64,000 nucleotides of DNA from Candidatus Woesearchaeota archaeon (lineage in GTDB: Archaea > Nanobdellota > Nanobdellia > Woesearchaeales > GW2011-AR4), in contig JACPBQ010000004.1 of assembly GCA_016180235.1 (NCBI GenBank), positions 239,674-303,673 of the forward strand. Reading direction: 5' to 3'. Positions within the stretch are counted from its first letter, which is position 1; every line of letters begins with the position of its first letter. This document shows, in pieces, positions 1-64,000 of this stretch. The notes below the pieces were generated by a model, which saw only the letters and a program-made list of their open reading frames with translations, searched no databases and had not been told where the DNA came from. A program made the translations under genes and the position numbers.

Positions 1-716
1 GACATAACTATAATAGAAACTCCGTGTTTCATTTTAGCATAGTTAGAGTCTATGTAAAATGAGGCTTTCAGCAGTTCCTGAATTGATTTTAAACTTGATT
101 CCATCCCTGAGCATAGAATGATTTCTGACTGGCCTTTCCTAAACCTAACATGAGCCTCTGAATCTGCAAATCCCCTTATAAAAGCGGCTTGATTCTCTTT
201 AGTGCTATCAGTTATTTGTTTTGGCAATACCCATTCCTTGCTCTTGAATGACTGGGAATATTTCTGCAGATCAAACACTACGTTTTTAGATACCAAAGAA
301 ACAGTGAAATGCCGGGCTTTAATCCTAATTCGTGTACTTCTGCTGCATTTTTGGCCGTAAACTTTCTCCAAACAATATTGGAAATAATCAGCAAATTCTT
401 TATCACATACTTCCAAACCCAACCGGTAATCTGTAGAGATGTAGCCATCACCACAAAGTACACCAAGCAAATAAGATTTTTCTTTAGTTAATTCTTTTGC
501 ACTATCAGGTATTTGTTTTAGTATTTTGATACAAAATGGTTTCTGTCTTTTATAAATCCAAGCCTGAATTTTTTGAAGAGGTATTACAATATCTTTCAAG
601 TCTAAATAAGCTTTAATTTTTTTAGGGCTTAGGCCGTTCTCTTGATTAAGATGCATTACTAATTCATAGTCTTTAACGGAATAACACCTGTACTTTCGCT
701 TATTATTTTTAATCAT
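1..716 (-). CDS. LAGLIDADG-family homing endonuclease-like protein (3' end outside window)
   Basis: The frame is open from the ATG at 716 to the window edge, about 238 codons, with no stop. Two LAGLIDADG-type helices are visible: LLGVLCGDGYIS (near residue 83) and FIRGFADSEAHV (near residue 180), about 95 residues apart as expected for a one-chain, two-motif enzyme. The N-terminal 60 residues (GLSPKKIKAYL, then QAWIYKRQKP) look like a helix-turn-helix DNA-binding domain. No intein or intron splice features are seen, so this is a free-standing gene. Homing endonucleases of this family cut long DNA sites; some relatives act as maturases or regulators, and the role here is not known. The start sits 34 bases after the start of a TATA box that belongs to the shared CACTGGACAT promoter block. 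Confident in family, not in function. Confidence 0.8.
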   Translation of the reverse strand, partial: MIKNNKRKYRCYSVKDYELVMHLNQENGLSPKKIKAYLDLKDIVIPLQKIQAWIYKRQKPFCIKILKQIPDSAKELTKEKSYLLGVLCGDGYISTDYRLGLEVCDKEFADYFQYCLEKVYGQKCSRSTRIRIKARHFTVSLVSKNVVFDLQKYSQSFKSKEWVLPKQITDSTKENQAAFIRGFADSEAHVRFRKGQSEIILCSGMESSLKSIQELLKASFYIDSNYAKMKHGVSIIVM

Positions 717-742
717 TTGTAGGACATATACAAATAATTTTA

Positions 743-772
743 TTTAAATAGCTTACGCGTGAATGTCCAGTG
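743..772 (-). promoter_or_regulatory. Shared repair-type promoter block, copy A (LAGLIDADG gene)
   Basis: On the minus strand: CACTGGACAT (772-763), 12 bases, then the TATA box TATTTAAA (750-743). The start codon of the endonuclease gene is at 716. The 12-base spacer TCACGCGTAAGC is almost the same as that of the mcm copy at 33042-33053. Confidence 0.75.
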
Positions 773-807
773 CTCAAATAAGATAAAAAAGAAAGAAAAA
801 ATAAAGT

Positions 808-1830
808 TTAGATGTCTTTAAGGCCGCTGGTTTCTACATAAAAGGAGCATTCACTTTCCGGCAAATTCGGAGAATCTACCAGCTTAGCAACTCTGCTGCC
901 TTTCTTGCCTTTCCTGAGGTAAATCCTGAAAGTAGATGCATGGCCTACAATATGGCCTCCAATTGCGGTTGTCGGGTCTCCAAAAAACATATCTGGTTTT
1001 GACATCACCTGGTTGGTAACGTAAACGCAAATGTTGTTCATATGCGCTATTTTTGCCAAATCTCGCATATGCCTGTTGATTTTCTGCTGCCTCTCAGCTA
1101 AAGTGCCTCTTCCTATGTATTCTGCCCTGAAATGCGCTGTCAAAGAGTCTACAATCACCAGCTTTACGTCAAGACCTTGCTTTTGTATCAGGTCCTCGAC
1201 TTTTTCTCCAAGGAGCGCCTGGTGGTCTGAGTTATAGGCTCTTGCTACTTTGATGTTTTTAAGAACCTCTGTTGCATCCAAGCCAACGCCTTTTGCCAAT
1301 TGTTCTATACGTTCTGGCCTGAAAGTATTTTCAGTGTCTATGTAGACTGCTACTGATCCAGGAAACTGCTTCTGGACATTCACAGCAAGAATATGCCCTA
1401 TCTGGGTTTTTCCACTGCCATATTCTCCAAAGCATTCTGTTATTGCTCCGGTCTCAAAGCCTCCGCCCATCAAAGCGTCAAAGCTTTTGCTTCCTGTGCT
1501 TAATTTTAGGACCAGCTCTCTTTTTTTTAATACTTCTTCCCCTGACTCAAAGCCCATTTCCAGGGATGCCCTTGCGGCTGCTATGAGCTTTTTTGCTGCT
1601 GCCTGAGTCATTCCTGTCGCATCAACTATCTCTCCCAGCGTTGCTACAGCCACTGACATCATATCAGTGTAGCCAACTATCTCCAGTTTTTCTATTGTTG
1701 CCGGGCCTACTCCGGGAAGATCAGAAAGCGTCTTTTCCTTGATTGCTTTAGTTTCTTCCTTTAATTTTGATTTTACTGCTTTTTTCTCATTGTTTTGAAC
1801 TGTTTCCGGTTCCATTAATACTTGTTTCAT
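808..1830 (-). CDS. radA: DNA repair and recombination protein RadA
   Basis: RadA is the archaeal RecA/Rad51 recombinase: it forms filaments on single-stranded DNA and drives ATP-dependent strand exchange. At 340 residues it has the family length. It has an N-terminal helix-hairpin-helix domain (residues 36-90, with LPGVGPATIEKL), a Walker A GEYGSGKT (135-142), a Walker B LVIVDSL (224-230) and the L2 region near GDPTTAIGG. There is no intein. The ATG at 1830 follows AGGTGAT by a few bases, which supports this start over the internal Met at residue 6. It is the second gene of an operon, 65 bases after the 88-residue gene. Transcription most likely starts near 2300 from promoter block copy B. 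RadA is the clearest repair gene in the putative regulon. Confidence 0.97.
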   Translation of the reverse strand: MKQVLMEPETVQNNEKKAVKSKLKEETKAIKEKTLSDLPGVGPATIEKLEIVGYTDMMSVAVATLGEIVDATGMTQAAAKKLIAAARASLEMGFESGEEVLKKRELVLKLSTGSKSFDALMGGGFETGAITECFGEYGSGKTQIGHILAVNVQKQFPGSVAVYIDTENTFRPERIEQLAKGVGLDATEVLKNIKVARAYNSDHQALLGEKVEDLIQKQGLDVKLVIVDSLTAHFRAEYIGRGTLAERQQKINRHMRDLAKIAHMNNICVYVTNQVMSKPDMFFGDPTTAIGGHIVGHASTFRIYLRKGKKGSRVAKLVDSPNLPESECSFYVETSGLKDI

Positions 1831-1895
1831 TCAATCACCTTTTAAAGTTTTTCTTTGTTTTATTGTTTTTTACCTGAAAAAATAAAAAAATAAAT

Positions 1896-2162
1896 TTATG
1901 CCTGCATCTCCTTCATCACAAGATACTCGTAGGCTTTTTGCAGCACTAATGATGCCTTTGGCAGGTCATTAAGCCTCAATGTGTTTGTTGACTGCCAGTC
2001 GCCTTTCTTGTCCTTGTACCTTCTCTGGAAAGATACGGTCCTATAGCTCACATCTTCTCCAGACTGGCCTTTACCCTGGTTCTCCCAGACTGTAGCTGTT
2101 AAAGCTCCAGTAGAAAACTTTTTTTCCGGCAGGTTTCCTACCGTTTCTGTCTCTATTTTCAT
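1896..2162 (-). CDS. Conserved small protein of the radA operon, possible nucleic-acid-binding protein
   Basis: An 88-residue protein with no signal peptide or membrane segment. It is predicted to be mostly beta strand in the first half (ALTATVWENQG, YRTVSFQRRYKDKKGDW) followed by one helix (SLVLQKAYEYLVMKEM). The basic-aromatic strand pattern with a C-terminal helix resembles small single-stranded nucleic-acid-binding folds of the PC4/OB kind, but I cannot assign a family. It lies 65 bases upstream of radA on the same strand, behind promoter block B and a long structured leader. This context suggests a role in recombination or ssDNA handling, which is inference only. Confidence 0.75.
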   Translation of the reverse strand: MKIETETVGNLPEKKFSTGALTATVWENQGKGQSGEDVSYRTVSFQRRYKDKKGDWQSTNTLRLNDLPKASLVLQKAYEYLVMKEMQA

Positions 2163-2324
2163 TTTATTTACCTCATTCCTACTCGGAAACCTTAGTTTCC
2201 GGCATCCACTGCGTGGATTTCGGGTTTTATTTCATCATCCCTTGATTGTGAGCTCCAATTGCTTGTGCTCCAGGGATGGAGGCGCTATGCTTTCACATAA
2301 CATTACATTAAATGAAAGAACTCG

Positions 2325-2354
2325 TTTAAATACCCTGTCCGCAAATGTCCAGTG
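2325..2354 (-). promoter_or_regulatory. Shared repair-type promoter block, copy B (radA operon)
   Basis: On the minus strand: CACTGGACAT (2354-2345), 12 bases (TTGCGGACAGGG), TATTTAAA (2332-2325). It would start transcription near 2302, giving a long leader ahead of the 88-residue gene and radA. Confidence 0.75.
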
Positions 2355-2417
2355 GGCAGAAATAAGTGATTTTTGGCTTTTAAGAGCCTATATTACCATA
2401 ATTTTTGGGTTTGGGGG

Positions 2418-2427
2418 ATGTCCAGTG
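2418..2427 (-). promoter_or_regulatory. Solo CACTGGACAT box, copy C
   Basis: A perfect 10-mer without a convincing TATA box 12 bases further on (AAAATTAT at that place). It lies between the radA-operon promoter and the mazG-like promoter, about 40 bases upstream of the latter's TATA box and in the opposite orientation to it. It may be a second binding site for the same factor or a decayed copy. Confidence 0.5.
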
Positions 2428-2522
2428 GGGTATTTACTATAGTTTTGGTTATAATTCTTATGAATATTTATAAATGAGATATGATTAAGGCTTTAAATTG
2501 GGGCTGGAAAATGGTTTGGAGT

Positions 2523-2879
2523 ATGGATAATCAAATAACTATTCAAGAACTAAAAGATAAGGTTAAGAAATTCTGCGAAGATAGAGATTGGGATCAATAT
2601 CATAATGCAAAAGATTTAGCTATTGGAATTACTACTGAAGCATCTGAATTGCTAGAACATTTTAGGTTCAAATCAGAAGAAGATATAAAGGAAATATTAA
2701 AATCCAAAAAACAGAAAGTATCTGAGGAGTTAGCGGACGTTTTTTATTTTGTATTAAGATTAGCACAAAAGTATGATATCGATTTAGCAAAAGAATTAGG
2801 GGAAAAATTAAGAAAGAACGAATTGAAATATCCAATAAGAGAATCAAAAGGATCGAATAAAAAATATAATGAGTTATAA
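2523..2879 (+). CDS. MazG-like nucleotide pyrophosphohydrolase
   Basis: Belongs to the all-alpha NTP pyrophosphohydrolase (MazG-like) superfamily, which hydrolyses (d)NTPs to the monophosphate. The metal-binding helices are visible: EASELLEHF followed by EELADVFYFVLRL, the typical E-x3-E ... E-x2-D pattern. The protein is 118 residues from the ATG at 2523 (MDNQITIQEL). An upstream in-frame ATG at 2481 would add 14 residues that do not look conserved, and the TATA box at about 2462-2475 favours a start after 2490. Only two bases separate its stop from the DUF2075 gene, so the two are one operon. Single-domain MazG-like enzymes next to nuclease-helicases suggest a nucleotide-pool or defence role (inference). 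Confidence 0.85.
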   Translation: MDNQITIQELKDKVKKFCEDRDWDQYHNAKDLAIGITTEASELLEHFRFKSEEDIKEILKSKKQKVSEELADVFYFVLRLAQKYDIDLAKELGEKLRKNELKYPIRESKGSNKKYNEL

Positions 2880-2881
2880 AA

Positions 2882-4753
2882 ATGCTAGTCTATGAAGCAA
2901 CAAAAAGTGATTTTTGTACCTCTGTCCTAAATGATACTATTTCAGATGAGATATATACCAACTATCTAAAAAAAATAGGTAATGTAGCAAAAAAAGAGAT
3001 TAGCTCTTGGTCAGATTCAATGCAATACATGTATAAAGTTGTCCAATCAGAGGAAATCCCGAATAATTGCGGTATAGCCATAGAATTTCGTATTCCCTCA
3101 ACAAACAAGAGAGTAGATTTTATTATTTCTGGTAAAGATGAAGAGAAAACTCAGTCAGTCATTATAATTGAATTGAAAAGATGGGACGAAGTACATAAAG
3201 TTGATGGTAAAGACGCCATGGTATCAACGCCTTTAGGTAGAGGGTTCCATGAAACAACTCACCCATCCTATCAAGCTTGGTCCTATTCTAATCTTATTAA
3301 GGATTTTAATGAAAATGTTCAAAAAGAAAATATTCAGATTTATCCTTGTGCTTTTCTGCACAATCTGGATAAGGACAAAAACCCAGAGATAGAGGATAAA
3401 ATTTATTCACTTTATATTGAAAAGGCCCCAGTCTATACCAAAGGAGAAGTTCTAAAGCTTAGAAAATTTATAACTAAATTCATAAAATATGGTGACAATA
3501 AATATTCGCTATATCAAATAGACCATGGTAGATTAAAACCGTCAAAAACATTACAGGATTCATTGGTTAGTTTATTGAAGGGCAATGAGGAGTTTACATT
3601 AATTGACGATCAAAAAATTGTCTTTGAAGAAGCAAAATCAATGGCTCTTAAATCTTTTAAGGATAAGCAAAAAAGGGTTCTTATAGTTGAAGGCGGTCCT
3701 GGCACCGGTAAATCAATCTTAGCAGTAAATCTATTAGTCAAATTGACTGATAAAAATATGATAGTGCATTATGTTTCAAAAAATTCAGCGCCAAGGCACG
3801 TTTATTCCTCTAAGCTTAAAGGAACAATAACAAAATCCCATATTGATAATTTATTTAAAAGCTCCGGAGCATTTCATGATTGTGATAGTAATGTTTTTGA
3901 TGCTTTAGTGGTTGATGAAGCCCACAGGTTGAATGAAAAATCTGGATTATACAAAAATTTAGGCGATAATCAGATAAAAGAAATTATTAATTCTTCCAAA
4001 TTTATCATATTTTTTATTGATGAAAACCAAAAAGTTGATATTTTTGATATAGGCAGAAAATCTGAAATAGAAAAATATGCTTCTTTGTTTAATGCCGAAG
4101 TAAAAACACTTGAATTAAATTCACAATTTAGATGTAATGGTTCAGACGGTTATCTGGCATGGCTCGATGATTTATTAGGGATAAAAGAAACCGCAAATTT
4201 TGATGGATTTGAAGGGGAATATGATTTTAGAATTGTTGGTAATCCGAATGAATTAAAGGACACAATTATAGAAAAAAATAAAATTAGCAACAAGGCACGA
4301 TTATTGGCTGGGTACTGCTGGAATTGGAATAAAGAAGGAAAAAATAAAAGTGAAATTCATGATATATTTATACCAGAATTTAAATTCTCTATGAGTTGGA
4401 ATCTTGGCAATACTTCTACCTGGGCAATAGATAAAGAATCAGTAAATGAGATAGGGTGCATTCATACTTCTCAAGGTCTAGAATTTGATTATGTTGGAGT
4501 TATAATTGGTCCGGATTTAAGGTACAAATCAAATAAGATTATAACAGATTATAAGAAACGTGCAAAAACAGACCACTCATTGAAAGGGATTAAGAAAATA
4601 GCAGAAAAATATCCAGATAAAGCTAATAAGATTGCGGATGAGATAATTAAGAACACGTACAGAACTTTAATGACGAGAGGTCAAAAAGGGTGTTACATTT
4701 ATTGTTGTGATAAAGGACTACAGGAGTATATTAAATCTCGTATAAAAAAATAA
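2882..4753 (+). CDS. DUF2075 helicase-like ATPase with N-terminal nuclease-like domain
   Basis: A 623-residue protein of two parts. Residues about 70-180 carry a PD-(D/E)XK-like core: RVDFIISG, then VIIIELKRW, a D ... E-x-K pattern. From about 260 it is a superfamily-1-like DUF2075 ATPase with Walker A GGPGTGKS (near 271), Walker B VVDEAH (near 343), a motif III-like FIDENQK, and the late helicase motif HTSQGLEFDYVG followed by NTYRTLMTRGQKG. Such proteins bind and remodel or cut nucleic acids. It is co-transcribed with the MazG-like gene. AT content is higher than in the neighbouring core genes, in keeping with a transferred defence-type module. The exact substrate is unknown. Confidence 0.85.
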   Translation: MLVYEATKSDFCTSVLNDTISDEIYTNYLKKIGNVAKKEISSWSDSMQYMYKVVQSEEIPNNCGIAIEFRIPSTNKRVDFIISGKDEEKTQSVIIIELKRWDEVHKVDGKDAMVSTPLGRGFHETTHPSYQAWSYSNLIKDFNENVQKENIQIYPCAFLHNLDKDKNPEIEDKIYSLYIEKAPVYTKGEVLKLRKFITKFIKYGDNKYSLYQIDHGRLKPSKTLQDSLVSLLKGNEEFTLIDDQKIVFEEAKSMALKSFKDKQKRVLIVEGGPGTGKSILAVNLLVKLTDKNMIVHYVSKNSAPRHVYSSKLKGTITKSHIDNLFKSSGAFHDCDSNVFDALVVDEAHRLNEKSGLYKNLGDNQIKEIINSSKFIIFFIDENQKVDIFDIGRKSEIEKYASLFNAEVKTLELNSQFRCNGSDGYLAWLDDLLGIKETANFDGFEGEYDFRIVGNPNELKDTIIEKNKISNKARLLAGYCWNWNKEGKNKSEIHDIFIPEFKFSMSWNLGNTSTWAIDKESVNEIGCIHTSQGLEFDYVGVIIGPDLRYKSNKIITDYKKRAKTDHSLKGIKKIAEKYPDKANKIADEIIKNTYRTLMTRGQKGCYIYCCDKGLQEYIKSRIKK

Positions 4754-4788
4754 AATTGAGGAATCGTTTGAAGTAAATTCTAATTAAC

Positions 4789-4854
4789 TCAATGTTTATG
4801 CTTTATCTCCACCAAGAACATCCTTCCATCAGTTGAAAGCAATTTAATATCAAT
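4789..4854 (-). pseudogene. Remnant of a second zinc-ribbon/AbrB-type antitoxin gene
   Basis: The minus strand encodes 21 residues ending in a stop. They match the last part of the intact antitoxin at 5153-5617: DIKLLSTDGRMFLVEIKH here against DIKLLTPDGRMFLVEIKH there. An in-frame TAG precedes the fragment and no other part is present. It is therefore a leftover of a duplicated antitoxin gene, lying at the downstream end of the toxin-antitoxin operon. Confidence 0.75.
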
Positions 4855-4863
4855 CTAAAAATA

Positions 4864-4980
4864 TTACAACCCAAGAAGTTCCCTAAGCTCTTTATCGCTC
4901 ATCTCTCTATTCGGATACTTTTTCTTATGTTCTTCATAGATTTTATCCAATTCATTCAAAACCTCTGATTTAGCTTTCAT
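4864..4980 (-). CDS. 38-residue helical protein at the end of the toxin-antitoxin operon
   Basis: The ATG at 4980 comes 3 bases after the TAA of the previous gene, which supports it being real. The product is charged and probably all helix (LNELDKIYEEHKKKYPN, then SDKELRELLGL), with no membrane segment. I do not recognise it. It could be a small antitoxin-like or adaptor peptide. Confidence 0.5.
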   Translation of the reverse strand: MKAKSEVLNELDKIYEEHKKKYPNREMSDKELRELLGL

Positions 4981-4983
4981 GGT

Positions 4984-5172
4984 TTAACAAGGATTTGCTT
5001 TTTTCATCAATTCAATTAGTTCTTCCCTTGACATCTTTTCTGTAATACGTTCTATTTCTTTTACAGAATCTCCTCCTCCGACTCCCATCCTTTGGAAGAA
5101 CTTTATAGCTTTCACTGGCCCAAGCTTCTTGAATACGGCTTCAACGCCTTCCTCATCTTTCATTTTTACCAT
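4984..5172 (-). CDS. Small acidic helical protein of the toxin-antitoxin operon
   Basis: 62 residues from the ATG at 5172 (a TTG at 5184 would add four). The core KKLGPVKAIKFFQRMGVGGGDSVKEIE recalls a widespread small-protein pattern of the form LG..A.RF.Q....G.GD, often found beside toxin-antitoxin or defence genes. I cannot name the family. It overlaps the end of the antitoxin gene by 20 bases and is followed after 3 bases by another tiny gene, so all four belong to one transcript. Confidence 0.6.
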   Translation of the reverse strand: MVKMKDEEGVEAVFKKLGPVKAIKFFQRMGVGGGDSVKEIERITEKMSREELIELMKKANPC

Positions 5173-5617
5173 GCTTAATCTCAACCAAGAACATCCTTCC
5201 GTCTGGGGTTAATAGCTTGATATCAACCAAATCTTTTTTGGAAAGATTATTAGTCAGCTCTTTCGGAAACCTGAAAAAGAATGTTTTTCCGTCAAAATTC
5301 ATGTTCCTTTCTATGGTTATCAAATTTTGCTCTAACGACCTTTTCATTATCAGGAATTTCTCATACCTTTTGGCTTGCTCAAAATCCAAAAATTCTTTTT
5401 TGCATTTGGAACACTGCCAAGCGGGATAAGTAAACTCAAAATCATTAAAGGAAACTCTCTTATCTATCAAAATAGAATTTTTTCCATGGCATTTAAAGGG
5501 CACTCCACCCTTAAATGAGCTTTCATCTATCTTGAGTTTTACTTCTTCTCCAAACTCTTCATCTTTAATATTATAAAATGGCTCTTTTTCTAGTTCCTGC
5601 TGGTGTTTTTGTTTCAT
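5153..5617 (-). CDS. Antitoxin: zinc-ribbon protein with C-terminal AbrB-like segment
   Basis: 154 residues. A treble-clef or zinc-ribbon segment is visible: FKCHGK near residue 42 and WQCSKCKKEF near 67, the pattern of YgiT/MqsA-type antitoxins. The C-terminal part (FRFPKELTNNLSKKDLVDI, then GRMFLVEI) is like an AbrB/MazE swapped-hairpin strand set. It overlaps the upstream toxin gene by 4 bases (ATGA), which fits translational coupling. It is expected to neutralise the toxin and to repress the operon by binding the repeats at 5888-5915. Its downstream C-terminal copy is the remnant at 4789-4854. Confidence 0.7.
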   Translation of the reverse strand: MKQKHQQELEKEPFYNIKDEEFGEEVKLKIDESSFKGGVPFKCHGKNSILIDKRVSFNDFEFTYPAWQCSKCKKEFLDFEQAKRYEKFLIMKRSLEQNLITIERNMNFDGKTFFFRFPKELTNNLSKKDLVDIKLLTPDGRMFLVEIKHGKNER

Positions 5618-5874
5618 TTTTTGTTATACTTCCTGATTTGTGGTTCTGATGATTGGTAGGCAGTTATTACATTTGCAAAAGGCTTGTTATATTCAAATAT
5701 CATAGTTATGTAGCGTAAGTGGTGTGTTAATGCAATATAAATTTTCCCTTCTTGCTTGATAAACTTCGGCTTACCATATTTAAGTGCGTCCTTTAATTCT
5801 TCTAGCTCTATCCTGTGCTTGTAAAGTATTTTCTCCTCTACATCCGGACTTACATAAATCATCATATTTTTCAT
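5614..5874 (-). CDS. Toxin of the BrnT/DUF4258 (RelE-like) type
   Basis: 86 residues, first gene of the operon. The N-terminal helix pattern KHRIELEELKDALKYGKP and the following strands (KIYIALTHHLRYITMIFEY) match the small RelE/ParE-superfamily fold of BrnT and DUF4258 toxins. Such proteins cut mRNA or act on translation, but the catalytic residues cannot be pinned here. AAGG lies 6 bases before the ATG at 5874. Upstream are a TATA box (about 5922-5933) and three direct repeats at the expected transcription start. Confidence 0.65.
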   Translation of the reverse strand: MKNMMIYVSPDVEEKILYKHRIELEELKDALKYGKPKFIKQEGKIYIALTHHLRYITMIFEYNKPFANVITAYQSSEPQIRKYNKK

Positions 5875-5887
5875 AAATAACCTTCGT

Positions 5888-5934
5888 GTACGCCATATAG
5901 TACGCTAAATAGTACACCTCATATATAAACTTTT
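5888..5934 (-). promoter_or_regulatory. Promoter and operator of the BrnT/DUF4258 toxin operon
   Basis: On the minus strand a TATA box (TTTATATATG, about 5924-5933) is followed by three GTAC units at 5915-5912, 5903-5900 and 5891-5888, an exact 12-base period; the first two are GTACTAT. The repeats overlap the predicted transcription start, the usual place for autorepression by an antitoxin. Confidence 0.6.
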
Positions 5935-5939
5935 TGATT

Positions 5940-6599
5940 TTACAAGGAATTCCATTTTGCATCACCAACCACTAAATGATCCAGAACCTTGATTCCAACC
6001 AAATTTCCAGTTTCGACAAGAACTTGGTTAATCCTATAATCCTCATCAGAAGGCTCTACCGAGCCAGAAGGATGGTTATGCACCAAAATGATTGAGTTAG
6101 CACTATGTTTAATAGCTTCCTTGAAAACTTCGCGCGGATGAACTAAAGAAGAATTCAGGGTTCCAATAGAAATCACTTCATCCTTAATGATTTTATTCTT
6201 GGAATCAAGGAAAACAGCAATGAAATGCTCTTTCTTCATATCTTTCAGCTTTTCAATATAATAAGAAGCAATATCAGAAGGGTTCTTAACAACTTTCTCG
6301 CATATCTTGCCGGAATTGACCCTTTTGCTTAATTCAAAAGCGGCAATTAGCCTGGAAGCTTTTCCTAACTTAACCCCTTTTATCTTCATTAATTCAGTTA
6401 AGGATAATGAATTTAGCTTTTCCAATCCAAACGACGCAATCAATCGATGGCTTAAGTCAATAACGTTTTCCCCATTGGTTCCATTCTGAAGAATTATGGC
6501 TAACAGCTCTGAATCATTCAAATTGTCAGGCCCTTTGGCTTTTAGCCGCTCTCTTGGCCTTTGCTCTAATGCAATCTCTTTTATCAACAATCCCATCAC
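5940..6599 (-). CDS. radC: RadC-family protein (MPN/JAB domain)
   Basis: 219 residues: an N-terminal helix-hairpin-helix segment (residues 15-95, with NDSELLAIILQNG and LMKIKGVKLGKASRL) and a C-terminal JAB/MPN+ domain with the metal motif HNHPSGS ... PSDED near 174-187. This is the bacterial RadC layout; the family is tied to DNA repair, transformation and mobile-element biology, but its biochemistry is unsettled. RadC is uncommon in archaea and suggests transfer from bacteria. The start is unclear: GTG 6599 and ATG 6596 overlap a GAGGTGATG ribosome-binding sequence, so the TTG at 6590 or 6587 may be used. Transcribed from promoter block D. Confidence 0.88.
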   Translation of the reverse strand: MMGLLIKEIALEQRPRERLKAKGPDNLNDSELLAIILQNGTNGENVIDLSHRLIASFGLEKLNSLSLTELMKIKGVKLGKASRLIAAFELSKRVNSGKICEKVVKNPSDIASYYIEKLKDMKKEHFIAVFLDSKNKIIKDEVISIGTLNSSLVHPREVFKEAIKHSANSIILVHNHPSGSVEPSDEDYRINQVLVETGNLVGIKVLDHLVVGDAKWNSL

Positions 6600-6625
6600 C
6601 TCTGGAAATTTTATATAAAGCTCTG

Positions 6626-6655
6626 TTTAAAAATCTCACGCGAGAATGTCCAGTG
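6626..6655 (-). promoter_or_regulatory. Shared repair-type promoter block, copy D (radC)
   Basis: On the minus strand: CACTGGACAT (6655-6646), 12 bases (TCTCGCGTGAGA), TTTTTAAA (6633-6626). A second TATA-like TTTATATAAAA follows at about 6609-6619. Confidence 0.75.
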
Positions 6656-6685
6656 CTTATTTTTAGTATTGTAAATTAAAATTGG

Positions 6686-7147
6686 CTAAAAAATAACCAA
6701 ATACAAAACCAAGGCTATTATTATAATAAAAAATATTTTCTCGGACAAAGAATTTGTCCTGAAAAAGCCGTTTATTCTCTTATTGTAAATTGGATAGAAA
6801 GGCATTATTCCGTGTTTTGTGATTGCATCCAAAAATAAATGAGATATATAGCCAATAAGAACAGCGATTCCGATAATAATTTTTACATTGAATAATATCA
6901 AAACCAAAAATAATAATGATGGAATCCAGATTGTATGAAAAATGCCCCTGTGGCCGAAGAAAAAATTTATAGTTTTTGACAAAACCTTGTTTTTCCTGCC
7001 TATTTTTGACTTGGATTCATCAATATCCGGAAACAACGAGAAAAACAATACTACTAATAGAAAAATAACCGGATTTTCAACATTGAAAAATTCAATATAC
7101 AATAAAGATAATAATAAACCGAATGCAGCGTGAGTATAATACATCAT
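6686..7147 (-). CDS. DUF457/YdjM-type membrane-bound metal-dependent hydrolase
   Basis: 153 residues with about four transmembrane segments. The family motifs are seen in order: a His in the first segment (YYTHAAFG), FSLFPDIDE, GHRGIFHT and YISHLFLDAITKHG. These His/Asp residues form a predicted metal site facing the membrane. Members are called putative membrane-bound hydrolases (YbcI/YdjM); the substrate is unknown. Monocistronic, with a stem-loop element upstream at 7234-7272. Confidence 0.85.
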   Translation of the reverse strand: MMYYTHAAFGLLLSLLYIEFFNVENPVIFLLVVLFFSLFPDIDESKSKIGRKNKVLSKTINFFFGHRGIFHTIWIPSLLFLVLILFNVKIIIGIAVLIGYISHLFLDAITKHGIMPFYPIYNKRINGFFRTNSLSEKIFFIIIIALVLYLVIF

Positions 7148-7227
7148 TTTAGGTTAAGATTAATAACGAGATTAATAAAGTTAATTAGAATAATTAGGTA
7201 ATTAAAATAAGTTGAGTCTGTTTTTAA

Positions 7228-7281
7228 TAGATAGGCAAGGCGGAGCGTATGCCAAGAGAGCGACGCCTTGCCCCTAGAATT
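7228..7281. repeat. Dispersed stem-loop element, copy 1
   Basis: Stem GGCAAGGCG (7234-7242) and CGCCTTGCC (7264-7272), 21-base loop, flanked by CCTAGAATT (7273-7281) on one side and TAGATA on the other. One of six related elements (see 8424, 16144, 46091, 51074, 56411). Confidence 0.8.
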
Positions 7282-7335
7282 TTAGGCTAAAATAAAAGTA
7301 AATTCAAATAAAAATCCTTTAACTAAAAGAAACTA

Positions 7336-8343
7336 TCACTTTTCCGCATTCTTGATCTCTTCATCAAGCCTTCTTATCTCTTCCTCGGGGTTTGGATTAA
7401 TATCGACGCTATTGGCTACTAGCTCTATCCTGTCAAAAAATAAATTCTTCTTGGCCCTGCCATTAATCTTCACCATATTGCCCAAAAGGTCGTTCTTGAC
7501 CTGCTCAAAGCTTTCAGGATTCTGCCTGTATTCCAGGATTTTTTCTTTTTTGGCATTGAGAAGCTTTTCCATGGAATCGCGGAAAAAAACAGCCCTTATG
7601 TTGTCCGTGCCGTCATCAACAACCAAATTTAAAACATAGGAATAATCCGGCTCAACATTTTTGTGCTCAGCGCACACAAAGATTCCTTCCTCCGGCTTTG
7701 CCCTTTTGCCGCACTTGGGGCAAATTTCAAAGAAGCGCGGCTCAAAAACCTGCACAATGGTAGCTAAAATCTCTGCTGCATTATCATTCTCTTTCAGTTC
7801 GTTTATCGCTTTTCTTTCGGATTTAACAACCATGTCCTTGACTTCAACAGTCTCCCCAGGAGGGTCTATTATCAATTTGCTTTTCTCGTTCAGATGCAGC
7901 TCAATGTAATTGCTGTTTTCCTTCACATAGCTGCCTATTATCTTTACTATAGTGCCTTCCTTAAGATTGTGTATATTATCGGCCTGCGAGCCCCACATGA
8001 CAACCCTTATCTTTCCGGTCTCGTCTGCCATCAAAAATGAAGCTACCTTGCCCTGCCTGTTATTGGTATTAAATTCCCTCAGCTCATAAGCCTGCAGGAC
8101 CTTTCCTACAGTTTCTACATTCCTCAACCCGGGAACAATGTTCTTTATCTGCAATTTTCCTGTAACGTTGTCAAAAAGCTTTATTCCGAGCTCATTTGCC
8201 ACTATATGCGCTGCTCCTTCCCTGCTTATCAATCCTGAGAGCTGCTTCATCTTCGCGTTTATCTTTTCATTAAGAACTTCTTCAGAAATATCAGATTCCT
8301 GCTGTATCTTCCCTATGATATGCTCGTATGGGATTTTTATCAT
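7336..8343 (-). CDS. rpa: Replication protein A (single-stranded DNA-binding protein)
   Basis: 335 residues from the ATG at 8343. It binds and protects ssDNA in replication and repair. It has an N-terminal helical region, an OB fold at about residues 75-160 (FLMADETGKIRVVMWG), a second OB region, and within it a zinc finger CPKCGKR ... FVCAEH. A longer frame to 8466 exists, but its extra 41 residues run through a dispersed repeat and a TATA box (CTATATA, about 8372-8378), which sits 30 bases before the ATG at 8343. That fits a leaderless mRNA. The protein resembles single-polypeptide euryarchaeal RPA. Confidence 0.9.
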   Translation of the reverse strand: MIKIPYEHIIGKIQQESDISEEVLNEKINAKMKQLSGLISREGAAHIVANELGIKLFDNVTGKLQIKNIVPGLRNVETVGKVLQAYELREFNTNNRQGKVASFLMADETGKIRVVMWGSQADNIHNLKEGTIVKIIGSYVKENSNYIELHLNEKSKLIIDPPGETVEVKDMVVKSERKAINELKENDNAAEILATIVQVFEPRFFEICPKCGKRAKPEEGIFVCAEHKNVEPDYSYVLNLVVDDGTDNIRAVFFRDSMEKLLNAKKEKILEYRQNPESFEQVKNDLLGNMVKINGRAKKNLFFDRIELVANSVDINPNPEEEIRRLDEEIKNAEK

Positions 8344-8423
8344 CTTGATTCCAAGAGTATAGGTTTTATTTATATAGTTTTTGTATGGCTTTTGGATTAG
8401 GTTATATGTATTATTAATTTTTA

Positions 8424-8487
8424 ATCTGCTCCGCCAATTTAGTCGCTCGGTTCGCTGTCTCTCCACACGCTCACCTCGCGGATTTAT
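8424..8487. repeat. Dispersed stem-loop element, copy 2 (degenerate stem)
   Basis: Contains AATCTGCTCCGC (8424-8435), then AATTTAGT, the conserved loop TCGCTGTCTCTCCACACGCT and a half-stem ACCTCGCG; six of eight stem positions still pair. The flank AATCTGCTCCGC is shared with copy 3, where it is inverted. Confidence 0.7.
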
Positions 8488-8497
8488 TAAATTTAAA

Positions 8498-10183
8498 TTA
8501 CACTATAGCACTATCAACTTTTTCCACATAGCCTGCAACCTGGACATTGCACCCAAAGCCGTTGTATGCCCTCAAGGCCCTGTCCCAAGGATCAGTATAT
8601 GATTTGTATTTTGCATTGTTTGCATTGTCTTTGCAGAACTCGTCAACTGCATTATTGTACCTTTCAGTATTGAAACCGTAAGCATTGTAATTCTGTTGCA
8701 ATATCTTTAAGCCTGATTTTATGTTGCAGTCAAGGTCATAGACTGTTTCAACTTCTTTGCAGGCAAATAATCCCAGCCTTTGCGCTCCTGGAGTGAATAA
8801 GTCAGAATGCGCATCTGTGTTTATCTGCATAACTCCAAAATCTTTTCCATTTGTCAGGACATTTTGGCTGTTTGCAGTTCCGCAATTTAATGACTTGTCA
8901 TTGCAATGCTGGAAATTTGATTCGGTTTTTGCCAATTTCAATGCCAAATCCACATTTGTAAATCCAATCTCACTTGCTACAAGCTTTATCCTTTCCTTTA
9001 TATCGGAAGAGCCTAAAACGTCATTTCCTGCGCTTCCTTCCAGTATGTCATTTCCCGAGGATTCCTTAAAATCCAAAGCAAACTTATAGACAACGGGCCT
9101 TAGTTTTGTTGTCTTGTCTTTTTCGTCATAAGCATAGATATTGCTTTTAATGCTCTGGACGCAGAACCTGAACTTTGTCTGGGGCTTTGGCTCGCATGTT
9201 TTCCCGGTCCAATAGCCGCTTATTATGACTTTGCCATCATTGTCCTTGTGCACAAAGCTTGCATCTCCTATATAGACATAATTGTCAGCAAGATTGGCAT
9301 TTTTGATTGTTTGCCTCAATTCTGGGTTAATTTTTGAGGCAATTAAAATATCATTACCGTTTTGGGTAACATCATAGCTTCCCTTTATTGATGGATTGTT
9401 TTTTGTGCATATGCATGAATTATCATCTGAATATGAGCAGCTTTCAATATATTCAGAGACTTTGTAGAAATTCTCGTTTTCGTCAGGATCACATTTGTCA
9501 AGAAGCCTGAAATCATCGTCATTAAAGAAAGAAGCTTTGTTGGAGGCTGTGCAGAATGCCTTGTTTTCGGAATCCTTGCAAAAGCCGAAAAGCCTCTGGG
9601 CTTTCTCCTGTATTTTCTTATGCTCGTCAAGGTCATATCCTATGCTAGTGTAAAATGACGGGTCTACATAAGCGACTGCCTCGCTGCCCTTGTCTTCAAG
9701 TATCCTGAATGGAATCCTGCCAGTTGATTTGGCTATAAACCCATTATCTATTGAAACATCAAAATCAATATTAGAGAAGTCTATATCTCCTATTTTGCTT
9801 TTCTTCAGGCCGGAATACGATTCCTGGAAAAGATTTATCAGCTCCTGCCTTAAGTCAAAGCTGCCAATACAGTCCTGGCCTGGCATCATTATGATGCTAT
9901 ACTCAAGATAGCTGCCGCATTTGGTATTGGATGCAAAAATGCCGCTCCCTGCAACAGAAGCAAGAGACTGCTCAAATATCCGCTCGAGCATCGTGCTTAT
10001 TACCTGGTCCTTGTTTCTTGTTTCCTCAAGGGATTTTGCAAGTTTTGCAGGAAATTCCCCAACTTCAGGGATAGATGCCTGCACAGGATAGTAGAATAAT
10101 ATTATACCTATGCTGGCTATGGTAGCTATTGCAAGAGCATACCAATTTATTCCTGTCGAGCCTTTGCTGCCAAGTCCTCTCAT
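8498..10183 (-). CDS. Membrane-anchored lysozyme-like (SLT) transglycosylase of the surface cluster
   Basis: 561 residues. One N-terminal membrane segment (about 14-34, LAIATIASIGIILFYY), then a Cys-rich extracellular region, then a C-terminal lysozyme-like fold from about 405: KTESNFQHC with the candidate catalytic Glu, DFGVMQINTDAH, CNIKSGLKIL and ALRAYNGFGC. This is the goose-type/SLT transglycosylase motif order. Such enzymes cut peptidoglycan glycan strands, which archaea lack, so the target may be bacterial walls, a host coat polymer, or a relic binding role. Last gene of a tight operon; it overlaps the previous gene by 4 bases. Confidence 0.75.
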   Translation of the reverse strand: MRGLGSKGSTGINWYALAIATIASIGIILFYYPVQASIPEVGEFPAKLAKSLEETRNKDQVISTMLERIFEQSLASVAGSGIFASNTKCGSYLEYSIIMMPGQDCIGSFDLRQELINLFQESYSGLKKSKIGDIDFSNIDFDVSIDNGFIAKSTGRIPFRILEDKGSEAVAYVDPSFYTSIGYDLDEHKKIQEKAQRLFGFCKDSENKAFCTASNKASFFNDDDFRLLDKCDPDENENFYKVSEYIESCSYSDDNSCICTKNNPSIKGSYDVTQNGNDILIASKINPELRQTIKNANLADNYVYIGDASFVHKDNDGKVIISGYWTGKTCEPKPQTKFRFCVQSIKSNIYAYDEKDKTTKLRPVVYKFALDFKESSGNDILEGSAGNDVLGSSDIKERIKLVASEIGFTNVDLALKLAKTESNFQHCNDKSLNCGTANSQNVLTNGKDFGVMQINTDAHSDLFTPGAQRLGLFACKEVETVYDLDCNIKSGLKILQQNYNAYGFNTERYNNAVDEFCKDNANNAKYKSYTDPWDRALRAYNGFGCNVQVAGYVEKVDSAIV

Positions 10184-10641
10184 GCGTACACCTCAAGGCT
10201 TACAGTGAGAAATTTTATGTTAGCAGCCTCAAAGATAGGAACCTGGGCTTCGCTTTTTGCTTCCGGATTCTGGGCATTTTCAGATTTGGATGAATAGAGT
10301 ATGCTCTTGCTTTCATCGGATATTATGATGCTCCATCTGCTGTATTTTTGGCTGAAAAAATCCTTTGAAATCCTGCCTATCCCGGAAAAGTCATTCGCTG
10401 CATAAGCCTCCTGCATCATGCCGTACATGTCCTTGCCGCTTCCAACCGGCATTTCCAGAAAATTATTAAGGTGTTTTGCAGCGGAAATGCCGCGCTCAAT
10501 GCTTTTTTCCTGCTCATTTGATTCCTTTGCATTCGAGATATTGCAGCCATAGAAAAGGAGTATCACTATAACCATCAACATGACATAACTAAGCATGCCC
10601 AGCAGCTCTTCTGCAGGTATTGCCGCCTTTTTGCTAAGCAT
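10180..10641 (-). CDS. Single-pass membrane protein of the surface cluster
   Basis: 153 residues: a short basic start, one membrane segment (about 13-32, LGMLSYVMLMVIVILLFYGC), then a soluble extracellular domain with no recognised family. It overlaps its upstream neighbour by 8 bases and the lysozyme-like gene by 4. The layout (short N-in tail, one helix, globular C-terminal part) is that of pilin-like or pseudopilin-like subunits, but no class III signal cleavage motif is seen. Confidence 0.7.
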   Translation of the reverse strand: MLSKKAAIPAEELLGMLSYVMLMVIVILLFYGCNISNAKESNEQEKSIERGISAAKHLNNFLEMPVGSGKDMYGMMQEAYAANDFSGIGRISKDFFSQKYSRWSIIISDESKSILYSSKSENAQNPEAKSEAQVPIFEAANIKFLTVSLEVYA

Positions 10642-11110
10642 TTTTTATTTTCACCCTTAATTTTGCCTGATATATGCTGCTGTCCTTCAACACAAGGACA
10701 TCTTCTACGCTTTCCCTGAACTGCGGGCTTTCAACCCAGTTCCTTGTCTTTACAGAATTTGCGCTTGACTCTGCATCTGGCACTTCCAGCGCCGCATAGA
10801 ATGAATATTTCACCCTGCTTTCAGGAAAGCATTTGTCCATCTGCTCCTGAGTAAACCTTTCAAAGTCTATAGTCCCTGCATGGATCTTTCCTGCCTTGTC
10901 CTTGTAGGCAAAACATTCTCCAGAAGAAGTTATCCTGGCTATAAGCGTTGACTCTTCAAATCCTTCAGGGATGCCAGCATTTTCATTCACGAAATATAAC
11001 TGCATGGAAGCTATAACTGCCGCAGTAACGCCTACTGCCATTATGTAGAATATCCAAAAAATCACGTTAGTCGTCCATTCCATTCCTTTCTTATGCCTTG
11101 GCCTTATCAT
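10634..11110 (-). CDS. Single-pass membrane protein of the surface cluster
   Basis: 158 residues with a membrane segment at about 12-38 (TTNVIFWIFYIMAVGVTAAVI), then an extracellular domain with two Cys (GECFAY, DKCFPES). It shows no known domain. It overlaps both neighbours in the operon (20 bases upstream, 8 downstream). Confidence 0.7.
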   Translation of the reverse strand: MIRPRHKKGMEWTTNVIFWIFYIMAVGVTAAVIASMQLYFVNENAGIPEGFEESTLIARITSSGECFAYKDKAGKIHAGTIDFERFTQEQMDKCFPESRVKYSFYAALEVPDAESSANSVKTRNWVESPQFRESVEDVLVLKDSSIYQAKLRVKIKNA

Positions 11111-11525
11111 TTTCTTTAGTTATGGAAAATATCCCTTCTTTTTTTTCTATGACCAGTATTTTCGGGCTGTCAACCACAAAATTAATGCGACTTTGGCAGG
11201 AGAATGGGTAAGATGCGATAGTGGGGTCTTTGCCGCTGATTTTACTGCCGTCAAGACGCACATAATCCCGATCATACACATTTACCCGGTTGTCAGAAAT
11301 CTCAAGTATAAACCCTTCCAGGCCGATGATAAGCCTTTCTTTCATATCATACGGGCTGGAGCACATCACGTTGAGGTTAAGGGCTATGTCCCTTGCAGAG
11401 GCTGTTTTCAATGCCACAACGCCGGTCGCCTTGTCCTTCGCAACTTTAGGCAGCATCAATGCCACTACTACTGCCAATATTACAATTATTACAGATATAG
11501 TTATAAGATCCCCTCTTTTTTTCAT
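11091..11525 (-). CDS. Pilin-like single-pass membrane protein, first gene of its transcript
   Basis: 144 residues from the ATG at 11525: KKRGDLITISVIIVILAVVV, a basic tail followed at once by a membrane helix. The short charged tail (RG just before the hydrophobic run) is like the class III signals cut by archaeal prepilin peptidases. The rest is a small beta-rich domain with two Cys. A TTG at 11534 would add three residues, but a TATA box (about 11544-11555) lies 28 bases before the ATG, so a leaderless start at 11525 is more likely. Confidence 0.7.
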   Translation of the reverse strand: MKKRGDLITISVIIVILAVVVALMLPKVAKDKATGVVALKTASARDIALNLNVMCSSPYDMKERLIIGLEGFILEISDNRVNVYDRDYVRLDGSKISGKDPTIASYPFSCQSRINFVVDSPKILVIEKKEGIFSITKENDKAKA

Positions 11526-11598
11526 AGCATTCAATTTAGAATGTCAATATATAAGCTTTATTTATATTATTTTTCTTATACAGGCTGATTCAGCATAT

Positions 11599-12564
11599 TT
11601 ACTTGGCCGTTTGCAATGATGCTATCTGCTTCTCGATAGCATCGCTCTTCAGCTCCGGAAAAATGCTTATCATTTGATTATAGGCTTCTGAAACCTTTTG
11701 CTGCTGCTTTTTCAGCATATATATCTGGACAAGCCTTTGCATCGATGCCTTTGCATCCTCGGTATTCTGGCCCGAGGAGATTATTTCAGTGTATTTTTCT
11801 ATTGCCTTGTCTATGTTCTTCTCTTCCAGCTTCTTTGCCTCGTCAAATGCAGTTATAACACACCTGTCAATGCCCAAAGTGCCCTGGTTGAATCCTAGCA
11901 GGTCATAATTGCATATCCCGATATTGCTGCCTCTCCTCTCAGCCACAAAGTTTACGCTTTCATCGGTGTAAAGCTTAAGGCCGTTTGCGCCTGAGACGCC
12001 TCTTGCGTACAAAAAGCCATTTTTCCAGTATTCGGTGCCGCCGCCAATGGTTGTGACCCATATATCAATTCCTGGATAGAGCTTTATTGGAGTGGTCTGA
12101 GGCACATCACCATTCAGGACCTTGCATTGGATTTCAGAGCATTTTCCTGATTTTATGCTCTTGTCATTTTCGACAGCATCATAAAGAATAAGATTGTTGC
12201 ACAGGCAGATGCATGACCTTCCGGAGCATTCTGGATTAGATGGCCTGTCAAAAAACACAGTGGGCCTATTTTGTATGCCTACATAGCAGTTGAAGCACTC
12301 ATATCTGCCGGCATCCTTGGAAAACCCTATTATTGCTGACTTGTCCCTCATTGTCAACAGCAGCGTTTCCCTTCCCTGGCCCATATTGTTAATGCTGCTG
12401 GCAAAATTCTCAAATGACTCCAAGTATTTTCTATCCGGATTGAAGATTGCTGCTTCAAGCCTGTTCCAAAAAGGCAAGACTATGAGAAAAACTATGGCTA
12501 TTGTGATTATAATCCTCAACAAGGCTTCCGGAACCGCCAAGACTGATTTTTTGTCTTTGAGCAT
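11599..12564 (-). CDS. Membrane-anchored Cys-rich protein with C-terminal TPR-like helices
   Basis: 321 residues: one membrane segment (about 14-30, LLRIIITIAIVFLIVLPFW), a Cys-rich middle (YECFNCYV, CSGRSCICLC) and a helical C-terminal part (about 240-318, AFDEAKKLEEKNIDKAIEKY) that looks like two TPR repeats. The Cys pairs suggest disulfides outside the cell. It shares one base with the end of the 104-residue gene. Function not recognised; TPR-like helices often bind partner proteins. Confidence 0.7.
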   Translation of the reverse strand: MLKDKKSVLAVPEALLRIIITIAIVFLIVLPFWNRLEAAIFNPDRKYLESFENFASSINNMGQGRETLLLTMRDKSAIIGFSKDAGRYECFNCYVGIQNRPTVFFDRPSNPECSGRSCICLCNNLILYDAVENDKSIKSGKCSEIQCKVLNGDVPQTTPIKLYPGIDIWVTTIGGGTEYWKNGFLYARGVSGANGLKLYTDESVNFVAERRGSNIGICNYDLLGFNQGTLGIDRCVITAFDEAKKLEEKNIDKAIEKYTEIISSGQNTEDAKASMQRLVQIYMLKKQQQKVSEAYNQMISIFPELKSDAIEKQIASLQTAK

Positions 12565-12878
12565 TATTTCTTCTCATAAGCTTTCTTTATCGTTTCCCTG
12601 CACTGAGTTTCCCTTTCCACTGCTGCCTGCTCTTTTGTCTCGGAATCTGAATTGCAGCCTTCGTACTTGTCGCTTCCCTGCACGCAGGCGCATTTGTCGA
12701 AATAGTCAGCTATGCCATCGTTATCATAATCTTTTGCCGAGCTTAGGAAATCTGAGGCCTGGGCTGTCCCTTTCCCGAGAAGCTTTGGCACAACAATCAC
12801 AAGAACAAGAAATACAAGCACTGCTACACCTAACCATACCAAAGTGTCAGTAAGTGCAAACGATTTTTTTGATTTCAT
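12564..12878 (-). CDS. Small membrane protein with a calcium-binding thrombospondin-3-like motif
   Basis: 104 residues: membrane segment at about 12-34 (VWLGVAVLVFLVLVIVVP) and then DYDNDGIADYFDKC, a DxDxDG calcium loop of the thrombospondin type 3 kind, the same motif as in the giant adhesin. Shared calcium motifs suggest the two may act in one surface structure (inference). Confidence 0.7.
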   Translation of the reverse strand: MKSKKSFALTDTLVWLGVAVLVFLVLVIVVPKLLGKGTAQASDFLSSAKDYDNDGIADYFDKCACVQGSDKYEGCNSDSETKEQAAVERETQCRETIKKAYEKK

Positions 12879-12920
12879 GGTTTTTGACTCTTTTGCGATT
12901 ATATAAATTTTTTTATGCTA

Positions 12921-13613
12921 TCAGCATAATTTTGCTTCCAAAGATTTTATGCAGTCTTTATCAATCCCATCCCTTCCATCATACCTTGGCGGATTGCATT
13001 GGCCAAAGTCTGTGAAGCCGTCATCATAAATCCTTATTACACATATGCCTTTTTCATCCCTTAGTGCATATCTGGAGTATTTGCCTTTTTCAAGCACGAT
13101 GGTGCCTGATGTTCTTGACATATCCTTGCAGTACTTCTCCTGGCCCCATACAAAGCATCCATGCAGGTTTACCGCTGCGCTGCCTGAGACCTCGCATGGC
13201 TTCAAGCCCTGGACAGAGGATGTCTTTAGCGCAGGAGTAAGCGCAGCTTTGTCATTTGTCTCTATATTTTTTGCCTCTATCTGCACCTTGTCGTTATAGA
13301 TTGCAATGCTGAACTTATTGCTGTCAGGAATTTCACCAAGGTCAACAATGCAATTCTTCTTCTGGCTTTGCTGCCCTATTTGCGAGAGCATTTTGTCAGA
13401 ATAATCCTGAACTTCCTGAGGTATTTGCACCTGCCCCTGGAATTCCGGCTTCTTTTGCTCGGGCAAAAACCCAAAGCCGAAATTAAGCGCCTGTTCCCTC
13501 ACCTTGGCAAACAGCTGGCTTGGCGCAAAAATCAATGCAATTATGACAATAACTACAAGTATTCCTGCGGCCCAACCTACAAATTCCGTTATTGATGCTG
13601 CCTTCCTGTCCAT
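12921..13613 (-). CDS. Single-pass membrane protein with Cys-containing extracellular domain
   Basis: 230 residues: membrane segment at about 11-31 (FVGWAAGILVVIVIIALIF), a linker rich in Gln and Pro, then a domain with seven Cys (such as KNCIVDLG, KPCEVSG, HGCFVWG, KDCIKS). No family recognised. The ATG lies 2 bases after the stop of the 47-residue gene. Confidence 0.7.
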   Translation of the reverse strand: MDRKAASITEFVGWAAGILVVIVIIALIFAPSQLFAKVREQALNFGFGFLPEQKKPEFQGQVQIPQEVQDYSDKMLSQIGQQSQKKNCIVDLGEIPDSNKFSIAIYNDKVQIEAKNIETNDKAALTPALKTSSVQGLKPCEVSGSAAVNLHGCFVWGQEKYCKDMSRTSGTIVLEKGKYSRYALRDEKGICVIRIYDDGFTDFGQCNPPRYDGRDGIDKDCIKSLEAKLC

Positions 13614-13615
13614 TT

Positions 13616-13759
13616 TCAGCCGAATATCTTGTCAAGATTGAAATTTATTAGCTGGCCAGACTGCCAGTAGTATGCTGCCATAACGCCAAGAAGAAGGAGC
13701 AGTATTATTATCATCAATATAGTGCTTCTTCCTATTTCCTCTGCTTTTTTATGCTTCAT
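13616..13759 (-). CDS. 47-residue single-pass membrane protein
   Basis: The ATG at 13759 overlaps the stop of the 409-residue gene by 4 bases and its stop lies 2 bases before the next start, so it is part of the operon. It has a charged start (KHKKAEEIGR), one helix (STILMIIILLLLLGVMAAYY) and a 15-residue outer tail. It is of the size of minor subunits or assembly helpers in pilus-like machines. Confidence 0.7.
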   Translation of the reverse strand: MKHKKAEEIGRSTILMIIILLLLLGVMAAYYWQSGQLINFNLDKIFG

Positions 13760-14985
13760 GATTGTCCTGAGTACTGTATTGTGCATCCAAGCTGCCTTGC
13801 ATCGTGCTCTGTTGATACCAGCATGAAATTAGGCACGTCTATTGTTATTCCAGATGTTACGAATTCTGCGCCACTTTTTAATAATCTGTCTATTATGCCA
13901 AATTCGTTTGCAACGACGGCTGTGCCGGCAACACCACCAATAGTTCCGAGCCCTAAAAATTTTAATATGGTTCCACCTGCTGCTGCGGCCGGGGCACCAA
14001 CAAAATAAAGCACGACAACGCCTGCTGCTGTTCCTATTGCATAGCCGCCAATGGCAGCATAGCATCCTGTATTGGTGACTATCCCTCCTTCCTTGGTGCA
14101 GAACTGGCTGCTTGGGCTTAAGAATGATATTGCATATCTTTCTCCCGGAACAAAATTCATGTCACTGGCTTCCTGGCCGCCAGGAGACATGAAGAATATA
14201 TCCCCGCCTCTTGAGCCGTATTCCCTTATATATCTCGTAAAGGAATATACAGAATCATCCCTTACGTAGCATGTCTGCCCTCTTCCGGGGCATGACCATT
14301 CATTGTATATTCTCGGGTATCCGCTTGGGCTTCCAGAATCTGAGCATATTCCTCCCTTATTCCCGCACTCGTCCCTTAGGTCCCTAACGCAGCACTTGTA
14401 ATTTGCTCCTGGCGATATTTTCTTTGAGCTTAATTCTTTTTCATCATTACTGCATGCTGTCCTCCAAAAGCCGCCGTAAGGCGCGCATTGGTCGCTTTTA
14501 TCAGCGGCAAAATAAGGCTCTGACATCGAATCTGAGAGAGACTTGAATGTGACGCTGCTTGCGTCCTTGCTTACCCTGAAAGTGTAGCACGTAAAGCATC
14601 CCTCGGAGAACGGATATTTTTCAAAGGTGTTTTTTTGCGAGCCGTCAAGCCACATATGCCAGCAACTCTTTATCATGTCCCTGATCTCAGCTTCAGCGCC
14701 CTTGCTATTCTGAGGATATTTTCCGTTCGGGACCTGCATTTTCCCCTCGGTCTTGTCTATTGTGCTGCATATCTGCGGGCCTGACACGATATTAGAGGTC
14801 TTTTCCTTGAGGCCGAATTTTATTTCATTGGATATCCTGCATAAGTCAACCTGCAGCTTCTCATCAACCTTGGAAGCCTGGTTTTTCACAGCTACGAGAA
14901 TTATGCTGCCTGAGAGCAGAAGCAGTATAAGCCCGACTATTATGCCGAAGCCCGAGGCCGTAAAGCCTTTTTTGTTTATTGCCAT
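13756..14985 (-). CDS. Cys-rich membrane protein of the surface cluster with two hydrophobic regions
   Basis: 409 residues. The N-terminal start NKKGFTASGFGIIVGLILLL carries a KKGF class-III-like site before the first membrane helix. The extracellular part has about 14 Cys (CFTCYTF, KCCVRDL, CGNKGGICSD). A second hydrophobic Gly/Ala-rich hairpin lies at about 305-365 (YAIGTAAGVVVLYFVGAP), which may insert into a membrane. I do not recognise a family. It overlaps the 47-residue gene by 4 bases. Confidence 0.7.
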   Translation of the reverse strand: MAINKKGFTASGFGIIVGLILLLLSGSIILVAVKNQASKVDEKLQVDLCRISNEIKFGLKEKTSNIVSGPQICSTIDKTEGKMQVPNGKYPQNSKGAEAEIRDMIKSCWHMWLDGSQKNTFEKYPFSEGCFTCYTFRVSKDASSVTFKSLSDSMSEPYFAADKSDQCAPYGGFWRTACSNDEKELSSKKISPGANYKCCVRDLRDECGNKGGICSDSGSPSGYPRIYNEWSCPGRGQTCYVRDDSVYSFTRYIREYGSRGGDIFFMSPGGQEASDMNFVPGERYAISFLSPSSQFCTKEGGIVTNTGCYAAIGGYAIGTAAGVVVLYFVGAPAAAAGGTILKFLGLGTIGGVAGTAVVANEFGIIDRLLKSGAEFVTSGITIDVPNFMLVSTEHDARQLGCTIQYSGQS

Positions 14986-14987
14986 TT

Positions 14988-15146
14988 TCAGGAGAATCTG
15001 CTAATCATCAGTATCACGGCCCATATTACGAGGAATCCTGCACCAAGTGTCAAAATAATCTTCATAATCGGCTCAGAAAGGTGCATATCCTGCGATTTTT
15101 TGTTCTTAAGCCAGCGAAATATCCGGATTTTTGATGTGCCTTTCAT
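14988..15146 (-). CDS. 52-residue single-pass membrane protein
   Basis: The ATG at 15146 overlaps the stop of the 89-residue gene by 4 bases, and its stop is 2 bases before the next ATG. A basic cytoplasmic half (MKGTSKIRIFRWLKNKKSQD) is followed by one membrane helix (IILTLGAGFLVIWAVILMI). Positional coupling is the main evidence; no family recognised. Confidence 0.65.
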   Translation of the reverse strand: MKGTSKIRIFRWLKNKKSQDMHLSEPIMKIILTLGAGFLVIWAVILMISRFS

Positions 15147-15412
15147 TTTTTTTCTGGATCAGAAATGCTTATGCAGCATACTGTGTTTTTCTCTGCGCAT
15201 TCTGCTACGCTGACCTTTATCTCATTATCGAGGCATCCCAGAGCCACGCTTTTGCATTCCCCGCCCCTGGCTTTGCAGTCCTCAAAGACCTTCACAGATT
15301 TTCCGCTGCTCTGCGTGAATATTGCTATCAGCACTATAAGCACAACGAGGGCCAGTATGGCCATGACCATAACGCTAAAAGACAAACCTTCGGCTTTCCT
15401 CTTTTCAATCAT
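15143..15412 (-). CDS. Archaeal pilin-like protein
   Basis: 89 residues. KRKAEG followed by LSFSVMVMAILALVVLIVLI is a class III signal peptide: basic tail, Gly before the cut, then a hydrophobic helix, as recognised by prepilin peptidases (PibD/EppA). The outer part has six Cys, including NTVCC. It shares the helix style with the two tandem pilins upstream and the Cys-pair ending of the first of them. Confidence 0.75.
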   Translation of the reverse strand: MIEKRKAEGLSFSVMVMAILALVVLIVLIAIFTQSSGKSVKVFEDCKARGGECKSVALGCLDNEIKVSVAECAEKNTVCCISISDPEKK

Positions 15413-15484
15413 ACATCAATTCCTGAAGCAACGGCTATATAAATATTTGGGAAAATATATTTAATTTATTCAAAGAAAATTTTA

Positions 15485-15769
15485 CTATTGTTGACAACAA
15501 CAAACTGTGTTTGGTTGAAGATCTTGAAATTCACCCGGTATGTATTTTCTGTTTCCAATAGCAGTTTTGCATCCATCAACTGTGTCCCTTAAACCAAATT
15601 GCATATTAACAGCTTTACAGCTCCCCTCACAAGTCACAGTTCCAGAAAGCCCTTTGCTAAACAATCCAAGCCTGCCTGTAAAAATAGCTATCAAAACAAC
15701 CAAGACAATAAGTGCAATTGCAGCTATAATAATCGTGTTGATAGAAAGACCCTGGGATTTACCGTTCAT
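15485..15769 (-). CDS. Archaeal pilin-like protein, tandem copy 1
   Basis: 94 residues: GKSQG, then LSINTIIIAAIALIVLVVLI, a class III signal peptide and pilin helix. The first 43 or so residues are nearly the same as in the next gene, including a 77-base stretch (15678-15754) of identical DNA, while the outer domains differ. The C-terminal part has six Cys, ending in CCC near the terminus. Expected to be a pilus subunit after prepilin processing. Confidence 0.8.
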   Translation of the reverse strand: MNGKSQGLSINTIIIAAIALIVLVVLIAIFTGRLGLFSKGLSGTVTCEGSCKAVNMQFGLRDTVDGCKTAIGNRKYIPGEFQDLQPNTVCCCQQ

Positions 15770-15790
15770 TTTGGATTAATAAAAAGTAGG

Positions 15791-16048
15791 CTATCCTTTA
15801 GGCTTACAATAGCACTGGTTTCCATTGCTATCTAATGCTCCGCGTACAAGGTTAGCAGCAGCATTATTGGGGTCTACATCCATATTCCTAGCTTCGCATA
15901 TTTGGCTGCAAGTAGTTGCTTCTCCAAGCCCTTTGCTAAACAATCCCAATCTTCCAGTAAAAATAGCTATCAAAACAACCAAGACAATAAGTGCAATTGC
16001 AGCTATAATAATCGTGTTGATAGAAAGACCCTGCGCTTTTCTGTTCAT
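15791..16048 (-). CDS. Archaeal pilin-like protein, tandem copy 2
   Basis: 85 residues from the ATG at 16048, which has GAGG at a 7-base spacing; the ATG at 16054 is too close to it. The start RKAQG, LSINTIIIAAIALIVLVVLI is a class III signal plus pilin helix. It carries four Cys in the outer part (CSQIC, CYC). The 77 bases at 15957-16033 are identical to 15678-15754 in the neighbour, so the pair are recent duplicates or are kept alike by gene conversion. Confidence 0.8.
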   Translation of the reverse strand: MNRKAQGLSINTIIIAAIALIVLVVLIAIFTGRLGLFSKGLGEATTCSQICEARNMDVDPNNAAANLVRGALDSNGNQCYCKPKG

Positions 16049-16143
16049 ATTCATGCCTCTTTTACGGAATAGTGTTTCTCTGCAATAAGTCATATATAAA
16101 TATTTTGATTTTAGTTTTGGCATATTAGCTATTTGGTGATAAA

Positions 16144-16207
16144 TAGGCGAAGCCGAGCGATGTGGAGAGACAGCGAGGCTTCGCACTAGAATTGCGGAGC
16201 AGATTGA
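16144..16207. repeat. Dispersed stem-loop element, copy 3
   Basis: Stem GCGAAGCC (16147-16154) and GGCTTCGC (16177-16184), 22-base loop containing TGTGGAGAGACA, followed by CTAGAATT and GCGGAGCAGATT (16194-16205). The last piece is shared, inverted, with copy 2. Confidence 0.8.
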
Positions 16208-16242
16208 AAAAAATGATATTGAGGCTTGTTTTTAGTTATTAT

Positions 16243-16731
16243 TTACCCGCAAACATCCAACCGGACGAACAAAGTCCCTGAGCCTGTAGGAATCGGAAAG
16301 GTCTTTGATTTCTTGGATGCGGGGCATGGGCTGCCAAGCGTAAAAATCGGGCTCTCTTCCTGCTGGAAAGCCTTAAACTCGTAATCAAGGCTCCATGCAT
16401 CCAGAGTCTTGTTAAAGACCTCTTTTGCCGTATCCCGCGCGTAATCGCAGGAAACCTGACCATTCTGGCAGAAGATGCTTTTGCTGTGGCCGCAGTCCTG
16501 CAAGAGCTCCGTCATAGTCAATCCATTGCAGTCTTTGCTAGTCGATTTCAGGAAAGTATTGAGCATATTTGAGGCTATTTCTGCCTGGGTAAACTGCTTC
16601 TTGTAGTCTACAGTCTCCTTTGCAAGCATAAACCTGATAACGAAAGTCATGCCTATTACCAGCAGCACAACGACTATTGCCAACCCGATGATTTCCGTCT
16701 GTGACTTCTTCCTGAATTTAGCCATTGTCAT
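16243..16731 (-). CDS. Pilin-like membrane protein with Cys-containing outer domain
   Basis: 162 residues: KFRKKSQTEIIGLAIVVVLL is a basic tail followed by a Gln-Thr-Glu before the membrane helix, close to the Glu+5 pattern of type IV pilins. The outer domain has seven Cys (KDCNGL, QDCGHS, FCQNGQVSCDY). It overlaps the upstream gene by 4 bases. Confidence 0.75.
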   Translation of the reverse strand: MTMAKFRKKSQTEIIGLAIVVVLLVIGMTFVIRFMLAKETVDYKKQFTQAEIASNMLNTFLKSTSKDCNGLTMTELLQDCGHSKSIFCQNGQVSCDYARDTAKEVFNKTLDAWSLDYEFKAFQQEESPIFTLGSPCPASKKSKTFPIPTGSGTLFVRLDVCG

Positions 16732-17210
16732 TTTAAAAATAATTCCACTGTCATGATGCCGAAGGCATTTTTATTTTCTATAGGATCAAAGAGAGAGATA
16801 GGTATATTCGTTGTTATCTTATCGGAAAACTCGTCCAGGGGCCTGCTGTAAAGCACCAATTCTTTGCTATCCGGATAGACTTCATTTACAGTTATAGTGC
16901 TGAACAGCAGCCGGTCATAGTAATATACGTAGTTCTGCTGCATTATTTCCCTGGCTGATTCGAGCTTAATCAAGTCTATGCAGTTATCTGACACTATATT
17001 ATCCTCGCTGCACTGCAGTTCCGGCAGCGAAGAAGCGCGCTGGGCAACTTCTATCGCGTTAAGCTGCACGCTTTCTTCCTTCTGCTGCTCCAGATTTCCC
17101 TTAAGAACTTTGGCGTAAAAAACAATACCAAGCACAACAAGGATAAAAAATATGAATAACACTGCCATGGTCTCCATCATCTGTATCTGGGCCGATTTTT
17201 TATTTGGCAT
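16728..17210 (-). CDS. Pilin-like membrane protein
   Basis: 160 residues: NKKSAQIQMMETMAVLFIFF, a short basic tail and a Glu inside the start of the membrane helix, a pattern like that of type IV pilins and pseudopilins. The outer part is predicted alpha then beta (SLFDPIENKNAFGIMTVEL). It heads a transcript after a 292-base gap and is coupled to the next gene by a 4-base overlap. Confidence 0.7.
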   Translation of the reverse strand: MPNKKSAQIQMMETMAVLFIFFILVVLGIVFYAKVLKGNLEQQKEESVQLNAIEVAQRASSLPELQCSEDNIVSDNCIDLIKLESAREIMQQNYVYYYDRLLFSTITVNEVYPDSKELVLYSRPLDEFSDKITTNIPISLFDPIENKNAFGIMTVELFLK

Positions 17211-17321
17211 TTTTCAAATAAGTTATCTTAGGTTCACAATCATTTGTTCATTCATTTTTAAATTCACAATTAATCTCATTATGCATGGAAAAAATATTTT
17301 TTATTCCCGGGTATGAATTCA

Positions 17322-17373
17322 ATGAAAATTTTTCAAATTTTCAAGCACCGAAAATCGAAAATTTTCGCGTGTT
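17322..17373. repeat. Stacked palindromes in the 17211-17502 gap
   Basis: Two adjacent hairpins: GAAAATTT/AAATTTTC and CGAAAAT/ATTTTCG, joined by CAAGCACC. The rest of the 292-base gap is AT-rich and I see no gene in it. The arrangement recalls the stacked palindromes at 2185, 32966 and 63710. Confidence 0.5.
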
Positions 17374-17502
17374 TTATTAATTTTTATTATAGATGATATA
17401 TCACCTTAAACCTGCTCAGATCATTGTGAACTTTTTGAGAGCCGTATTGGCATTTTTTGTTGTTTTTTGTAAATCTGACTTTGAATATTTTTGCTTTATT
17501 GG

Positions 17503-18528
17503 CTAGTATATTACCGCGCATGACTGCAGCTGAGCCTGCTTGTTCTGGCTCTGGAGGCTTTTTGATGCTGCAATCATCTTATTTACATTCGACTGGGAGA
17601 ATGATGAGGATGCAGACAATATCTGGTCAATGTTCTCCAGGGAATAAACTGACTCGATCAGCGCAGAGCAGCGCTCATTGCTTCCTGAGTATGCATCCCT
17701 TATCCTTTCTATTTTGCCTCTGTATATCCTGGTGACAATGCCTGTCTTCTCGAAAACATTGCCCATGACGCATGAATATATCTCCGGATTATCAGAGAAC
17801 ACAGCTCCAAGCAGAGATTCCCGGCCTATGTAGCCGGATTCACCTATTTTCACAAACCGGTCCTGCTGTTTCCTGAAGAACTCTATAGTGCCTGACTCAA
17901 GGCTTCCCCTGACGTTCAGGGCCGTTATATCATTATCCTGGAGCCTTGCATAATCATTAAGGTTCAAAGGAAGGCTGCTTCCGTCATTAATAAAATCATC
18001 AAAAAAAACCAGCCTGGATTTCCTTTCGCCATCATACCTCACCTGCCCGATGGTCGAGAATGCCTCGGAGAATGTCTCGTTGGGCATCATGCTTTCAATT
18101 TCTGCTGCATTATCACTTCCAACGAATATGTACCTGTACTGCGGGCTGGTCAGATATACAAGATTAGCAATACGATAAGGCATGCTGAAATCCAGGGTCA
18201 TTGAAATCAGGCTGCTGCCCTCCAAAACCGACGGAGGGAAAACATTCATCACATCAAGCTGCTTGGAGAGCCTTCCGACAGAATACCTATTGCACCTGAA
18301 CTCCATCCTTGTTTCCGGGATTTTCACGATGTTTACCGTGCCCTTGCTGGATTCGGAGCCTGAAAAAACAGCATCCAGGTTATTCAGGAGCATCACATTT
18401 TTCGAGGTTTCTGAGATGTTTTTCTGCCTTATTATGATGCCGGAGAACATTATGAGTATAACAGCCCCTATAATGAGGACGAAAAGCCAATTGAACTGAA
18501 ACTCTATTACTCCTCTTTTAAATTTCAT
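17503..18528 (-). CDS. Single-pass membrane protein of the surface cluster
   Basis: 341 residues: KRGVIEFQFNWLFVLIIGAV. The RG-V start and the Glu in the helix again look like a class III signal. A large, mostly beta, outer domain follows with few Cys (RCNRYS, YSCVMG, ERCSAL). No known family. It is separated by 80 bases from the 155-residue gene and by 292 from the next one, so it may end the long upstream transcript. Confidence 0.7.
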   Translation of the reverse strand: MKFKRGVIEFQFNWLFVLIIGAVILIMFSGIIIRQKNISETSKNVMLLNNLDAVFSGSESSKGTVNIVKIPETRMEFRCNRYSVGRLSKQLDVMNVFPPSVLEGSSLISMTLDFSMPYRIANLVYLTSPQYRYIFVGSDNAAEIESMMPNETFSEAFSTIGQVRYDGERKSRLVFFDDFINDGSSLPLNLNDYARLQDNDITALNVRGSLESGTIEFFRKQQDRFVKIGESGYIGRESLLGAVFSDNPEIYSCVMGNVFEKTGIVTRIYRGKIERIRDAYSGSNERCSALIESVYSLENIDQILSASSSFSQSNVNKMIAASKSLQSQNKQAQLQSCAVIY

Positions 18529-18608
18529 GCCTTAAATCTTCCAAATTAAAGTATTTAAGTTTATCTGTGACTTGAAGGCTGCTAACCTTCATTTTCTACA
18601 GAGCTGTG

Positions 18609-19076
18609 TCAAGAAATTGATGTATGGTCCCCCATGCCTTCCATCCTCAGCTCTATCCTTCCTGATATGACAGGAACGCATAATATGCCATCGGCCAAAG
18701 AGATTTTTCCGGCATAAAAGGATTCCTCGACATTATTGCCTATCAAAAAAACATTCAGATTGATGCCTGAGTTCACGCTGTCCTCTATTATAGGGTATCC
18801 TGTTTCAGACAGAGAAGGCATTTCGGGAAAACTCCTTACAAGGCATACAGTATTGATGTTTTCCGGGACTGTAAACTGTTTTACCTTAACGCTTCGGAAA
18901 TCCAGGGATAAAGCCTCAATGGTATTCTGCATATCATTCTTGAGCTGTATGAAAGATACCTGGTCTGCCTTTTCCTTGAAAGTCGATATAGCCCTGTAGC
19001 CGTAGAAAAGCAGGAAAGATACAAGAACCAGAGTAATGATATAAATAAACACCTGGCCGATCATCTGCCCTTTCAT
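18609..19076 (-). CDS. Single-pass membrane protein following the giant adhesin
   Basis: 155 residues: KGQMIGQVFIYIITLVLVSF, then an outer domain with two Cys (NTVCLVR, GILCVPV). The KGQ-x-I-x-Q start is like many DPANN pilin-like proteins. It overlaps the giant adhesin gene by 4 bases, so the two are made together. Confidence 0.7.
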   Translation of the reverse strand: MKGQMIGQVFIYIITLVLVSFLLFYGYRAISTFKEKADQVSFIQLKNDMQNTIEALSLDFRSVKVKQFTVPENINTVCLVRSFPEMPSLSETGYPIIEDSVNSGINLNVFLIGNNVEESFYAGKISLADGILCVPVISGRIELRMEGMGDHTSIS

Positions 19077-22000
19077 CTTTTATTGGATTTGCTGCTGGTT
19101 TTTCTTTTTTTCGCTATTTCCCTAAGTTTTTTTGTTGTTTCTCTGCTGCCTGCAGGCCTGCTCCGTGCTTTCTCAGCTTCGGCTCTTTTTGATATAAGCT
19201 TTAATCTGGCAAAAATATCTTCCTTTTCCTGTCTTGGAGATTGTTTCTGCGCTGCAGTTTCACTTGATTTTGGAATCTGTTTTTCTGCAGGCTGCTGGAC
19301 TTTGCCTCCAAAAGCCCCGAATAATTTTCCCCGCGCACCTTTCCTTTCCTCTTCCTTTTTAATGAAAATTTCCTGAGGCTTTGCTTTTTTCTCTACGGGC
19401 TTTTGGACAGGCCTTCTTGCAACAGATATTGGGCGCTGCTGCATTGCCCGGCCTATAGGAGGCATCGGTCTGCTGATGTAGTTAGTATAATAGTAATAAG
19501 CACCGTAGGCAGCTCCGCCCAATATAATAACAGTTATAATCACCCATAATATTGCCCCTATTATTCCTTTTGGCTTGCTTAAAGGATCAAGAGGATCTGT
19601 TCCTTTGTCTATCTCTTTTTTGTCGCTGGCTCCGTCACCATCCGTATCCTTGTTATTGGGATCGGTGCTGTAGGTGTATTCATGCAAATTTATCAGGCCG
19701 TCATTGTCAGAGTCTATTTCGGCGTCTGACGGGTCATTAGGATCAAGGCCCTGCAGCAGCTCCCATTGATCTGGTATCCCGTCACCATCTGTGTCTTTTT
19801 CCCCTTCAGCCTGCTCAGAGCATTTTCCCAAAGCGCATGACAATCCGGATTTGCAATCTGTGTTTGCGTTGCAATTCTTTCCAAGGCTGCATTTTTGAGG
19901 ACATGCGCCTCCGCAGTCTATATCAGTCTCTGTTCCTGTCAACAAGCCATCAATGCATGCCTCAGAGTCAGAGCATATGCCAAATGAGCACGAGCCTGAA
20001 GAGCAATCTGAGTCAAGGTTGCATTTCCTGCTGTTCTCGCATTTATTGCAATTATTTCCTCCGCAGTCTATATCGGGCTCATCCTGATTTTTCACATTAT
20101 CGCTGCATGTTGCTGCAGAGCAAATATTTGCCGAGCTGCAGAATCCTGATGAGCAGTCTATGTTTTCCCTGCAAATCTTGCCTTCTATGCACAAATCACA
20201 TGGACCTCCACAATCAATATCAGATTCCTGCGGGTCTTTTATGCTATTTGAGCAGTCTGTTGGCTTCAGGCTTGGGTCTATTGTTATGCCGTCGCTTTCC
20301 ATTGCATTGCTCAGAAGCCCGACAATGTTCCTTGCCCTCACCCTGAAGAAATACTTTGAGCCAGTGGATAGACCAAGGCTTGAATTTTTCTTGGATATCC
20401 ATATCCATTCATTTTCTATAAAGCTTGTCGTCCAGTTTATTACCGTATTTAAAGTCCCAAATTCCTCGAGAGTATAATCATATGAGCTTACTTTAGTCTC
20501 ATTGTCCCTTCCAAGCCATTTTGCCCTTAACCTGTCCGTCTGCCATGTAAATTCTGGATTATCGGGCAAAGTGCTTGTATCATCAACGAAGACCATCAAA
20601 GGGGCAGTAGTGTCTATTGTGAACTCTATCCTCAATGGATCTGACCATTTCTGCAGGAACTGGTCCTTGCAGATGACATAGTAGACATACTGGCCCGGAG
20701 ACAGCGCCAGCTCCTTCGTATGGGAATAGGACGGAAGGCCCATCAGCACCCCTTCACTAACTTTCGGATCGCTGCTGCTGTACTTGCACTGCGATTTCTT
20801 GTTTGTCTCTACAGCAAGGATGGCAGTTGATGTGTTGATATATTGAGGGGTATGGCTTATTAGTTTAATCGGAAGAGTTATGTCGGAGCTGAAAGTTATC
20901 TGCTTTACATCAGAAACCAATCCGGATTTGGATTTACAGGCCACAAAATAAGAATAAGATCTGTCTTCCTGGACTGTTATTTCCTGCATGTTTACCCTGC
21001 TGAATGAATTGTTGCCAAAGCCCCTGAATTCACTTTCCATAAGGCTGAAATCGTTGGCATTTGCGCTGTATTTGCATATTGACTCCTTGTCTGCCTCAAC
21101 CTTTAATGTCGTTGTCCTTGGAATTTCAACTATAGGATTCGGGAATGCAAACGCGTTGTTTATTACCGGCTTCTCTGAATCCACGCTTAAGTCAAATACT
21201 GCTATTGTCTGCCCCTGAAGCGGATCATTGCATCTCACATACAGCTTGTGCACATTCCTGTCCCCTGAAGGTATGGCATTGAATGAGGACAATTTGTGCT
21301 CTGTGCTGCCTGATACATCAAACCCTGCCATAAAGTTGAATTCAAGGTTCGAGTCAAGGCTGTACCTGCATGCTGCGTCATTATCTGTCCCGACAACAAG
21401 GTCAAAGACGAAAAGAGGCGATACGCCGAAAGGAGGGCTTATTATAGATATTGCCAGCGGGTTTGAATTGACTATGAATCCTGATTCTGCCGTCATTGTG
21501 TTGCCTGCAAAATCCCGGGCTGATATTGCGATTTTCTTGTTTCCGTCTGAAAGGGCTATTGCCGCATTGTACTCTATGCTGTCTGCCGTGGAGAAGTTGC
21601 CTGTAAAATCTTTGCCGCTTATTTTTATGCTGTCAATGCTGACCTTTTTGTTGAATCTTATTTTTATAGCGACAGGAGAGGAATTCACTACCGTATTTTG
21701 TGCCGGGATTATAGAGATTAGTGCGGGTACTGAGTCGTCAACAACTATATCAGCCTTAAAGACGCTGCTCATGAAAATTCCCTTTTCATTCTTGGCATTG
21801 AGCTCGAATGTATATTGCCCGGGGTTTATCTGCCTCTGGAATGTCAATTCCGTGGATTTCCCGAGCTGGTTTGAAAAATCAGGGATTATCGCTATTTCCG
21901 TGCCTTTCAGCAAAAGCCTCGCACTTGTCACTATGGCGTTCTCAAAAAATTCCACTTTTATGACTGGATTTTTTGAGTTGGTGTAATAAACATTGTCCAC

Positions 22001-24106
22001 AATTTTTCCATTGGTTATATTCAGGCGGAAGACTACAGGTCCTGACGAGTCTGTCTGGGCAGCTATCTCTAATATCTTAACTTTGCCTATATTTTTTGCC
22101 GGATCCTGCGAGTAATACCTTAAGACATTTGTTCCTTCGGCAAGGCCCAATATCTTTTCTCCTGTCAATGAATCAAAAAGGTTGAGGTTGCTTATTATCA
22201 GGCTGTAGCTGTTTGTGAATTTCTGGTAAGGATGCCCGGAAGCTCCGCATGGCTCTTTGCAAAGATATGTCCTGTAGTCATTTGTTGTCCTCCTCGTGAA
22301 GCTTCCTTTTCCGCTTGCCTTGTCCTGTATCTGTATCGAGAGTGACTTGTACAGGCCGCGGTCTATTATCGGGACTATCGTGGTGTTAGGGGCAAAGACA
22401 TCCTGCTCGCATTCATCTGTGCTGCAGTCAGCCGCATTATCGTTGTCTGCATTTTTTTTGCATGCCCCGCTGAATTTCTGGCATATTTTAAGGCCGCATT
22501 TATTTGCAGCACTGTTCGTTACATCATTGAATTCGTTATACTGCAGCCTTGCGCTGGTGCAATCATCGGGAAGGAGGTCTGTGCATATCACATTATTGCA
22601 GTTCAATGCCTTTTCGCCGTCGTAATAGCACAGGTTGTCCTTATTTGAAATAAGGCTTGCTTTTTCTTCTGTGCATTGCTCGAAGACCATGCTCGTGGCT
22701 TTGGAGCTGCCAAGTTCTTCTGTGCCGGGGCTGTCACACCACTTGCAGTTGTCGGCATTCCTGTCGATGCAAACCCCCGTCCCAAGCTCGCCGGATATTG
22801 GCTTCCATTCGCAGCTTCCGGCATTGCAGTTGTTTGACTCGCAGCTTTCCCTGGACTTATAGTCATAGCATGACATTCCCTGGTTGCATGCAAAGCACGA
22901 GTCTATTGTTGATATTGAGCGGTCATAGAAGCAGTATTTGCCGCTCTCGCATGTGCTCCTTGTGAAAAACAAGCCAAATAAATTTGACTGGTCCGGCGTG
23001 CAGGCTGATTTTTCAGCGCAGATAGGGTCATTATTCGATATAACACATGCCTGGCTGCTGCTGCAGACTGTCCCTTCTTCCTTCAATATGTTGGCATCAT
23101 TGCATAAAAATGCCCTGTTAAGCCTATTGGAGAATGTGCTCTTTACATTCTGCAGGAAATTTTGGGCAGAAAAGCCTGCAAAATTCCTTATGAGATAGTC
23201 CTTATACTGGTTGTAATAAAATTCGCTTATGCAGAAATTATTGCTGTCCAGCTTGTTCCAGCACTCAAGATTTCCAAGAAAGGCTGTTGCTGTGGCTGTG
23301 GGCTTTGCCGTCTGGATGCTGAACTTCGATTCGATCTTGTATGTGTAATCTGTATCAAACTTTAATGATTCTGCCTCATCAGCAAATATATTTTGGGGAG
23401 ATGTTCCGATAAGCGAAAAATCAGCACAATTTTTTCCTGTGCACCTGTAAATATCATTTGATATGAGGCTTGAAATGCATTCATTTTCCCATTTTAATTC
23501 TATTTTTTTCTGCCCCTTTACTGGCAGCGCCTTAAAGTTCGTTATTTTAGGGGCATAGTTTATGTTGTCACAGTTTGCCCCTGAGGATGCAAGGCATACC
23601 CCATTGCTTTCGGAAATGTCAAAAAGGCTGGTGCATCCGGAATCTACCGGAAAATCGCGGCATCCGTTGCCGTCATTGTCTATGCCATCATTGCATTGGG
23701 GGACATTGCATACTGCATTACATTCGGTCTCTCCGGGATGGAAAACCAGGCCGGTGCCTGAGCATTGGGACTGGGTCTTTATCTCTCCACTTATGTCTGA
23801 GCAGCAGCATCCCTGCCTGCATTGATTCACTGCATCGCATGACTGTCCTGAAAAAAAGAAATTTGCCTGGCATTCATTAAAATTCTGCGGACCTGAAGAT
23901 GTTGTATAATAACCAGGATTCGCGCTTTCAGGCTTTGGGCAGCATTCCGAAAGTGTTGAAAGCCTTTCTGTCGAGCATGCTAAGGCAGAAGCGCCTGGGT
24001 TTAGGCAGCATCCTACATTAGAATCCTGCTGCGCAGGGGCAAGGATAGGAAAAACTGCAAGCAAAAACGTAAAAAGCAAAATTTTGGCGTATTGCATGAT
24101 CTTCAT
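19073..24106 (-). CDS. Giant Cys-rich surface adhesin with thrombospondin-3 repeats and C-terminal anchor
   Basis: 1677 residues. A signal peptide (1-25, ending APAQQ) leads into a Cys-rich region, a fibronectin-III-like segment (about 185-270), further Cys-rich modules and Ig-like repeats (about 570-1180). A second fibronectin-III-like segment (1185-1295) is followed by three Cys modules (1310-1437) built on DIDCGG ... DCSSGFC. Next come thrombospondin type 3 calcium loops (DTDGDGIPD, DSDNDGL, DTDGDGASD; 1438-1510), one membrane helix (about 1514-1538) and a 130-residue basic tail. This is the layout of a large surface adhesin held in the membrane with a cytoplasmic foot. It is coupled by 4-base overlaps on both sides. 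Target unknown; host attachment is a reasonable guess for a DPANN cell. Confidence 0.85.
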   Translation of the reverse strand: MKIMQYAKILLFTFLLAVFPILAPAQQDSNVGCCLNPGASALACSTERLSTLSECCPKPESANPGYYTTSSGPQNFNECQANFFFSGQSCDAVNQCRQGCCCSDISGEIKTQSQCSGTGLVFHPGETECNAVCNVPQCNDGIDNDGNGCRDFPVDSGCTSLFDISESNGVCLASSGANCDNINYAPKITNFKALPVKGQKKIELKWENECISSLISNDIYRCTGKNCADFSLIGTSPQNIFADEAESLKFDTDYTYKIESKFSIQTAKPTATATAFLGNLECWNKLDSNNFCISEFYYNQYKDYLIRNFAGFSAQNFLQNVKSTFSNRLNRAFLCNDANILKEEGTVCSSSQACVISNNDPICAEKSACTPDQSNLFGLFFTRSTCESGKYCFYDRSISTIDSCFACNQGMSCYDYKSRESCESNNCNAGSCEWKPISGELGTGVCIDRNADNCKWCDSPGTEELGSSKATSMVFEQCTEEKASLISNKDNLCYYDGEKALNCNNVICTDLLPDDCTSARLQYNEFNDVTNSAANKCGLKICQKFSGACKKNADNDNAADCSTDECEQDVFAPNTTIVPIIDRGLYKSLSIQIQDKASGKGSFTRRTTNDYRTYLCKEPCGASGHPYQKFTNSYSLIISNLNLFDSLTGEKILGLAEGTNVLRYYSQDPAKNIGKVKILEIAAQTDSSGPVVFRLNITNGKIVDNVYYTNSKNPVIKVEFFENAIVTSARLLLKGTEIAIIPDFSNQLGKSTELTFQRQINPGQYTFELNAKNEKGIFMSSVFKADIVVDDSVPALISIIPAQNTVVNSSPVAIKIRFNKKVSIDSIKISGKDFTGNFSTADSIEYNAAIALSDGNKKIAISARDFAGNTMTAESGFIVNSNPLAISIISPPFGVSPLFVFDLVVGTDNDAACRYSLDSNLEFNFMAGFDVSGSTEHKLSSFNAIPSGDRNVHKLYVRCNDPLQGQTIAVFDLSVDSEKPVINNAFAFPNPIVEIPRTTTLKVEADKESICKYSANANDFSLMESEFRGFGNNSFSRVNMQEITVQEDRSYSYFVACKSKSGLVSDVKQITFSSDITLPIKLISHTPQYINTSTAILAVETNKKSQCKYSSSDPKVSEGVLMGLPSYSHTKELALSPGQYVYYVICKDQFLQKWSDPLRIEFTIDTTAPLMVFVDDTSTLPDNPEFTWQTDRLRAKWLGRDNETKVSSYDYTLEEFGTLNTVINWTTSFIENEWIWISKKNSSLGLSTGSKYFFRVRARNIVGLLSNAMESDGITIDPSLKPTDCSNSIKDPQESDIDCGGPCDLCIEGKICRENIDCSSGFCSSANICSAATCSDNVKNQDEPDIDCGGNNCNKCENSRKCNLDSDCSSGSCSFGICSDSEACIDGLLTGTETDIDCGGACPQKCSLGKNCNANTDCKSGLSCALGKCSEQAEGEKDTDGDGIPDQWELLQGLDPNDPSDAEIDSDNDGLINLHEYTYSTDPNNKDTDGDGASDKKEIDKGTDPLDPLSKPKGIIGAILWVIITVIILGGAAYGAYYYYTNYISRPMPPIGRAMQQRPISVARRPVQKPVEKKAKPQEIFIKKEEERKGARGKLFGAFGGKVQQPAEKQIPKSSETAAQKQSPRQEKEDIFARLKLISKRAEAEKARSRPAGSRETTKKLREIAKKRKTSSKSNKR

Positions 24107-25365
24107 TCCCTTATCACAGTAATTATCTGATAATCCTCCAGGCTTCCATCTGTGACTCCAATTTTGAACTCCATCCTAGGAAACAATAAAGCCACCGGAG
24201 GCTTTGGGGTTATGAAAAATGATTCATTGGTTATCAGGTCTTCATCAGGATCTAGGGCAATAAGCTCCTGGGCGCCTAATAAGTCTTCTTCTGTTATTAT
24301 TGTGAATTCACCTGTTTCGGGATTTGTTGCCGGCATGGAAATCTGCTCTGGAGACAGATAAAACATTGCGGGGTTCCTGTTCTTTCTTGCAAAATAGTAG
24401 TTATACGGCAGATTGTCAAGAACAGATTCCCTGTCAGTTATTATTAGTATATCATCCTTATTGTAAATATCCCTCTTTATGTCTATCTCAAAACCTTCCA
24501 TCGTGCTGTTCATGATATTAAATTTGACACTGCCTATATCAGACTCTATAAGGCTGTTGACGAAGCGATGCATTTTTCCAAGCCTTATTTTATGCCTTGC
24601 AAAAAAATTATTCAGGCTTGTCTTTTCCCCGCTGACGAGATTTTCAACGACAATATCGTAATCCATCCTGAAAACCACGTCATTCTCATTTATATCGGCC
24701 TTTACCTCCTTGTTCCCTTTTGCCACCAGAATTCCCTGGGCCCCGAATACTGAAAAATCAAGGCATCTGTCTATATTGCTTTCTGTGTAGGATATAAGCT
24801 GCTCCTGCATGGAATTCGGGCCGAATGACTCATTTAGCGGAGGGAAATTGCTCAATCCAAATGCGCTCCTTGCTTCAAAGCTTTCTGCAGCCTTGCTTTC
24901 GTCGTCATAAGGGAAGGTTTTCCAGGGATAGCCGGGTATTGCAGGCATATATCTCCCGTTAGGGAATCTTGGCCTTAATATATTATAAACAACTTTTTCG
25001 TTTTCATTATTTATGAAGAAAATGCCTTCGTCAGTATCCTGGTAGTCTATCAATCTCCCGCCCTGGCTCCTAAAGATATAGCCCCCTTGGCTGCCAAGCA
25101 GGCTCAGGCCGTCTTTTGTTGTTGCGGAAAGGCATTCTGTTATGAAGTTATTCACAGGCTGCACATCAAAGGCTGCCTCTTTCACGTCAATTGTCTCCTG
25201 CTTCGATACTTTTTTGGCAGCATACCTGCTCACAAGGATAATTGACACAGCTACCATGACAAGGACTAGGCCTATTATCAGGAATACAGCGACCTGGGAT
25301 TTCTTCAAATATTTTGAATTTCTGGATTGCCGAAAAACTGGGGTTTTATATTTATATTTCATCAA
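24103..25365 (-). CDS. Pilin-like membrane protein of the QGG family, paralogue of 31253-32089
   Basis: 420 residues: KKSQVAVFLIIGLVLVMVAV, a pilin-like start and helix, then an outer domain. The segment FITECLSATTKDGLSLLGSQGG is shared in pattern with the 278-residue protein at 31253-32089 (FVEGCL ... LIQGG), so the two are paralogues. I recall this layout as common in DPANN archaea but without a named function. It sits 23 bases after the poly-proline protein gene and overlaps the adhesin gene by 4. Confidence 0.75.
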   Translation of the reverse strand: MMKYKYKTPVFRQSRNSKYLKKSQVAVFLIIGLVLVMVAVSIILVSRYAAKKVSKQETIDVKEAAFDVQPVNNFITECLSATTKDGLSLLGSQGGYIFRSQGGRLIDYQDTDEGIFFINNENEKVVYNILRPRFPNGRYMPAIPGYPWKTFPYDDESKAAESFEARSAFGLSNFPPLNESFGPNSMQEQLISYTESNIDRCLDFSVFGAQGILVAKGNKEVKADINENDVVFRMDYDIVVENLVSGEKTSLNNFFARHKIRLGKMHRFVNSLIESDIGSVKFNIMNSTMEGFEIDIKRDIYNKDDILIITDRESVLDNLPYNYYFARKNRNPAMFYLSPEQISMPATNPETGEFTIITEEDLLGAQELIALDPDEDLITNESFFITPKPPVALLFPRMEFKIGVTDGSLEDYQIITVIRE

Positions 25366-25388
25366 GCCTCTTTTTTGAAAATTACTTG

Positions 25389-27632
25389 CTAGCTTATCCT
25401 CAGCTTCGAGGTAAGGTCATTCCATAAAACATCCGGATTTATCTTTGTGAACTGCGTTCCCTGGGCAAGGACATAGAATGTGCTGCCGTCCCTGCTGCAT
25501 TTTATCCCTGAGCCTGCATCCCTGTTCTTCTCATTGAACTGGTCTGTGAACCTGCATATGTCGGTATCAAAATTCCTGTATTCGATGATAAGGTTCTTGA
25601 AGCCCCTGCCTTCCACGCTTCCCCTTATCTCCTTGTTGCCGTTCTTGGCAACGTAAAGCTTGCTGAAGCTGTTCAGGCTGTTCAGATAGGAGGTATCGAA
25701 AGGCTCCTGTATGGTATTCCTTATCCTGCTTTTCATAGAATCGAAAGGATTCTTTATGAAGCTGATGAAAGTATCAACGAAATTTGTGGTGCCTATTGAA
25801 AACGACTGCTTGCTGTAGACGAGGCTGTTGAGCTTCTGGTTGTACCATGCCTTGCTGCTGCCGTCGCATGCGTGATATTGCCCGTCATTTATCAGGGCAG
25901 CGTTGCAGCTGTCAATGCCTATTGTCTGCAGGAATGGCCTTATGTCGGCAACAGGCTTATTAAGAGAAGTTCCGATGATTACCTTGTCATTAAATATCAG
26001 GGTGCAGAAATTGTTTGTGTTCTCCGGATTGACAAGGCTTCCGACCAGCTGTCCCTGAACCATGTAATTCAGATTGTTGAGCGTGTTTTCCGCAGTGTCG
26101 CAGAAAACAACAAAATCATCTGTTTTTGCCATATCAATCAGCTGCAGAGCTACAAATTTTGTCCTTGAGGTCCATTGGCCGCTTTCGCAATAATTGTCTT
26201 TGATGAATTGCTCGTTTGTTATGCAGACAGGATTTTTATCCGGCTTGTTGTTATCATCCGGGTTTCCTGCAGCATTGACAAAGCACTGCCCCTGCTCCGG
26301 GCAAAATCCTCCTGTGTCTCCCAATGGATTGAATTTCAGGGAAGCGTTGATCCAGTTTCCATCCACGCACCTGAAGCCATTAACTGCCGGGGCATTTGGG
26401 CTGTTCCTCTGGTTCTGGACGCATTTGGCACCGTCCCAGCAGCTTGCTGCAGAGCAACATTCCGACTGCTGCTGGACACCCTGGAAAGATTGGGGGACTG
26501 TGCTTATATGAGACCTGTCCTGGCCTCCGGCAAGCTCCCATTTGTTATTGATGGAGCAGAAATAAAATTTTCCAGGGTCCTGGAAGCAGTATTCCTTGTT
26601 TTGCACCAATGGCTGATTTGTGTGCGTATCTTTAATATTCAAAATAGAAGCGTCATTTACATTGCATCCGTAAAAAACCCCGTTGAAATTTGCGACATTC
26701 CCGATGTTTGGGGCTGTGTCTCCTGTCAATACTCTTTGCTTGTTCCAGCAGCCCCCTTTTGTGCCGGCTGCATCAACATAATATTCACCAGGGTCGTCTG
26801 CCTCGCTGCAGCACAATGTACCAGTCCATGTTAATCCTGCGCCCTGGCATGATGCCTGGTCTTTTGTGTCCAGATCTGTTGTAAAAGTGCTGTCCGAGGC
26901 GCAGTAATATGTTGTCTGCCCTGATTTTACAGATCCTCCTGATGAAAGCCTTTTCCCGTCTGTATTTGAGTTGCAGCCACTGGAGCCGCAGCATTCAGCC
27001 CATGAGCCTTTCCCAGCACTTGCGTTGCAAAGATATTGATGCCCATTAACATTTTTTATTTGAAAGGAATCACAAAGCAGCCAGTCTTTCCCGTCTGACA
27101 ATCTTTCCTCGTCATTGCAGCCTACATGGACTATATCTCCTGGATTTGCTTCTGCCGAAAACCAGCTTCCTATCCTTAAATTAGCGCTCATAGAGCATAT
27201 TTGCCGGTCTATTACCTCTCCAAAGCGCTTTTCCTCTGCTATAAGGCCGCAATCCGCTTTGTCATCACCGCAGCATCCTATGCTTTCTGTCCATGAGGTT
27301 CCGCTTATGCAGCTGCATGCTCCTGATGAGCTGTCCGCGTCTGTCTGCTTGATAGCACTCACAAAACCTGCCTGGCCGCATGTACAGCCACCGCCAATGC
27401 ATGCATTCTGGGGCAGATAATAGCTGAAAGTCTCTGCAGACAAAGAACCCGGATCTGATTTTATATCCCCATCCTGATAGCAGCCTGCTGTCTGGTAGCC
27501 GCAAGGAGGAGGTGGAGGAGGTGGAGGAGGCGGTGGATTTTTTTTCCCTGCCTCTACAATGATCGCTATTGAAAGAAACAAAGTTATGCAAAACAGCAAA
27601 ACATAGACCGGTTTATACCGTTTATACCTCAT
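25389..27632 (-). CDS. Secreted Cys-rich protein with an 11-proline tract
   Basis: 747 residues. A signal peptide (VLLFCITLFLSIAIIVEAG) is followed by 11 prolines in a row and then a very Cys-rich region (about 60-470, such as GGCTCGQAG, ESIGCCGDD, SECCSAASCW) and a less Cys-rich end (about 480-747). There is no C-terminal anchor, so it is released or bound to partners. AGAGG lies 6 bases before the ATG. The proline run would need translation factor aIF5A. First gene of the long leftward transcript. Confidence 0.8.
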   Translation of the reverse strand: MRYKRYKPVYVLLFCITLFLSIAIIVEAGKKNPPPPPPPPPPPCGYQTAGCYQDGDIKSDPGSLSAETFSYYLPQNACIGGGCTCGQAGFVSAIKQTDADSSSGACSCISGTSWTESIGCCGDDKADCGLIAEEKRFGEVIDRQICSMSANLRIGSWFSAEANPGDIVHVGCNDEERLSDGKDWLLCDSFQIKNVNGHQYLCNASAGKGSWAECCGSSGCNSNTDGKRLSSGGSVKSGQTTYYCASDSTFTTDLDTKDQASCQGAGLTWTGTLCCSEADDPGEYYVDAAGTKGGCWNKQRVLTGDTAPNIGNVANFNGVFYGCNVNDASILNIKDTHTNQPLVQNKEYCFQDPGKFYFCSINNKWELAGGQDRSHISTVPQSFQGVQQQSECCSAASCWDGAKCVQNQRNSPNAPAVNGFRCVDGNWINASLKFNPLGDTGGFCPEQGQCFVNAAGNPDDNNKPDKNPVCITNEQFIKDNYCESGQWTSRTKFVALQLIDMAKTDDFVVFCDTAENTLNNLNYMVQGQLVGSLVNPENTNNFCTLIFNDKVIIGTSLNKPVADIRPFLQTIGIDSCNAALINDGQYHACDGSSKAWYNQKLNSLVYSKQSFSIGTTNFVDTFISFIKNPFDSMKSRIRNTIQEPFDTSYLNSLNSFSKLYVAKNGNKEIRGSVEGRGFKNLIIEYRNFDTDICRFTDQFNEKNRDAGSGIKCSRDGSTFYVLAQGTQFTKINPDVLWNDLTSKLRIS

Positions 27633-27802
27633 TATTACCTCTTTTTTCCTCGCTTCGAGATTGTATTAGCAATTAAGGTTGTTGATATTAAAATATTTCG
27701 CTTTTAAATCAATAATACAGCACCATAATAAAAATAGCAATTATAAATGCCTGTTGGTAATTTGACAGGGCCAAACAAAAAGATTAAATATTGAGTTCAT
27801 AC

Positions 27803-28840
27803 ATGAAGTCTATGCGGACTGAAAGATTTTTGGTTTTTTCCGGATTTGTATTCTTACTTTGGGGGATTTTTGACATTGCACTGAAATCCAGCCTATACGG
27901 ATTCGAAAATCTGGATTACATCTGGTTTTGCAGCATAACCCTGTTTGTGCTGGCTTTCGGGCTGATCCTGAGAAACAGCATGCTGCTGAATTCTTTCCTG
28001 GCAATGGCGCTGCTTGTGCAGCCATTCTGGATTGCTGATTATGCCTGGCATGCCTTTTTCGGCACTTCCCTGAACGGGTTTGCATCCTACGTATTCGAGC
28101 CCAATTTTACCGCTATGGAGCTCATAGATTCTTTTAGGCACATGTTCATGATACCATTTGGCTTTTACGCTGTCTTTATGGCCTCGAAAAAAGACAGGAA
28201 ATCATATGCTTTCATTCCGGTTTTTATTACATTTCTGCTCGGGTTTTCTTATATCTTTACTCCGGGGCAAAACAACGCGAACTGCGTTTTTTCCGCATGC
28301 GTAAAAAATTTTGGCGGCTGGCTTTCCGGATTCGGATATTTTGTATTTTTTCTTCTTGGCACGATAATCCTGAGCATTGCCATAAACCTGGCAATAGACG
28401 CTGTTCTGGGAAAGGCAGAAAAGCTTAGGAATGATAAGGGCTACAGAGTATGGATTGCCTCAATATTCCTGGTTCTGCTCCTGATATCTTTTGCAACAAT
28501 TGCTGCAGTATCTGTTAAGTTCTCAAAAACCCCCAGGTATTCCTGCGTGGTTGCTGACAGCTGCGCTGACTGCCCTGTTGAGCTCGGATGCAAATATTTT
28601 TACGGCCCTAAAGAGAACCAGACATTGATCTACAGCATTAAAAACAATGCTGATGAGGCTTATGTGTGCGATGTTTACATGAAAGTTTTGGGGAAAGATG
28701 CAGATTATAAAAAAGCAGCTGAGAATTATTTTATAACACCAGGAAAAAAATACCTTGCCAGCTTTCCGGTAGGCTATCCTATGGCTAATGCCAGAGTTGA
28801 AATAAGGCAGGAATGCACGGTTTATGAAGGAAATTATTGA
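27803..28840 (+). CDS. Polytopic membrane protein with a Cys-containing outer tail
   Basis: 345 residues from the ATG at 27803 (a TTG at 27791 adds four). About seven transmembrane helices fill residues 10-235, then a 110-residue extracellular end with VVADSCADCPVELGCKY. No family recognised. A TATA-like GATTAAATATT (about 27782-27792) precedes it. It runs against the cluster and converges with the RNase P gene with one base between stops. Confidence 0.7.
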   Translation: MKSMRTERFLVFSGFVFLLWGIFDIALKSSLYGFENLDYIWFCSITLFVLAFGLILRNSMLLNSFLAMALLVQPFWIADYAWHAFFGTSLNGFASYVFEPNFTAMELIDSFRHMFMIPFGFYAVFMASKKDRKSYAFIPVFITFLLGFSYIFTPGQNNANCVFSACVKNFGGWLSGFGYFVFFLLGTIILSIAINLAIDAVLGKAEKLRNDKGYRVWIASIFLVLLLISFATIAAVSVKFSKTPRYSCVVADSCADCPVELGCKYFYGPKENQTLIYSIKNNADEAYVCDVYMKVLGKDADYKKAAENYFITPGKKYLASFPVGYPMANARVEIRQECTVYEGNY

Positions 28841-28841
28841 A

Positions 28842-29450
28842 TCACAGATGCAATGAATCTTTTGTGTCTTCCTGCCTCATACCAAGCGTTATGAATAAGC
28901 TCATCAAATCATAGGGGCTTCTCATTCCATAAGGATTTTCTGCAAGAGAGGCTATAACAGTTTTAACTTTGTATTTCCTGCACAGCATTATGTTCTGCAT
29001 CATCCTCCCCAATATAATATTTTTATTTTTTGAATTCACTATTGAACTTAATGAAAATCCTACTGCAATTTTTTTGCCGTGGGCCAGTTTTGCCAGGATA
29101 TGGTCCAAACCTGAGCCGCGCTGGTGCATGAAGTCCTTCCTGCCGGATTCTTCCATGGAGAATATCAGGTTTGCAGATGACTTTTCAATTATTTCCCGGT
29201 TGTTGAACGAGCTTTTCATTGCCACAAAGATGTTCTTGTTCCTGAACTTGTTGTTTATTTTTTGTATGTTCCTGTCATTGGCTATGATTCCATGGCTTAT
29301 TTTTATTTTTGAATTTTGTATTTTGGCAATTTGCTGCTTTTCCATGTATTCATCAAAGCCATAAAGAAACAATAATTCGCTGTAGCCCAGCTTTTCAGCT
29401 ATTTTTATGAATTCCCCTTCATTGTTCCTTGGCATTACTATGTCCATCAT
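28842..29450 (-). CDS. rnp3: Ribonuclease P protein component 3 (Rpp30)
   Basis: 202 residues from the ATG at 29450. This TIM-barrel-like p30 subunit of archaeal RNase P helps the catalytic RNA remove tRNA 5' leaders. The family pattern is clear: MDIVMPRN at the start, a middle SSANLIFSMEE, HQRGSGLDHILAKLAHGK and VGFSLSSIVN. The GSGLDHILAKLA stretch is characteristic. A frame extension to 29483 adds 11 residues that are not family-like; a TATA box is at about 29488-29497. Confidence 0.92.
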   Translation of the reverse strand: MMDIVMPRNNEGEFIKIAEKLGYSELLFLYGFDEYMEKQQIAKIQNSKIKISHGIIANDRNIQKINNKFRNKNIFVAMKSSFNNREIIEKSSANLIFSMEESGRKDFMHQRGSGLDHILAKLAHGKKIAVGFSLSSIVNSKNKNIILGRMMQNIMLCRKYKVKTVIASLAENPYGMRSPYDLMSLFITLGMRQEDTKDSLHL

Positions 29451-29589
29451 TTTGTGTTTTAACCTGGCCGGTTTATTAGTCAAAACAATATAAATGTTGC
29501 CATATTTTAAAAGAGCGCCACTAGGGGGTTTTAAAGATTATTTTGTCCAGACTTGGTTGCTATAACTTTAAGCATTCAGAATATCAAAA

Positions 29590-30036
29590 CTACCCGATTT
29601 TTATTATCCTATTAGCTGTATTTATCATGACGAAAGTGCCTGCAATCTTGTCATGGAGGCTTTGCTTTCTTTTGTCCCAGATAATCATGAAAAAACCTAT
29701 GCCTAGGATAATTGCCGATAAAATTTTTCCCATATATCTAAGAATGGCTTTTGGTATGCCTATAAAAGCCCCGTTATTATTAACAATCTTCAGGCCGAGA
29801 ATTAATTTACCTGGAGTCCCTCCTTTGATTCCATCCATGTAAACTACAAGCATTATATAAGCTAATGGTATTAAATAATAAAGGAGCCTGCTACCAAGCC
29901 TAAGGGAGACAAACTGAAAAAAAAAGGCTGGAGTCCATAGAATAAGAAAATCCAGCAGGAAAGCTGAAAATCTTATCAAAAAGCCGGCATATTGGAATTT
30001 GGGCCTTTCAGTCTCACTTCTTTTTATCATCATCAA
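29590..30036 (-). CDS. RDD family membrane protein
   Basis: 148 residues with three or four membrane segments. RDD signatures are visible: AGFLIRFSAFLLDFLIL near the start (Arg and Asp positions) and GGTPGKLILGLKIVNNNG in the middle. RDD proteins are small integral membrane proteins, some linked to ion or solute transport; the role here is unknown. Confidence 0.88.
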   Translation of the reverse strand: MMMIKRSETERPKFQYAGFLIRFSAFLLDFLILWTPAFFFQFVSLRLGSRLLYYLIPLAYIMLVVYMDGIKGGTPGKLILGLKIVNNNGAFIGIPKAILRYMGKILSAIILGIGFFMIIWDKRKQSLHDKIAGTFVMINTANRIIKIG

Positions 30037-30173
30037 TCTAAAGTCTTGCCATAACTATTTAAATTTTATGAGTGTTTTATTGGCACAAATAAATTGCTAA
30101 TATTATTAACTATAAAGTGGTTACAAAATAGAAAGGTTTATATACTTGCTTTTCAGCTGTCATATAGATCATT

Positions 30174-30560
30174 ATGGCTAAATATAATGCTAGAACTGGG
30201 ATTATTGCCGGTGTTGCAGCTTTAGCTCTTGCTGGCTGTGCGGCTCCTAGTCTTGAGATGAGAGATTATTCTAAATTTGGTGTGGCAAAAGAGCAAGTAC
30301 TAAGGCAAAGACAGGAGTGTTACGTGCAAGTTGATGGGGTTAAATATCAGGCAAAGATTGATGAAGCTTATAGAAAAAGACGAGAAAGAAGGATTGGCGC
30401 AGCTATATCATCCCCTTTTGCGGTATTGGCTCCTCAACCTTATGCTGCTGCTGTTATGGCAAGCGAGGAAAAAGCGAAAAAAGCAGAAGAAGAAAATCAG
30501 AAAGGTTTGGATGAAAGAATGAGAGATTGTATGAAGGAAAAGGGCTTTGAGCCAAACTAA
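30174..30560 (+). CDS. Small putative lipoprotein
   Basis: 128 residues. A basic start, a hydrophobic stretch and LALAGCAAP, a lipobox-like site, give a predicted lipid-anchored protein. The mature part is basic and helical (EAYRKRRERRIG, ASEEKAKKAEEENQKG) with two further Cys. A good TATA box (GGTTTATATACTTG, about 30134-30147) precedes it. It stands alone on the plus strand. No family recognised. Confidence 0.7.
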   Translation: MAKYNARTGIIAGVAALALAGCAAPSLEMRDYSKFGVAKEQVLRQRQECYVQVDGVKYQAKIDEAYRKRRERRIGAAISSPFAVLAPQPYAAAVMASEEKAKKAEEENQKGLDERMRDCMKEKGFEPN

Positions 30561-30584
30561 TGCGTGATTAGGATTTGAAATTCT

Positions 30585-31235
30585 TCACCGATCACCTGCG
30601 CCTCCTGGAACCCCAGCACTGTTAGGGCCATCAACCACTCCTTCTGAAACTGCATCTCTTACAGCTTTACCTATCCCTCCAAAAATTCCTTCAAGCCCTG
30701 CCTGAGTTTGTTTTGCAGCAGTCGCTACATCACTTGGAATGCCTTGCTCTTCTGCTGCGATTGAGACTGCATCAACTGCAGCATTAGCAGCTATTCCTGT
30801 GCCAGGAGGACCCACGACACTAGCAGCTACAGCACCCAATTTAGCAGCTCCTATTCCAATCTGCCCGAGGCCTGTGCCAATTTTCCCAATGTCTCCAGTA
30901 ACTACTCCCTCCACCACATTGCCGATACCTGTTGCAATACTTTTCACGGCTCCAACAATCCCATTGACAATGCCGCCAAAAAGATCCGCTAATGATTCCA
31001 TGAAGCCTTTTTCTTCAACGGATTCTGTTGTTGATTCAGAGTGTGGCCCTACTCCAGGGGTTCCCCCACCACCAAATGCACGGTCTCCTGGGTCATCGGC
31101 ATCAGCAGTATCGGAACCTGGCGGATCATTTCCGGGACCGGCATCGCTTGGACCGCCAGCAACATCCTGAGAAGCAGCAAAAGGCATTACTATCAGAAAA
31201 ACAAGCAAAACCGCAATAAATTTTTTATTTATCAT
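30585..31235 (-). CDS. Secreted Gly/Ala-rich protein
   Basis: 216 residues: signal peptide (FIAVLLVFLIVMPFAASQ), then a Gly/Pro/Asp-rich low-complexity segment (about 22-70) and an amphipathic Gly/Ala-rich stretch (about 80-150) with GGIVNGIVGAVKSIATGIG. No Cys. The amphipathic region recalls membrane-active peptides or self-assembling surface proteins; neither can be shown here. It follows the 278-residue gene after 17 bases. Confidence 0.65.
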   Translation of the reverse strand: MINKKFIAVLLVFLIVMPFAASQDVAGGPSDAGPGNDPPGSDTADADDPGDRAFGGGGTPGVGPHSESTTESVEEKGFMESLADLFGGIVNGIVGAVKSIATGIGNVVEGVVTGDIGKIGTGLGQIGIGAAKLGAVAASVVGPPGTGIAANAAVDAVSIAAEEQGIPSDVATAAKQTQAGLEGIFGGIGKAVRDAVSEGVVDGPNSAGVPGGAGDR

Positions 31236-31252
31236 TTTTCAAACAGTTTTAA

Positions 31253-32089
31253 TTATTTAAGGTCTGGCCTTGGCTTGTATACTATTCTCTCGACAATCTG
31301 AGTGTTGGTATTTCTTTCCCAATTGTAGTTGACGACAAAACCTGCCAAATTAGTATCATTGTCAAATCCCAATATGTAAATTACATCCGAAGTTTTGCCT
31401 CCTTTATCTATAGGGAAGATGCTGAGAGTAAGGCTATTTTCCTGCACCAGCTGCTTAAGAATATCAACAGGCACATCATTGATTTCTATGCTTTTTTGCA
31501 CAAGCTGATTAACAACATTTTCCATAAGGTCAATGTTTATTTCTTTTCTGTATGCAAATTTTTCTATAAAAAGGCTGATGTCGCCTTTTTTGATTAATAT
31601 TGGGATATCAAGCTGTATTACAACAGCGTTATCTCCAACATCTGCGTCTACTGTAAAATCTTTGAATTCGATTTCCTGCTTAAAATCCTCAAAATCCCTT
31701 ATACAAATATTAAAAGAATCGTTGAAAAATACTTCAATTCCATTTTCTATTGATAGTTTTGAGAATTCATAAACGTTCTTTTGTATCTCTTTCTGCCCGT
31801 TTACTTCGAAGGTTCTAGCCAATTTGTATATCTGGGGATACAGAAAAATTCCTCCTTTTTCATAAGTTCCTCCTTGTATAAGAACCCACTCTATTGAGGC
31901 ATCTCCGGCAAGTTTAAGGCATCCTTCAACAAAATTCTGCACATCGAGTTCTTTTGCATCTGTATTCAGCATCCTGTTTTTAAGAGTATTTTTTTGGGAC
32001 GCTGCATAAAATGCCAAAGAAAAAACAAATACCAATACAATACCCAAAACCATGAATATTGTAACCTGGCACTTCCTCCTTTTTTGCAT
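31253..32089 (-). CDS. Pilin-like membrane protein of the QGG family, paralogue of 24103-25365
   Basis: 278 residues: RKCQVTIFMVLGIVLVFVFS, then an outer domain with FVEGCLKLAGDASIEWVLIQGG. The same order of start motif, helix and CL ... QGG motif occurs in the 420-residue protein of the main cluster. It is followed by the Gly-rich secreted protein gene. A TATA box (CTTATATTAACC) lies about 30 bases before the start. Confidence 0.75.
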   Translation of the reverse strand: MQKRRKCQVTIFMVLGIVLVFVFSLAFYAASQKNTLKNRMLNTDAKELDVQNFVEGCLKLAGDASIEWVLIQGGTYEKGGIFLYPQIYKLARTFEVNGQKEIQKNVYEFSKLSIENGIEVFFNDSFNICIRDFEDFKQEIEFKDFTVDADVGDNAVVIQLDIPILIKKGDISLFIEKFAYRKEINIDLMENVVNQLVQKSIEINDVPVDILKQLVQENSLTLSIFPIDKGGKTSDVIYILGFDNDTNLAGFVVNYNWERNTNTQIVERIVYKPRPDLK

Positions 32090-32316
32090 TTTTGACTATT
32101 TTATTTTATCATAGGTTAATATAAGTTTGTTTTTATGATTTTTCGCTCAAATATTGTTATTTTCTATATTGAAATTATTTAAATTCTCCTAAGGAAGCAA
32201 AGGGGGCATACCGTCTGGGATATTTATAAAGAAATCATGCTTTTTAAACATAAAAGTATTTAAATAGTAGCCCGTTTTTGAGGTTTATAAATCAAATTCG
32301 TTTGGGGGTGTAAATT

Positions 32317-32910
32317 ATGGCTAAAAAAGTCAAAGCTAAAGCTGTTAAATTAAGCAAAGGCACAAGAGACATAAAAATCGTGAACATAGTAGTTTCTACG
32401 TCTTTGGAGCATGATATTCCATTGGAAAAGATGGCCGCTACATTGAGCAATACAGAATACAATCCAGAGCAGTTTCCGGGATTGGTCATAAGGATCAAGG
32501 AGCCAAAGACATCTGCATTGATCTTCAGCTCCGGAAAGGTGGTGTGCACAGGAGCAAGGACCTTGGATAAAGTCGAGGAAAGCATAAAGAAGATAATCAA
32601 AAGCCTGGAAAAGATAAATGTCAAGATTACTGTAAAGCCAAAAATCAACATACAGAATATTGTTGCCTCAGGGAGCGTGGGCATGGACCTTAATCTCAAT
32701 GAGCTAGCTACAAAGCTAAGGAATGTTGAGTACGAGCCGGAGCAGTTTCCGGGATTGGTATACAAGCTGCCTCCTACAAAGAGCAGCCCTCAGGCAACAT
32801 TTTTGCTTTTCAGCAATGGCAAGATCGTATGTACAGGAACGAAAAGCGAGAAAGAAGTCCATGCTGCCGTTGATGTCCTGGTTGAGAACCTGAAAAAGGT
32901 CAAGGCCTGA
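32317..32910 (+). CDS. tbp: TATA-box-binding protein
   Basis: 197 residues with the two direct repeats of the TBP saddle. NIVVSTSLEHDI ... EQFPGLV ... FSSGKVVCTGA in the first half is matched by NIVASGSVGMDL ... EQFPGLV ... FSNGKIVCTGT in the second. It binds the TATA boxes described in this window and recruits TFB and RNA polymerase. GGGGGTG lies 6 bases before the ATG. Upstream are two TATA-like stretches (about 32258-32266 and 32284-32292). Confidence 0.97.
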   Translation: MAKKVKAKAVKLSKGTRDIKIVNIVVSTSLEHDIPLEKMAATLSNTEYNPEQFPGLVIRIKEPKTSALIFSSGKVVCTGARTLDKVEESIKKIIKSLEKINVKITVKPKINIQNIVASGSVGMDLNLNELATKLRNVEYEPEQFPGLVYKLPPTKSSPQATFLLFSNGKIVCTGTKSEKEVHAAVDVLVENLKKVKA

Positions 32911-32914
32911 GCAG

Positions 32915-32938
32915 ATTTTCTTTTTTTATCTTATTTTA
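32915..32938 (+). terminator. T-rich transcription terminator after tbp
   Basis: A pyrimidine-rich run TTTTCTTTTTTT followed by ATCTTATTTT just after the tbp stop, as at many archaeal terminators. Confidence 0.45.
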
Positions 32939-32965
32939 GCCCTGAACAGTGTGAAACCAGAGATG

Positions 32966-33018
32966 CTTGGAAATTCAAAGAATTTCCTGCACCACGTGAA
33001 GTGGTTTCCAAGACCAGT
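32966..33018. repeat. Stacked palindromes upstream of mcm
   Basis: Hairpin GGAAATTC/GAATTTCC (32969-32987, loop AAA) and hairpin ACCAC/GTGGT (32991-33005). They are enclosed by an alternative outer stem CTTGGAAA (32966-32973) with TTTCCAAG (33005-33012). A further stem CCAGT (33014-33018) can pair with ACTGG (33033-33037) inside regulatory box E. Confidence 0.6.
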
Positions 33019-33031
33019 TTCGCTTCGGCTC

Positions 33032-33061
33032 CACTGGACATCCGCGCGTAAGCTATTTAAA
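33032..33061 (+). promoter_or_regulatory. Shared repair-type promoter block, copy E (mcm)
   Basis: CACTGGACAT (33032-33041), 12 bases (CCGCGCGTAAGC), TATTTAAA (33054-33061). The mcm ATG at 33084 lies 30 bases after the start of the TATA box. Confidence 0.8.
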
Positions 33062-33083
33062 AGACAAAAAATATGGTGTGATT

Positions 33084-35117
33084 ATGCAAGAATTAGTCAA
33101 GATGGATGCTAACGAGCAGATAAAGAGGTTTCATGAGTTTCTGGAATCATATTATTATGGGGCTATTCTTGAGAATTTGAGAAAAGATCTTAAGTTTGTT
33201 GCTGTAGATTTTGCCGAGCTTTCCAAATTTGACCTTGATCTGGCAAATGAGCTTTTGGAAGATCCAGAGGATACCATAAAAGCCGCAGAAATTGCCCTTG
33301 AGCAGTTTGACCTGGAAGACATAAAGGGGGCAAAAGTAAGATTTTCCAATCTGCCGAAAAACCAGAGAATCCTAGTAAGGAACATAAGGAGCAAGCATAT
33401 AGGCAAATTCATGGAAGTTGAGGGAATTGTAAGGCAGAAATCTGATGTAAGGCCTCAAGTTACAAGCGCAAGGTTTGAGTGCCCTGTTTGCGGTAATATA
33501 ATCAATGTGCTGCAGCTGGACGGCAGCTTCAAGGAGCCGAGCAAATGTGGATGCGGCAGGAAGGGAAAATTCACTTTGCTGAGCAAGGAATTAGTGGATG
33601 CACAGGGCATAGTTTTGGAGGAAGTTCCTGAAAGCCTTGAAGGAGGAGAGCAGCCGAAGAGAGCAAATATTTTCCTGAAAGATGATCTGGTAAGCCCATT
33701 AAGCGAGAGGAAAACAAATCCAGGAAGCAAGATTGATGTTGTTGGGATTATCAAGGAAGTTCCCATAATACACAAGTCAGGAACAAAATCTACAAGATTT
33801 GACTTGATGATAGAAGCAAATTATATCGGCTCCGTCGAGGAAACTTTCTATGAAGTCGATATAACGGAAGAGGAAGAGCAAAAAATAAAAGAGATGTCGC
33901 AGGATCCGGAGCTGTTTAAAAAGCTGATTAATTCTGTAGCGCCTTCAATTTACGGCTATGAAAAGGTAAAAGAGGCCTTATTGCTGCAGCTTGTTGGCGG
34001 AGTAAGGAAGGTCAGGAGCGACAAGGTTGTAAGCAGGGGGGATATGCATATACTGCTTCTTGGAGATCCTGGCTCGGGAAAGAGCGCTTTATTGAAAAGA
34101 GTGAGTGCTATATCCCCAAAAGGAAGATATGTAAGCGGAAGAGGGGTTTCCGGAGCCGGGTTAACAGCGGCCGTCGTAAAGGACGAGTTCCTGAAAGGGT
34201 GGAGCCTGGAAGCAGGTGCTTTGGTTCTGGCTTCAAATGGCATTTGCTGCATAGACGAGATGGACAAAATGACTTCTGACGACAGGAGCGCAATGCACGA
34301 AGCACTCGAGCAGCAAACAGTCAGCATATCAAAAGCCAACATACAGGCCACATTAATCGCGAGGACTACAGTTCTTGCTGCCGCAAATCCAAAATTCGGC
34401 AGGTTTGACCCTTACGGAGTAATTGCCGAGCAGATAAATATGCCACCTACCCTGATAAACAGGTTCGACCTTATATTTCCTATAAAAGATTTTCCGGACC
34501 CGGCAAGGGACGAGAAGCTTGCAACACATTTGCTTGTGCTGCACCAGACCCCGGATATGTACGTGCCTGAGCTGTCGACGGACTTTTTGAGGAAATATGT
34601 TGCTTATGCAAAGCAAAAAATAATTCCGAGGCTCAGTGATGCTGCTTTGCAGGAAATAAAGGAATTCTACCTTACGATGAGAGGCAGCGGCGGCACAGAG
34701 GAAGGGATTAAGGCTGTGCCGATATCTGCAAGGCAATTGGAAGCGCTTGTAAGGCTGGCTGAAGCTTCTGCAAGATTAAGACTGAGCGAGGAAACCGCAA
34801 GAGAGGACGCAAGAAGGGCAATCGAGCTGCTGGAATACTGCCTGATGCAGATCGGGCTTGACAAGGAAACAGGAAAAATAGATATCGACAGGATTGCCAC
34901 AGGCATTTCAGCGTCCCAAAGAAGCCATATACTTGTAGTGAAAGAATTGATAAACGAGCTTGAGAACAAATTAGGGAAGACCATCCCGATAGATGATATA
35001 ATAGAAGAGGCAAGGCTCAAGGGAATTGATGAGGAGAAAGTTGAGGAGGTCATTGAGAAGCTCAAGAGAGTTGGAGAGGTCTTCGAGCCCCGTAGGGGCT
35101 TCATAAGCAAGATATAA
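33084..35117 (+). CDS. mcm: Replicative DNA helicase MCM
   Basis: 677 residues from the ATG at 33084. A GTG at 33078 is an alternative, but the ATG fits a leaderless mRNA from the TATA box at 33054. The ring helicase unwinds DNA ahead of the fork. It has an N-terminal domain with a zinc site (FECPVCG ... KCGCGRK, near residues 132-158), Walker A GDPGSGKS, Walker B CIDEMDKM and an Arg finger region LINRFDL, then a C-terminal winged helix (EVIEKLKRVGEVFEPRRG). No intein. Its promoter carries the same block as radA and radC, so the helicase may be raised under DNA stress. The OB-fold gene follows after 56 bases. Confidence 0.97.
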   Translation: MQELVKMDANEQIKRFHEFLESYYYGAILENLRKDLKFVAVDFAELSKFDLDLANELLEDPEDTIKAAEIALEQFDLEDIKGAKVRFSNLPKNQRILVRNIRSKHIGKFMEVEGIVRQKSDVRPQVTSARFECPVCGNIINVLQLDGSFKEPSKCGCGRKGKFTLLSKELVDAQGIVLEEVPESLEGGEQPKRANIFLKDDLVSPLSERKTNPGSKIDVVGIIKEVPIIHKSGTKSTRFDLMIEANYIGSVEETFYEVDITEEEEQKIKEMSQDPELFKKLINSVAPSIYGYEKVKEALLLQLVGGVRKVRSDKVVSRGDMHILLLGDPGSGKSALLKRVSAISPKGRYVSGRGVSGAGLTAAVVKDEFLKGWSLEAGALVLASNGICCIDEMDKMTSDDRSAMHEALEQQTVSISKANIQATLIARTTVLAAANPKFGRFDPYGVIAEQINMPPTLINRFDLIFPIKDFPDPARDEKLATHLLVLHQTPDMYVPELSTDFLRKYVAYAKQKIIPRLSDAALQEIKEFYLTMRGSGGTEEGIKAVPISARQLEALVRLAEASARLRLSEETAREDARRAIELLEYCLMQIGLDKETGKIDIDRIATGISASQRSHILVVKELINELENKLGKTIPIDDIIEEARLKGIDEEKVEEVIEKLKRVGEVFEPRRGFISKI

Positions 35118-35173
35118 TAAAGCTATAAAATTGTGTAAAATATTTAAACTTCATCTGATTTTTCTTTTCCGGG

Positions 35174-35803
35174 GTGCTGTTTTTGGAACTTGGAAGCTTG
35201 CAGAGAAGGCATATTGCGCATAAATTAAGGGTAAAGGACGTTCTTAGCTCCAGGTATGTAAAAACTGAAGGAGCTGGTTCAAACTACCTGCAGATAAACA
35301 ACCAGGAAGTTTCAAGAGTCAATATCATAGGAGTTGTGGTGCAGAAATCTGACATGGAAAATTATTCAGGAATAATGATAGATGATGGAACCGGGAAAAT
35401 ATCTGCAAGGTCATTTGATGACAACCTTTTCCTTAATAGCATTGGGATCGGGGATGTTGTGCTTGTAATAGGAAGGCCCAGGGAGTATATTGAGGAAAAA
35501 TATATCCTTGTTGAGACAGCGAAGAAAATTAACCCGTTATGGGCAAGAGTTAGGAATCAGGAACTGAAAAATCTTGGGCTGGATGAGAAAAATCCTGCTG
35601 GCATCAAGGATGATGAAGAGAATTTTCATGAAAGCCCAAAGGACAGGCTCCTAAAGACCATAAAGGAACTAGACAGGGGGGAAGGCGTTTCTATAGATGA
35701 CCTGCCTTCTGCCATTGTTGATGTTGACAAGATTATAGGTGCTCTTTTAAGGGAAGGGGATGTTTTTGAGGTCAGGCCGGGAAAACTAAAAGTACTGGAA
35801 TGA
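35174..35803 (+). CDS. RPA-like OB-fold/winged-helix protein downstream of mcm
   Basis: 209 residues from a GTG at 35174. A TTG at 35183 is equally possible since GGGGTG lies 6 bases before it. An OB fold (about residues 40-115: VNIIGVVVQKSDMENYSGIMIDDGTG in short pieces) is followed by a linker and a C-terminal winged-helix-like part (VDKIIGALLREGDVFEVRPG). This is the arrangement of RPA2/Rpa32-like and RPA-associated proteins. It probably works with the RPA at 7336-8343 in ssDNA handling. Own TATA box ATATTTAAAC at about 35140-35149. Confidence 0.75.
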   Translation: MLFLELGSLQRRHIAHKLRVKDVLSSRYVKTEGAGSNYLQINNQEVSRVNIIGVVVQKSDMENYSGIMIDDGTGKISARSFDDNLFLNSIGIGDVVLVIGRPREYIEEKYILVETAKKINPLWARVRNQELKNLGLDEKNPAGIKDDEENFHESPKDRLLKTIKELDRGEGVSIDDLPSAIVDVDKIIGALLREGDVFEVRPGKLKVLE

Positions 35804-35811
35804 GGATTTTA

Positions 35812-36663
35812 TCAGAATAACAATGGGGTTACATAAACCTCCAAAAATGCCGCTGCGAGCAGGAATGCTATTGATATGACAAGCAATTCTGAAACATCAA
35901 AGACTATGTGCTGGAATTTTTCATTCTTGTAATGCTTGTTTATTATAGCGACTGATAATATTCCACCGGCCAGGCCGCCATAGAAATATGCTATTATCTC
36001 CGGTATCCCGTGGATGGCATACCTCAGGAGGCCGAGAGATGCAACGCCAAAATAAGCGGAGAATTTTGCAAAGCCTACAGTGCTCGCATACTCGCTTATA
36101 TTTGACCTTATGAAATTTCCAATTGCTGTTCCGATTACAGAGGCATTCCATGTCAAGATGAAGATAGCGCCCGCACCATAGATGAAAGCAAACAAAATCG
36201 CGAAAGCCAGCACTTTAATGTTGTTCAGCAGGATTTTTGAGAAAGTTGAAAGCTGCTGGAAAGCATTTCCGGAAACCTGGTTGTTTATTGCCTGTATAGT
36301 CATTGTCTGCTTGTCAAAAACCATATTTAGCGATTCCGGGGGCAGAAAAACATACCATGCCACAAAAGACAAGGTTATGCCTAAAAACATGAACATCAGG
36401 AAGATGACTGCCTTATTATGCTCTTTTAGCAGCTCTCTTTCTTCCTTAATCACCATATCCTTCTCTTCCTCTACTTTCATTGTTGCGTACACTATAGGCA
36501 CGGCAGCCATCACTGTAAGGAAGACCATGATGAGGCTTGTCTGGTCCCTGAATATCCACAATGAGAGAAGAATTGCCACAGAAGAATATACAAAACCTAT
36601 AAAGAACATCTCCCAAGGCCTTTTTTCAGCGCTTAACGGGTTAAGCAGGGATTCTAGCACCAT
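35812..36663 (-). CDS. SpoIIM-family (stage II sporulation protein M-like) membrane protein
   Basis: 283 residues with six or seven membrane segments. The C-terminal half has the family pattern: TWNASVIGTAIGNFI, LLRYAIHGIPEIIAYFYGGL and a last helix before FLEVYVTPLL. In bacteria SpoIIM takes part in peptidoglycan remodelling with SpoIID/P; archaeal members are widespread with unknown role, often near membrane-shaping genes. TATA box ATATATAAACC about 30 bases before the ATG. Confidence 0.85.
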   Translation of the reverse strand: MVLESLLNPLSAEKRPWEMFFIGFVYSSVAILLSLWIFRDQTSLIMVFLTVMAAVPIVYATMKVEEEKDMVIKEERELLKEHNKAVIFLMFMFLGITLSFVAWYVFLPPESLNMVFDKQTMTIQAINNQVSGNAFQQLSTFSKILLNNIKVLAFAILFAFIYGAGAIFILTWNASVIGTAIGNFIRSNISEYASTVGFAKFSAYFGVASLGLLRYAIHGIPEIIAYFYGGLAGGILSVAIINKHYKNEKFQHIVFDVSELLVISIAFLLAAAFLEVYVTPLLF

Positions 36664-36748
36664 AAAAATATTCCTTGGCTGTAGGTTTATATATTTTTTT
36701 AATTAACTGAGCATTAGCTTTAAATAATGAGCAAAAATACCGGAGTAT

Positions 36749-37162
36749 ATGGAAGATTACAAGAAGCTGCTGGAGGATGCAAGGAAAGAGCTGCCCGAGC
36801 ATGTATTCCAAAAGGAAAGGTTTGAGATGCCTAAAGTAAAAGGCCACATGCAGGGCAGCAGGACTGTCATCAGCAATTTCCTGCAGATAGCCAGCACTTT
36901 GAGGAGGGACCCTGAGCACATGCTCAAGTTTGTCCTTAGAGAGCTTGCAACACCAGGAGAGATAAAAAAGAGCGGCAGCGTCATTGTAGGCTCGAAAGTC
37001 CCTGCATCAAGGATAAATGACAAGATAAAGCAGTATGCAGGCACTTATGTTTTCTGCTATGAGTGCGGCAAGCCCGATACAAAGATAGAGAAGGAAGGCA
37101 GCTTAAACTTCATCAAGTGCATGGCGTGCGGCGCAAGGCATTCGATAAAATCAAAAATATAG
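36749..37162 (+). CDS. eif2b: Translation initiation factor aIF2 beta subunit
   Basis: 137 residues, the usual archaeal length. aIF2-beta joins alpha and gamma to bring Met-tRNAi to the small subunit. Order seen: N-terminal helix, core (VISNFLQIASTLRRDPEHML, FVLRELATPGEIKKSG), and C-terminal zinc ribbon FCYECGKPD ... IKCMACGARH. TATA box GCTTTAAATAA about 30 bases before the ATG. Convergent with polC, 17 bases apart. Confidence 0.96.
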   Translation: MEDYKKLLEDARKELPEHVFQKERFEMPKVKGHMQGSRTVISNFLQIASTLRRDPEHMLKFVLRELATPGEIKKSGSVIVGSKVPASRINDKIKQYAGTYVFCYECGKPDTKIEKEGSLNFIKCMACGARHSIKSKI

Positions 37163-37179
37163 TCCGGTTATGTATCTGA

Positions 37180-40100
37180 TCAAAACCATCTTCCCAAGCC
37201 TTCCTGCTTCTCTTTTTCTTTTCCGAAAAGGCTCTCGACGTTTCTTTTTGTCAATTCAAGGTTTTGCTTGAGATAAGACGGAAGATTGTATTTGTCTGCA
37301 AGTGAAATTGCAGGCTCAAGGTATTTTATAATAGAGCCTTCTGATATCGTGAATATTATCTTGCCGCTGCATTTAATGCACTTGCCAACCAATGGAGGCC
37401 TTCTGTATTTCTCATTGCAGTTTGAGCACCTGAACTGCTGCATCGAGAACTTCCTCAAGTTTCCCCTTATGTCCCTTATAAGGTGCTTTTCTATTACAAG
37501 CCTTGCAACATCTGCGGCATCGACAGCCCTTATCTTGTCTGCAAGATCCATCTGCCCCAGAAGCTTCTCCTCCATCGAAGGGAGTATCTTGTAGGCTGAG
37601 CATCTCACTCCTGCATTAATATTTGAAACCTCATGCGTGAATCCGATCCCGTAATACTGCTCTTCAGTATCGAGCTTCCTGAAAAACTGGTCAATCCTGA
37701 CTTCCCATGGCTTCTTAAACTCAATGCATGCTTCATAAAACTCCAGGGGATAGTATTTTGCTATATCCAGGTCGAAGGCCATGTCATCCACTTCAGCAGG
37801 TATCAATCTTGATGTCAGGACCAGAGGAGCATCCTGGGTTGAGCCTCTTGTATCGGGCAAAAATTGTTTTGAAAAATTAAGAAGCGCGTCCATAAGCAGG
37901 ATTACAGAGGCTTCATCACCGTCACAATCCCTCCTCATTGCAGCGTGGAATAACGGGTGCGCAAAAAATCCCTGGGTCCTGGAAAATCCTATAATCCTTC
38001 CTACAACAGCTGCAGAAGTGTGCGGGGCTATTGCAGCCACAAGTGATCCAGCAAGGTCTTTTTCGGATGCAAACCTGTAGAAACTGCCGAGCTTGTAGAA
38101 TTCCTGCAGCATCTCGTCAATAAAAAACGAGGTGTTGAGGAGTATTTTTTCTGCTCCGAATTCCGGGCTTTCATTGCATGAAGGGAGCACCACATCCTGC
38201 GGCAGAAGCTCAAGAACCTGGTCATCATCCAAAAGGTCATTGTCATAAATATCTTTTTTGTAGCCTAATTCTGCTAATTTCTCAACAGAAGTGCCTATTT
38301 CTTTCGGCTTAAAGTGCGTTATGGGAAGCTGCGTCATGTCATATCTTATGGTTCCATCCTTGTTTACACACAAGTCATATTTTGCCCTGAAGAGGCCTTT
38401 TATGAAATGCTCAGGTATATGGTTGCGGTTAGCTGTGCCCCTCACTCCTTTTATCAAGTCGGGATATGTCTTTATGCTGAGTTTTTTGAGAAAATTGTCG
38501 AACATATTTTTAATGTCAATCTGCTGCTTCATATATGCCAAGGCCGGCCCGTGCCTGCATTTTTCTTCATTTATAATTCCGCATTCGCGGCAATAATGCC
38601 TCTTCTCTGTTTTTTGGCCGCATGCCTCACATACTGCAAAAACTGTGTTTTTTTTGCAGCTGCTGCAGAAAAATATTGGGAATTCCGCCGTAACTTTGCT
38701 TGTCTCGATTGCACTCTGGAAAGACCTTAACCTGCCGCCTTCATCCCCTATGGGAAAAAGGACGTGCGGGCTGCCAGTCAGCTTCCTCATCTTTGCTTTT
38801 TCCGGCCTGCCCATTCTTGCCCCTATGAAAATTCCGGATTTATCCCTGATTTTGACATCAGAAATCTGGTTTACGAGGAATAATGCTCCCTTGTTTTCCT
38901 CCGGCTTTATGGATGTTATTTCTTCCCTGACGGAATTCAGATTAAATATCTCTGATATTGCGCACGCATCATCTTTTTCTATAACGATGAATTCGTTGCT
39001 TGTCACAATATGCGGGAGTCCAATGCTGCCAAATATGTTTTTGAGCTTTTCATCGTAAGGTACCACAAGCTTTGCCGGCTCTTCAATGAGATTGGTTTTC
39101 TTATCCGAAAGCCTGCTGAAAAGGTAAAAAAAATCCTCTGCCCGGATAAGGCCCCAGTGGTAAGTGTATTTCGGATGCAAAGGCACATTAAGCTTCCTTG
39201 AGATGGCAAATGACCGGCTTGCGCTGATATCAGTGCTTATTGGCTTTTTGAAAAGTTTTTCCAGGAAATCTTTTTCCATATCGAGATGCAATGCAAGCTT
39301 TTCAATATCCAATGCACCAAAAGTTTCTACTGTAGCTTTTTCAACTTCTAGGATCCACCATTCTTCGCAATAGCCCGGAGGCACAAGCGTATGGGCGCGG
39401 TTGTAGAAGTCACCATAACTTATGAGGATGTCGCCTAAAAATAAAATTTCCTTGATATCTTTTGCTGCGGATTTTGCGAGCTTAGGTTCATTTAGCCTTA
39501 TTACATTATCATCATTAAGCCTTACAATCGGGCCTTCAATGCTGTCACAGACTGTGATCGCGGTCGCTTTTCCGGGGCGCTCTAGCTTGAGCTGGGTTCC
39601 TGTAGCTATGTAGCGGTTCAGGATATGCATTGTGGAAGGGTGTATCGCTGTGGAAGAATAGCCGGAAACCCTGCTTCTTCCGTATCTTAGCCTAAAACCC
39701 CCTGCTGCGAGAGGATGAGTAAGTATGGGCCTTCCTGCAACAAGATCCTGGATATATGTGTAAACCGGGGCTATTTTGCCGTCTGACTTGTCATCCTTTG
39801 ATTTTGCCTTTTTTTGCAGAAGCAGGAAAGATTCGAGAAAGGACCAATTCTTCAAGTCAAATTCTTCACCAAGGCCTGATATTATTTTTTGTATCTTTGA
39901 CGCCTTTTGCGCCAGGCATTCTCCCAGGACAAGGCACGGCCCGCTCCTTATCTTGTTTGTCTCTATCCTCTCCAGATCCTTGAAGTTTGACACATCTATT
40001 TTTTCCGAAGAATCCCCGTCTATCTGCACAGGAAGGTTCCTCACAAGAAATTTTATCTCCTCCTCGCTTGGAAGGTACTGTAGGTTTGTGATGCGCTCGT

Positions 40101-40689
40101 GATAATCATACAGCTCTGTCGCCATCCTTTTGACCTCATCTTCCACAGGGTCGTAAGTATGATAGCCAAAATTTTTCCTGACATAATCTGCTATCACCAC
40201 GGACAAGGCTCCTGCAGTGCCTCCGGCGCTCCTTATCGGCCCGGAATACATCAGGCAGAAATAATCTTTCCCGTCTTTTCTTTTTTTTATTTTTAACTCG
40301 ACAAAACCTTCCAGCGGGCTTGACACGACACCAAGCGTGAGATAGGCAAGGCCAACCCTTATGCCGGATTCCATTGCCTTGAGTTTGTTTTCAAATTTGC
40401 AGAATTTCCCGTTGACTACTTCAAGGGCTATTGAAAGGGCTACCTTAAAATCCAGCTTGCCGAATTTTTTTTCCAGCTCCTGGATTCTTTTTGCGAGGCC
40501 TGAGTTTATAATTTCCGGCGTTAGAGCTCCTATTATTCCCTCTACACGCTCTGCCATGTTTTTTGCAAGAGGGATTCCTGCTGTGCCTTCCGGATCGTAG
40601 CCAAGATTTCTTGCCTTGTTGGCTGCTTTGTAGGCCAAATCAACCTTGCTTTCTATTTCCTTGAAATACGCTTTGATGTCTGGTGCCAT
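37180..40689 (-). CDS. polC: DNA polymerase D large subunit DP2
   Basis: 1169 residues, the catalytic subunit of the archaeal replicative polymerase D. A zinc region FCSSCKKN ... CEACGQK ... YCRECGI is near 675-705, and the catalytic loop CDGDEAS with FLPDTRGSTQDAPLVLT near 917-955. The second zinc module FRCSNCNEKY ... GKCIKCSG lies near 1086-1108. The last residues QEGLGRWF are a PCNA-binding (PIP) motif. No intein interrupts the CDGDE site, a common insertion place. One base separates it from the DP1 gene; orc1, DP1 and DP2 form one operon. Confidence 0.97.
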   Translation of the reverse strand: MAPDIKAYFKEIESKVDLAYKAANKARNLGYDPEGTAGIPLAKNMAERVEGIIGALTPEIINSGLAKRIQELEKKFGKLDFKVALSIALEVVNGKFCKFENKLKAMESGIRVGLAYLTLGVVSSPLEGFVELKIKKRKDGKDYFCLMYSGPIRSAGGTAGALSVVIADYVRKNFGYHTYDPVEDEVKRMATELYDYHERITNLQYLPSEEEIKFLVRNLPVQIDGDSSEKIDVSNFKDLERIETNKIRSGPCLVLGECLAQKASKIQKIISGLGEEFDLKNWSFLESFLLLQKKAKSKDDKSDGKIAPVYTYIQDLVAGRPILTHPLAAGGFRLRYGRSRVSGYSSTAIHPSTMHILNRYIATGTQLKLERPGKATAITVCDSIEGPIVRLNDDNVIRLNEPKLAKSAAKDIKEILFLGDILISYGDFYNRAHTLVPPGYCEEWWILEVEKATVETFGALDIEKLALHLDMEKDFLEKLFKKPISTDISASRSFAISRKLNVPLHPKYTYHWGLIRAEDFFYLFSRLSDKKTNLIEEPAKLVVPYDEKLKNIFGSIGLPHIVTSNEFIVIEKDDACAISEIFNLNSVREEITSIKPEENKGALFLVNQISDVKIRDKSGIFIGARMGRPEKAKMRKLTGSPHVLFPIGDEGGRLRSFQSAIETSKVTAEFPIFFCSSCKKNTVFAVCEACGQKTEKRHYCRECGIINEEKCRHGPALAYMKQQIDIKNMFDNFLKKLSIKTYPDLIKGVRGTANRNHIPEHFIKGLFRAKYDLCVNKDGTIRYDMTQLPITHFKPKEIGTSVEKLAELGYKKDIYDNDLLDDDQVLELLPQDVVLPSCNESPEFGAEKILLNTSFFIDEMLQEFYKLGSFYRFASEKDLAGSLVAAIAPHTSAAVVGRIIGFSRTQGFFAHPLFHAAMRRDCDGDEASVILLMDALLNFSKQFLPDTRGSTQDAPLVLTSRLIPAEVDDMAFDLDIAKYYPLEFYEACIEFKKPWEVRIDQFFRKLDTEEQYYGIGFTHEVSNINAGVRCSAYKILPSMEEKLLGQMDLADKIRAVDAADVARLVIEKHLIRDIRGNLRKFSMQQFRCSNCNEKYRRPPLVGKCIKCSGKIIFTISEGSIIKYLEPAISLADKYNLPSYLKQNLELTKRNVESLFGKEKEKQEGLGRWF

Positions 40690-40690
40690 T

Positions 40691-42271
40691 TTATTTGCCG
40701 AACTTGAGCATTTTCACCTGCCTGGTCTGCAAGTTTACGATAGGGACACGGCTTGGCTCAGGATGATGGCCGACTTTCTCCTGGTAAGCTGTCTTGCTCT
40801 GCCAGCAGCTTCCGGAAATCAATGTCGTGTTCCTGTAGTTTGCTGCCGCTGCTTTGTGTATGTGGCCGGAAATGAAGAAATCCGGCACTTTGTTTATGAA
40901 GAGTGAGTCTGATTTTGTGTCTGGAACGTACAATGTTGATGTGTGCGCAGGGGCAAGGTGCCTTTTCTGCAGCAGGAACTTCATCACCAAATCTGCCCTG
41001 TCGTAGCCTCCGCTTGCCCTAATTGATTCAACTTCGGCAAAATAATAATCGAAAGAGTAGCCATGGTAAAGCAGCACATCAAAACCAGGAAAGTTTTTGG
41101 AAGAGTGTATATTCACAAAAGATGGATTTGAGATTATTGTGGCGTTAGGAAGATTGTAAATCGGCTCGGCAAAATCCCTGTATATAGGGAACTGCGGCTC
41201 CGCAACCCTCATTGCGTCGTGGTTTCCGGGGCACAGGATAAGCTTGATGTGCTGCGGTATTTTGCCGAGCAGTTCGGCACATTCCTTGTACTGGTCTTTT
41301 ATGTCTTTTATTGCGAGCTCTTTTTCCTGGTCGGGATAAATGCCACACCCATCAACCAGGTCACCAACAATAAAAATGTACTTTACTTTGGATGCTATGT
41401 ATCTTTGGCCCTCGTTGCCGAGATCCTGGTTTATCCATTTAAGGAAACGGCTGAAATCTTCCTCGAGAAAATATTTCGAGCCTACGTGCAAATCTGAGAG
41501 GAAGATAGCGTGTGTCTCGTCATCACATTTCGTTATTTCCCTGGTTGACGGCACATCCGGATAGATAAGGTTGTTTGCAAATATTATGTTTTCCCCATTC
41601 ACACCGACTACACCGATGACCTCGTCCATTACAATGTCTTTTGCGATATTGAACAAAAGCTGCTTTGACCTGCTTACCATTACCTTAGTATATGCCGTAT
41701 CATCTTCTATTGTGAGCATATAGTTCCCGTTTTTCGTCTGCTGCTTGTCGCGCACCATCCCTATAACAGCTATCTGCTCGCGGTCTTTTTTGTTGAAGAG
41801 CCTGCTTATTGACATGGTGCTCTGGAGCTCCTGCCTCTGCTTGAGTATTTTCTCTATTGACTTGAACCTTACAGTGAAATAATCTATGAAATCCTGGGCT
41901 TCCCTTTTTTTCGGCTCGCTTTTGTAAGAAAAAATGACTTTTAATTTATATTCTTCATCTTCTTCTAGCGGCTTTTCCTGCAAGAAAGATGCAACATCTC
42001 CGTAACCGGGCTTGCCCTTTTTTTGGGAAATAGCCTCATATTTTTCCAGCTCCTGCCAGTTTAGACTTGCCGGTCCAGACTGGCTTAACAGCTCGCTGAT
42101 CTTCTTATTAAGGACAATAATTTCATTGTGCTCGGTTTTTTCTATTAGATTTTGAATTTCCCAAAGGAACTTGTCGTTGTCAAGCTGCTTCAGCAGTTCA
42201 GAGCTCAGAAGAAGGCCTTTTTTTAGAAAAAAGCTTACAATATCTTTCTTTTTTATCTCTAACTCTTGCAT
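40691..42271 (-). CDS. polB: DNA polymerase D small subunit DP1
   Basis: 526 residues. DP1 carries the 3'-5' proofreading exonuclease of polymerase D. It has an N-terminal helical region, an OB fold (about 165-235) and a metallophosphoesterase domain: FLSDLHVGS (near 259), VGDLVDGCG, CPGNHDAMR (near 348), YHGYSFDYY and SGHIHKAA (near 467). All metal-binding residues are present, so it should be active. It starts 2 bases after orc1 and ends 1 base before polC. Confidence 0.97.
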   Translation of the reverse strand: MQELEIKKKDIVSFFLKKGLLLSSELLKQLDNDKFLWEIQNLIEKTEHNEIIVLNKKISELLSQSGPASLNWQELEKYEAISQKKGKPGYGDVASFLQEKPLEEDEEYKLKVIFSYKSEPKKREAQDFIDYFTVRFKSIEKILKQRQELQSTMSISRLFNKKDREQIAVIGMVRDKQQTKNGNYMLTIEDDTAYTKVMVSRSKQLLFNIAKDIVMDEVIGVVGVNGENIIFANNLIYPDVPSTREITKCDDETHAIFLSDLHVGSKYFLEEDFSRFLKWINQDLGNEGQRYIASKVKYIFIVGDLVDGCGIYPDQEKELAIKDIKDQYKECAELLGKIPQHIKLILCPGNHDAMRVAEPQFPIYRDFAEPIYNLPNATIISNPSFVNIHSSKNFPGFDVLLYHGYSFDYYFAEVESIRASGGYDRADLVMKFLLQKRHLAPAHTSTLYVPDTKSDSLFINKVPDFFISGHIHKAAAANYRNTTLISGSCWQSKTAYQEKVGHHPEPSRVPIVNLQTRQVKMLKFGK

Positions 42272-42273
42272 TT

Positions 42274-43482
42274 TTATGATAAAGACAGTTCATCTTCCAG
42301 GATTTTTTTTGTGAGAGGTATTGCTGATGAGGAAACAGACAATGATATGTCCCTTGTCCTTCCGTACCTTCCTTTTGACACTGTTTTTGTGTTCAATATC
42401 CCCATAAGCTCAAATTCCCTGATTATATCAGATACTCTTCTCTGGGTCAGGGGCCTAAGGCCTATCTTGAAGCACAGTTTTTTGTAGAAATCATAAATTT
42501 CACCAGTGTATGCGTATGGATTGCTTGCTTTTATTGATATTATTGAAAGCAGCACTGCCTGGAACTGCTTTGGCTGGGTCTTTACCACATCGAATATCTT
42601 TTCCTTCTCCACCCTGTCTTCTGCTTCGTCTATATGCACAAGAGATATTTTTTTGTTTCTTGCCCTTTCAGCTATTTCTGCTGCCACCCTCAAAAGCTCG
42701 ATTGCTTTTCTTGCGTCCCCGTGCTCTCTTGCCGCGTAAGCAGAGCATTTCTCTATCACTCCCGGCTCTATGGTGTTTTCCCTGAATGCCTTTGCGGCCC
42801 TTTCTTTGAGTATGTCCTGTATCTCCAAAGCGTTGTACGGCGAAAAGAAGACATCTTCTTCTGACAAGGAGGATTTAACCCTCAAATCAACGCTTTCCAT
42901 AAAGGAAGTGTTGTTGGAAATTCCAAGTATTGCTATCTGCGATTTCTTTAGGTCCTCGTTTATCCTTGTGAGATTATAGAGGACATTGTCTCCGGTTTTT
43001 TTGATCAGCTGATCAATCTCATCAAGCACAAGCAAGATGGTGCTGCTCTCCTTTTCAACGCTTTCGTAGAATATCTTGTATACTTCATCTGTAGGCAGGC
43101 CAGTTGCCGGTATATCCCTCCCAAAGGAGCTGGAAAGCTGCGCAATAAGCCGGTATTCTGTATCTGCTATCCTTTTAAGCTTGCAGTTTACATATATTAT
43201 TTTTAACGGGATTTTTCTTTCTGCTGCTATCTTGGCCATGTTATCTGTTATGTGCTTTATCGTGAGTGTTTTGCCAGTTCCGGTGTTTCCATAAATAAAT
43301 AGATTTGAGGGCTTTTCATGTTTCAAAGAAGGAGCTAAGATGTTTACTATCTGGTTCACTTCCTTGTCGCGGTGTAAGATGTTTTCCGGTATGAAAGAAG
43401 AAAGCAAAACGCTACGGTCAGTAAATAAGGATTCCCTGACCAGGAATTCCTCAAAGAAGGCAGAAACGCTCTTTTTTTCCAT
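42274..43482 (-). CDS. orc1: Replication initiator Orc1/Cdc6
   Basis: 402 residues. It binds origin recognition boxes and loads MCM. AAA+ core: Walker A GNTGTGKT (near 64), Walker B LVLDEIDQL (near 150), sensor 1 ILGISNNTSF; C-terminal winged helix from about 320 (YDFYKKLCFKIGLRPLTQRR). A TATA box GTTTATATACC (about 43503-43514) lies 29 bases before the ATG, so the mRNA is probably leaderless. First gene of the orc1-DP1-DP2 operon, the same order as in Pyrococcus. An origin often lies nearby, but I cannot show one in the 269-base upstream gap. Confidence 0.96.
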   Translation of the reverse strand: MEKKSVSAFFEEFLVRESLFTDRSVLLSSFIPENILHRDKEVNQIVNILAPSLKHEKPSNLFIYGNTGTGKTLTIKHITDNMAKIAAERKIPLKIIYVNCKLKRIADTEYRLIAQLSSSFGRDIPATGLPTDEVYKIFYESVEKESSTILLVLDEIDQLIKKTGDNVLYNLTRINEDLKKSQIAILGISNNTSFMESVDLRVKSSLSEEDVFFSPYNALEIQDILKERAAKAFRENTIEPGVIEKCSAYAAREHGDARKAIELLRVAAEIAERARNKKISLVHIDEAEDRVEKEKIFDVVKTQPKQFQAVLLSIISIKASNPYAYTGEIYDFYKKLCFKIGLRPLTQRRVSDIIREFELMGILNTKTVSKGRYGRTRDISLSVSSSAIPLTKKILEDELSLS

Positions 43483-43751
43483 ATAATTCCAGAAGAAATG
43501 AAGGTATATAAACCTTTGGTTCCACTCCCAGAGGTATGTTTCTTATGGAACTGGTTTGATATTTTATTTTTTTATTTTTGTTTTTATTATTAATTATTTT
43601 CTATATTGAAAAATAATATACAACAAAAAGAAAAACAAAAAAAGGATTTCCACCAGAAGCCAAGGGGTGTCTGTTCATAGGAAATGGTTTTTGTTATTAT
43701 ATAGTAATAAAAATAGTAAGGTTTAAAAACACCATAGCATTACTTTGGTTT

Positions 43752-44395
43752 ATGCTTGCTGACCAAGAGACAATAAAGAAAATAAAATCTTTAGGCTTAA
43801 ACACATACGAAGTAAAGATATGGACTGCTCTGCTCTCAAGAGGAGTAAGCACAGCAGGAGAGCTTTCTGACATAGCCAATGTTCCAAGAAGCAGGAGCTA
43901 TGACAATATTTGGCTGTGCCGCCAAAGGAAGTTTTGGAGAACGTCAGCGGGCAGATAGCAAAAGAAACACAAAAACACATATCATACATTTCCAGCACTT
44001 CTTTCAGCAACATGATAAGCAGCCTGCAGGAAGTCCACGAGAGTGCTGCAGAAACAAATGAGGGAGTAGTTGCTGTCCTAAGAGGGAAAAACATACAGAA
44101 ACACCTCTTTTATCTTTTCAAAAATGCCAAGAGGGAGATATTGATCCCATCATCCGAGGCAAAAGAACACTCTGATTTCTTGGATGATATCAAAAACAAG
44201 CAAAAAAACATTAAGATAAGTGTTTTCAATGAAGAAACAAACAGGCAAAAGTCAATGCCAAGAATGTGTGTTGTTGATGAGGATGTAGTGATTTTCCCTG
44301 TAGAACCAAAAGACACCCATCCCGATTATAACTTAGGCATATGGATAAAGCATAAAAATCTCGCTTCATTCTCCAAAAAACTGCTTTCCGCGTGA
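43752..44395 (+). pseudogene. Frameshifted TrmB-family transcription regulator
   Basis: The first frame (43752-43958) gives a TrmB-type winged helix: GLNTYEVKIWTALLSRG, AGELSDIANVPRSRSYD. It then breaks. A second frame (TTG 43910 to 44395) continues with LAVPPKEVLE and an effector domain (KREILIPSSEAKEHSDF, MCVVDEDVVIFP). Between SYD and LAVPP about 20 residues of the family (the recognition wing, usually LE.LEKKGF) are missing, and the join shifts the frame. An internal deletion therefore most likely destroyed the gene; a sequencing error alone would not remove the missing part. Confidence 0.75.
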
Positions 44396-44477
44396 TTCTT
44401 TTAGATACGAAAAGTATTTATATAACATTCTTATTAACGGTGTTTAATAGGTTTATTAGTAAAAAGAGGTGAATATA

Positions 44478-44669
44478 ATGGTTTTTGGTGTTCAGGAGAT
44501 CACGCTTGCTGTAATTGTCGGGACTTTAGCGGCTATAGTCTATTCCTTAAGGGTTCTTGTTCTGATGGAAAGAAGGATTGCGAGGATTGAAGGGCATATA
44601 GAATCGGTTGTCAGCAAGGTTATGAGGGAAGAAGTCAAGATAGAAAGATCATTGAAGAAGAGAAGATAA
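44478..44669 (+). CDS. 63-residue membrane protein with basic coiled tail
   Basis: Start ATG 44478, with GAGGTG 6 bases before it; the GTG at 44469 overlaps that site. One membrane helix (EITLAVIVGTLAAIVYSLRV) and then a charged helix (MERRIARIEGHIESVV ... IERSLKKRR). Small inner-membrane-type protein of unknown role; its stop meets the stop of hjc head to head. Confidence 0.65.
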   Translation: MVFGVQEITLAVIVGTLAAIVYSLRVLVLMERRIARIEGHIESVVSKVMREEVKIERSLKKRR

Positions 44670-45059
44670 TCATTTATTTATAATCTCTTCAAACAGCAAA
44701 CCCTTTGCCTTTGCGATTTCTGCGCTCACCATAAATCCCTTTTCAGTCACTTTCAGGTCTTCTGTTGATATAAAATACCATTCATGACCCCTGAACTTTA
44801 CGGCTATCCACGGCTCGGCCCCGAAGATATCAGCAAATTTTTTCAAAGACATTATCTCATCCTTATCAAAATATTTTTTCTGGTCTTTTGTTGTCTTGCA
44901 TTCTATTGCCAATCTTCTCAGCTTGTTGCTCACAAGAAGATCAGGAGAAGGATAGCGGTTAGAGCCGGAGCCGGCTATCCTCAAGCAGGCCCATTCCCTG
45001 GCCCAGAACATATGGACCAATTCGCGTTCTGCATTTATTCCTTTGCTTTTCAGGGACAT
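44670..45059 (-). CDS. hjc: Holliday junction resolvase Hjc
   Basis: 129 residues. It cuts four-way DNA junctions in recombination. Nuclease core: NAERELVHMF (Glu), PSPDLLVSN (Asp) and LAIECKTTK (E-x-K), with RIAGSGSNRYPSPD typical of Hjc. Its promoter does not carry the CACTGGACAT block although it is a recombination gene. Confidence 0.95.
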   Translation of the reverse strand: MSLKSKGINAERELVHMFWAREWACLRIAGSGSNRYPSPDLLVSNKLRRLAIECKTTKDQKKYFDKDEIMSLKKFADIFGAEPWIAVKFRGHEWYFISTEDLKVTEKGFMVSAEIAKAKGLLFEEIINK

Positions 45060-45089
45060 GCCAAAAATTCACCTCAAAATACAATATTT

Positions 45090-45980
45090 TCATAAATTTA
45101 TTTTCATAAAATCTTCTGCTGTAATGACGTTGTCAAAATAAGTCCTCGCTTCATCTTCAAGGTCTGATGTGTTTTTGTATCTGGCGCTAAAATGGGTTAA
45201 TATTAGCTGCTTGGCATTGCTCCTGTTCGCAATTTCCGCAGCCTGCTTGGCTGTCATGTGCCCATATTCCATTCCCTTCTCTTCAAGATCAGATGCGTAA
45301 GTAGCTTCCGATATCAGCAAGTCAGCATCTTTTGCAAGCTTATAGGCCCCTTTGCACGGTACTGTATCTGTTATTATGGCTAAGCTTTTCCCTTCCCCCA
45401 AATTTGTAGCTTTCTTAACATCCACTTTTTTCCCTTTCCAGGCTATGCTTTTCCCTTCCTGCAACGCGCCCAATAATGGGCCATCCGGAACCCCAAGCTT
45501 TTTTACATAAGCAATATTTATTTTTCTCTTGCCCTTTTCCACAAGCCTGTAACCTAAAGTCTCTATATTGTGCTCTAATTGCCCTGTTTCAAGAACAAAT
45601 TCATCATTCTCAAAAAATTTTCCGGATTTTATTTCATTGACTATAATTTCAAACTTTTTATCAAAGCCGAAAACTTCAAACATCTTTTCAACAAGTTTTT
45701 TTGTTCCTTTAGGACCATAAAGATTCAATATCCTGTTGTATCCGGAAGAGCTCATGCTTTGTATCAGTCCAGGAAGGCCCAATACATGGTCTCCATGCCA
45801 GTGGCTTATCAAAATTTTAGTGATTTTTGTCAGCTTTATGCCGGCTATCTTCAGCTGCCTCTGCGTCCCTTCCCCACAATCAACAAGAAGATTCTCAGAG
45901 CCAGAGCTAACCAAGATGCTGCTATGGTTCCTTTCCTTTGTCGGCACCATGGAAGAGGTGCCCAAAAATATTATCTGCAT
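45090..45980 (-). CDS. rnz: Ribonuclease Z (tRNA 3' endonuclease)
   Basis: 296 residues from the ATG at 45980; the frame runs six codons further but a TATA box (GATTTATAATATG) lies 30 bases before this ATG. Beta-lactamase-fold nuclease that trims tRNA 3' ends. Motifs: FLGTSSMVPTKERNHSS, SHWHGDHVLGLPG (metal site), YGPKGTKKLV, and the late motifs ISEATYA and GHMTAKQAAEIA, LTHFSARY. Needed for the tRNA-Gly at 62393, which encodes no CCA. Confidence 0.95.
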   Translation of the reverse strand: MQIIFLGTSSMVPTKERNHSSILVSSGSENLLVDCGEGTQRQLKIAGIKLTKITKILISHWHGDHVLGLPGLIQSMSSSGYNRILNLYGPKGTKKLVEKMFEVFGFDKKFEIIVNEIKSGKFFENDEFVLETGQLEHNIETLGYRLVEKGKRKINIAYVKKLGVPDGPLLGALQEGKSIAWKGKKVDVKKATNLGEGKSLAIITDTVPCKGAYKLAKDADLLISEATYASDLEEKGMEYGHMTAKQAAEIANRSNAKQLILTHFSARYKNTSDLEDEARTYFDNVITAEDFMKINL

Positions 45981-46090
45981 ACTTATGAAGCAATACACAG
46001 CATATTATAAATCTTTCATTTAAAGATATAGTTAAAATAAGACAAAAAGCCATAATATTATTGAAATCATATTTTCAAAAAACCCTAATT

Positions 46091-46145
46091 AATATAGGGC
46101 GAAGCCTCGTTGTCTCTCCACATCACTCGGCTTCGCCTATCTATT
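46091..46145. repeat. Dispersed stem-loop element, copy 4
   Basis: Stem GGCGAAGCC (46098-46106) and GGCTTCGCC (46129-46137), loop of 22 bases with TTGTCTCTCCACATCACTC, then TATCTATT. A half copy ending CGCCTATCTATT follows at about 46163-46174. Confidence 0.8.
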
Positions 46146-46225
46146 GAAACATAATTCCGCCTCGCCTATCTATTTTAATTCAAAACAATAAGGTTTTTAA
46201 GCATTCCATCGCTTTCTTCTTTAAC

Positions 46226-46804
46226 ATGGCAAAAGCCAAGAAAAAGACAGAAGAGAAAATAGAGGAAAAGGCACCAGGCAAAATGATAATAGCCAATTTT
46301 GAAGCAGATAAAGTGCTGACTGAAATTTCAAACGAGGCCAGGGAGCTGTATGACCAGAGCAGGTACGGCACCCCCCTAGACAATGGAAAAATCCAGCTTT
46401 CCCTTATAGAGGCGTTTTACCTTATGGACAAGGGAAAAATTGATATTTACAAGAGCAAGAACAAGAAATTTGCGCATGACGAGTTTGTCAGGAAAGCGAG
46501 AAAATTAGAGCCGAATTTCTGGGTCAAGTACTGTGTTTTCAAGGATATAAGGAACAGGGGATATATAATAAAGACCGCTTTGAAGTTCGGAGCGGATTTC
46601 AGGGTTTATGACCGCGGCGTAAAACCAGGAGAGGACCATGCCCGCTGGATCATTTTTCCAGTGAATGAAGGAAGCACTTTAACATGGCATGAATTTGCAG
46701 CGAAGAACAGGGTAGCGCATTCCACCAAAAAAAGGCTTCTTATAGGGGTTGTTGATGAGGAAGGGGATGTCAGCTATTGGGAAGTAAGGTGGATGAGACC
46801 TTAA
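46226..46804 (+). CDS. endA: tRNA-splicing endonuclease EndA
   Basis: 192 residues, one-domain size as in homotetrameric archaeal enzymes. It cuts bulge-helix-bulge motifs at intron ends. Catalytic triad region: YDRGVKPGEDHARW (Tyr, His) and RVAHSTKKRLLIGVV (Lys), then YWEVRWMRP at the end. The N-terminal 20 residues are a Lys/Glu tail. It begins an endA-wHTH protein-fen1-trm5 series with short gaps. A substrate with two introns lies at 62393-62547. Confidence 0.95.
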   Translation: MAKAKKKTEEKIEEKAPGKMIIANFEADKVLTEISNEARELYDQSRYGTPLDNGKIQLSLIEAFYLMDKGKIDIYKSKNKKFAHDEFVRKARKLEPNFWVKYCVFKDIRNRGYIIKTALKFGADFRVYDRGVKPGEDHARWIIFPVNEGSTLTWHEFAAKNRVAHSTKKRLLIGVVDEEGDVSYWEVRWMRP

Positions 46805-46849
46805 ATTTTCATCAAAACATATTTAAAACTGGCTTCTTTACTGTTTTTT

Positions 46850-47785
46850 ATGTCAACGAATGAGCAGATACTTGATCTTGTGAAGAAAAAAGGCCCTATT
46901 TTGCCTGTCCATGTCTCAAAGCAGATAAATGACAACTTACTGATGACTTCTGCAAGGCTTTCTGAGCTTTTGTCTAATAAAAAAATAAAGATATCGAGCA
47001 TCAAGGTCGGGGGAAGCCCATTGTACTATGTTGAAGGCCAGGAAATCAGGCTGCAGGACTTTTCCGACAATCTTGGGAGCAAGGAGAAAGAAGCCTATAA
47101 CTTGCTTAAGGAGAAAAAGATACTGAGGGATGCAGCCTTAGAGCCGGCAATCAGGGTTGCTTTAAGGATCATAAAGGACTTTTCAATACCCTTGAACGTG
47201 AATTACGACAACAGGACAGAAATATTCTGGAAATGGTACCTTACTCAAAATAATGAGGCGCAGGAAAAAATAAGGGAAATATTATCAAAAAAAATAGAGC
47301 CGGATTTGTCCCTGAAAAATCCACAGGCAGAACTGGAAACTCCAAAACAAACAGAGACACAAAAACCTCTAATAAAAGAGGAAATTCCAAAAACATTGGC
47401 TAAAGAGCCGGAAAAAGCAATAATAAAGGAAAAGGCAGAGCAGAAAAAAGAAGCCAGAAAAAAGCCGAAACATGATAATAATTTCAACAATAAAATAAGC
47501 AGTTTTTTCAATAAGAATAAGATTGAAATCCTGGAAACCAAGGAGATAAAAACCAACATAGAAACGGATTTTATAGTTGAACTAGCGACTTCTATAGGCA
47601 ATGCAAAGTACTTCTGCAAGACAAAGAACAAGGCCAAGATAAACGAGTCTGATTTAAGCACTGCTTTGCTTAGCGCGCAGTCAAAAGGACTGCCGCTGAT
47701 TTTCCTGACAAACGGGGAGATATCAAAGAAAGCCAAGGAAATGATGAATAACGAGTTTAAGAACATAATCTACAGGGAGATTTAG
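46850..47785 (+). CDS. Winged-helix protein with C-terminal nuclease-like domain, upstream of fen1
   Basis: 311 residues. N-terminal winged helix (about 1-65: EQILDLVKKKGPILPVHVSK, LSELLSNKKIKISSIKVGG), a middle helical domain, a Lys/Glu-rich linker (about 155-215) and a C-terminal alpha/beta part (about 222-311: FIVELATSIGNAKYFCKTKNK, LPLIFLTNGEIS). The last part resembles restriction-endonuclease-like folds, but the catalytic set is not clear. TATA box CATATTTAAAAC about 30 bases before the ATG. The stop touches the fen1 ATG. Confidence 0.7.
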   Translation: MSTNEQILDLVKKKGPILPVHVSKQINDNLLMTSARLSELLSNKKIKISSIKVGGSPLYYVEGQEIRLQDFSDNLGSKEKEAYNLLKEKKILRDAALEPAIRVALRIIKDFSIPLNVNYDNRTEIFWKWYLTQNNEAQEKIREILSKKIEPDLSLKNPQAELETPKQTETQKPLIKEEIPKTLAKEPEKAIIKEKAEQKKEARKKPKHDNNFNNKISSFFNKNKIEILETKEIKTNIETDFIVELATSIGNAKYFCKTKNKAKINESDLSTALLSAQSKGLPLIFLTNGEISKKAKEMMNNEFKNIIYREI

Positions 47786-48817
47786 ATGGGAGTAGCATTC
47801 AAGGACTTAATAATCTCAAAGGAAATAGAACTAGACTTTCTGGAAAACAAGATAGTGGTTTTGGATGCCTATAATGTGCTTTACCAGTTTTTGACTACAA
47901 TAAGAAGCAGGGATGGCAGTTATCTGACGGATTCCAAAGGCAATGTAACCTCACATTTAGTCGGTTTATTTTCCAGGACAACAAGTCTAATCCAGAAAAA
48001 CATAAAATTGGCTTTTGTTTTTGACGGGAAATCTCCTGAATTAAAGCAAAAGACAAATGAACAGAGAAAGGCATTGAAACTGGAGGCCGAAAGGAAATTT
48101 CTTGAAGCCCAAAAAAGGGAAGATGAAGAGGAAATGAGGAAATATGCCGCAAGGACAACAAGACTGACTGAGAATATGATAAATGATGCCAAATCCATGA
48201 TATCTTTTCTCGGATTGCCTGTCATACAGGCGCCATCAGAAGGAGAAGCCCAGGCAGCCTACATGGTAAGGAAAGGAGACGGTTTTGCGGTCGGCAGCCA
48301 GGATTTTGACTCTTTGGTAAACGGGGCAACAAAACTGGTAAGAAATCTTTCAATTGCAGGAAAAAGGAAAAAAGCAAAAGTCATGGGTTATGAAACAGTA
48401 AAGCCTGAGATCATAGATTTAGCTGATAATTTGAATAACCTTGGAATAGACCAAAACCAGCTTATAGCATTGGCCATGATCATAGGGACTGATTACAATC
48501 CAGGAGGCATAAAAGGCATTGGCCCTAAAAACGCTTTGAAACTAGTCAGGAAGCACAAGACAGACTTTGATAATCTTTTCATGGAAGTGAAATGGGACGA
48601 TGCTTTTGAGTTTCCATGGACAGAAGTCTACTATCTAATCAAGAAAATGCCGGTAACTGATGATTATAAATTAAAATGGAATGATGTTGACACGGAAGCA
48701 TTGTTAAAATTATTGGTTGATGGGCATGATTTTTCAGAGGATAGGGTAAAATCAACGCTGGAAAATTTCGGCAAGGCAACAGGCAAAAAACAGCAAAAAT
48801 CACTGTCTGATTTCTAA
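47786..48817 (+). CDS. fen: Flap endonuclease 1
   Basis: 343 residues. It removes 5' flaps in Okazaki-fragment maturation and repair. N and I domains: VLDAYNVLYQF, FVFDGKSPELK, QAPSEGEAQAAYM, VGSQDFDSL, IGTDYNPGGIKGIGPKNAL (helix-two-turn-helix). The end QKSLSDF is a short PCNA-binding motif. It starts right at the stop of the winged-helix gene and ends one base before trm5. Confidence 0.97.
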   Translation: MGVAFKDLIISKEIELDFLENKIVVLDAYNVLYQFLTTIRSRDGSYLTDSKGNVTSHLVGLFSRTTSLIQKNIKLAFVFDGKSPELKQKTNEQRKALKLEAERKFLEAQKREDEEEMRKYAARTTRLTENMINDAKSMISFLGLPVIQAPSEGEAQAAYMVRKGDGFAVGSQDFDSLVNGATKLVRNLSIAGKRKKAKVMGYETVKPEIIDLADNLNNLGIDQNQLIALAMIIGTDYNPGGIKGIGPKNALKLVRKHKTDFDNLFMEVKWDDAFEFPWTEVYYLIKKMPVTDDYKLKWNDVDTEALLKLLVDGHDFSEDRVKSTLENFGKATGKKQQKSLSDF

Positions 48818-48818
48818 A

Positions 48819-49652
48819 ATGCCAAATAAACTCAAAGATTTGCTAAAATGGAAACTCACGCAGAAGGAAATTGATATTATTCCATCTTCCTATGATATTG
48901 TAGGCTCTATCCTTATATTTTCAGATTTCCCAAAAAAACTCGTTAAAAAAGAAAAGATTGTAGGAGAAGGGCTTCTGGAACTGCATAAAAACATCAAAAC
49001 AATAGCAAAAAAGACCAAAAAATATTCCGGCAAGTACAGGCTTCCAAAATTAAAAATAATTTCCGGGGAAAAGACAAAGGAAACAATGCATAAGGAGAAC
49101 AATTCTATATTAAAATTGAATGTGGAGAAAGTATATTTTTCCTCAAGATTGAGCACAGAAAGGAAAAGGATTTTTTCACAGGTTAAAAATAACGAATCTG
49201 TTTTGGTTATGTTTAGCGGCTGCGGGCCATACCCAATTACATTGGCAAAAAATTCCAAACCCAAAGAAATATACTCAATAGAAATAAATCCAATAGCATG
49301 CAAGTACCAGGAAGAAAACATCAAATTAAATAAAATAAACAATATAAAATTAATAAAAGGAGACGTTAAAAAGATTTTGCCTAAAATAAGCAAAAAATTC
49401 GACAGGATAATAATGCCTTTGCCGAAAGATGCAGAGGATTTCCTGGATTTGGCATTAGATAAAATCAAAAAAAATGGAACAATACATTTTTACAGTTTTT
49501 CTGAAGAGGATAAATGTGGGTCAATAATAAAAATCATAACCGAAGAATGCCAAAAACAAAAGAAAAAATATAAAATAACCGATATAGTAAAATGCGGGCA
49601 CTTCTCGCCTGGAGTCTTTAGGATTTGCGTTGATTTCAGGGTTTTCTGGTAA
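48819..49652 (+). CDS. trm5: tRNA (guanine-37-N1)-methyltransferase Trm5
   Basis: 277 residues. It makes m1G37 next to the anticodon. SAM-binding domain: VLVMFSGCGPYPITLAK (motif I), YSIEINPIACKYQEENIKLN, IKGDVKKILP, then the catalytic loop IIMPLPKDAEDFLDLAL and the end GVFRICVDFRV. It is the last gene of the endA-fen1 series. Confidence 0.92.
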   Translation: MPNKLKDLLKWKLTQKEIDIIPSSYDIVGSILIFSDFPKKLVKKEKIVGEGLLELHKNIKTIAKKTKKYSGKYRLPKLKIISGEKTKETMHKENNSILKLNVEKVYFSSRLSTERKRIFSQVKNNESVLVMFSGCGPYPITLAKNSKPKEIYSIEINPIACKYQEENIKLNKINNIKLIKGDVKKILPKISKKFDRIIMPLPKDAEDFLDLALDKIKKNGTIHFYSFSEEDKCGSIIKIITEECQKQKKKYKITDIVKCGHFSPGVFRICVDFRVFW

Positions 49653-49681
49653 GATTTATAAAATTGGCATGATTATAGATA

Positions 49682-49750
49682 TATGTGCGATGAGTTGGTG
49701 AACACCCTGGGACGCAAGGATGACCGACGGAAGTAACTGACGAGCACACT
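49682..49750 (+). ncRNA. Probable C/D box guide sRNA
   Basis: A terminal stem TGTGC (49684-49688) with GCACA (49744-49748) encloses a C-box-like GCGATGA (49687-49693) and a D box CTGA (49737-49740). An internal C'-like GGATGACC lies at about 49718-49725. A TATA box GATTTATAAAAT (about 49653-49664) lies 25-30 bases upstream and would start the RNA at its 5' end. The 12-13 bases before the D box (CCGACGGAAGTAA) would guide 2'-O-methylation; the target is not identified. The C box has C in place of U at position 2. Confidence 0.55.
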
Positions 49751-49846
49751 TATTTTCTAAAGGAATGCCAATGAATAAGAAATTTCAATAATCAAATAAT
49801 AATTATATAGAATTCAATAAAAATATAATAAAATATCCGACTACTC

Positions 49847-50998
49847 TCAACCAAACATATTTAGATAATCCTGGCCTTCTGCCGCTTCCTCAGCCTTTAC
49901 CTTTTCTATTGCCTTTGCCATGTCGCTCCTTGTGACTTTCGTCCTGCTGCCCCTTATGGCAAAATATCCTGCTTCTGTGCATACAGCCTTAATCTCCGCT
50001 CCTGAGAAATCTTCCATGAGCACGGACAGATTTTTCAGATCAACGTCCTTATCAAGGCTCATCCTGCTGCAATGTATCTTTAGTATATCGAGCCTTGCTT
50101 CCGTTTTTGGAAGAGGGATTCTTATCAGCCTGTCTAATCTGCCTGGCCTTATAATAGCTGGATCAAGTATGTCTTTCCTGTTTGTTGCTCCTATGACCTT
50201 GACGTTGTCAAGAGGATGGAAGCCGTCTATTTCAGCCAGCAGCTGCATAAATGTCCTGTTGACTTCCCTTTCTCCTGATGTGCCAACTTCAATCCTCTTT
50301 GATGCCAAAGAGTCAAGCTCATCTATGAATATAATCGATGGGGCTTTTTTTCTTGCCAATTCAAATATCTCCTTTACCATCTTTGCTCCCTCTCCTATGA
50401 ATTTCTGCACCAGTTCAGAGCCTACAACCTGGATGAATGTAGAATTTGTTGATGAGGCAACAGCCTTTGCCAGCAAAGTTTTTCCGGTTCCTGGGTCACC
50501 ATATAATAGGATTCCTTTTGGGGGTGTAATGCCTACTTTTTTGAACAATTCCGGCTTCTTTAATGGCAGCTCTACAACTTCCTTTATTTCCTGTATCTGC
50601 GCGCTCAAGCCTCCTATATCCTGCCATGAAGTCTTGGGCTTTTCAACAATGACAAAATTTTCTATGTCAAACTTTCTTGCTACAGGTATCTTCCTGATTA
50701 TCGTGAGGTTTTTCTGGTCTGCAAGCACCATGTCCCCTGATCTCAATTTCTCGCAGTCATGGGAAATGTCAACGTAGAACTGGTTTCCGTTTGGCAGCTT
50801 TAAAACAGCCTCTTTCCCGAAAATCTGGCCGACTTCACAAACCATCAAAGGAGTTGCCTTGAACTTGTCAAGCTCCTCCTTTAATTTATTCACAGTCTCT
50901 TTCAGGATCTTGTTTTCATCGCTCAGCTGGCTGCTGTCAGCAGTATAGCTGTAAATCACGCTGTCAAGGATGTTTTTTTCTTTGGTGTTCATCTGCAT
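49847..50998 (-). CDS. pan: Proteasome-activating nucleotidase PAN
   Basis: 383 residues. AAA+ unfoldase that feeds proteins to the 20S proteasome. N-terminal coiled coil (about 18-48), OB fold (about 52-115), AAA+ core with GDPGTGKT (near 167), IIFIDELDSL, and the arginine finger segment DPAIIRPGRLDR. The last three residues are MFG rather than the usual hydrophobic-Tyr-any gate-opening motif; Phe in place of Tyr is a mild change. Confidence 0.94.
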   Translation of the reverse strand: MQMNTKEKNILDSVIYSYTADSSQLSDENKILKETVNKLKEELDKFKATPLMVCEVGQIFGKEAVLKLPNGNQFYVDISHDCEKLRSGDMVLADQKNLTIIRKIPVARKFDIENFVIVEKPKTSWQDIGGLSAQIQEIKEVVELPLKKPELFKKVGITPPKGILLYGDPGTGKTLLAKAVASSTNSTFIQVVGSELVQKFIGEGAKMVKEIFELARKKAPSIIFIDELDSLASKRIEVGTSGEREVNRTFMQLLAEIDGFHPLDNVKVIGATNRKDILDPAIIRPGRLDRLIRIPLPKTEARLDILKIHCSRMSLDKDVDLKNLSVLMEDFSGAEIKAVCTEAGYFAIRGSRTKVTRSDMAKAIEKVKAEEAAEGQDYLNMFG

Positions 50999-51073
50999 AA
51001 AAAGTAAGGCTTCTTAATTTAAATAGTTTTCTGCTTAGAATACAATAAAATGATTTGTTTTTAATTTACCCTA

Positions 51074-51128
51074 CAATTCTAGTGCGAGGCTTGTTGCCTT
51101 GCCATATCACTCGCCTCGCATATTCATT
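51074..51128. repeat. Dispersed stem-loop element, copy 5
   Basis: CAATTCTAG, then stem TGCGAGGC (51083-51090) and GCCTCGCA (51113-51120) around a 22-base loop with a changed middle (GTTGCCTTGCCATATCACTC), then TATTCATT. Confidence 0.75.
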
Positions 51129-52071
51129 AAATTGAGAATTTGCCATTGCCCATTATTTTTTTGCTGTCTATGAAGATTGTTGGGGTTTTTATTATGCCAT
51201 CAAGATGCAATTGCACGCTTGTTTTTCCTCCAAACCCGATGTTATTTCCCAAGGCTATATGGCAGGTTCCAATAACTTTTTCATCCTCTAGAATGTTTCC
51301 TGTTATTTTTGCCTTGTTATTCGTACCGATGCCGAACTCTGCTACGTTTCTTGCTTTTTTCCCACGAGGGTTTAATAAATTTTTGAGCTTTTTTGCATCT
51401 TTTCCCTCTATCTTAATCACAAAGCCGTTTTTTACATATAACTTTAATGGTGTTTTTAATTTCCCGATTCCGGCAAATGAGGCATCAACAATATAAACAC
51501 CATTTGTTGTTTTTTCCACAGGCGCTATGAAGACCTCTCCTGTAGGCAGATTGCCAAAAGAGCCTTTTTTAGTGAACAATCCAGTGTCTCTTCCGTATGC
51601 TTTCCTTCCTTTTATGCTGAAGCTTAAGCTTGTTCCTGATTTTGCTGTTATAGCCGCTTTTTTCCCCTTATCCATAATATCCGCGAGCTTTTTATGCAAT
51701 TTTTGCAATTTATTATAATCAATATCTATTGTCCTTTCCAGGATTTGTTTAGTGATGCCTGGCATCGTGACTATCCTTGCGCCTTTTTTTGAGGCTTTTA
51801 CCCTTGCATTGGTATGGCTCAATGACTTTGTCGTTATAAGAATTTCAACATCATGCTTTAGCATCTCTTTTGCTATGCCTTTTGGAGGCTCAGTGCCATT
51901 CACTTTAGGTATGGGTATTGTGGCTAATTTGATCTTTTTTGTAATCTTAGCTGCCTGAAAGAAAAATTCCCTTGCCAAAGGGTATAATTTTGAATCTGTT
52001 ATTATCAGCATGCTTTCATTCCTTTTCAGATTCAGGCATTTTTTTAAGACGATATTTACGGATTTAATCAT
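51127..52071 (-). CDS. M29-family aminopeptidase
   Basis: 314 residues from the ATG at 52071; a TTG 14 codons upstream is less likely. It matches the M29 (thermophilic aminopeptidase T/AmpS) family: an N-terminal CLNLKRNESMLIITD, middle GSFGNLPTGEVFIAP with a metal-binding Glu, VAEFGIGTN, and the late GTCHIALGNNIGFGGK ... LHLDGIIK with His and Asp. Removes N-terminal residues from peptides, probably downstream of PAN/proteasome. Stands next to two further aminopeptidase genes. Confidence 0.82.
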   Translation of the reverse strand: MIKSVNIVLKKCLNLKRNESMLIITDSKLYPLAREFFFQAAKITKKIKLATIPIPKVNGTEPPKGIAKEMLKHDVEILITTKSLSHTNARVKASKKGARIVTMPGITKQILERTIDIDYNKLQKLHKKLADIMDKGKKAAITAKSGTSLSFSIKGRKAYGRDTGLFTKKGSFGNLPTGEVFIAPVEKTTNGVYIVDASFAGIGKLKTPLKLYVKNGFVIKIEGKDAKKLKNLLNPRGKKARNVAEFGIGTNNKAKITGNILEDEKVIGTCHIALGNNIGFGGKTSVQLHLDGIIKTPTIFIDSKKIMGNGKFSI

Positions 52072-52209
52072 TTTGTTTTCAATATTTAATGATGATAGCT
52101 CCAATAATCCCAAAAAACAATAAAAACCTTACTAATAATATAAAAACTATAATTCCAGGAAATCAAAATTTATAATATTTTTTATTCAGTTAAAATAATA
52201 TTACTTTGT

Positions 52210-53976
52210 TTACGCAACAAAATCCCCTTTTTTTATTATCCAATGTTCTTTTCCGTCCTTGTCTATTCCGTAAATATCCAATTTCTGCCTTGGGGAATCA
52301 ATGACAATGTCAGTATGGTATGTTGTTGACCTGTCTGCCTCAAAGCCGGAGCCCAATGCTATATGTATCATCCTTGCTATCTTCTCGTTTACAATGAGGT
52401 ACTCGCATAATCTTGCTTTTGGATTGGTGTTAATCCCTAATTCCCCTATTCTGTCAAAATTGCTTTTTTGAAGATCTATAAGTTCTTTTGGAGCGCTCTT
52501 GTTTTTCTCCATAGCAGCTATCAATTCCCACGATTCCCTCTTCTTATTTTTGAGCTTCTCGACTATTTCTTTCGGGCCTGAAATTACTTTATAACTGTCG
52601 CCATAAGCCTCTATGACCAACGGCTCTTTTCCTGAAAGCATGTAGCTCTGATCAAGGCTTATGACAACGTCGCCTAAAAAGGTCCCTTTCATATATTCCG
52701 GGGTTGTAAATGCCTCTCCTCCTGGGATATTTGCCATGTTTCCTGCTTTAATCCCAGTCCTCTTAAGATATTCAGAGTTGATTTTTTCCCTTACATCGGT
52801 ATCAGAGGTCTTTACCCATCTCCTGCTGCCGTCTTTTTTTATCAGCCCGACTTCCAGGTTTGTCCGCACTCCATTGAATTTTTCGCCAATAATCCTGATT
52901 TTTTCGCACCTGTCAACTACAGACTTTATCTTGCAGTTCCTTTCCCTCATCTCTTTCCAGTCTATGTTGCACGTCTCTATGAAAATATCCAAAGGAATAG
53001 TGTCTGTAAATCCTACTCTGGCTAAAGGGTCTCTTTCTTCCAATGCGGTCTGGGGATAAAAATCAAGCTTGTAAATCATCTGGCCCGGGCTTTGCCATCT
53101 TGTCTTCTTGTTTTTAGTCGGGTATCCTATGACTTCTCCAAACAAATGCTTTCCAGGATAGCCTTTTCCTGACACAAAGAAAGATGCATCTATAGGCTTT
53201 ATCCTCTGCAGATTCAATAATTTTGAAAGCTTTTTGTATTTTTTGAATATTTCCTCATCAATATCCCTGCATAATTCGCATCCTAATAATGTTGCCCTAA
53301 GCTCTGAAATCCTGTCCCCTTTTTCCCTCATGGATTTTTTATGGGTGTAAGAGCCCATTGTTGCTTTCCCGTTGCATTGCGCAAGCATGTGCCAGCATAT
53401 AGAATAAGAATCCAGATAATCTTCTAAAGGATGGCCTAGCATCTCGTCTTTCGGTATCAGCACAAAGCCTATGGAAACGTTCTCATCATCTTTTATATTG
53501 TAGACATCCTTCCATATCTTTTTGCATGTGTCATCCATCTCTTCGGATTTATATTCTCTAAACCATTCATTTTTAAACGGCAAACCAAAAGAACCTTCAA
53601 ATCCGTTTTCTTTAGCTTCTATAATATAATCAGGACCTTTGAAGATGCTTTCAAACTCTCCCTTTATTTTCTTCTCAACTTCCTGCATGAATTCTTTTAA
53701 TGCCGTAGTTTTTCCCCTGCTTTTCCCTTCCTTCAGATCCTTATAGATTTCCCAGACATCCTTCAAGGCTTTCAGCGATTCTGAATTGTCATTTATTCCT
53801 GTGGCATTTATTTCATTTCCCAGTTCATGCAAAGCCCTTGACAACGGAGCTATGGAAAGGAAAGCATTTTTGTCCTTTGTATTGAAAACTATGAGAAAAG
53901 AGCGGCTTTTTACGTTTCCTAACAGGCTTTTATACACCTGAACTGCAGAATTAAAGGCTTTGCCGTCGTATTTCAT
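52210..53976 (-). CDS. Long M29-like aminopeptidase
   Basis: 588 residues, nearly twice the usual M29 length. The C-terminal 250 residues carry the family features in order: NIPGGEAFTTPEYMKG, a later GELGINTNPKARL, and MIHIALGSGFEADRSTTYHTDIVIDSP. The N-terminal half (about 1-330) is a longer, less clear domain with FSLAPLSRALHEL-like helices and a Cys-containing part (GCELCRDID). It is followed on the same strand by the M24 peptidase upstream, 13 bases away, so the two are co-transcribed. Confidence 0.78.
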   Translation of the reverse strand: MKYDGKAFNSAVQVYKSLLGNVKSRSFLIVFNTKDKNAFLSIAPLSRALHELGNEINATGINDNSESLKALKDVWEIYKDLKEGKSRGKTTALKEFMQEVEKKIKGEFESIFKGPDYIIEAKENGFEGSFGLPFKNEWFREYKSEEMDDTCKKIWKDVYNIKDDENVSIGFVLIPKDEMLGHPLEDYLDSYSICWHMLAQCNGKATMGSYTHKKSMREKGDRISELRATLLGCELCRDIDEEIFKKYKKLSKLLNLQRIKPIDASFFVSGKGYPGKHLFGEVIGYPTKNKKTRWQSPGQMIYKLDFYPQTALEERDPLARVGFTDTIPLDIFIETCNIDWKEMRERNCKIKSVVDRCEKIRIIGEKFNGVRTNLEVGLIKKDGSRRWVKTSDTDVREKINSEYLKRTGIKAGNMANIPGGEAFTTPEYMKGTFLGDVVISLDQSYMLSGKEPLVIEAYGDSYKVISGPKEIVEKLKNKKRESWELIAAMEKNKSAPKELIDLQKSNFDRIGELGINTNPKARLCEYLIVNEKIARMIHIALGSGFEADRSTTYHTDIVIDSPRQKLDIYGIDKDGKEHWIIKKGDFVA

Positions 53977-53989
53977 GATGTTTTCCCTT

Positions 53990-55057
53990 CTATATGATTA
54001 ATAAATCTTTCGATACCTTGGTCAGCAAAACCGGCTTTTTTTCCATCAATAAAGTGTCCTCTATCCGTATGCCGAATTTGTTTGGGATGTATATTCCGGG
54101 CTCTATCGTAAATATCATGTTTTTTTGTATTTTGTCTTTTGAGTTTAAAGTCAAATTCGGCAATTCGTGTATCTGGCAGCCAACGCCATGGCCCAACCCA
54201 TGTATAAAATATTTTGAGTATTTGCCAAGGCTCTTAACGCATCTTTCATAGATTTTTCCGCAATTATCACCTATTTTTATATTTTCAGCAAGGCTTTTCT
54301 GGGTTTTCAGCAAAAGACTGTAAATTTTCATTTCCTTTTTTTTCGGCTTTCCTATGTAAATTGTCCTTGTCATGTCGGTGCAGTAGCCCATGTACTTTAT
54401 CCCAAAATCAATAACACAAAATCCTTTTTGAAGCCTGGTATTTTTTGGCATGTGGTGAGGCATGCTTGCGTTTTTGCCTGATGCCACTATTGGCGGGAAA
54501 GACATTTCAAGGCCTATTTTTTTTGCCTCGTACTCAAGAAAAGCAGCCGCATCAGATTCGGTCTTAAAGCCATCAATATTTTTAATAAATTTTTTTATAA
54601 TATCATTTCCGTAATTGAAGGCATTTTTTATTATCCTTATCTCCTCTTCAGTCTTTGTTTCCCTCAATCTCAGGCAGTCCAAAGCGAGATCCTTTGTTTT
54701 TGCTCTTTTAAAGTGCTTTTTGAAGGCTTTGTAAGCCAATAAAGTAAAGGCGCTTTTATCTATTCCAATATTTTTTGCTTTTATGCCTTTTTTCCTCAAA
54801 ATAATGCTTATTGATTCAAAGAATTTTTTCCTATCCATCTTATACGCATTTTTTATACCTGACTTTCTGGCCCTTTCGTATTCCATTTCCGGGGCTATTA
54901 GGAAAGGAGGCTTTGTTTTTGGTATTATCAATGCGCCCATTCCATAATACCTGGAAAAATATACCATATTTGGGTTAGGCTCTATCCCTGTGCTGTAGAA
55001 CAATGCAAAATCCAATTTCTTCTTCTTTAAAATAGCCTTTAATTCCCTTATTTTCAT
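53990..55057 (-). CDS. pepQ: M24 family Xaa-Pro aminopeptidase/dipeptidase
   Basis: 355 residues. N-terminal creatinase-like domain (1-120) and a pita-bread catalytic domain with all five metal ligands in place: IDFGIKYMGYCTD (two Asp), FIHGLGHGVG (His), FTIEPGIY (Glu) and IRIEDTLLM (Glu). Cuts dipeptides or N-terminal residues before proline. First gene of a two-gene operon with the long M29-like enzyme. Confidence 0.9.
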   Translation of the reverse strand: MKIRELKAILKKKKLDFALFYSTGIEPNPNMVYFSRYYGMGALIIPKTKPPFLIAPEMEYERARKSGIKNAYKMDRKKFFESISIILRKKGIKAKNIGIDKSAFTLLAYKAFKKHFKRAKTKDLALDCLRLRETKTEEEIRIIKNAFNYGNDIIKKFIKNIDGFKTESDAAAFLEYEAKKIGLEMSFPPIVASGKNASMPHHMPKNTRLQKGFCVIDFGIKYMGYCTDMTRTIYIGKPKKKEMKIYSLLLKTQKSLAENIKIGDNCGKIYERCVKSLGKYSKYFIHGLGHGVGCQIHELPNLTLNSKDKIQKNMIFTIEPGIYIPNKFGIRIEDTLLMEKKPVLLTKVSKDLLII

Positions 55058-55152
55058 GCCTTGCGTAATAAATGCCGGTGTTTTAAATGTTTTCCTTTCT
55101 AAAATCTGGTTTATGCAAAAGATTTAATAATAAACTGCCCATTTAAAACAAC

Positions 55153-56361
55153 ATGAATAAATACAGGCTTAATAATGGCATAACTATACTTTTTGAGAAG
55201 AACAATTCCAAATCTGTTTCTGTCGAGGTAATGTTCAAGGTAGGATCCAATAATGAATCTGCTGAAATTGCCGGCATATCCCATTATCTTGAGCACATGC
55301 TTTTTGAAGGGACGAAGAAGAGGAAAAACAGCACAGAGATAGCAAATGAGATAGAGAAATACGGAGCAGAGTTCAATGCATATACAACTGGAGACAGGAC
55401 TGCTTTCTTCATCAAGATAATAAACAAGAGGTTTGAAAAGGCACTGGAGATATTATCTGATATGGTCAAAAACTCGGTTTTTGACAGCAAGATAATGGAG
55501 AAGGAAAAAAAGGTAATCCTGAAGGAAATAAACATGGTCACTGATGACCCAAGGCAGCACCAGTGGATACTTTTCCATAAAAACCTGTTTGAAAGGCATC
55601 CTGCAGGAAACCCGACTTACGGCACCAAGGAAACAGTCAAGGCAATCAGCAGGCAGACTTTAGTTGATTATTTTAACAAACATTATCTGCCGAACAACAT
55701 GATAATTTCCGTTGTCGGCAATGTAAATGATGCTGAAAAGGAGATTTCAAAATATTTTTCAGGCATGAAGCCAAAAAAAGTTTTTCAAAGGAAATTAGTA
55801 AAAGAATTGAAACAGGGCAAACCCAAAAAGTTTGTTGAGAAGAGGAAGATAAACAATTCCTATATGGTATTAGGATATAAGACCGCTTCCAGGCTGGACA
55901 ATGACAGCTATGCGCTCGATGTCATTTATGGTGTTTTGGCTCGCGGGCAGTCAGGATGGCTTTTCGACGAAATAAGGAACAAGCTTGGCTTGGCTTACCA
56001 GGTCGGGGCAATGCACGAGAACGAGAAAGATTACGGCTATTTTGCAGTATATACCGGCTTGGACAAGAGCAACATAGAGAAAGCCAGGAAGATAATACTT
56101 GAGCAGTTCAAGAGGCTCCAGAACTTAAGCAGGAAGGAGCTGGAAGAGGCCAAGACTTACCTTGAAGGAAATCACGCTTTGACTATTGAGGATAATTTTC
56201 ATCTTGCTGACAACAATGCTTACTGGGAATCAATAAAAGACTCGAATTTAGCCAAAAATTATATTAAAAAAATAAAGAAAGTCACTATTGATGACGTTAA
56301 AAGGGTTTCCAAGAAATATTTTAATGGTAATTATACGCTGGTTGTTATAGAGCAGAAATGA
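55153..56361 (+). CDS. M16 family zinc peptidase (pitrilysin-like)
   Basis: 402 residues, the single-copy size of bacterial and archaeal M16B subunits. The inverted zinc motif HYLEHMLFEGT is near residue 43, with the third ligand Glu in the helix around 115-125 (KKVILKEINM). The second half has RGQSGWLFDEIRNKLGLAY. Such enzymes degrade short peptides or process secreted proteins. Monocistronic. Confidence 0.92.
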   Translation: MNKYRLNNGITILFEKNNSKSVSVEVMFKVGSNNESAEIAGISHYLEHMLFEGTKKRKNSTEIANEIEKYGAEFNAYTTGDRTAFFIKIINKRFEKALEILSDMVKNSVFDSKIMEKEKKVILKEINMVTDDPRQHQWILFHKNLFERHPAGNPTYGTKETVKAISRQTLVDYFNKHYLPNNMIISVVGNVNDAEKEISKYFSGMKPKKVFQRKLVKELKQGKPKKFVEKRKINNSYMVLGYKTASRLDNDSYALDVIYGVLARGQSGWLFDEIRNKLGLAYQVGAMHENEKDYGYFAVYTGLDKSNIEKARKIILEQFKRLQNLSRKELEEAKTYLEGNHALTIEDNFHLADNNAYWESIKDSNLAKNYIKKIKKVTIDDVKRVSKKYFNGNYTLVVIEQK

Positions 56362-56410
56362 ATGTTTATAGTTAATAGGGTTCATTTTTATAACTCAAAT
56401 ATTATCCGAA

Positions 56411-56462
56411 ACTCTAGTCCAAGGCGTCGCTGTCTCTCCACACGCTCCGCCTTGGTGTTTAT
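56411..56462. repeat. Dispersed stem-loop element, copy 6
   Basis: ACTCTAGT, stem CCAAGGCG (56419-56426) and CGCCTTGG (56448-56455), loop TCGCTGTCTCTCCACACGCT plus C. It lies between the convergent M16 and TyrRS genes, where it could act as a two-way terminator. Confidence 0.8.
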
Positions 56463-56464
56463 TA

Positions 56465-57583
56465 TTATCTTGTTACCTTGAATTTGCTTATCTCTTCCCT
56501 TAGTTTTTTTGCTGCTGGGCTTTTTTCCAGCTTGTTCCTTACAGGCTCTATCAATTGGTTCAGGTAAAATGATGTTGATTTTTTCAGATCCATAGGATGC
56601 AATTGCTTTTTTGAAAATGCCCTTTCCAATGATTCATAATCTGAAAATTCTATATCGCCGCCAAATTTAGCAGACCTTTCTATTTTGATTGTTTTGAATT
56701 TTTCAAAAATAATATGCCTGTTGTACTCCAAGATAGGGTTTTCTTCTGTAATGCCTTCTGGGCAGTAAGCCTTGCTTATTTTCCTGTTTACCTCATCTTC
56801 AGAATCAGACATGAATATCGCGCTGTCCGGCTTTGATTTAGACATTTTCAGTTCCATCACAGTTTCATGTTTATCTTTATGAACAGTTACAAACTCCATT
56901 TTTTTACTTGTATATTTTGTTGGACTTACTGGCTCACCTAAACCTCTTAACATGTGGTGGCTCACTATTACCGGCTTCCAATATCCAAGCTTTTCCCCTA
57001 TCTCCCTTGCGAGAATATTCACTTTCCTTTGATCCATTCCTAATTGGCATATATCTGCCTTTAAGTGGAATATGTCTGCTGCCTGCATGCAAGGATATAT
57101 TATCTGGGAAGCGCTCAATGAATCTGATTCTGATCTTCCCATGATTTCAGCGCACCTTACTATCCTCTTTACTGTATTTGCCCTTGCTATCTGGATAACT
57201 GTTTTCCAGTAATCGCGGTTGTTCAACAGCTCTGAAGCCCATACAAATTCAACATTTTTTAAGTCCATGTCGCAGGCTTTCCATACTTCTATGAGGTATT
57301 TTCCAACTTTTTGTATATTCTCTAAATTTCCCTCTAACTTGTTGTTTGCCCATGCGTGCCAGTCTGCAACCAAAAACTTGAAAGTGCATCCTGCCTTAGT
57401 CATGCGGTTTACGTTTATCGCTCTTAACAATCCCTGGGCAATATGTATGCTTGTTCCGGACGGCTCAAAGCCGTCATATGCTACCGGGTTTTTCTTTTTA
57501 GAAAGAAGCTCTTTCAATTCCTCTTCTGTCACTATTTCCTGGCCTACCTGCCTGATAAGATTAAATCTTTCTTCTATATCCAT
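56465..57583 (-). CDS. tyrS: Tyrosyl-tRNA synthetase
   Basis: 372 residues, archaeal/eukaryal type. Rossmann fold with YDGFEPSGTSIHIAQG (HIGH-like site), a tyrosine pocket QAADIFHLKADICQLGMDQRK, and KMSKSKPDSAIFM (near 245). C-terminal helical domain binds the anticodon. Charges tRNA-Tyr. Confidence 0.96.
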   Translation of the reverse strand: MDIEERFNLIRQVGQEIVTEEELKELLSKKKNPVAYDGFEPSGTSIHIAQGLLRAINVNRMTKAGCTFKFLVADWHAWANNKLEGNLENIQKVGKYLIEVWKACDMDLKNVEFVWASELLNNRDYWKTVIQIARANTVKRIVRCAEIMGRSESDSLSASQIIYPCMQAADIFHLKADICQLGMDQRKVNILAREIGEKLGYWKPVIVSHHMLRGLGEPVSPTKYTSKKMEFVTVHKDKHETVMELKMSKSKPDSAIFMSDSEDEVNRKISKAYCPEGITEENPILEYNRHIIFEKFKTIKIERSAKFGGDIEFSDYESLERAFSKKQLHPMDLKKSTSFYLNQLIEPVRNKLEKSPAAKKLREEISKFKVTR

Positions 57584-57732
57584 GAGAAGATATTATTTTT
57601 GTTTTGTATTTAAATGTTTGGTGGTGAAGGGGAAAAGGGAGTATAACTACCTTTTTGCGAACATTTTATGTTTGGAAAAAGTATGTTATACGCACTTTTC
57701 CGGCTTATTCCTGAATAAGGCTCGATTTTCAA

Positions 57733-58152
57733 TCAGCATTTTACCAAAAACTCCTTTGGACTCAGTATCCTGATGCCTTTATGGCTCTTTAACCCAAGCA
57801 GATGACTGTCTCCTGAGATTATGTCAGCTTTGGATTTAATGGCGCAATCAATGAACTTGATGTCATCCTTGTCGTTTAATAAAACATTTTCATAGAAATC
57901 GGGCTTTACCACAATTGATTTGGCAAGGTATCCCGTCAGGATAAACTCCCTGTATTCCGGGCTTACCACTTTTCTGATGGCCGGCCTGCCAAATACTTCA
58001 CGAATCTCCTCAATTATCCCTCTTGTTGTGAAATTAATAATCTGCCCATTTATTAAAAGCTCGAACAACTTAGCAGGGTTTCCTTCTTTTGATATTGCAG
58101 CTGAAACAACAATGTTTGTGTCAAGCACTACTCTTGCTCTTCCTGTACTCAT
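57733..58152 (-). CDS. PIN-domain toxin (putative ribonuclease)
   Basis: 139 residues. PIN-fold RNase of the COG1569-like type: VVLDTNIVVSA with the first Asp, a middle Glu (IIEEIREVF), and DDIKFIDCAIKSKADIISGD with further Asp residues. The start overlaps the AbrB-like antitoxin gene by 32 bases. Forms a toxin-antitoxin pair with it, controlled by the inverted repeat at 58403-58431 and by promoter block F. Confidence 0.88.
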   Translation of the reverse strand: MSTGRARVVLDTNIVVSAAISKEGNPAKLFELLINGQIINFTTRGIIEEIREVFGRPAIRKVVSPEYREFILTGYLAKSIVVKPDFYENVLLNDKDDIKFIDCAIKSKADIISGDSHLLGLKSHKGIRILSPKEFLVKC

Positions 58153-58378
58153 GTATCTCTGCCTCTATTTCGGCAGGAGACAGCCTTTTTGCCCTGCTTC
58201 TTAACTCCCTGAACTTCCTGATGTAGGATTCCGTATCTATTTTCTTCATCACGATGGTGTCCTTATTCAGGGCACTGACGGCAAAGATGGTATTTGCCGA
58301 AGCGCCTACTTCATCCCTTACTTCCTTAGGTATTATTATCTGGCCCCTTTCCGACATTTTAGCTGTTTCCATGCTCAT
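58121..58378 (-). CDS. AbrB/MazE-like antitoxin
   Basis: 85 residues. N-terminal swapped-hairpin DNA-binding domain: AKMSERGQIIIPKEVRDEVG, AVSALNKDTIVMKK; C-terminal tail (REIRS-like helix ending EYRKSKSSA) to hold the PIN toxin. GGTGATG lies just before the ATG at 58378. Expected to bind the operator at 58403-58431 and repress its own operon. Confidence 0.88.
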   Translation of the reverse strand: MSMETAKMSERGQIIIPKEVRDEVGASANTIFAVSALNKDTIVMKKIDTESYIRKFRELRSRAKRLSPAEIEAEIHEYRKSKSSA

Positions 58379-58402
58379 TTTACATCACCAGGCTTAAGTA
58401 CG

Positions 58403-58431
58403 TTTTACGTATTTATAAACTTTACGTAAAA
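58403..58431 (-). promoter_or_regulatory. Operator and proximal promoter of the AbrB/PIN operon
   Basis: Perfect inverted repeat TTTTACGTA (58403-58411) and TACGTAAAA (58423-58431) with an 11-base centre that is the TATA box (TTTATAAA). Binding there would block TBP, a simple autorepression design. Confidence 0.7.
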
Positions 58432-58470
58432 ACACGTTAAACACCAGTCAAGTATTATAATGCAAACTTG

Positions 58471-58500
58471 CTTATAAATCTCACGCGAGGATGTCCAGTG
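58471..58500 (-). promoter_or_regulatory. Shared repair-type promoter block, copy F (AbrB/PIN operon)
   Basis: On the minus strand: CACTGGACAT (58500-58491), 12 bases (CCTCGCGTGAGA), TTTATAAG (58478-58471). A distal promoter for the toxin-antitoxin operon, back to back with copy G. Confidence 0.7.
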
Positions 58501-58516
58501 GGCAAAACAACTATGG

Positions 58517-58546
58517 CACTGGACATTTGCACACAAACTATTTAAA
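58517..58546 (+). promoter_or_regulatory. Shared repair-type promoter block, copy G (Cas4-like nuclease)
   Basis: CACTGGACAT (58517-58526), 12 bases (TTGCACACAAAC), TATTTAAA (58539-58546). The Cas4-like ATG at 58569 lies 30 bases after the start of the TATA box, the same distance as in mcm. Confidence 0.8.
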
Positions 58547-58568
58547 TTAAAATTCATTATTGGCTTTT

Positions 58569-59411
58569 ATGAAGATTTCTGTGTCTATGCTGAGCACGTA
58601 CCTTTACTGCCCAAGAAAATTGTTCCTGCAGAAAATCCTGCAGATAGAGGAGATGCCAAAGGAAAGCATTGTATTAGGTAGCATAAGGCATGAGATTTAT
58701 GACTATATAAACAAGGCAGAGGAAAGCCTTGTAAAATCTATAACAAAAGGCAACATAGCAGGAATAAAGGACATTTACACCAGCAGCTACAAGCGAAAGG
58801 TAAGGCAGATAATAATAAGCAACAGACCAAGGATAAGGGAAGTTAATATGGATATTGTGGATGCTTTCAGGAAGACATGGCCATTCATAACAGCAGAGGC
58901 AGAGGAAAGGTCGAGCAACATACTTAATTTCATAAAAGAGCACAATGTTTACGGAAATGAGCTATGGGAAAAATTAAGCCCAAAAATAATCTCGGAATTG
59001 AGCATAGAATCTGACACTTTGCAGCTGAGAGGCATAGTAGACAAGATAGAAATCTATGGGAATGAGTATGTGCCTATTGAGCTAAAGACAGGGAAAATGC
59101 CGAAGGAAGGCCTATGGCCCGGCCACAAGATACAGATAGCAGCTTATGCGCTAATGCTGGAAGAAATGCACCAAAAGCCGGTAAAAGAAGGGTTTGTGCA
59201 CTACCTTGACCATAAGGAAAAAAGGCATATAGCCATAAATCCGTTCATGAAGGAGGAAATAATCAGCTTGGTAAAGGAAATACAGGAGCTATTGGAGAAG
59301 AAATCACTGCCGGGCTACTGCAGCAACAAAAACAAATGCCTAAACTGCGGCGTGAAAGGAACATGCTATAATGAGCAGGAAGTCGATGTTTTGATGTCGG
59401 AAATAATCTAA
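58569..59411 (+). CDS. Cas4-like / RecB-family iron-sulfur nuclease
   Basis: 280 residues from the ATG at 58569. PD-(D/E)XK core: LRGIVDKIEI (Asp), YVPIELKTGK (E-x-K) and HKIQIAAYALML (Gln motif). One N-terminal Cys (LYCPRKLF) plus three C-terminal Cys (KCLNCGVKGTCY) form the four-Cys site that holds a 4Fe-4S cluster in Cas4 and AddB-type nucleases. Degrades or trims DNA ends. There is no CRISPR array or cas1/cas2 nearby, and its promoter carries the repair-type block, so a repair role is more likely than adaptation. Confidence 0.88.
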   Translation: MKISVSMLSTYLYCPRKLFLQKILQIEEMPKESIVLGSIRHEIYDYINKAEESLVKSITKGNIAGIKDIYTSSYKRKVRQIIISNRPRIREVNMDIVDAFRKTWPFITAEAEERSSNILNFIKEHNVYGNELWEKLSPKIISELSIESDTLQLRGIVDKIEIYGNEYVPIELKTGKMPKEGLWPGHKIQIAAYALMLEEMHQKPVKEGFVHYLDHKEKRHIAINPFMKEEIISLVKEIQELLEKKSLPGYCSNKNKCLNCGVKGTCYNEQEVDVLMSEII

Positions 59412-59474
59412 TCAAAAAGTTTATATATAACTTAGCTTATTTTTAGTGGATATATTTACTCTTGAGGGGATAAA

Positions 59475-59738
59475 ATGGCAGAAGATGACAAGAAATTCTC
59501 AAAGCAGCTCATAGGAAAGACTGTAGTAAGCAAGACCGGAAAGCGCTTTGGAGAAGTAGGGGATTTAGTCTTTGAGACAAGATCAGGAGAATTGATCCAT
59601 CTGGTGCTTCATAATCCAACCACTTATACAGCCAAGCTTGAGCTGGAAAAGGACAAGCAGGGGCATATTCTAATACCTTTCTCGGCAGTAATAGCTGTTG
59701 GAGACTTCATGGTTGTGGCTGAAGAAGACATTATTTAA
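59475..59738 (+). CDS. PRC-barrel domain protein
   Basis: 87 residues: QLIGKTVVSKTGKRFGEVGD, FETRSGELIHLVL, then ILIPFSAVIAVGDFMVV, a complete PRC barrel. Archaeal PRC-barrel proteins (CdpB type) have been tied to SepF-based cell division and RNA metabolism. A TATA box (TTTATATATAA, about 59419-59429) and GAGGGG precede the ATG. Confidence 0.9.
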   Translation: MAEDDKKFSKQLIGKTVVSKTGKRFGEVGDLVFETRSGELIHLVLHNPTTYTAKLELEKDKQGHILIPFSAVIAVGDFMVVAEEDII

Positions 59739-59777
59739 TCCATACTTTTTTAAATTTACTTTGATTTCTATATAGGC

Positions 59778-60734
59778 ATGGAAAGCACCATCTGGACAGA
59801 AAAATACAGGCCCAGGGATTTCTCTGAAATCAAAGGACAGAAGGAGATAGTAAGAAGGATAAAGGCCTTTGTGGAGCTTAAAAACATGCCGCACCTGTTG
59901 TTTGCAGGCCCTGCAGGTGTTGGAAAAAGCACTTTAGCCCTGGTCGTAGCAAGGAAGTTCTTCAAGGACGAATGGCACCAGAATTTTTTGGAATTAAATG
60001 CTTCAGATGAAAGGGGAATTGACATAATAAGGAACAAAGTCAAGGACTTTGCAAGGACAAAAGCAATAGGGGATGTGCCTTTCAAGATAATATTTCTGGA
60101 TGAGTGCGATGCCCTGACAAGGGAAGCTCAGCAGTCCCTGAGGAGGACAATGGAGAACTACACAACGACATGCAGGTTCATACTGAGCTGCAACTACAGC
60201 AGCAAAATCATAGACCCTATACAGAGCAGGTGCGCAATGTTCAGGTTCAGGCCATTGGACAAAAAGGAAATTTTTGCAATCATAGAAAAGATAGAGAAAG
60301 AGGAAAAAATCAAAATCAATGAAAAGGCAAAAGAAGCGCTGTATGAGATAAGCGAAGGCGATGTAAGGAGGGTAGAAAACATACTGCAGAGCTCGGCTGC
60401 AATAAGCAGCAATATAACTGACGAGACAATCTATTCAATGGCATCGGTTGCAAGGCCGAAGGAAGTCGATGAAGTCTTAAAGCTGGCAATAGAAAACAGG
60501 TTCATAGAGGCAAGAAACAAGCTTCTCGATGTGATGCTTAACTACGGGCTTTCAGGAATAGACATAATAAAGCAGATCCAGAAGGAAATATTAAGCCTGG
60601 ACATAGCCAATGAAAAAAAGATGCTCCTCATGGAGAAGTGCGGGGAGATAGAGTTCAGGATGACAGAAGGCAGCGACGAGTTCATACAGCTGGAAGCATT
60701 ATTGAGCCAGTTCGCTTTATACGGAAAGAATTAA
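59778..60734 (+). CDS. rfcS: Replication factor C small subunit
   Basis: 318 residues. Clamp loader subunit that opens PCNA. Walker A GPAGVGKST (near 43), Walker B FLDECDAL, the SRC motif IQSRCAMFRF, and sensor 2 region EGDVRRVENIL; C-terminal collar domain. No intein in the Walker A site. The large subunit is not in this window. Confidence 0.97.
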   Translation: MESTIWTEKYRPRDFSEIKGQKEIVRRIKAFVELKNMPHLLFAGPAGVGKSTLALVVARKFFKDEWHQNFLELNASDERGIDIIRNKVKDFARTKAIGDVPFKIIFLDECDALTREAQQSLRRTMENYTTTCRFILSCNYSSKIIDPIQSRCAMFRFRPLDKKEIFAIIEKIEKEEKIKINEKAKEALYEISEGDVRRVENILQSSAAISSNITDETIYSMASVARPKEVDEVLKLAIENRFIEARNKLLDVMLNYGLSGIDIIKQIQKEILSLDIANEKKMLLMEKCGEIEFRMTEGSDEFIQLEALLSQFALYGKN

Positions 60735-61720
60735 GAGCCTGCAAGGTGCTTTACAAGGACATCCTGCTGCACAGAATCCTGATAATTGAAATCAAGCGTT
60801 ATCTCAACATTCGTCTCAAAATCATTTCTTCCAGGGTCAAGCTCCTGGGTACATGTAACTGTCCTTTTTCCGTTCACAAGCGTTATGTATCCTGTTGTGC
60901 TGCCGCTAAGGCCAACGCACCTTAGATTTGGCAGGCCTGTATCAACTGTCACCAGCACCTTATTCTCCTTTTCCCTTGACTCTCTTGGGTCCCTTGGGCA
61001 GCTGGCAGCAGGGCTTGAAGAATCCCCTTCCTTGAATACATTGCCGGCTGCAGAATGGGTAACGTCAAAGCTGAAGCTTACCTTGTCCTGCCCTGCTACA
61101 GTCTCCCTGAAAGAAGTAACTTTCAATGGAGAGCCTGAGCTGAATACGGTCTTTGGATCATTTGGCTTGCATACATCATCATTTTTGACATTTACAAGAT
61201 CCCTAAGGACGCAAAGCCTGGAAAGCGCCTTTGTCTGGTACTTATAGCAGACATCAGCCCTGAAAACAAAAACAGTGTTTCCTGTCACGCTTCTTTCAAA
61301 ATTAAAAGACGAATCAGTGTTTGGAAAAGTGATAAAAGTCAGAGTCGGCTCTATGATATTGCCATCAGCATCCCTTTTTCTCGCGCTGGGGTCATCTTCC
61401 GGCTCCTTGTCTGTCAGCTCATTCTGGCTTGCGCCGAAATCCTCTGGAAGGAAACCTATAAGATCGACATTCACCTGGCCCCTGTCAAGGTCAAATTCAC
61501 CCTTATTCTGCAGGCTTACTATAGCCTGGAAATCGAATGTCCCGGAATCAGCAACTTCCTTTGGAGGAGAGCCATCAATGAATTTTATCTCCAAGCCATT
61601 ATCTCCGCCAAGAAATGGCGTCCTTGGAGCTGCTCCTGTATTATCGCTGCTGCCTCCCTGGCAGCCTGCAATCACAAATAATGCTAGAATGCTAATGACT
61701 GCAATGCTGAAATGCTTCAT
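60731..61720 (-). CDS. Putative lipoprotein with beta-sandwich domains
   Basis: 329 residues. Signal with lipobox ALFVIAGCQGG gives a lipid anchor at Cys 20. The rest looks like two or three beta-sandwich (CARDB-like) domains: FQAIVSLQNKGEFDLDRG near 66-83 and VTVDTGLPNLRC near 255. Five other Cys (DVCYKYQ, RLCVLRD, DVCKPND). Convergent with rfcS, overlapping by 4 bases at the stops. Confidence 0.75.
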   Translation of the reverse strand: MKHFSIAVISILALFVIAGCQGGSSDNTGAAPRTPFLGGDNGLEIKFIDGSPPKEVADSGTFDFQAIVSLQNKGEFDLDRGQVNVDLIGFLPEDFGASQNELTDKEPEDDPSARKRDADGNIIEPTLTFITFPNTDSSFNFERSVTGNTVFVFRADVCYKYQTKALSRLCVLRDLVNVKNDDVCKPNDPKTVFSSGSPLKVTSFRETVAGQDKVSFSFDVTHSAAGNVFKEGDSSSPAASCPRDPRESREKENKVLVTVDTGLPNLRCVGLSGSTTGYITLVNGKRTVTCTQELDPGRNDFETNVEITLDFNYQDSVQQDVLVKHLAGS

Positions 61721-61888
61721 TACCTGTGCACCTTTTTTAAGTTAAACATTTATAATAAACATAATAGGGGCTATTTATGATTAACCATTTATGTCCTCTA
61801 TTATAATTTAAATTCCTTTATTTAAAGTTTTCTGTTTAGGCAATAAAAAACAAAATATATTTAAACTATTCAGGAAATAATTGCAATT

Positions 61889-62104
61889 ATGCGAAGGGAA
61901 GGCATAATCGAAAATTTCATCGTGACTATAGTCGCTTCCATGATCCTTATTGTCATGGGAATGATATACTTCATTGTAACCCTTCTCATTGTAAAATTCA
62001 GCTCAGCGCTCATGGGATACTCGCCAGAGGCAAACTGGGTTGTTGTTTCTTCCGCGATTATAGTTGCAGGAATAATGATAGGCTCTGCGATAAAGAATGC
62101 CTGA
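61889..62104 (+). CDS. 71-residue membrane protein with two helices
   Basis: Two membrane segments (IVTIVASMILIVMGMIYFIV and NWVVVSSAIIVAGIMIGSAI) with a short loop. A TATA-like ATATATTTAAACT (about 61855-61867) precedes the ATG. No family recognised. Confidence 0.65.
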   Translation: MRREGIIENFIVTIVASMILIVMGMIYFIVTLLIVKFSSALMGYSPEANWVVVSSAIIVAGIMIGSAIKNA

Positions 62105-62177
62105 AAAGAATACATGATTCCTGCACCAAACCATGCAATCAGATAAACTTAAATATTGGATATATTGACTGTTCGGC

Positions 62178-62330
62178 ATGGTCAAGGCAAAAAGAGGATG
62201 GCGCAATCCGGCCAAACAGATAGAAGGGCATGAGGAAGGCGAATGCCCCTACTGCCACAAGCACGTAAACTCCATACGAAGCCATATACACGACAAGCAT
62301 AAATCGGAAAAGCTTATCGGGAAAAAATAA
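62178..62330 (+). CDS. 50-residue C2H2-type zinc-finger protein
   Basis: ATG at 62178 to TAA at 62330. A classical finger CPYCHKHVNSIRSHIHDKH (C-x2-C ... H-x4-H) sits in a basic protein. Such minimal fingers bind DNA or RNA in archaea; target unknown. TATA-like CTTAAATATTG lies about 30 bases before the start, fitting a leaderless mRNA. Confidence 0.7.
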   Translation: MVKAKRGWRNPAKQIEGHEEGECPYCHKHVNSIRSHIHDKHKSEKLIGKK

Positions 62331-62392
62331 CAGATTCTATCAGTTTTCTATATATGATTTATTATTTATTCCGTCTATTATAAATTAAGAAA

Positions 62393-62547
62393 TACGGCAG
62401 CCGGGACTTTCAAGCCATAACTTTCTTCTGAAATTTAACGGCCATCGAACCCGGATCGCAAGCTCGCTCCGACTTTCCGTCAGTGCATCCTTCCAGGACG
62501 CCTCGAAGTCTTGGGAAGCTCGAATCATACCACTAGACCACTGCCGT
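62393..62547 (-). tRNA. tRNA-Gly (anticodon CCC) with two introns
   Basis: The mature tRNA is 71 bases. Acceptor ACGGCAG (62547-62541) pairs with CTGCCGT, discriminator A (62393). The D arm has conserved A14, G15, G18, G19 and A21. Anticodon stem CGAGC pairs with GCTTG, loop TTCCCAA, anticodon CCC at 62515-62513. T stem CCGGG pairs with CCCGG. Intron 1 (62465-62511, 47 bases) lies at 37/38 with a perfect bulge-helix-bulge: CGAGC, TTCC with GGAG, bulges CAA and CGA, outer GACTT with AAGTC. Intron 2 (62407-62443, 37 bases) lies at 59/60 in the T loop; TTCG pairs with TGAA between the cut sites. CCA is not encoded. A TATA box (GGTTTATTAAAT) lies about 30 bases upstream. Confidence 0.85.
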
Positions 62548-62616
62548 ATACAACAAACAGAAACAAAGCCAATTTAATAAACCTTATTGCTGAATTTAAA
62601 ATAAGAATAAAAAGAA

Positions 62617-62889
62617 TTATTGCTTATCCTCTTCCTCTGAGGAAGAAGGCAAAGCAGCCTTGCTTATTATCATTATGTCCCCAATGGACTTTACAAGCTG
62701 ATGAGGCACAATGACTCCTTTAGCGCTTCCTAAGACCTTGTTAAGGAAAGAGTTCTTAGTTGCCCTTACTCTCCAGCCAAATACCTTGTTCTGGGTTATT
62801 ATCGACTCTTCAACATCGCCAAAATACTCGCCTACATCCGTAAATACCCTCATGTCATAGGTTTCCGAAATCCTTTTCATCTTCAGCAT
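62617..62889 (-). CDS. PRC-barrel domain protein
   Basis: 90 residues: YDMRVFTDVGEYFGDVEE, FGWRVRATKNSFLNKVLG, then GVIVPHQLVKSIGDIMII, a PRC barrel with an acidic tail (SSSEEEDKQ). GGTGAT lies 7 bases before the ATG. A second such protein is at 59475-59738; archaeal pairs of PRC-barrel proteins have been linked to cell division. Confidence 0.85.
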   Translation of the reverse strand: MLKMKRISETYDMRVFTDVGEYFGDVEESIITQNKVFGWRVRATKNSFLNKVLGSAKGVIVPHQLVKSIGDIMIISKAALPSSSEEEDKQ

Positions 62890-63006
62890 TTGAGCATCAC
62901 CTTTTCATTACTTTATTTACTTTATAATGCTCAATTGTTCATGCACAAGTATATAAAATCTTCGATTTTTAATAATATTTTTAAAAAAGCCAATATAATA
63001 ACCGAT

Positions 63007-63699
63007 ATGAAATACAAAAATCTCACAATAATAGGAACATCGCATATAGCAAGGCAAAGCATGGAAGAAGTAGAAAGAGCCATAGAGGAAGGAAAACCGG
63101 ACATAGTAGCCATAGAGCTTGACAGGAAGAGGCTTCACGGCCTTATGAACGGGCATGAGGGCAAAATAAGCATATATGATGTAAGAAGGATAGGCCTTAA
63201 AGGGTTTATTTTTTCCCTTATAGGCGCTTGGGCTGAAAAGAAGCTCGGGAAAATGGTCGGAGTGGCCCCCGGCTCGGAAATGAAGAAGGCAATCATGCTC
63301 GCAAGAAAAAACAAATTAAAAATCGCGCTGATAGACCAGGACATAGAGATAACTTTGAGGAGGTTCTCTAAAGCGCTTACTTGGAAGGAAAAATGGAATT
63401 TTATAGCTGACATCACCAAGGCTTTTTTTTCAGGGAAAAAAGAGATTGAGTTTGACCTGGCAAAAGTGCCAGACAAAAAAATAATAAAAAAACTTGTAGG
63501 CAAGGTCAAGGAGAGATACCCTAATATCTACAAGGTGCTTATAGAGGAAAGGAACGAGGTAATGGCGAAAAACCTGGGAAAAATAATGCAGGAAAATGAG
63601 GGCAAAAAGATACTTGCGATAATAGGGGCAGGCCACGAAGAGGAAATACTGGATATAATTAAAATGCCAAAAATATCTTATTCTTTTAAAATAGGCTGA
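63007..63699 (+). CDS. TraB/PrgY-family protein
   Basis: 230 residues from the ATG at 63007; the frame upstream to 62890 lies in promoter DNA. The TraB/PrgY/GumN fold motifs are IIGTSHIARQS at the start, AIELDRKRLHGL, IALIDQDIEITLRR, and AIIGAGHEEEIL at the end. GxxH-type motifs suggest a metal-dependent protease-like fold (Tiki-related). TATA-like AATATTTTTAAAAAAG at about 62970-62985. Confidence 0.88.
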   Translation: MKYKNLTIIGTSHIARQSMEEVERAIEEGKPDIVAIELDRKRLHGLMNGHEGKISIYDVRRIGLKGFIFSLIGAWAEKKLGKMVGVAPGSEMKKAIMLARKNKLKIALIDQDIEITLRRFSKALTWKEKWNFIADITKAFFSGKKEIEFDLAKVPDKKIIKKLVGKVKERYPNIYKVLIEERNEVMAKNLGKIMQENEGKKILAIIGAGHEEEILDIIKMPKISYSFKIG

Positions 63700-63709
63700 T
63701 TCTAAATGC

Positions 63710-63987
63710 GGCTTTGTCCGAAAACTCCGCTTCGCTACGGGTTAGCGGCTTCTCGCTTTTAATGTTTTGATTGATAACTGACATGCTGGAAAACCCAAAG
63801 GGTTTTCGGCATCCTTGAAAACTCTTTGAGAGTTTTCTGGAAACAGGAAATTCATATTCGAATTTCCAAGTTCACCGGAAATCTTTGATTTCCCAGTGTT
63901 TCCCGTAAGGGACGCCCCCCTTGTCAGTTAGATGTTTTTATAGAATAAGCTCGACATTATGCCGCTAACCACTTTTCGGACAAAGCC
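63710..63987. mobile_element. 278-base palindromic element (MITE-like or structured RNA)
   Basis: Ends are 15-base perfect inverted repeats: GGCTTTGTCCGAAAA (63710-63724) and TTTTCGGACAAAGCC (63973-63987). Inside are nested pairs GGTTAGCGGC (63740-63749) with GCCGCTAACC (63961-63970), and TAACTGACA (63775-63783) with TGTCAGTTA (63922-63930). At the centre are hairpins at 63789-63807, 63817-63837, 63846-63867, 63877-63893 and 63901-63912. TAAATGC occurs at 63703-63709 and 63990-63996, a possible target duplication with a 2-base offset. No gene is seen in 63700-64000. Confidence 0.6.
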
Positions 63988-64000
63988 TATAAATGCAATA

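Follow-up and report, generated by a model that had tools for sequence, protein, structure and literature searches.

The window, the whole stretch of 64,000 nt analysed here, carries seven exact copies of the 10-mer CACTGGACAT (hereafter the box), on the minus strand at 763, 2345, 2418, 6646 and 58491 and on the plus strand at 33032 and 58517. All seven are located between genes. The boxes and the genes that they precede are the following.

743..772, minus strand: box promoter of the LAGLIDADG/HTH gene (box 763-772, 12-nt spacer TCACGCGTAAGC, TATA TATTTAAA)
1..716, minus strand: free-standing LAGLIDADG_3 protein with a C-terminal HTH (Pfam LAGLIDADG_3; start codon at 716, gene cut by the window edge)
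2325..2354, minus strand: proximal box promoter of the small-protein/radA operon (box 2345-2354, spacer TTGCGGACAGGG, followed by TATA)
2418..2427, minus strand: distal box without TATA, 73 bp further upstream than the proximal one at 2345
1896..2162, minus strand: 88-aa protein preceding radA, without Pfam family
808..1830, minus strand: RadA recombinase, second gene of the operon (Pfam Rad51, 2e-83)
6626..6655, minus strand: radC box promoter (spacer TCTCGCGTGAGA, TATA TTTTTAAA)
5940..6599, minus strand: RadC
5153..5874, minus strand: two small genes (86 and 154 aa) after radC, with homologues that are box-linked in G010 too
33032..33061, plus strand: mcm box promoter (spacer CCGCGCGTAAGC, TATA TATTTAAA; in-frame ATG at 33084, 52 nt from the box)
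33078..35117, plus strand: MCM helicase
58471..58500, minus strand: AbrB/PIN box promoter (spacer CCTCGCGTGAGA, TATA TTTATAAG)
57733..58378, minus strand: MazE/AbrB-type antitoxin and PIN_3 toxin
58517..58546, plus strand: box promoter of the Cas4-like/PRC/RFC operon (spacer TTGCACACAAAC, TATA TATTTAAA; in-frame ATG at 58569, 52 nt from the box)
58560..59411, plus strand: Cas4/PD-(D/E)XK nuclease
59475..60734, plus strand: PRC-barrel protein and replication factor C small subunit, a gene order kept in several related genomes

The seven mismatch-free intergenic copies reported in the earlier note were all found again at the same positions. A first-order Markov model predicts 0.06 copies in the window (probability of at least seven, about 7e-13). 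Genome-wide, 17 copies were counted in 1,040,680 bases against about 1.0 expected under the same type of model, and the reversed pattern, used as a control, had 0 copies in the 1.04 Mb genome. Two other 10-mers reach the copy number of seven in the window; the count by itself is not unique, and the significance of the box comes from its position, its fixed spacing and its conservation. In six of the seven window copies a TATA-like sequence (TATTTAAA, TTTTTAAA or TTTATAAG) lies exactly 12 nt downstream, as had been described; no TATA follows the copy at 2418. Spacers TCTCGCGTGAGA and CCGCGCGTAAGC agree with the earlier description as well, and the flanks outside the 30-bp element were unrelated, in keeping with the claim that this is not a plain repeat.

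Searching four genomes for the bare 10-mer gave an unbiased set of 81 boxes. TATA was located at a gap of 12 in 63 of these, compared with a mean of 0.28 for any other gap, and for this reason the box is, as judged from sequence, a real promoter element. Distances between box and start codon peak sharply at 51-53 nt; since starts often lie this far away, the mRNA is read as leaderless and the box is placed at -52 to -43, the position given before, which the start-codon distances bear out. A profile of 119 promoters gave the consensus CACTGGACAT-NYNCRCRTRARR-TATWTAAA. Conservation of the flank in this profile ends about 7 bp upstream of the box, which is therefore no ordinary repeat.

In generic leaderless promoters taken from the loci of the box promoters, the BRE is rich in A (0.96 at -3) and CRCRT does not occur at -9. 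In box promoters CRCRTRARR takes the place of the usual A-rich BRE, with T at -5 and the A-tract lost. The R at -6 and the A at -3, the most diagnostic BRE bases, are kept, so that the BRE is altered and not clearly weak. Additional boxes were found at recurring offsets of 7 (33 cases), 15-17, 20-22 and 64-76 bp, and the congener G001 also has a paired distal box, at 72 bp. These tandem boxes suggest cooperative binding. The box is asymmetric, has a single orientation relative to TATA and lacks a LexA-type palindrome. ANTTTC at -44 to -39 was absent from the 119-promoter position profile, in which CRCRTRARR fills the region. The earlier note has neither the replaced BRE nor the tandem boxes; nor does it mention that the box spans the order and is shifted beyond it, that tiny proteins are among the targets, or that a virus uses it.

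The 10-mer was found in 56 of 59 relatives, and genomes of the same family typically have 5-31 copies (0-1 for the control). Of 335 Woesearchaeales genomes, 154 had CACTGGACAT-N12-TATA and 0 had the reversed control. With the last base left free, the 9-mer CACTGGACA plus TATA occurred in 106 of 152 Woesearchaeales genomes but in none of 91 taken from elsewhere in the class, the reversed control being 0 throughout. Among the matches listed in a GTDB-wide scan, almost all were from Candidatus Woesearchaeota/Nanoarchaeota MAGs. Loss of the box at orthologous promoters of near relatives had been named beforehand as an observation that would speak against a regulon. The box is instead conserved at such promoters: the exact 9-mer stands at the radA-operon promoters of 22 of 30 genomes, and at AlaRS promoters, taken as a control, in 0 of 30. 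Families of the order once regarded as 'box-free' were wrongly so called, their radA promoters carrying CACTGGACA with a different last base. MCM was rejected as an orthologous test gene; it is boxed only in family f1, if two exact matches that lack TATA are set aside. Beyond the order, a shifted box, e.g. CACTTGACAA, stands at several radA-operon promoters, with the spacer and TATA layout kept; 13 promoters outside the order were read by eye and the shifted box was clear in about five. The spacer-TATA pattern occurs three times in the 292 kb of G337, a genome of another order, each time with a box variant, and, with genes read by eye, one of these sites precedes radA and one a LAGLIDADG-like gene.

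Targets were surveyed at 211 non-redundant promoters, 189 of them with a callable gene. Recurrent targets are the 88-aa protein and then RadA; the Cas4-like nuclease, PRC-barrel protein and RFC small subunit; an RNase H-like exonuclease (RNaseH_2), RNR, RadC and MCM; Hef helicase and XPF-type nuclease; and DNA methylases, tyrosine recombinases and nucleotidyltransferases. Restriction-modification and toxin-antitoxin genes are further targets. TopA and, in some genomes, Orc1 are also boxed, UDG-linked radical SAM is boxed in two cases, and UvrA, Tag and an Lhr-like helicase are single cases. Bro-N proteins recur too; in one of them the C-terminal part resembles DNA damage-inducible protein D, a weak match (E 1e-4) that falls far short of the family cut-off. 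The gene classes named in the earlier note stand with one amendment: LAGLIDADG, given there as one gene, is the commonest single target class, as free-standing genes, with LAGLIDADG_3 in 15 of 96 first genes by Pfam. Among the same 96 first genes DNA-metabolism families dominate (Cas4/PD-(D/E)XK 4, MCM 3, methylases 3), and 94 neighbouring control genes showed no such family bias. This Pfam comparison is not circular, whereas the counts from the seed-based comparison are partly so, the seeds being drawn from the regulon. The scan of the genome and its relatives that had been proposed, for the box with its 12-base gap, found it genome-wide, intergenic and enriched at replication, repair and DNA-modification genes. 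With these DNA-metabolism targets sharing the box, the regulon is, by its gene content, functionally coherent.

Some targets lie outside repair, namely RpL11, TsaC with its tiny-protein pair and, at longer distances, thermosome-like and pseudouridine-synthase-like genes. An Rfam search of the ORF-less box promoters gave no match that would explain them, which speaks against a known RNA there; small ORFs were found instead at promoters first taken as ORF-less. A complete double-box promoter is also present on a viral contig of head-tail type, which encodes a portal and a major head protein. IMG/VR matches besides L388 were few and mostly chance-like.

We consider it rather probable that CACTGGACA(T) is the site of a sequence-specific, probably activating factor that would switch on a DNA-metabolism regulon, most plausibly upon DNA damage or stalled replication. 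The predicted factor would occupy the box (-52 to -43) just 5' of the modified BRE (CRCRTRARR) and TATA, cooperatively at tandem boxes, and would help TFB/TBP or RNA polymerase. Triggered by DNA damage or a replication stall, the regulon would turn on homologous recombination, nucleases, excision repair, nucleotide supply, helicase and clamp loading, restriction-modification and toxin-antitoxin systems. An activator is favoured because archaeal activators that help TFB, such as those acting at Sulfolobus ANTTTC and PF1088, share this layout of a non-palindromic site held at a rigid distance in front of a non-consensus BRE (PMC5817253). Against the overall reading stand the targets outside repair, the near-restriction of boxed MCM to family f1, the diagnostic BRE bases that are kept and the imperfect fit of both candidate factors. 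The SOS-like regulon under an unnamed factor that had been suggested for this DNA gains support from target enrichment, spacing and conservation at orthologous promoters; protein binding, activation and induction by a damage signal are what we infer from sequence.

MCM, RFC, RNR, TopA and, in some genomes, Orc1 could also be expected among the targets if the factor raised replication and recombination genes once per cycle and not upon damage. We regard such a cell-cycle (replication-phase) regulon as rather unlikely, for UvrA, Tag, RadC, the Hef/XPF nucleases, the DinD-like Bro-N protein, toxin-antitoxin, restriction-modification and the virus would be odd members of it, and MCM is seldom boxed beyond family f1. 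The target list appears to resemble LexA regulons more than a replication-phase set.

A LexA-like target set, with recombinase, UvrA, DinD-like protein, toxin-antitoxin and virus, would equally suit a repressor that sits on the box and is released from DNA after damage. Repressors usually cover the BRE/TATA or the start site, and the box lies upstream of these, so we hold LexA-like repression to be unlikely. The box is non-palindromic and at a fixed distance upstream of BRE/TATA, which is the usual position of an archaeal activator (PMC5817253). The spacer/BRE common to box promoters, distinct from that of generic promoters and kept in other orders despite the shifted box, might instead point to an alternative TFB or TBP, with the box and CRCRTRARR forming one enlarged core promoter that a paralogous general factor would recognise. 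This seems quite improbable, because a 10-bp box that stops 12 bp short of TATA is outside the usual TFB footprint. Spread of the box by a mobile promoter or homing-endonuclease cassette, which would suit the commonness of free-standing LAGLIDADG targets (15 of 96 first genes), is most improbable and largely excluded by the flank profile, the sequence beyond the 30-bp element being unrelated with no conservation more than about 7 bp upstream, while the core targets are orthologous operons with boxes conserved across families.

The proposed activator regulon resembles several known systems in part. In Sulfolobales the DDRE is a non-palindromic hexanucleotide, ANTTTC, at -44 to -39 and at a fixed distance upstream of BRE/TATA (PMC5817253), and Orc1-2, the regulator of the UV/damage regulon, is an Orc1 paralogue (PMC9738581). 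Like this DDRE/Orc1-2/TFB3 regulon, the box regulon has a non-palindromic element fixed upstream of BRE/TATA and damage-related targets (PMC5817253, PMC9738581). Unlike the DDRE, the box is 10 bp and not 6, has another sequence, belongs to another lineage and lies at -52 to -43 as against -44 to -39. DNA repair genes are reported not to have risen in the Sulfolobales UV response (PMC2246294), whereas here they are the putative core targets. Pyrococcus PF1088, as described in PMC5817253, is a TFB-recruiting activator whose non-palindromic upstream site adjoins a non-consensus BRE, as in the box promoters, but it serves one operon, compared with dozens of promoters here. As in bacterial LexA/RecA SOS, one operator would serve recombinase, UvrA, DinD-like protein, nucleases, toxin-antitoxin and virus; unlike the bacterial operator, the box is asymmetric, has a fixed TATA spacing and lies upstream of the core promoter. 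The regulon appears to be SOS-type in character, with neither the LexA palindrome nor the DDRE motif that define the LexA and DDRE/Orc1-2 systems, and it seems to be an archaeal counterpart of bacterial SOS that has so far gone undescribed. We hold tentatively, as quite possible, that it represents an ancient class-wide archaeal SOS system, in which a dedicated activator unlike LexA or Orc1-2 would act on a BRE-replacing composite promoter and drive repair, recombination and tiny checkpoint-like proteins, with homing endonucleases and viruses plugged in.

Candidates for the factor are Orc1/Cdc6, encoded in the window at 42274-43482, and a winged-HTH protein present class-wide in single copy, of which the genome of the window has its own (L317). 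Read as its reverse complement, ATGTCCAGTG, the box contains TCCAGTG, which we take to be the core common to archaeal origin recognition boxes (ORB). The box differs from an ORB in being tied to the TATA of many genes, in one orientation and with fixed spacing. If the single-copy Orc1/Cdc6 initiator were the factor, it would act like Sulfolobus Orc1-2, a damage regulator that is an Orc1 paralogue (PMC9738581); this idea concerns the factor only and is compatible with an activator regulon. We give it a slim chance. Orc1/Cdc6, mostly single-copy, is in 59 of 65 genomes whatever the box number, equally in those with few or zero boxes, and presence or absence does not discriminate; G069, G070 and the box-rich G175 (99% complete, 7 boxed promoters) gave no Orc1/Cdc6, although for G175 an assembly gap is possible. 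The winged-HTH family (L137/L219) was found in 60 of 65 genomes in the order and in 29 of 30 outside, and was rejected as an order-specific factor, such class-wide spread being no discriminator. The box is shifted and not absent outside the order, and the protein therefore stays a candidate. Its own promoter is boxed in three genomes only, and it was not found in the box-rich G001 and G187 (assembly gaps possible). Its model, without a significant PDB match, has an H-H-H-wing arrangement plus a long helix (pLDDT 81).

Open-licence papers gave us no previous description of a motif or regulon of this kind in Woesearchaeota/DPANN, and the literature searched yielded nothing on transcriptional regulons of Woesearchaeota. 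The box regulon is real, conserved and functionally coherent and, as far as that literature shows, undescribed. It was read from MAGs of uncultured archaea, and it provides a precise cis-element with its geometry, gene list and phylogenetic range. It bears on whether archaea beyond Sulfolobales possess a coordinated DNA-damage programme, and the box offers a means of calling regulons and of assigning viruses to their hosts in this large group of uncultured archaea.

The most conserved target is the 88-aa protein before radA. It has no Pfam family and its model no significant PDB match; the predicted fold is beta4-alpha (pLDDT 80). In many genomes a pair of tiny proteins, with the motifs LFxxQIK and EEGFMIGYL, is encoded between a box promoter and TsaC.

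The box was also found on a head-tail virus contig (IMG/VR 3300014656_001513) that encodes a portal protein and a major head protein:
L388:7738-7767, double box and perfect composite promoter (box, 12-nt spacer and TATA box)
This contig probably belongs to a woesearchaeal virus that exploits the regulon of its host.

Two tiny proteins, A and B, form a conserved pair between a box promoter (5') and TsaC (3'):
L007, in the genome of the window (GCA_016180235.1), contig C6, about 22.4-25.4 kb
L082, L105, L151, L152 and L198, other genomic loci
Protein A has about 25-45 residues (M[DE]LSNETIKELFxxQIKELT), and protein B is acidic, has about 45-65 residues and ends in EEGFMIGYL; the pair had no match in NCBIfam. 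In position, it may be likened to SOS-induced small checkpoint proteins.

A candidate for the factor that would bind the box is a winged-HTH protein:
L137:1365-1808
L299:1501-1980
L317, in the genome of the window, contig C5:43573-44019
It is single-copy, class-wide and very conserved (LCLSxGLLQPGDSRDVVVDV), and no Pfam family was found for it.

Within the single related genome G025, the 12-nt spacers sort into classes (GGCGCTGTGAAA, GCCTGCCTAAAA and GCTCACGTAAGA), with L051, L053, L062, L066 and L067 contrasting with L048, L054, L055 and L059. These classes may mark sub-regulons.

Genes divergent from the radA operon are separated from it by a stretch that holds the distal box (2418):
window 2481-4753, MazG-like pyrophosphohydrolase and Schlafen group 3 helicase-domain protein
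Though from a different phylum, an Aenigmatarchaeota MAG (JACRMX010000062, L109) has a perfect composite box before its 88-aa protein/radA operon, by either transfer or misbinning of the contig.

Another box, in the genome of the window, lacks a TATA box:
L001, contig C1:66341-66350, next to a gene for ribonucleotide reductase, whose start-codon region it overlaps
It is oriented away from this gene. In G025, a normal box promoter (L048) precedes the ribonucleotide reductase gene.

Follow-up and report, generated by a model that had tools for sequence, protein, structure and literature searches.

The stretch of woesearchaeotal DNA analysed here (64,000 nucleotides; hereafter the window) carries on its minus strand a cluster of 20 genes that probably encodes most of the subunits of a divergent archaeal type IV filament system, a pilus-like apparatus that would display enzymes able to cut bacterial cell walls. 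What appears to be new is gene t, which, judged from its sequence and those of its orthologues, combines a prepilin-like anchor with an exchangeable murein-cutting domain.

Gene content and conservation of the cluster

All 20 minus-strand reading frames between positions 8498 and 27632 are real, and most encode small proteins with one N-terminal helix. The genes, labelled a to t in the leftward direction, and two conserved neighbours of t are as follows.

25389..27632, minus: a, secreted Cys-rich protein (747 aa) with a Sec-type signal and a long proline run, from sequence; orthologues head the cluster
24103..25362, minus: b, prepilin-like (KKS|QVAVF), core module; directly after the ATPase gene in genome G120
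19073..24106, minus: c, giant surface protein (1677 aa) with TSP3 and Ig-like repeats, a C-terminal membrane helix and a basic tail
18609..19076, minus: d, prepilin-like, core module
17503..18528, minus: e, prepilin-like, core module, 56-residue N-terminal helix and new outer fold (predicted model)
16728..17210, minus: f, prepilin-like, core module, 57-residue N-terminal helix and alpha/beta outer domain (predicted model)
16243..16731, minus: g, prepilin-like (KKS|QTE), core module
15791..16048, minus: h, small pilin-like (RKA|QGLS), start inferred from the motif
15485..15769, minus: i, small pilin-like, paralogue of h
15143..15412, minus: j, small pilin-like, paralogue of h
14988..15146, minus: k, membrane protein (52 aa), from sequence
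13756..14985, minus: l, prepilin-like; in other orders, the subunit gene that comes next after the motor genes
13616..13759, minus: m, membrane protein (47 aa), from sequence
12921..13613, minus: n, prepilin-like, signal in 8/15 orthologues
12564..12878, minus: o, small prepilin-like
11599..12564, minus: p, prepilin-like
11091..11525, minus: q, prepilin-like, start inferred
10634..11110, minus: r, prepilin-like, signal in 10/23 orthologues
10180..10641, minus: s, prepilin-like
8498..10183, minus: t, conserved prepilin-like N-domain and C-terminal SLT (lysozyme-like) domain, the latter swapped among relatives
7336..8466, minus: OB-fold/RPA-like gene, conserved neighbour of t, probably outside the machine
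6686..7147, minus: small membrane protein gene, conserved neighbour of t, probably outside the machine

An earlier note on this DNA had described a leftward cluster of about 20 genes with many 4-base overlaps, Cys-containing products, membrane proteins of 47 and 52 residues and a secreted poly-proline protein (a), and each of these observations was confirmed. Overlaps of 4 bases occur at the b/c, c/d, f/g, j/k and s/t junctions and, using the corrected start of m (an internal ATG at 13759), at l/m, the remaining junctions being short gaps or overlaps of at most 292 bases. All but two of the 20 proteins contain cysteine. The tiny proteins k and m are both real reading frames; a search for their orthologues in relatives recognised none, and PADLOC returned no match for five of the cluster proteins. 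Protein c, previously described as an adhesin with a cytoplasmic foot, has a Sec-type signal, a single C-terminal helix and a basic tail that agree with this layout; its role in adhesion is a proposal. A role of c as carrier of a murein enzyme was considered and rejected, with just Ig- and TSP3-type domains found in the three large relatives scanned.

The order a-b-c-d-e-f-g-(h/i/j)-l-n-o-p-q-r-s-t is kept in dozens of Woesearchaeota contigs, so the arrangement is not due to chance, and the core was found in 85 of 101 high-quality genomes of the order as well as in other orders of the class. The suggestion that the machine is peculiar to one symbiotic cell was therefore too narrow. The earlier note had set a lack of shared gene order in relatives as a ground for rejecting its reading, and such a lack was not found.

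Predicted murein-cutting domains of t

Many unrelated families of murein enzymes occupy the same position in t. Among 59 orthologues, the C-terminal domains assigned by Pfam comprised SLT (11), M23 (10), M15 (7) and M74 (3), together with amidases, NlpC/P60 and others, with strong scores; simple sequence patterns were far less sensitive and were dropped. The earlier note had recognised a lysozyme-like enzyme in the window, and an SLT domain is indeed present at the C-terminus of t, with a Pfam match only just over the cut-off. A comparison of this domain with PDB sequences gave no match; its segments TESNF, GVMQIN and YNGFG resemble SLT motifs by eye.

The likely target of t, as read from these domain assignments, is bacterial murein. 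The proposal of an envelope-penetrating device receives some unforeseen backing from the interchangeable predicted murein hydrolases of t, but these point to bacterial partners, unlike the archaeal hosts of cultivated DPANN. Use of the enzymes against living bacteria is a reading that we favour slightly. The alternative is a general adhesion or twitching pilus on which the enzymes of t just digest wall fragments as food or clear nearby debris, live bacteria not being attacked. The near-universal core, the murein enzymes also encoded outside the cluster in these genomes and the t proteins of other orders, in which no enzyme domain was found, would all agree with such a pilus, and the last of these indicates that wall cutting is not ancestral. 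We nevertheless consider this alternative unlikely, given that a pilus-tethered enzyme whose class is swapped so often better fits contact with varied live walls than the digestion of debris.

Prepilin signals and motor genes

The case for a type IV filament system begins with the class III prepilin signals, which a strict rule detected in 16 of the 18 N-anchored cluster proteins; the earlier report of at least three clear signals was correct as to their nature and too low in number. In controls drawn from stretches of the same genome, the signal was present in 5 of 27 other N-anchored proteins (Fisher p = 3e-6), or in 15 of 37 when the genome's other pilin-like genes were kept (p = 6e-4). Orthologues keep the signals, more weakly for n and r, and glutamine predominates at position +1 throughout the core module, orthologues included. 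Confident models of e and f contain unbroken N-terminal helices of about 56 residues (residues 5-60 in e and 4-60 in f). It had been proposed that outer domains with the structures of unrelated enzymes would speak against a pilus; the modelled outer domains of e and f gave no significant PDB match to a known enzyme or pilin fold, and the outer domains of the cluster proteins likewise had no sequence match to known enzymes or pilins. Their lack of resemblance to known pilins in either sequence or fold is an observation that runs against a type IV assignment.

A profile search of the window gave zero matches to T2SSE ATPases or T2SSF platforms, in agreement with the earlier description of a cluster without a motor. 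That description does not extend to the organism, since a search elsewhere in the genome found that an ATPase of the GspE2/CpaF type and a TadC-like platform are encoded on a different contig (C5), unlinked to the cluster, and the same genes head the operon in other orders. The C5 platform protein is without a Pfam match and is named TadC-like from its layout and its position beside the ATPase. A second motor with its own pilins (C2), whose TadC-like genes exceed the T2SSF cut-off, could serve the cluster too; an archaeal pilus motor may work with sets of pilins encoded at other sites (Makarova et al. 2016, PMC4858521; Makarova et al. 2019, PMC6393860), and in none of the fetched loci of relatives did a C2-type ATPase or TadC gene adjoin the cluster. 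A match on C1 to a secretion ATPase was rejected as a PIN-domain fusion by sequence. The statement that no prepilin peptidase is present holds for the cluster and its linked genes, but the genome has genes for two A24 prepilin peptidases at other sites.

The connection of the cluster to the C5-type motor comes from relatives. In other orders of the class, all 10 inspected loci contain an ATPase-TadC-l-...-r-s-t operon, in which l to t correspond to the second half of the window's cluster in the same order, and in 13 genomes a single contig carries both the ATPase and t, separated by 6-13 kb and on the same strand. Within Woesearchaeota, the ATPase gene is directly upstream of b in G120, with an ATGA overlap, and TadC lies 43 bases ahead of c at locus L119. 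Co-occurrence of the ATPase and the cluster is itself uninformative as proof because both are near-universal. The signals, the conserved operon, the long N-terminal helices and the syntenic ATPase and TadC genes bear out the description of the apparatus as pilus-like and argue that the cluster very probably belongs to a type IV filament system using the C5 motor. In the window's own genome the motor genes are unlinked to the cluster, which weighs on the other side.

The C5 ATPase is nearer to GspE2, the secretion ATPase of A. fulgidus (7.6e-31), than to FlaI of the archaellum (3e-16), and this would accord with a type II secretion-like pseudopilus, a short piston expelling secreted proteins, with c and a as cargo or anchors and no surface filament. 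The many different prepilin-like genes with few candidates for one abundant pilin fit such a piston as well, and d-e-f-g could parallel a minor-pilin tip complex. However, the multi-copy set of small pilin-like genes h, i and j could encode major subunits, and monoderm archaea have no outer membrane to cross, so that we regard a pseudopilus as rather improbable. Still less probable is a static membrane-anchored complex bound to the S-layer, with signals that merely resemble class III; although the core b-g adjoins an S-layer-like gene at three loci of other orders and the outer domains are without a pilin-fold match, the operon shared with ATPase and TadC and the conserved +1 Gln speak for a filament. 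That t clears the archaeon's own wall for pilus exit, as is reported of LytF in the walled bacterium Streptococcus sanguinis (PMC13192262), is very improbable, since penicillin-binding transpeptidases, which cross-link murein, occur in just 1 of 39 relatives and own murein is therefore not expected.

Proposed machine and its relation to known systems

In the filament system that we propose, an A24 peptidase would trim the prepilins, and the ATPase and TadC would push out a filament, short or long, that is built of d-e-f-g and the small pilins h/i/j and crosses the surface layer. Adhesion would come from the giant protein c, perhaps together with a and b, and t would present an enzyme that cuts murein to open the wall of a partner or prey bacterium. 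We extend this only tentatively to a wall-opening machine across the lineage, with t, the last subunit encoded, as a modular adaptor that bears interchangeable murein hydrolases, in which most Woesearchaeota attach to and breach living bacteria and their usual hosts or prey are bacteria, not archaea.

The proposed machine shares class III prepilins, a secretion ATPase, a TadC-like platform and an A24 peptidase with archaeal type IV pili. It differs from them in its two-module layout with over 15 different subunits, in outer domains that have no known relatives, in the giant surface protein anchored in the membrane and in a subunit whose murein enzymes are interchangeable. Pilins of diverse kinds had already been predicted near TadC in DPANN, and the DPANN dark-matter islands are illustrated in Figure 2A of Makarova et al. 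2019 (PMC6393860). Earlier work on Woesearchaeota (Castelle et al. 2021, PMC8204110; Vigneron et al. 2022, PMC9723730) described large lytic-transglycosylase-like proteins and "vampiristic" genes, whose murein-cutting domains were likewise read as a sign of bacterial contact; the main texts make no mention of pili or pilins, whereas in the cluster the anchor is prepilin-like and the enzymes are swapped inside a pilus operon. Archaeal peptidoglycan hydrolases kill bacteria and are prominent in Nanoarchaeota according to a survey that required a wall-binding domain (PMC12352652); the predicted enzymes of t may act similarly, but are fused to a prepilin-like anchor, and the main text of that survey makes no mention of pili. 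Vampirococcus lugosii, an ultrasmall predator of the CPR, also combines pili, giant surface proteins and wall enzymes (PMC8080830), but is a bacterium whose wall enzymes were described as separate proteins and not as pilus subunits.

Woesearchaeota are a very large archaeal group whose hosts and feeding mode are mostly unknown. On the present reading, a large number of unannotated DPANN genes become parts of a single machine, and a secretion ATPase that occurs class-wide gains candidate subunits. If a near-universal pilus-type system bears bacterial-wall enzymes, the question of whether these archaea live on bacteria would become one of biochemistry and imaging on named proteins, and the cluster suggests that these minute archaea bind to bacteria and breach the bacterial wall.

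Gene order and content of the cluster

The 20 leftward genes at 8498-27632, lettered here from a (first) to t (last), are real, and the 4-base overlaps described in the earlier note are exactly 4 bases at several neighbouring gene pairs. The window's genome is 1.04 Mb and 80.75% complete; its named relatives are Woesearchaeota metagenome-assembled genomes (MAGs), and the genomes compared were mostly MAGs. Pfam and NCBIfam give hardly any hits: gene t has an SLT domain, and the product of gene c (1677 aa) has TSP3/Ig-like repeats.

Conservation of gene order among relatives, named in the earlier note as a check, was borne out by both gene b matches and gene e loci. Gene b as query found a match in 53 of 59 relatives, a count that takes in its many paralogues, and the order a-b-c-d-e-f-g-(h/i/j)-l-n-o-p-q-r-s-t, in which h, i and j are small pilin-like paralogues, was repeated around the best matches. 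Gene e as bait in the named genomes yielded 80 loci, mostly of Woesearchaeota, with identical order on long enough contigs. Gene f was present in 118 of 145 sampled genomes of the order (85 of the 101 of high quality) and in 192/237 genomes sampled phylum-wide, other orders of the class included. The core module, b to g, stands alone at the f locus in three loci of other orders, with d not recognised in one and d-e apart from f-g in another, and in the same three loci an S-layer-like gene follows directly:

Locus L252, 12125-14410: S-layer-like protein directly after the core module
Locus L254, 10008-12413: S-layer-like protein directly after the core module
Locus L255, 10999-13251: S-layer-like protein directly after the core module

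Prepilin signals and predicted structures

Under a strict class III rule (G, A or S right after the last basic residue preceding the helix), 16 of 18 N-anchored window proteins pass, compared with 5/27 other N-anchored proteins of the genome when the control excludes known pilin-like genes (p = 3e-6) and 15/37 when it includes them (p = 6e-4). Because this rule was picked after the sequences had been seen, conservation among orthologues weighs more than the rule-based count. Among motif-bearing orthologues, Gln occupies +1 in f (65/67), g (58/62), h (29/29), d (39/50), and b (20/21), and Glu is usually found at +6 for f and at +3 for g. The signal is found on the N-domain of t in 18 of 23 orthologues; n (8/15) and r (10/23) show it less strongly.

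In the AlphaFold models of e (pLDDT 92.6) and f (pLDDT 94.9), the N-terminal helix runs unbroken for ~56 residues and the outer domain is predicted with confidence. The outer domains had no significant match in the PDB, nor did that of e among viral models; the modelled layout is pilin-like, and the outer domains match no known pilin fold.

Three larger b paralogues (629-706 aa) with class III signals occur at loci L072 and L073 in the window's genome (contig C5:156000-190000). Two giant secreted proteins, of 1047 and 2281 aa, are encoded next to them, and this may be another locus for surface proteins.

Motor genes and their synteny

The earlier note's statement that a motor is lacking holds within the window, but two motor sets lie elsewhere in the same genome. 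Contig C2 carries an ATPase and two TadC-like genes adjoining canonical pilins; contig C5 carries a 763-aa ATPase, resembling archaeal GspE2 and CpaF, with a 723-aa TadC-like partner. Two A24 prepilin peptidases are encoded, on C5 and C9. The C5 ATPase is present in 139/145 genomes of the order. Its orthologues in genomes G042, G072, G086, G096, G136, and G175, and also G308, have open frames of ~1260-1970 aa in which the match is broken near query residue 500, as expected of inteins in the ATPase.

In two Woesearchaeota the C5-type motor is joined to the core module: in genome G120 the ATPase gene and b share an ATGA overlap, with c-d-e-f-g after b, and at locus L119 a gap of 43 bases separates the TadC gene from c-d-e-f-g downstream of it. 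Since random placement would, by rough estimate, give 0.1-0.5 such cases in the ~150 genomes examined, these two links taken alone are only suggestive.

Synteny in other orders provides strong evidence for the motor link. In 13 genomes a C5-type ATPase has the t N-domain 6-13 kb downstream of it and in the same orientation. Ten of these loci were inspected, and in every one the order is ATPase-TadC-l-...-r-s-t; n/o, h/j, p, and q keep their customary positions, with some of them absent or not recognised at certain loci. Genes l to t of the window are therefore the subunit portion of an operon that in other genomes contains its own motor, and from this synteny in relatives we infer the motor serving the window's cluster. 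Neither of two genes that follow t in the window looks pilus-related; of the ten inspected loci, eight have the OB-fold gene after t and seven have the gene for the small membrane protein:

Window 6686-8466: OB-fold/RPA-like gene and small membrane protein gene after t

The swapped enzyme domain of gene t and its likely target

The prepilin-like N-domain of t is kept in 219 of 288 genomes of the order, and the C-terminal part is swapped among relatives. Twenty members scanned, including the window's, carried VanY (8), M15 (7), Amidase_2 (2), SLT (2), and M23 (1). A set of 59 members from sampled genomes, which includes the window's gene and partly shares the first set, matched SLT (11), M23 (10), M15 (7), VanY (6), M74 (3), Amidase_2, Phage_lysozyme2, and SLT_2 (2 each), and Amidase_3, NlpC/P60, M15_4, 3D, YkuD, CHAP, and SLT_4 (one each); other matches were few (fn3, 2; PGA_cap, TPM, and DUF5715, one each). 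Some of these families overlap (VanY with M15, and the SLT variants), and the figures are counts of matches, not a protein total. The SLT match of the window's t is barely above the cut-off, and its motifs look intact by eye. The t-like proteins of other orders are mostly ~250-270 aa, with little room for an enzyme domain.

That many unrelated enzyme classes with one common substrate share one position points to bacterial murein as the predicted target. Synthesis of murein by these cells themselves is not expected, because penicillin-binding transpeptidases were found in only 1/39 relatives; the sole instance, at G044:C1:1062871-1063686, comes from a Woesearchaeota-like genome that is complete. 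The pseudomurein wall of certain methanogens contains neither muramic acid nor D-amino acids, and the t enzyme classes are thus not expected to act on it. SLT matches, t included, occur in 83/145 genomes; some SLT proteins are encoded away from the cluster, so the lineage carries murein enzymes more widely. The window's own genome has another SLT-domain protein, in a frame of 849 aa, at C9:315683-315907, ~12 kb past the window's right end.

Earlier work predicted that archaeal pilus motors serve pilin sets at a distance, that a nanoarchaeal ATPase has no known pilins, and that DPANN pilins of diverse kinds adjoin TadC (PMC4858521, PMC6393860), and genome-based studies proposed that Woesearchaeota have murein enzymes and bacterial partners (PMC8204110, PMC9723730, PMC12352652). 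No paper linking the pilus predictions with the murein enzymes of Woesearchaeota was found in the open-licence literature. We class the cluster as a variant within the archaeal type IV filament systems, with a predicted filament, predicted processing, and predicted enzyme activity.

Follow-up and report, generated by a model that had tools for sequence, protein, structure and literature searches.

The 64,000-nucleotide stretch of DNA analysed here (the window) comes from a Candidatus Woesearchaeota archaeon and carries an interrupted tRNA-Gly(CCC) gene and a gene for the tRNA splicing endonuclease EndA. The source assembly comprises 1.04 Mb in 9 contigs and is 80.75% complete. Neither ARAGORN nor Rfam at gathering scores reported any tRNA in the whole window (0 each). 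The original prediction was that taking out both introns leaves a complete tRNA, and removal of both in silico yielded a 71-nt tRNA that ARAGORN called tRNA-Gly(ccc). Run without its intron search, ARAGORN found no tRNA when none or only one of the two introns had been removed. The spliced sequence has the CCC anticodon, A73, C2-G71, G3-C70 and the T loop TTCGATT, and the exon stems are all intact; we take A73, C2-G71 and G3-C70 to be tRNA-Gly identity elements. The TATA-box-like element upstream of the gene, TTTATTAAA, has identical letters in a genome of the same genus (G001). An uninterrupted copy elsewhere, which the original prediction treated as a possible sign of a pseudogene, was not found among close matches in the 80.75%-complete assembly (E <= 1). 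The locus is a real and most likely functional tRNA-Gly(CCC) gene with two predicted bulge-helix-bulge (BHB) introns.

Features of the tRNA-Gly(CCC) and EndA loci, in window coordinates
Feature	Position	Strand	Description
tRNA-Gly(CCC) precursor gene	62393..62547	minus	three exons and two introns
Exon 1	62512..62547	minus	tRNA positions 1-37, 36 nt
Intron 1	62465..62511	minus	47 nt, at the canonical 37/38 site; reads as a strict BHB
Exon 2	62444..62464	minus	tRNA positions 38-59, 21 nt
Intron 2	62407..62443	minus	37 nt, T loop, 59/60
Exon 3	62393..62406	minus	tRNA positions 60-73, 14 nt
T-arm BHB	62401..62454	minus	matched by model R1, 38.7 bits
TTTATTAAA	62573..62581	minus	TATA-box-like, putative function; centre 30 bases upstream of tRNA-Gly(CCC)
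EndA gene	46226..46804	plus	tRNA splicing endonuclease, 192 aa, both EndA domains (N- and C-terminal); no other EndA gene found in the assembly

Structure of the two introns

Intron 1 reads as the textbook BHB that had been predicted for it: a TTCC/GGAG helix with one G-U pair lies between two 3-nt bulges, CA↓A and CG↓A (arrows, putative cuts), and the inner helix is GACTT/AAGTC. The claim that intron 2 splits the T loop at 59/60 with a 4-base TTCG/TGAA helix was borne out by reading and by its conservation in other genomes. The T stem CCGGG/CCCGG serves as the outer helix of this second motif, TGAA near the 3' end of the intron pairs with T-loop bases 54-57 (TTCG, one G-U), and the inner helix GCCGT/ATGGC has one extra T. 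By reading, the exon preceding the cut and the 3' end of the intron thus form a central helix of 4 bp in both cases. The 3' bulge of intron 2 is 3 nt (AG↓T). On its 5' side, A-T↓G faces a single unpaired T (3x1); were this T to pair, a 2-nt bulge would be left. The word textbook therefore fully applies only to intron 1. Free folding of the whole precursor gave the central helix a probability of 0.51-0.63 for intron 2 and 0.01-0.08 for intron 1, values by which energy folding alone neither proves nor refutes either BHB.

Pairing in the T arm was assessed across related tRNA genes. In 16 T arms, from rows picked independently of that pairing, the central helix TTCR/YGAA had 4/4 pairs in 10, 3/4 in 5 and 2/4 in 1. 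The row with two pairs (L089) was scored among the 16 and excluded from A2, the alignment behind both the covariance model R1 and the covariation test; L059 was too short for the 37-column frame and went unscored, and L087 fell under the score limit. Over the 15 rows, BHB pairs were present in 84.6% of cells compared with 77.1% in shuffles, and 0 of 500 shuffles reached as high. Pairing dropped to 30-62% when the partners were slid by 1-3 columns, a comparison that favours the actual structure because it was derived from those very sequences. Covariation with the intron was seen at T-loop base 57, whose combination with its partner was G-C in 6 rows, A-U in 5, G-U in 2 and other in 2. Two controls of this test are weak: 143 of 500 shuffles reached the observed value for further pair types, and sliding the partners by +1 still gave a covariation score of 0.231, close to the actual 0.251. 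Only 58.3% of cells were paired in the inner helix. Judged from sequence, the T-loop insert is an endonuclease (BHB) intron. Catalytic introns were rejected, since the inserts are too short and no Rfam family was matched in the window.

T-loop introns in related genomes and across the order

The spliced tRNA-Gly(CCC) was searched in 59 genomes, the source genome included, and an intron-tolerant alignment was made of 50 loci. Among these are 31 distinct tRNA-Gly(CCC) genes (the window's gene included), with the T-loop intron present in 11, absent in 18 and ambiguous in 2. In G001 (96% complete), the sole locus matched was the same gene with the T-loop intron: the match is unbroken to position 59, a 37-nt intron follows at 59/60, and there is no anticodon intron. 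The T-loop introns of the two genomes are identical at 34 of 37 bases and their exons differ at 3 of 71. Upstream flanks are alike at 166 of 197 positions and downstream flanks at 105 of 183, compared with about 60% for shuffled sequence. G005 has only the anticodon intron, 47 nt long and at the same site as intron 1, and tRNA-Gly(CCC) genes with neither intron occur in G018, G016 and G021. Six tRNA-Gly(TCC or GCC) genes also carry a T-loop intron (L085, L059, L073, L091, L087, L089). The conserved T-loop intron has TTATGGCTTGAAAG in several genera; no guide-RNA motif was seen by eye in this conserved intron.

The extent of such introns was measured with R1, a covariance model of the T-arm BHB with 15 training rows, the window's own gene among them. 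The T arm of that gene scored 38.7 bits (E 6.1e-7 in 304 kb), and R1 had matches in 52 of the 59 genomes, source included (E <= 0.1). From the matches listed, 69 were picked by genome and E-value and checked; 68 were distinct and 8 were training genes. A 7-bp acceptor stem with at most one G-U was present in 66 of the 69, 64 outscored every one of 30 shuffles made from their respective upstream sequence, and 52 scored above the best of all 2070 upstream shuffles. The central helix had 4/4 pairs in 63 of the 68 distinct matches and 3/4 in 5, a count that is not independent evidence because the model itself found them. The 5' side of the T-loop BHB mostly departed from the strict form, being 3x1 in 35 of these matches, 3x0 in 10 and otherwise in 23, in a set biased to R1. 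By reading, the tRNAs with T-loop introns include those for Ala, Arg, Asp, Gln, Glu, Gly, Ile, Leu, Lys, Pro, Trp and Val; the isotype labels of low-scoring rows cannot be relied on, since additional introns, frequently in the D loop, disturb where the anticodon is placed.

With stricter filters (E <= 1e-4), R1 matched 46 of 119 genomes across the phylum. These divide into 43 of 85 genomes in the order of the source archaeon, its own among them, and 3 of 34 from the rest of its class, a split counted from two tables with the 119 genomes taken as the same set in both. R1 missed an 83-nt intron in tRNA-Leu(CAA) although that row is in the model, so the R1 counts are lower bounds. The original prediction had placed T-loop introns mainly in Thermoproteales; the R1 matches depart from this view, and such introns are common across the order.

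In the source genome, T-loop introns were read in tRNA-Gly(CCC), Gly(TCC) (L223), Leu(CAA) (C9:221104-221324) and Lys(TTT) (L042), with an ambiguous case at C5:8803 (L222). This amounts to 4 or 5 of 16 recognisable tRNA loci, which do not make up a census. An ordinary tRNA search of the genome returned 11 tRNA genes. A relaxed finder gave a best background of 17.4 in 8 resampled first-order Markov sequences and at least 20.5 for five true genes; three known or supposed real loci lay near or under background, and the finder still misses known tRNAs such as C9:73437-73527. In G044 (one contig, 100% complete), the four checked T-loop introns are in tRNA-Pro, Ala, Arg and Ile (L225-L228).

Further irregular tRNA loci were seen in passing. 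D-loop inserts were read in the source archaeon's tRNA-Pro (L010, G000:C4:46245-46343) and, in several relatives, in tRNA-Asp genes that have a T-loop intron as well (L219, L204, L211, L212, L209 and L253, which form the D-loop set with L010). L042, on the minus strand at about 14635-14728 of G000:C4 and beyond, reads as tRNA-Lys(TTT) with introns at 37/38 and in the T loop; its T loop is TCCGA and not TTCGA, and a C at position 55 would be highly unusual for a tRNA. At L222 (G000:C5:8803-8858), a T-loop intron adjoins tRNA-like sequence whose 5' acceptor strand is seemingly split, GGG ... ACCG with a hairpin between. This locus is possibly one tRNA with four or more introns, or a broken gene.

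Introns of different tRNA genes were also alike within one genome. Outside the common 3' end, the introns of Ile(TAT) and Val(TAC) of G017 scored 47 against each other, and those of the source genome's Gly(TCC) and C5 locus scored 33, compared with a shuffle maximum of 18 (n=1540) in each case. The source genome's Lys(TTT) intron has the same ATATCCCAGAGGG start as the Gly(TCC) and C5-locus introns. Such likeness in different tRNAs of one genome indicates that T-loop introns have spread. A separate 37/38 intron family, recognised near gatcaaagattcgctgg, is common to the source genome's Gly(TCC) (L223), Ala(CGC) of G001 (L218) and Arg(TCT) of G044 (L228).

Splicing endonuclease and ligase

EndA matches both Pfam domains of the enzyme, and its residues Y128, H138 and K169, which we take from M. 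jannaschii to be catalytic, are invariant in 23 sequences. The fold predicted from those 23 sequences (mean pLDDT 81.3, pTM 0.78) best matched the enzyme of Methanocaldococcus jannaschii (1a79_A; Z 23.6, rmsd 1.7, 171/171 residues, 37% identity), followed by those of S. tokodaii (2cv8_B, Z 21.8) and Nanoarchaeum (3iey_A, Z 18.5). By sequence, the best PDB match was Nanoarchaeum equitans 3iey_A (E 9.1e-39; 141 residues aligned, 45% identity). Residues 177-181 (DEEGD), presumably the L10 loop, are kept as DADGD in M. jannaschii, and this stretch is two residues shorter in 3iey_A. A 10-residue insertion of S. tokodaii 2cv8_A, presumably part of the Crenarchaea-specific loop, is absent from EndA. 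At 192 aa compared with 384-395 residues in the ARMAN-2 chains, EndA is no three-unit fusion; it has the make-up of an alpha4 gene, one gene of about 180 aa with N- and C-terminal EndA domains. The best 80 named EndA relatives, of 458 found, were nearly all from Woesearchaeota, Nanoarchaeota or archaeal MAGs, the closest among these 80 being JACPDF010000012.1 of Candidatus Woesearchaeota archaeon NC_groundwater_302_Ag_B-0.1um_38_13 (90% over residues 21-192); these relatives point to a Woesearchaeota-like DPANN archaeon. Next to EndA and divergently oriented to it, a tRNase Z-like gene (window 45090-45998, minus) matches Lactamase_B_2 and, weakly, Lactamase_B_4 and tRNase Z; antisense traces of this neighbour were seen by eye upstream of EndA in G004 (L030) and G031 (L028). 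Just downstream, an ORF of 311 aa (window 46850-47785, plus) has no Pfam match at E <= 0.001.

The single visible endonuclease gene of homotetramer size that the original prediction described is present, and the PF01974 profile found one gene in the source genome even at E <= 1. Among the 59 relatives (E <= 1e-3), 53 have at least one EndA match and only G031 has two, on short contigs, which we ascribe to a mixture of strains or bins. The 6 genomes of the 59 that lack a match include G017 (67% complete) and G019 (86%), both with T-loop introns. Across 119 genomes of the phylum (E <= 1), 118 matched, the exception being the complete genome G065. A second match at this threshold occurred in 17 of the 119. 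One of these cases, found in a class member whose 600-kb genome forms one contig, consists of two adjacent short EndA-like matches (G145:C1:350522-351216, the second at E 1.3e-4). The pair resembles Nanoarchaeum-type subunits, the second being a putative structural subunit, and it serves as a positive control for our search, the sole convincing one among the 119. Another, in G060, is a 54-aa piece at a contig start, and the other 15 (E 0.0136-0.87) were taken as chance because the same search also matches the bacterium Thermotoga at E <= 1. A single match was seen in the source genome (G000), G001 (96% complete), G039 (99%), G043 and G044. The second subunit offered by the original prediction was therefore not visible by the PF01974 profile (E <= 1) in the 80.75%-complete source genome, in G001 and G039, or in G044 with its four T-loop introns, though a very diverged one could escape the profile. 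One gene for the ligase RtcB lies in the source genome (C1:63531-64847), and 12 of 13 genomes searched had a match.

Some lineages among the Thermoproteales, Thaumarchaeota and Caldiarchaeum have a heteromeric EndA, and the M. jannaschii enzyme (alpha4) is strict for BHB. EndA of the window resembles the latter in its full-length fold, both domains, catalytic residues and lack of an extra loop; unlike the M. jannaschii enzyme, it would need to act on T-loop BHBs with a relaxed 5' side. The N. equitans enzyme, (alpha-beta)2, is the closest solved sequence for the catalytic subunit, and Nanoarchaeum has a second EndA subunit where none was found here by PF01974.

Our literature search, with most subscription papers outside its scope, found no paper on Woesearchaeota tRNA introns; databases of automatically annotated tRNAs may contain such genes already. 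Disrupted tRNA genes have been reviewed (PMC4390854), and alpha4 is described as the EndA archetype (PMC4090602). In a survey of 217 archaeal genomes, 673 noncanonical introns were reported, the genes newly found with them being mostly from Crenarchaeota and Thaumarchaeota (PMC8450103). Caldiarchaeum has T-arm tRNA introns; like the genes described here, those of Thermoproteales, Thaumarchaeota and Caldiarchaeum include BHB introns outside 37/38, the T arm included (PMC3293823), with several per tRNA. Reviews link those introns to heteromeric EndA, whereas here there is one EndA gene without the crenarchaeal insertion and in another phylum. Noncanonical tRNA introns are also reported in Asgard archaea; in Atabeyarchaeia and Freyarchaeia, which likewise belong to another phylum than the source archaeon, introns are often noncanonical and more than half of tRNA genes have several (PMC11291895). 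For Woesearchaeota and others, group I introns are described in rRNA, not tRNA (PMC6125680). Noncanonical introns are said to co-evolve with the type of endonuclease, a change of enzyme explaining their spread (PMC4033280), and broad EndA specificity is attributed to the loops CSL, ASL and ESL (PMC12397907). Single-gene enzymes do occur alongside noncanonical introns, as in Korarchaeum, whose EndA is alpha2 with the loop (PMC4033280), and in ARMAN-2 with epsilon2 (PMC6379350), but each has a specific loop and another make-up, that of ARMAN-2 being a three-unit fusion. For the nanoarchaeon Nst1, it is reported that a structural EndA subunit could not be identified (PMC3655853).

Proposed intron removal and its meaning for the order

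With considerable confidence, we interpret the locus as a working tRNA-Gly(CCC) gene from which one EndA, likely a homotetramer, cuts both BHB introns before RtcB joins the exons, and its T-loop intron as one of many that spread in the order. On folding, the transcript would form a BHB between each intron and its exon borders, one at the anticodon and one at the T arm. In the T arm, T-loop bases 54-57 would pair with the TGAA of the intron 3' end, and the T stem would act as outer helix. EndA, encoded by a single gene and most likely a homotetramer like that of M. jannaschii, would cut each motif at its two bulges, after which RtcB would ligate the exons. The T-loop intron of this gene probably predates the divergence of several genera and would be part of a large T-loop set that spread among tRNA genes across the order.

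The original prediction left a choice between an EndA of relaxed specificity and an additional subunit. Less relaxation is called for than this choice implied: the T-loop motif is canonical at the 3' side, with its 3-nt bulge, has a 4-bp centre and is relaxed only at the 5' side, which softens the dilemma. An alpha4 EndA recognises the BHB rather than the rest of the tRNA, so where an intron lies in the molecule does not by itself speak against such an enzyme. The two options were thus not exhaustive, as an alpha4 EndA may cut the T-loop BHB with modest tolerance at the 5' site. An improbable alternative is a heteromer, in which a strongly diverged structural subunit joins EndA and confers broad specificity as in Crenarchaeota and Nanoarchaeum. 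The best PDB sequence match, 3iey_A, belongs to an (alpha-beta)2 enzyme of broad specificity (PMC6379350), and reviews tie such specificity to (alpha-beta)2 and epsilon2. However, the profile that shows two matches in G145 shows no second one in G000, G001, G039, G043 or G044, the DEEGD stretch has the M. jannaschii form where 3iey_A is shorter, and the best fold match is M. jannaschii.

It is also conceivable, though very unlikely, that the gene is a pseudogene or relic whose T-loop insert is never removed, with GGG read by tRNA-Gly(TCC). The source genome has that Gly(TCC) gene (L223), but it too carries a T-loop intron. The pseudogene reading was rejected because the exon stems are all intact, intron and exons are conserved in G001 where the downstream flank is not, the sole matched locus of that 96%-complete genome is the same intron-bearing gene, and T-loop introns occur in many isotypes. 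Hardly any weight falls on the proposal that the inserts are chance, assembly artefacts or another RNA element in T arms. The assemblies are metagenomic and the inserts short and often AT-rich, yet independent assemblies share the site, the inserts pair with the T loop, most checked R1 matches (52/69) exceed every upstream shuffle, and the window holds no Rfam family at gathering scores.

T-loop introns may explain why an ordinary search found so few tRNA genes (11) in an 81%-complete genome. They would also give an independent example of introns spreading from one tRNA gene to another, comparable with Thermoproteales, where intron transposition among tRNA genes is reported (PMC4033280). Abundant T-loop introns together with a single alpha4-type gene, as far as seen, strain the textbook match of enzyme and intron. 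According to PMC6379350, only (alpha-beta)2 and epsilon2 EndA remove relaxed BHB introns efficiently, and the order here offers a clean test of that rule. We see an even chance that, throughout this order of DPANN archaea, 5'-relaxed T-loop introns are removed by an alpha4 EndA that comes from one gene and has neither a Crenarchaea-type nor an ARMAN-type loop. Broad specificity would then have evolved without the known loops or a second subunit, and short mobile introns would land and pair on the invariant TTCRA, bringing their own YGAA.
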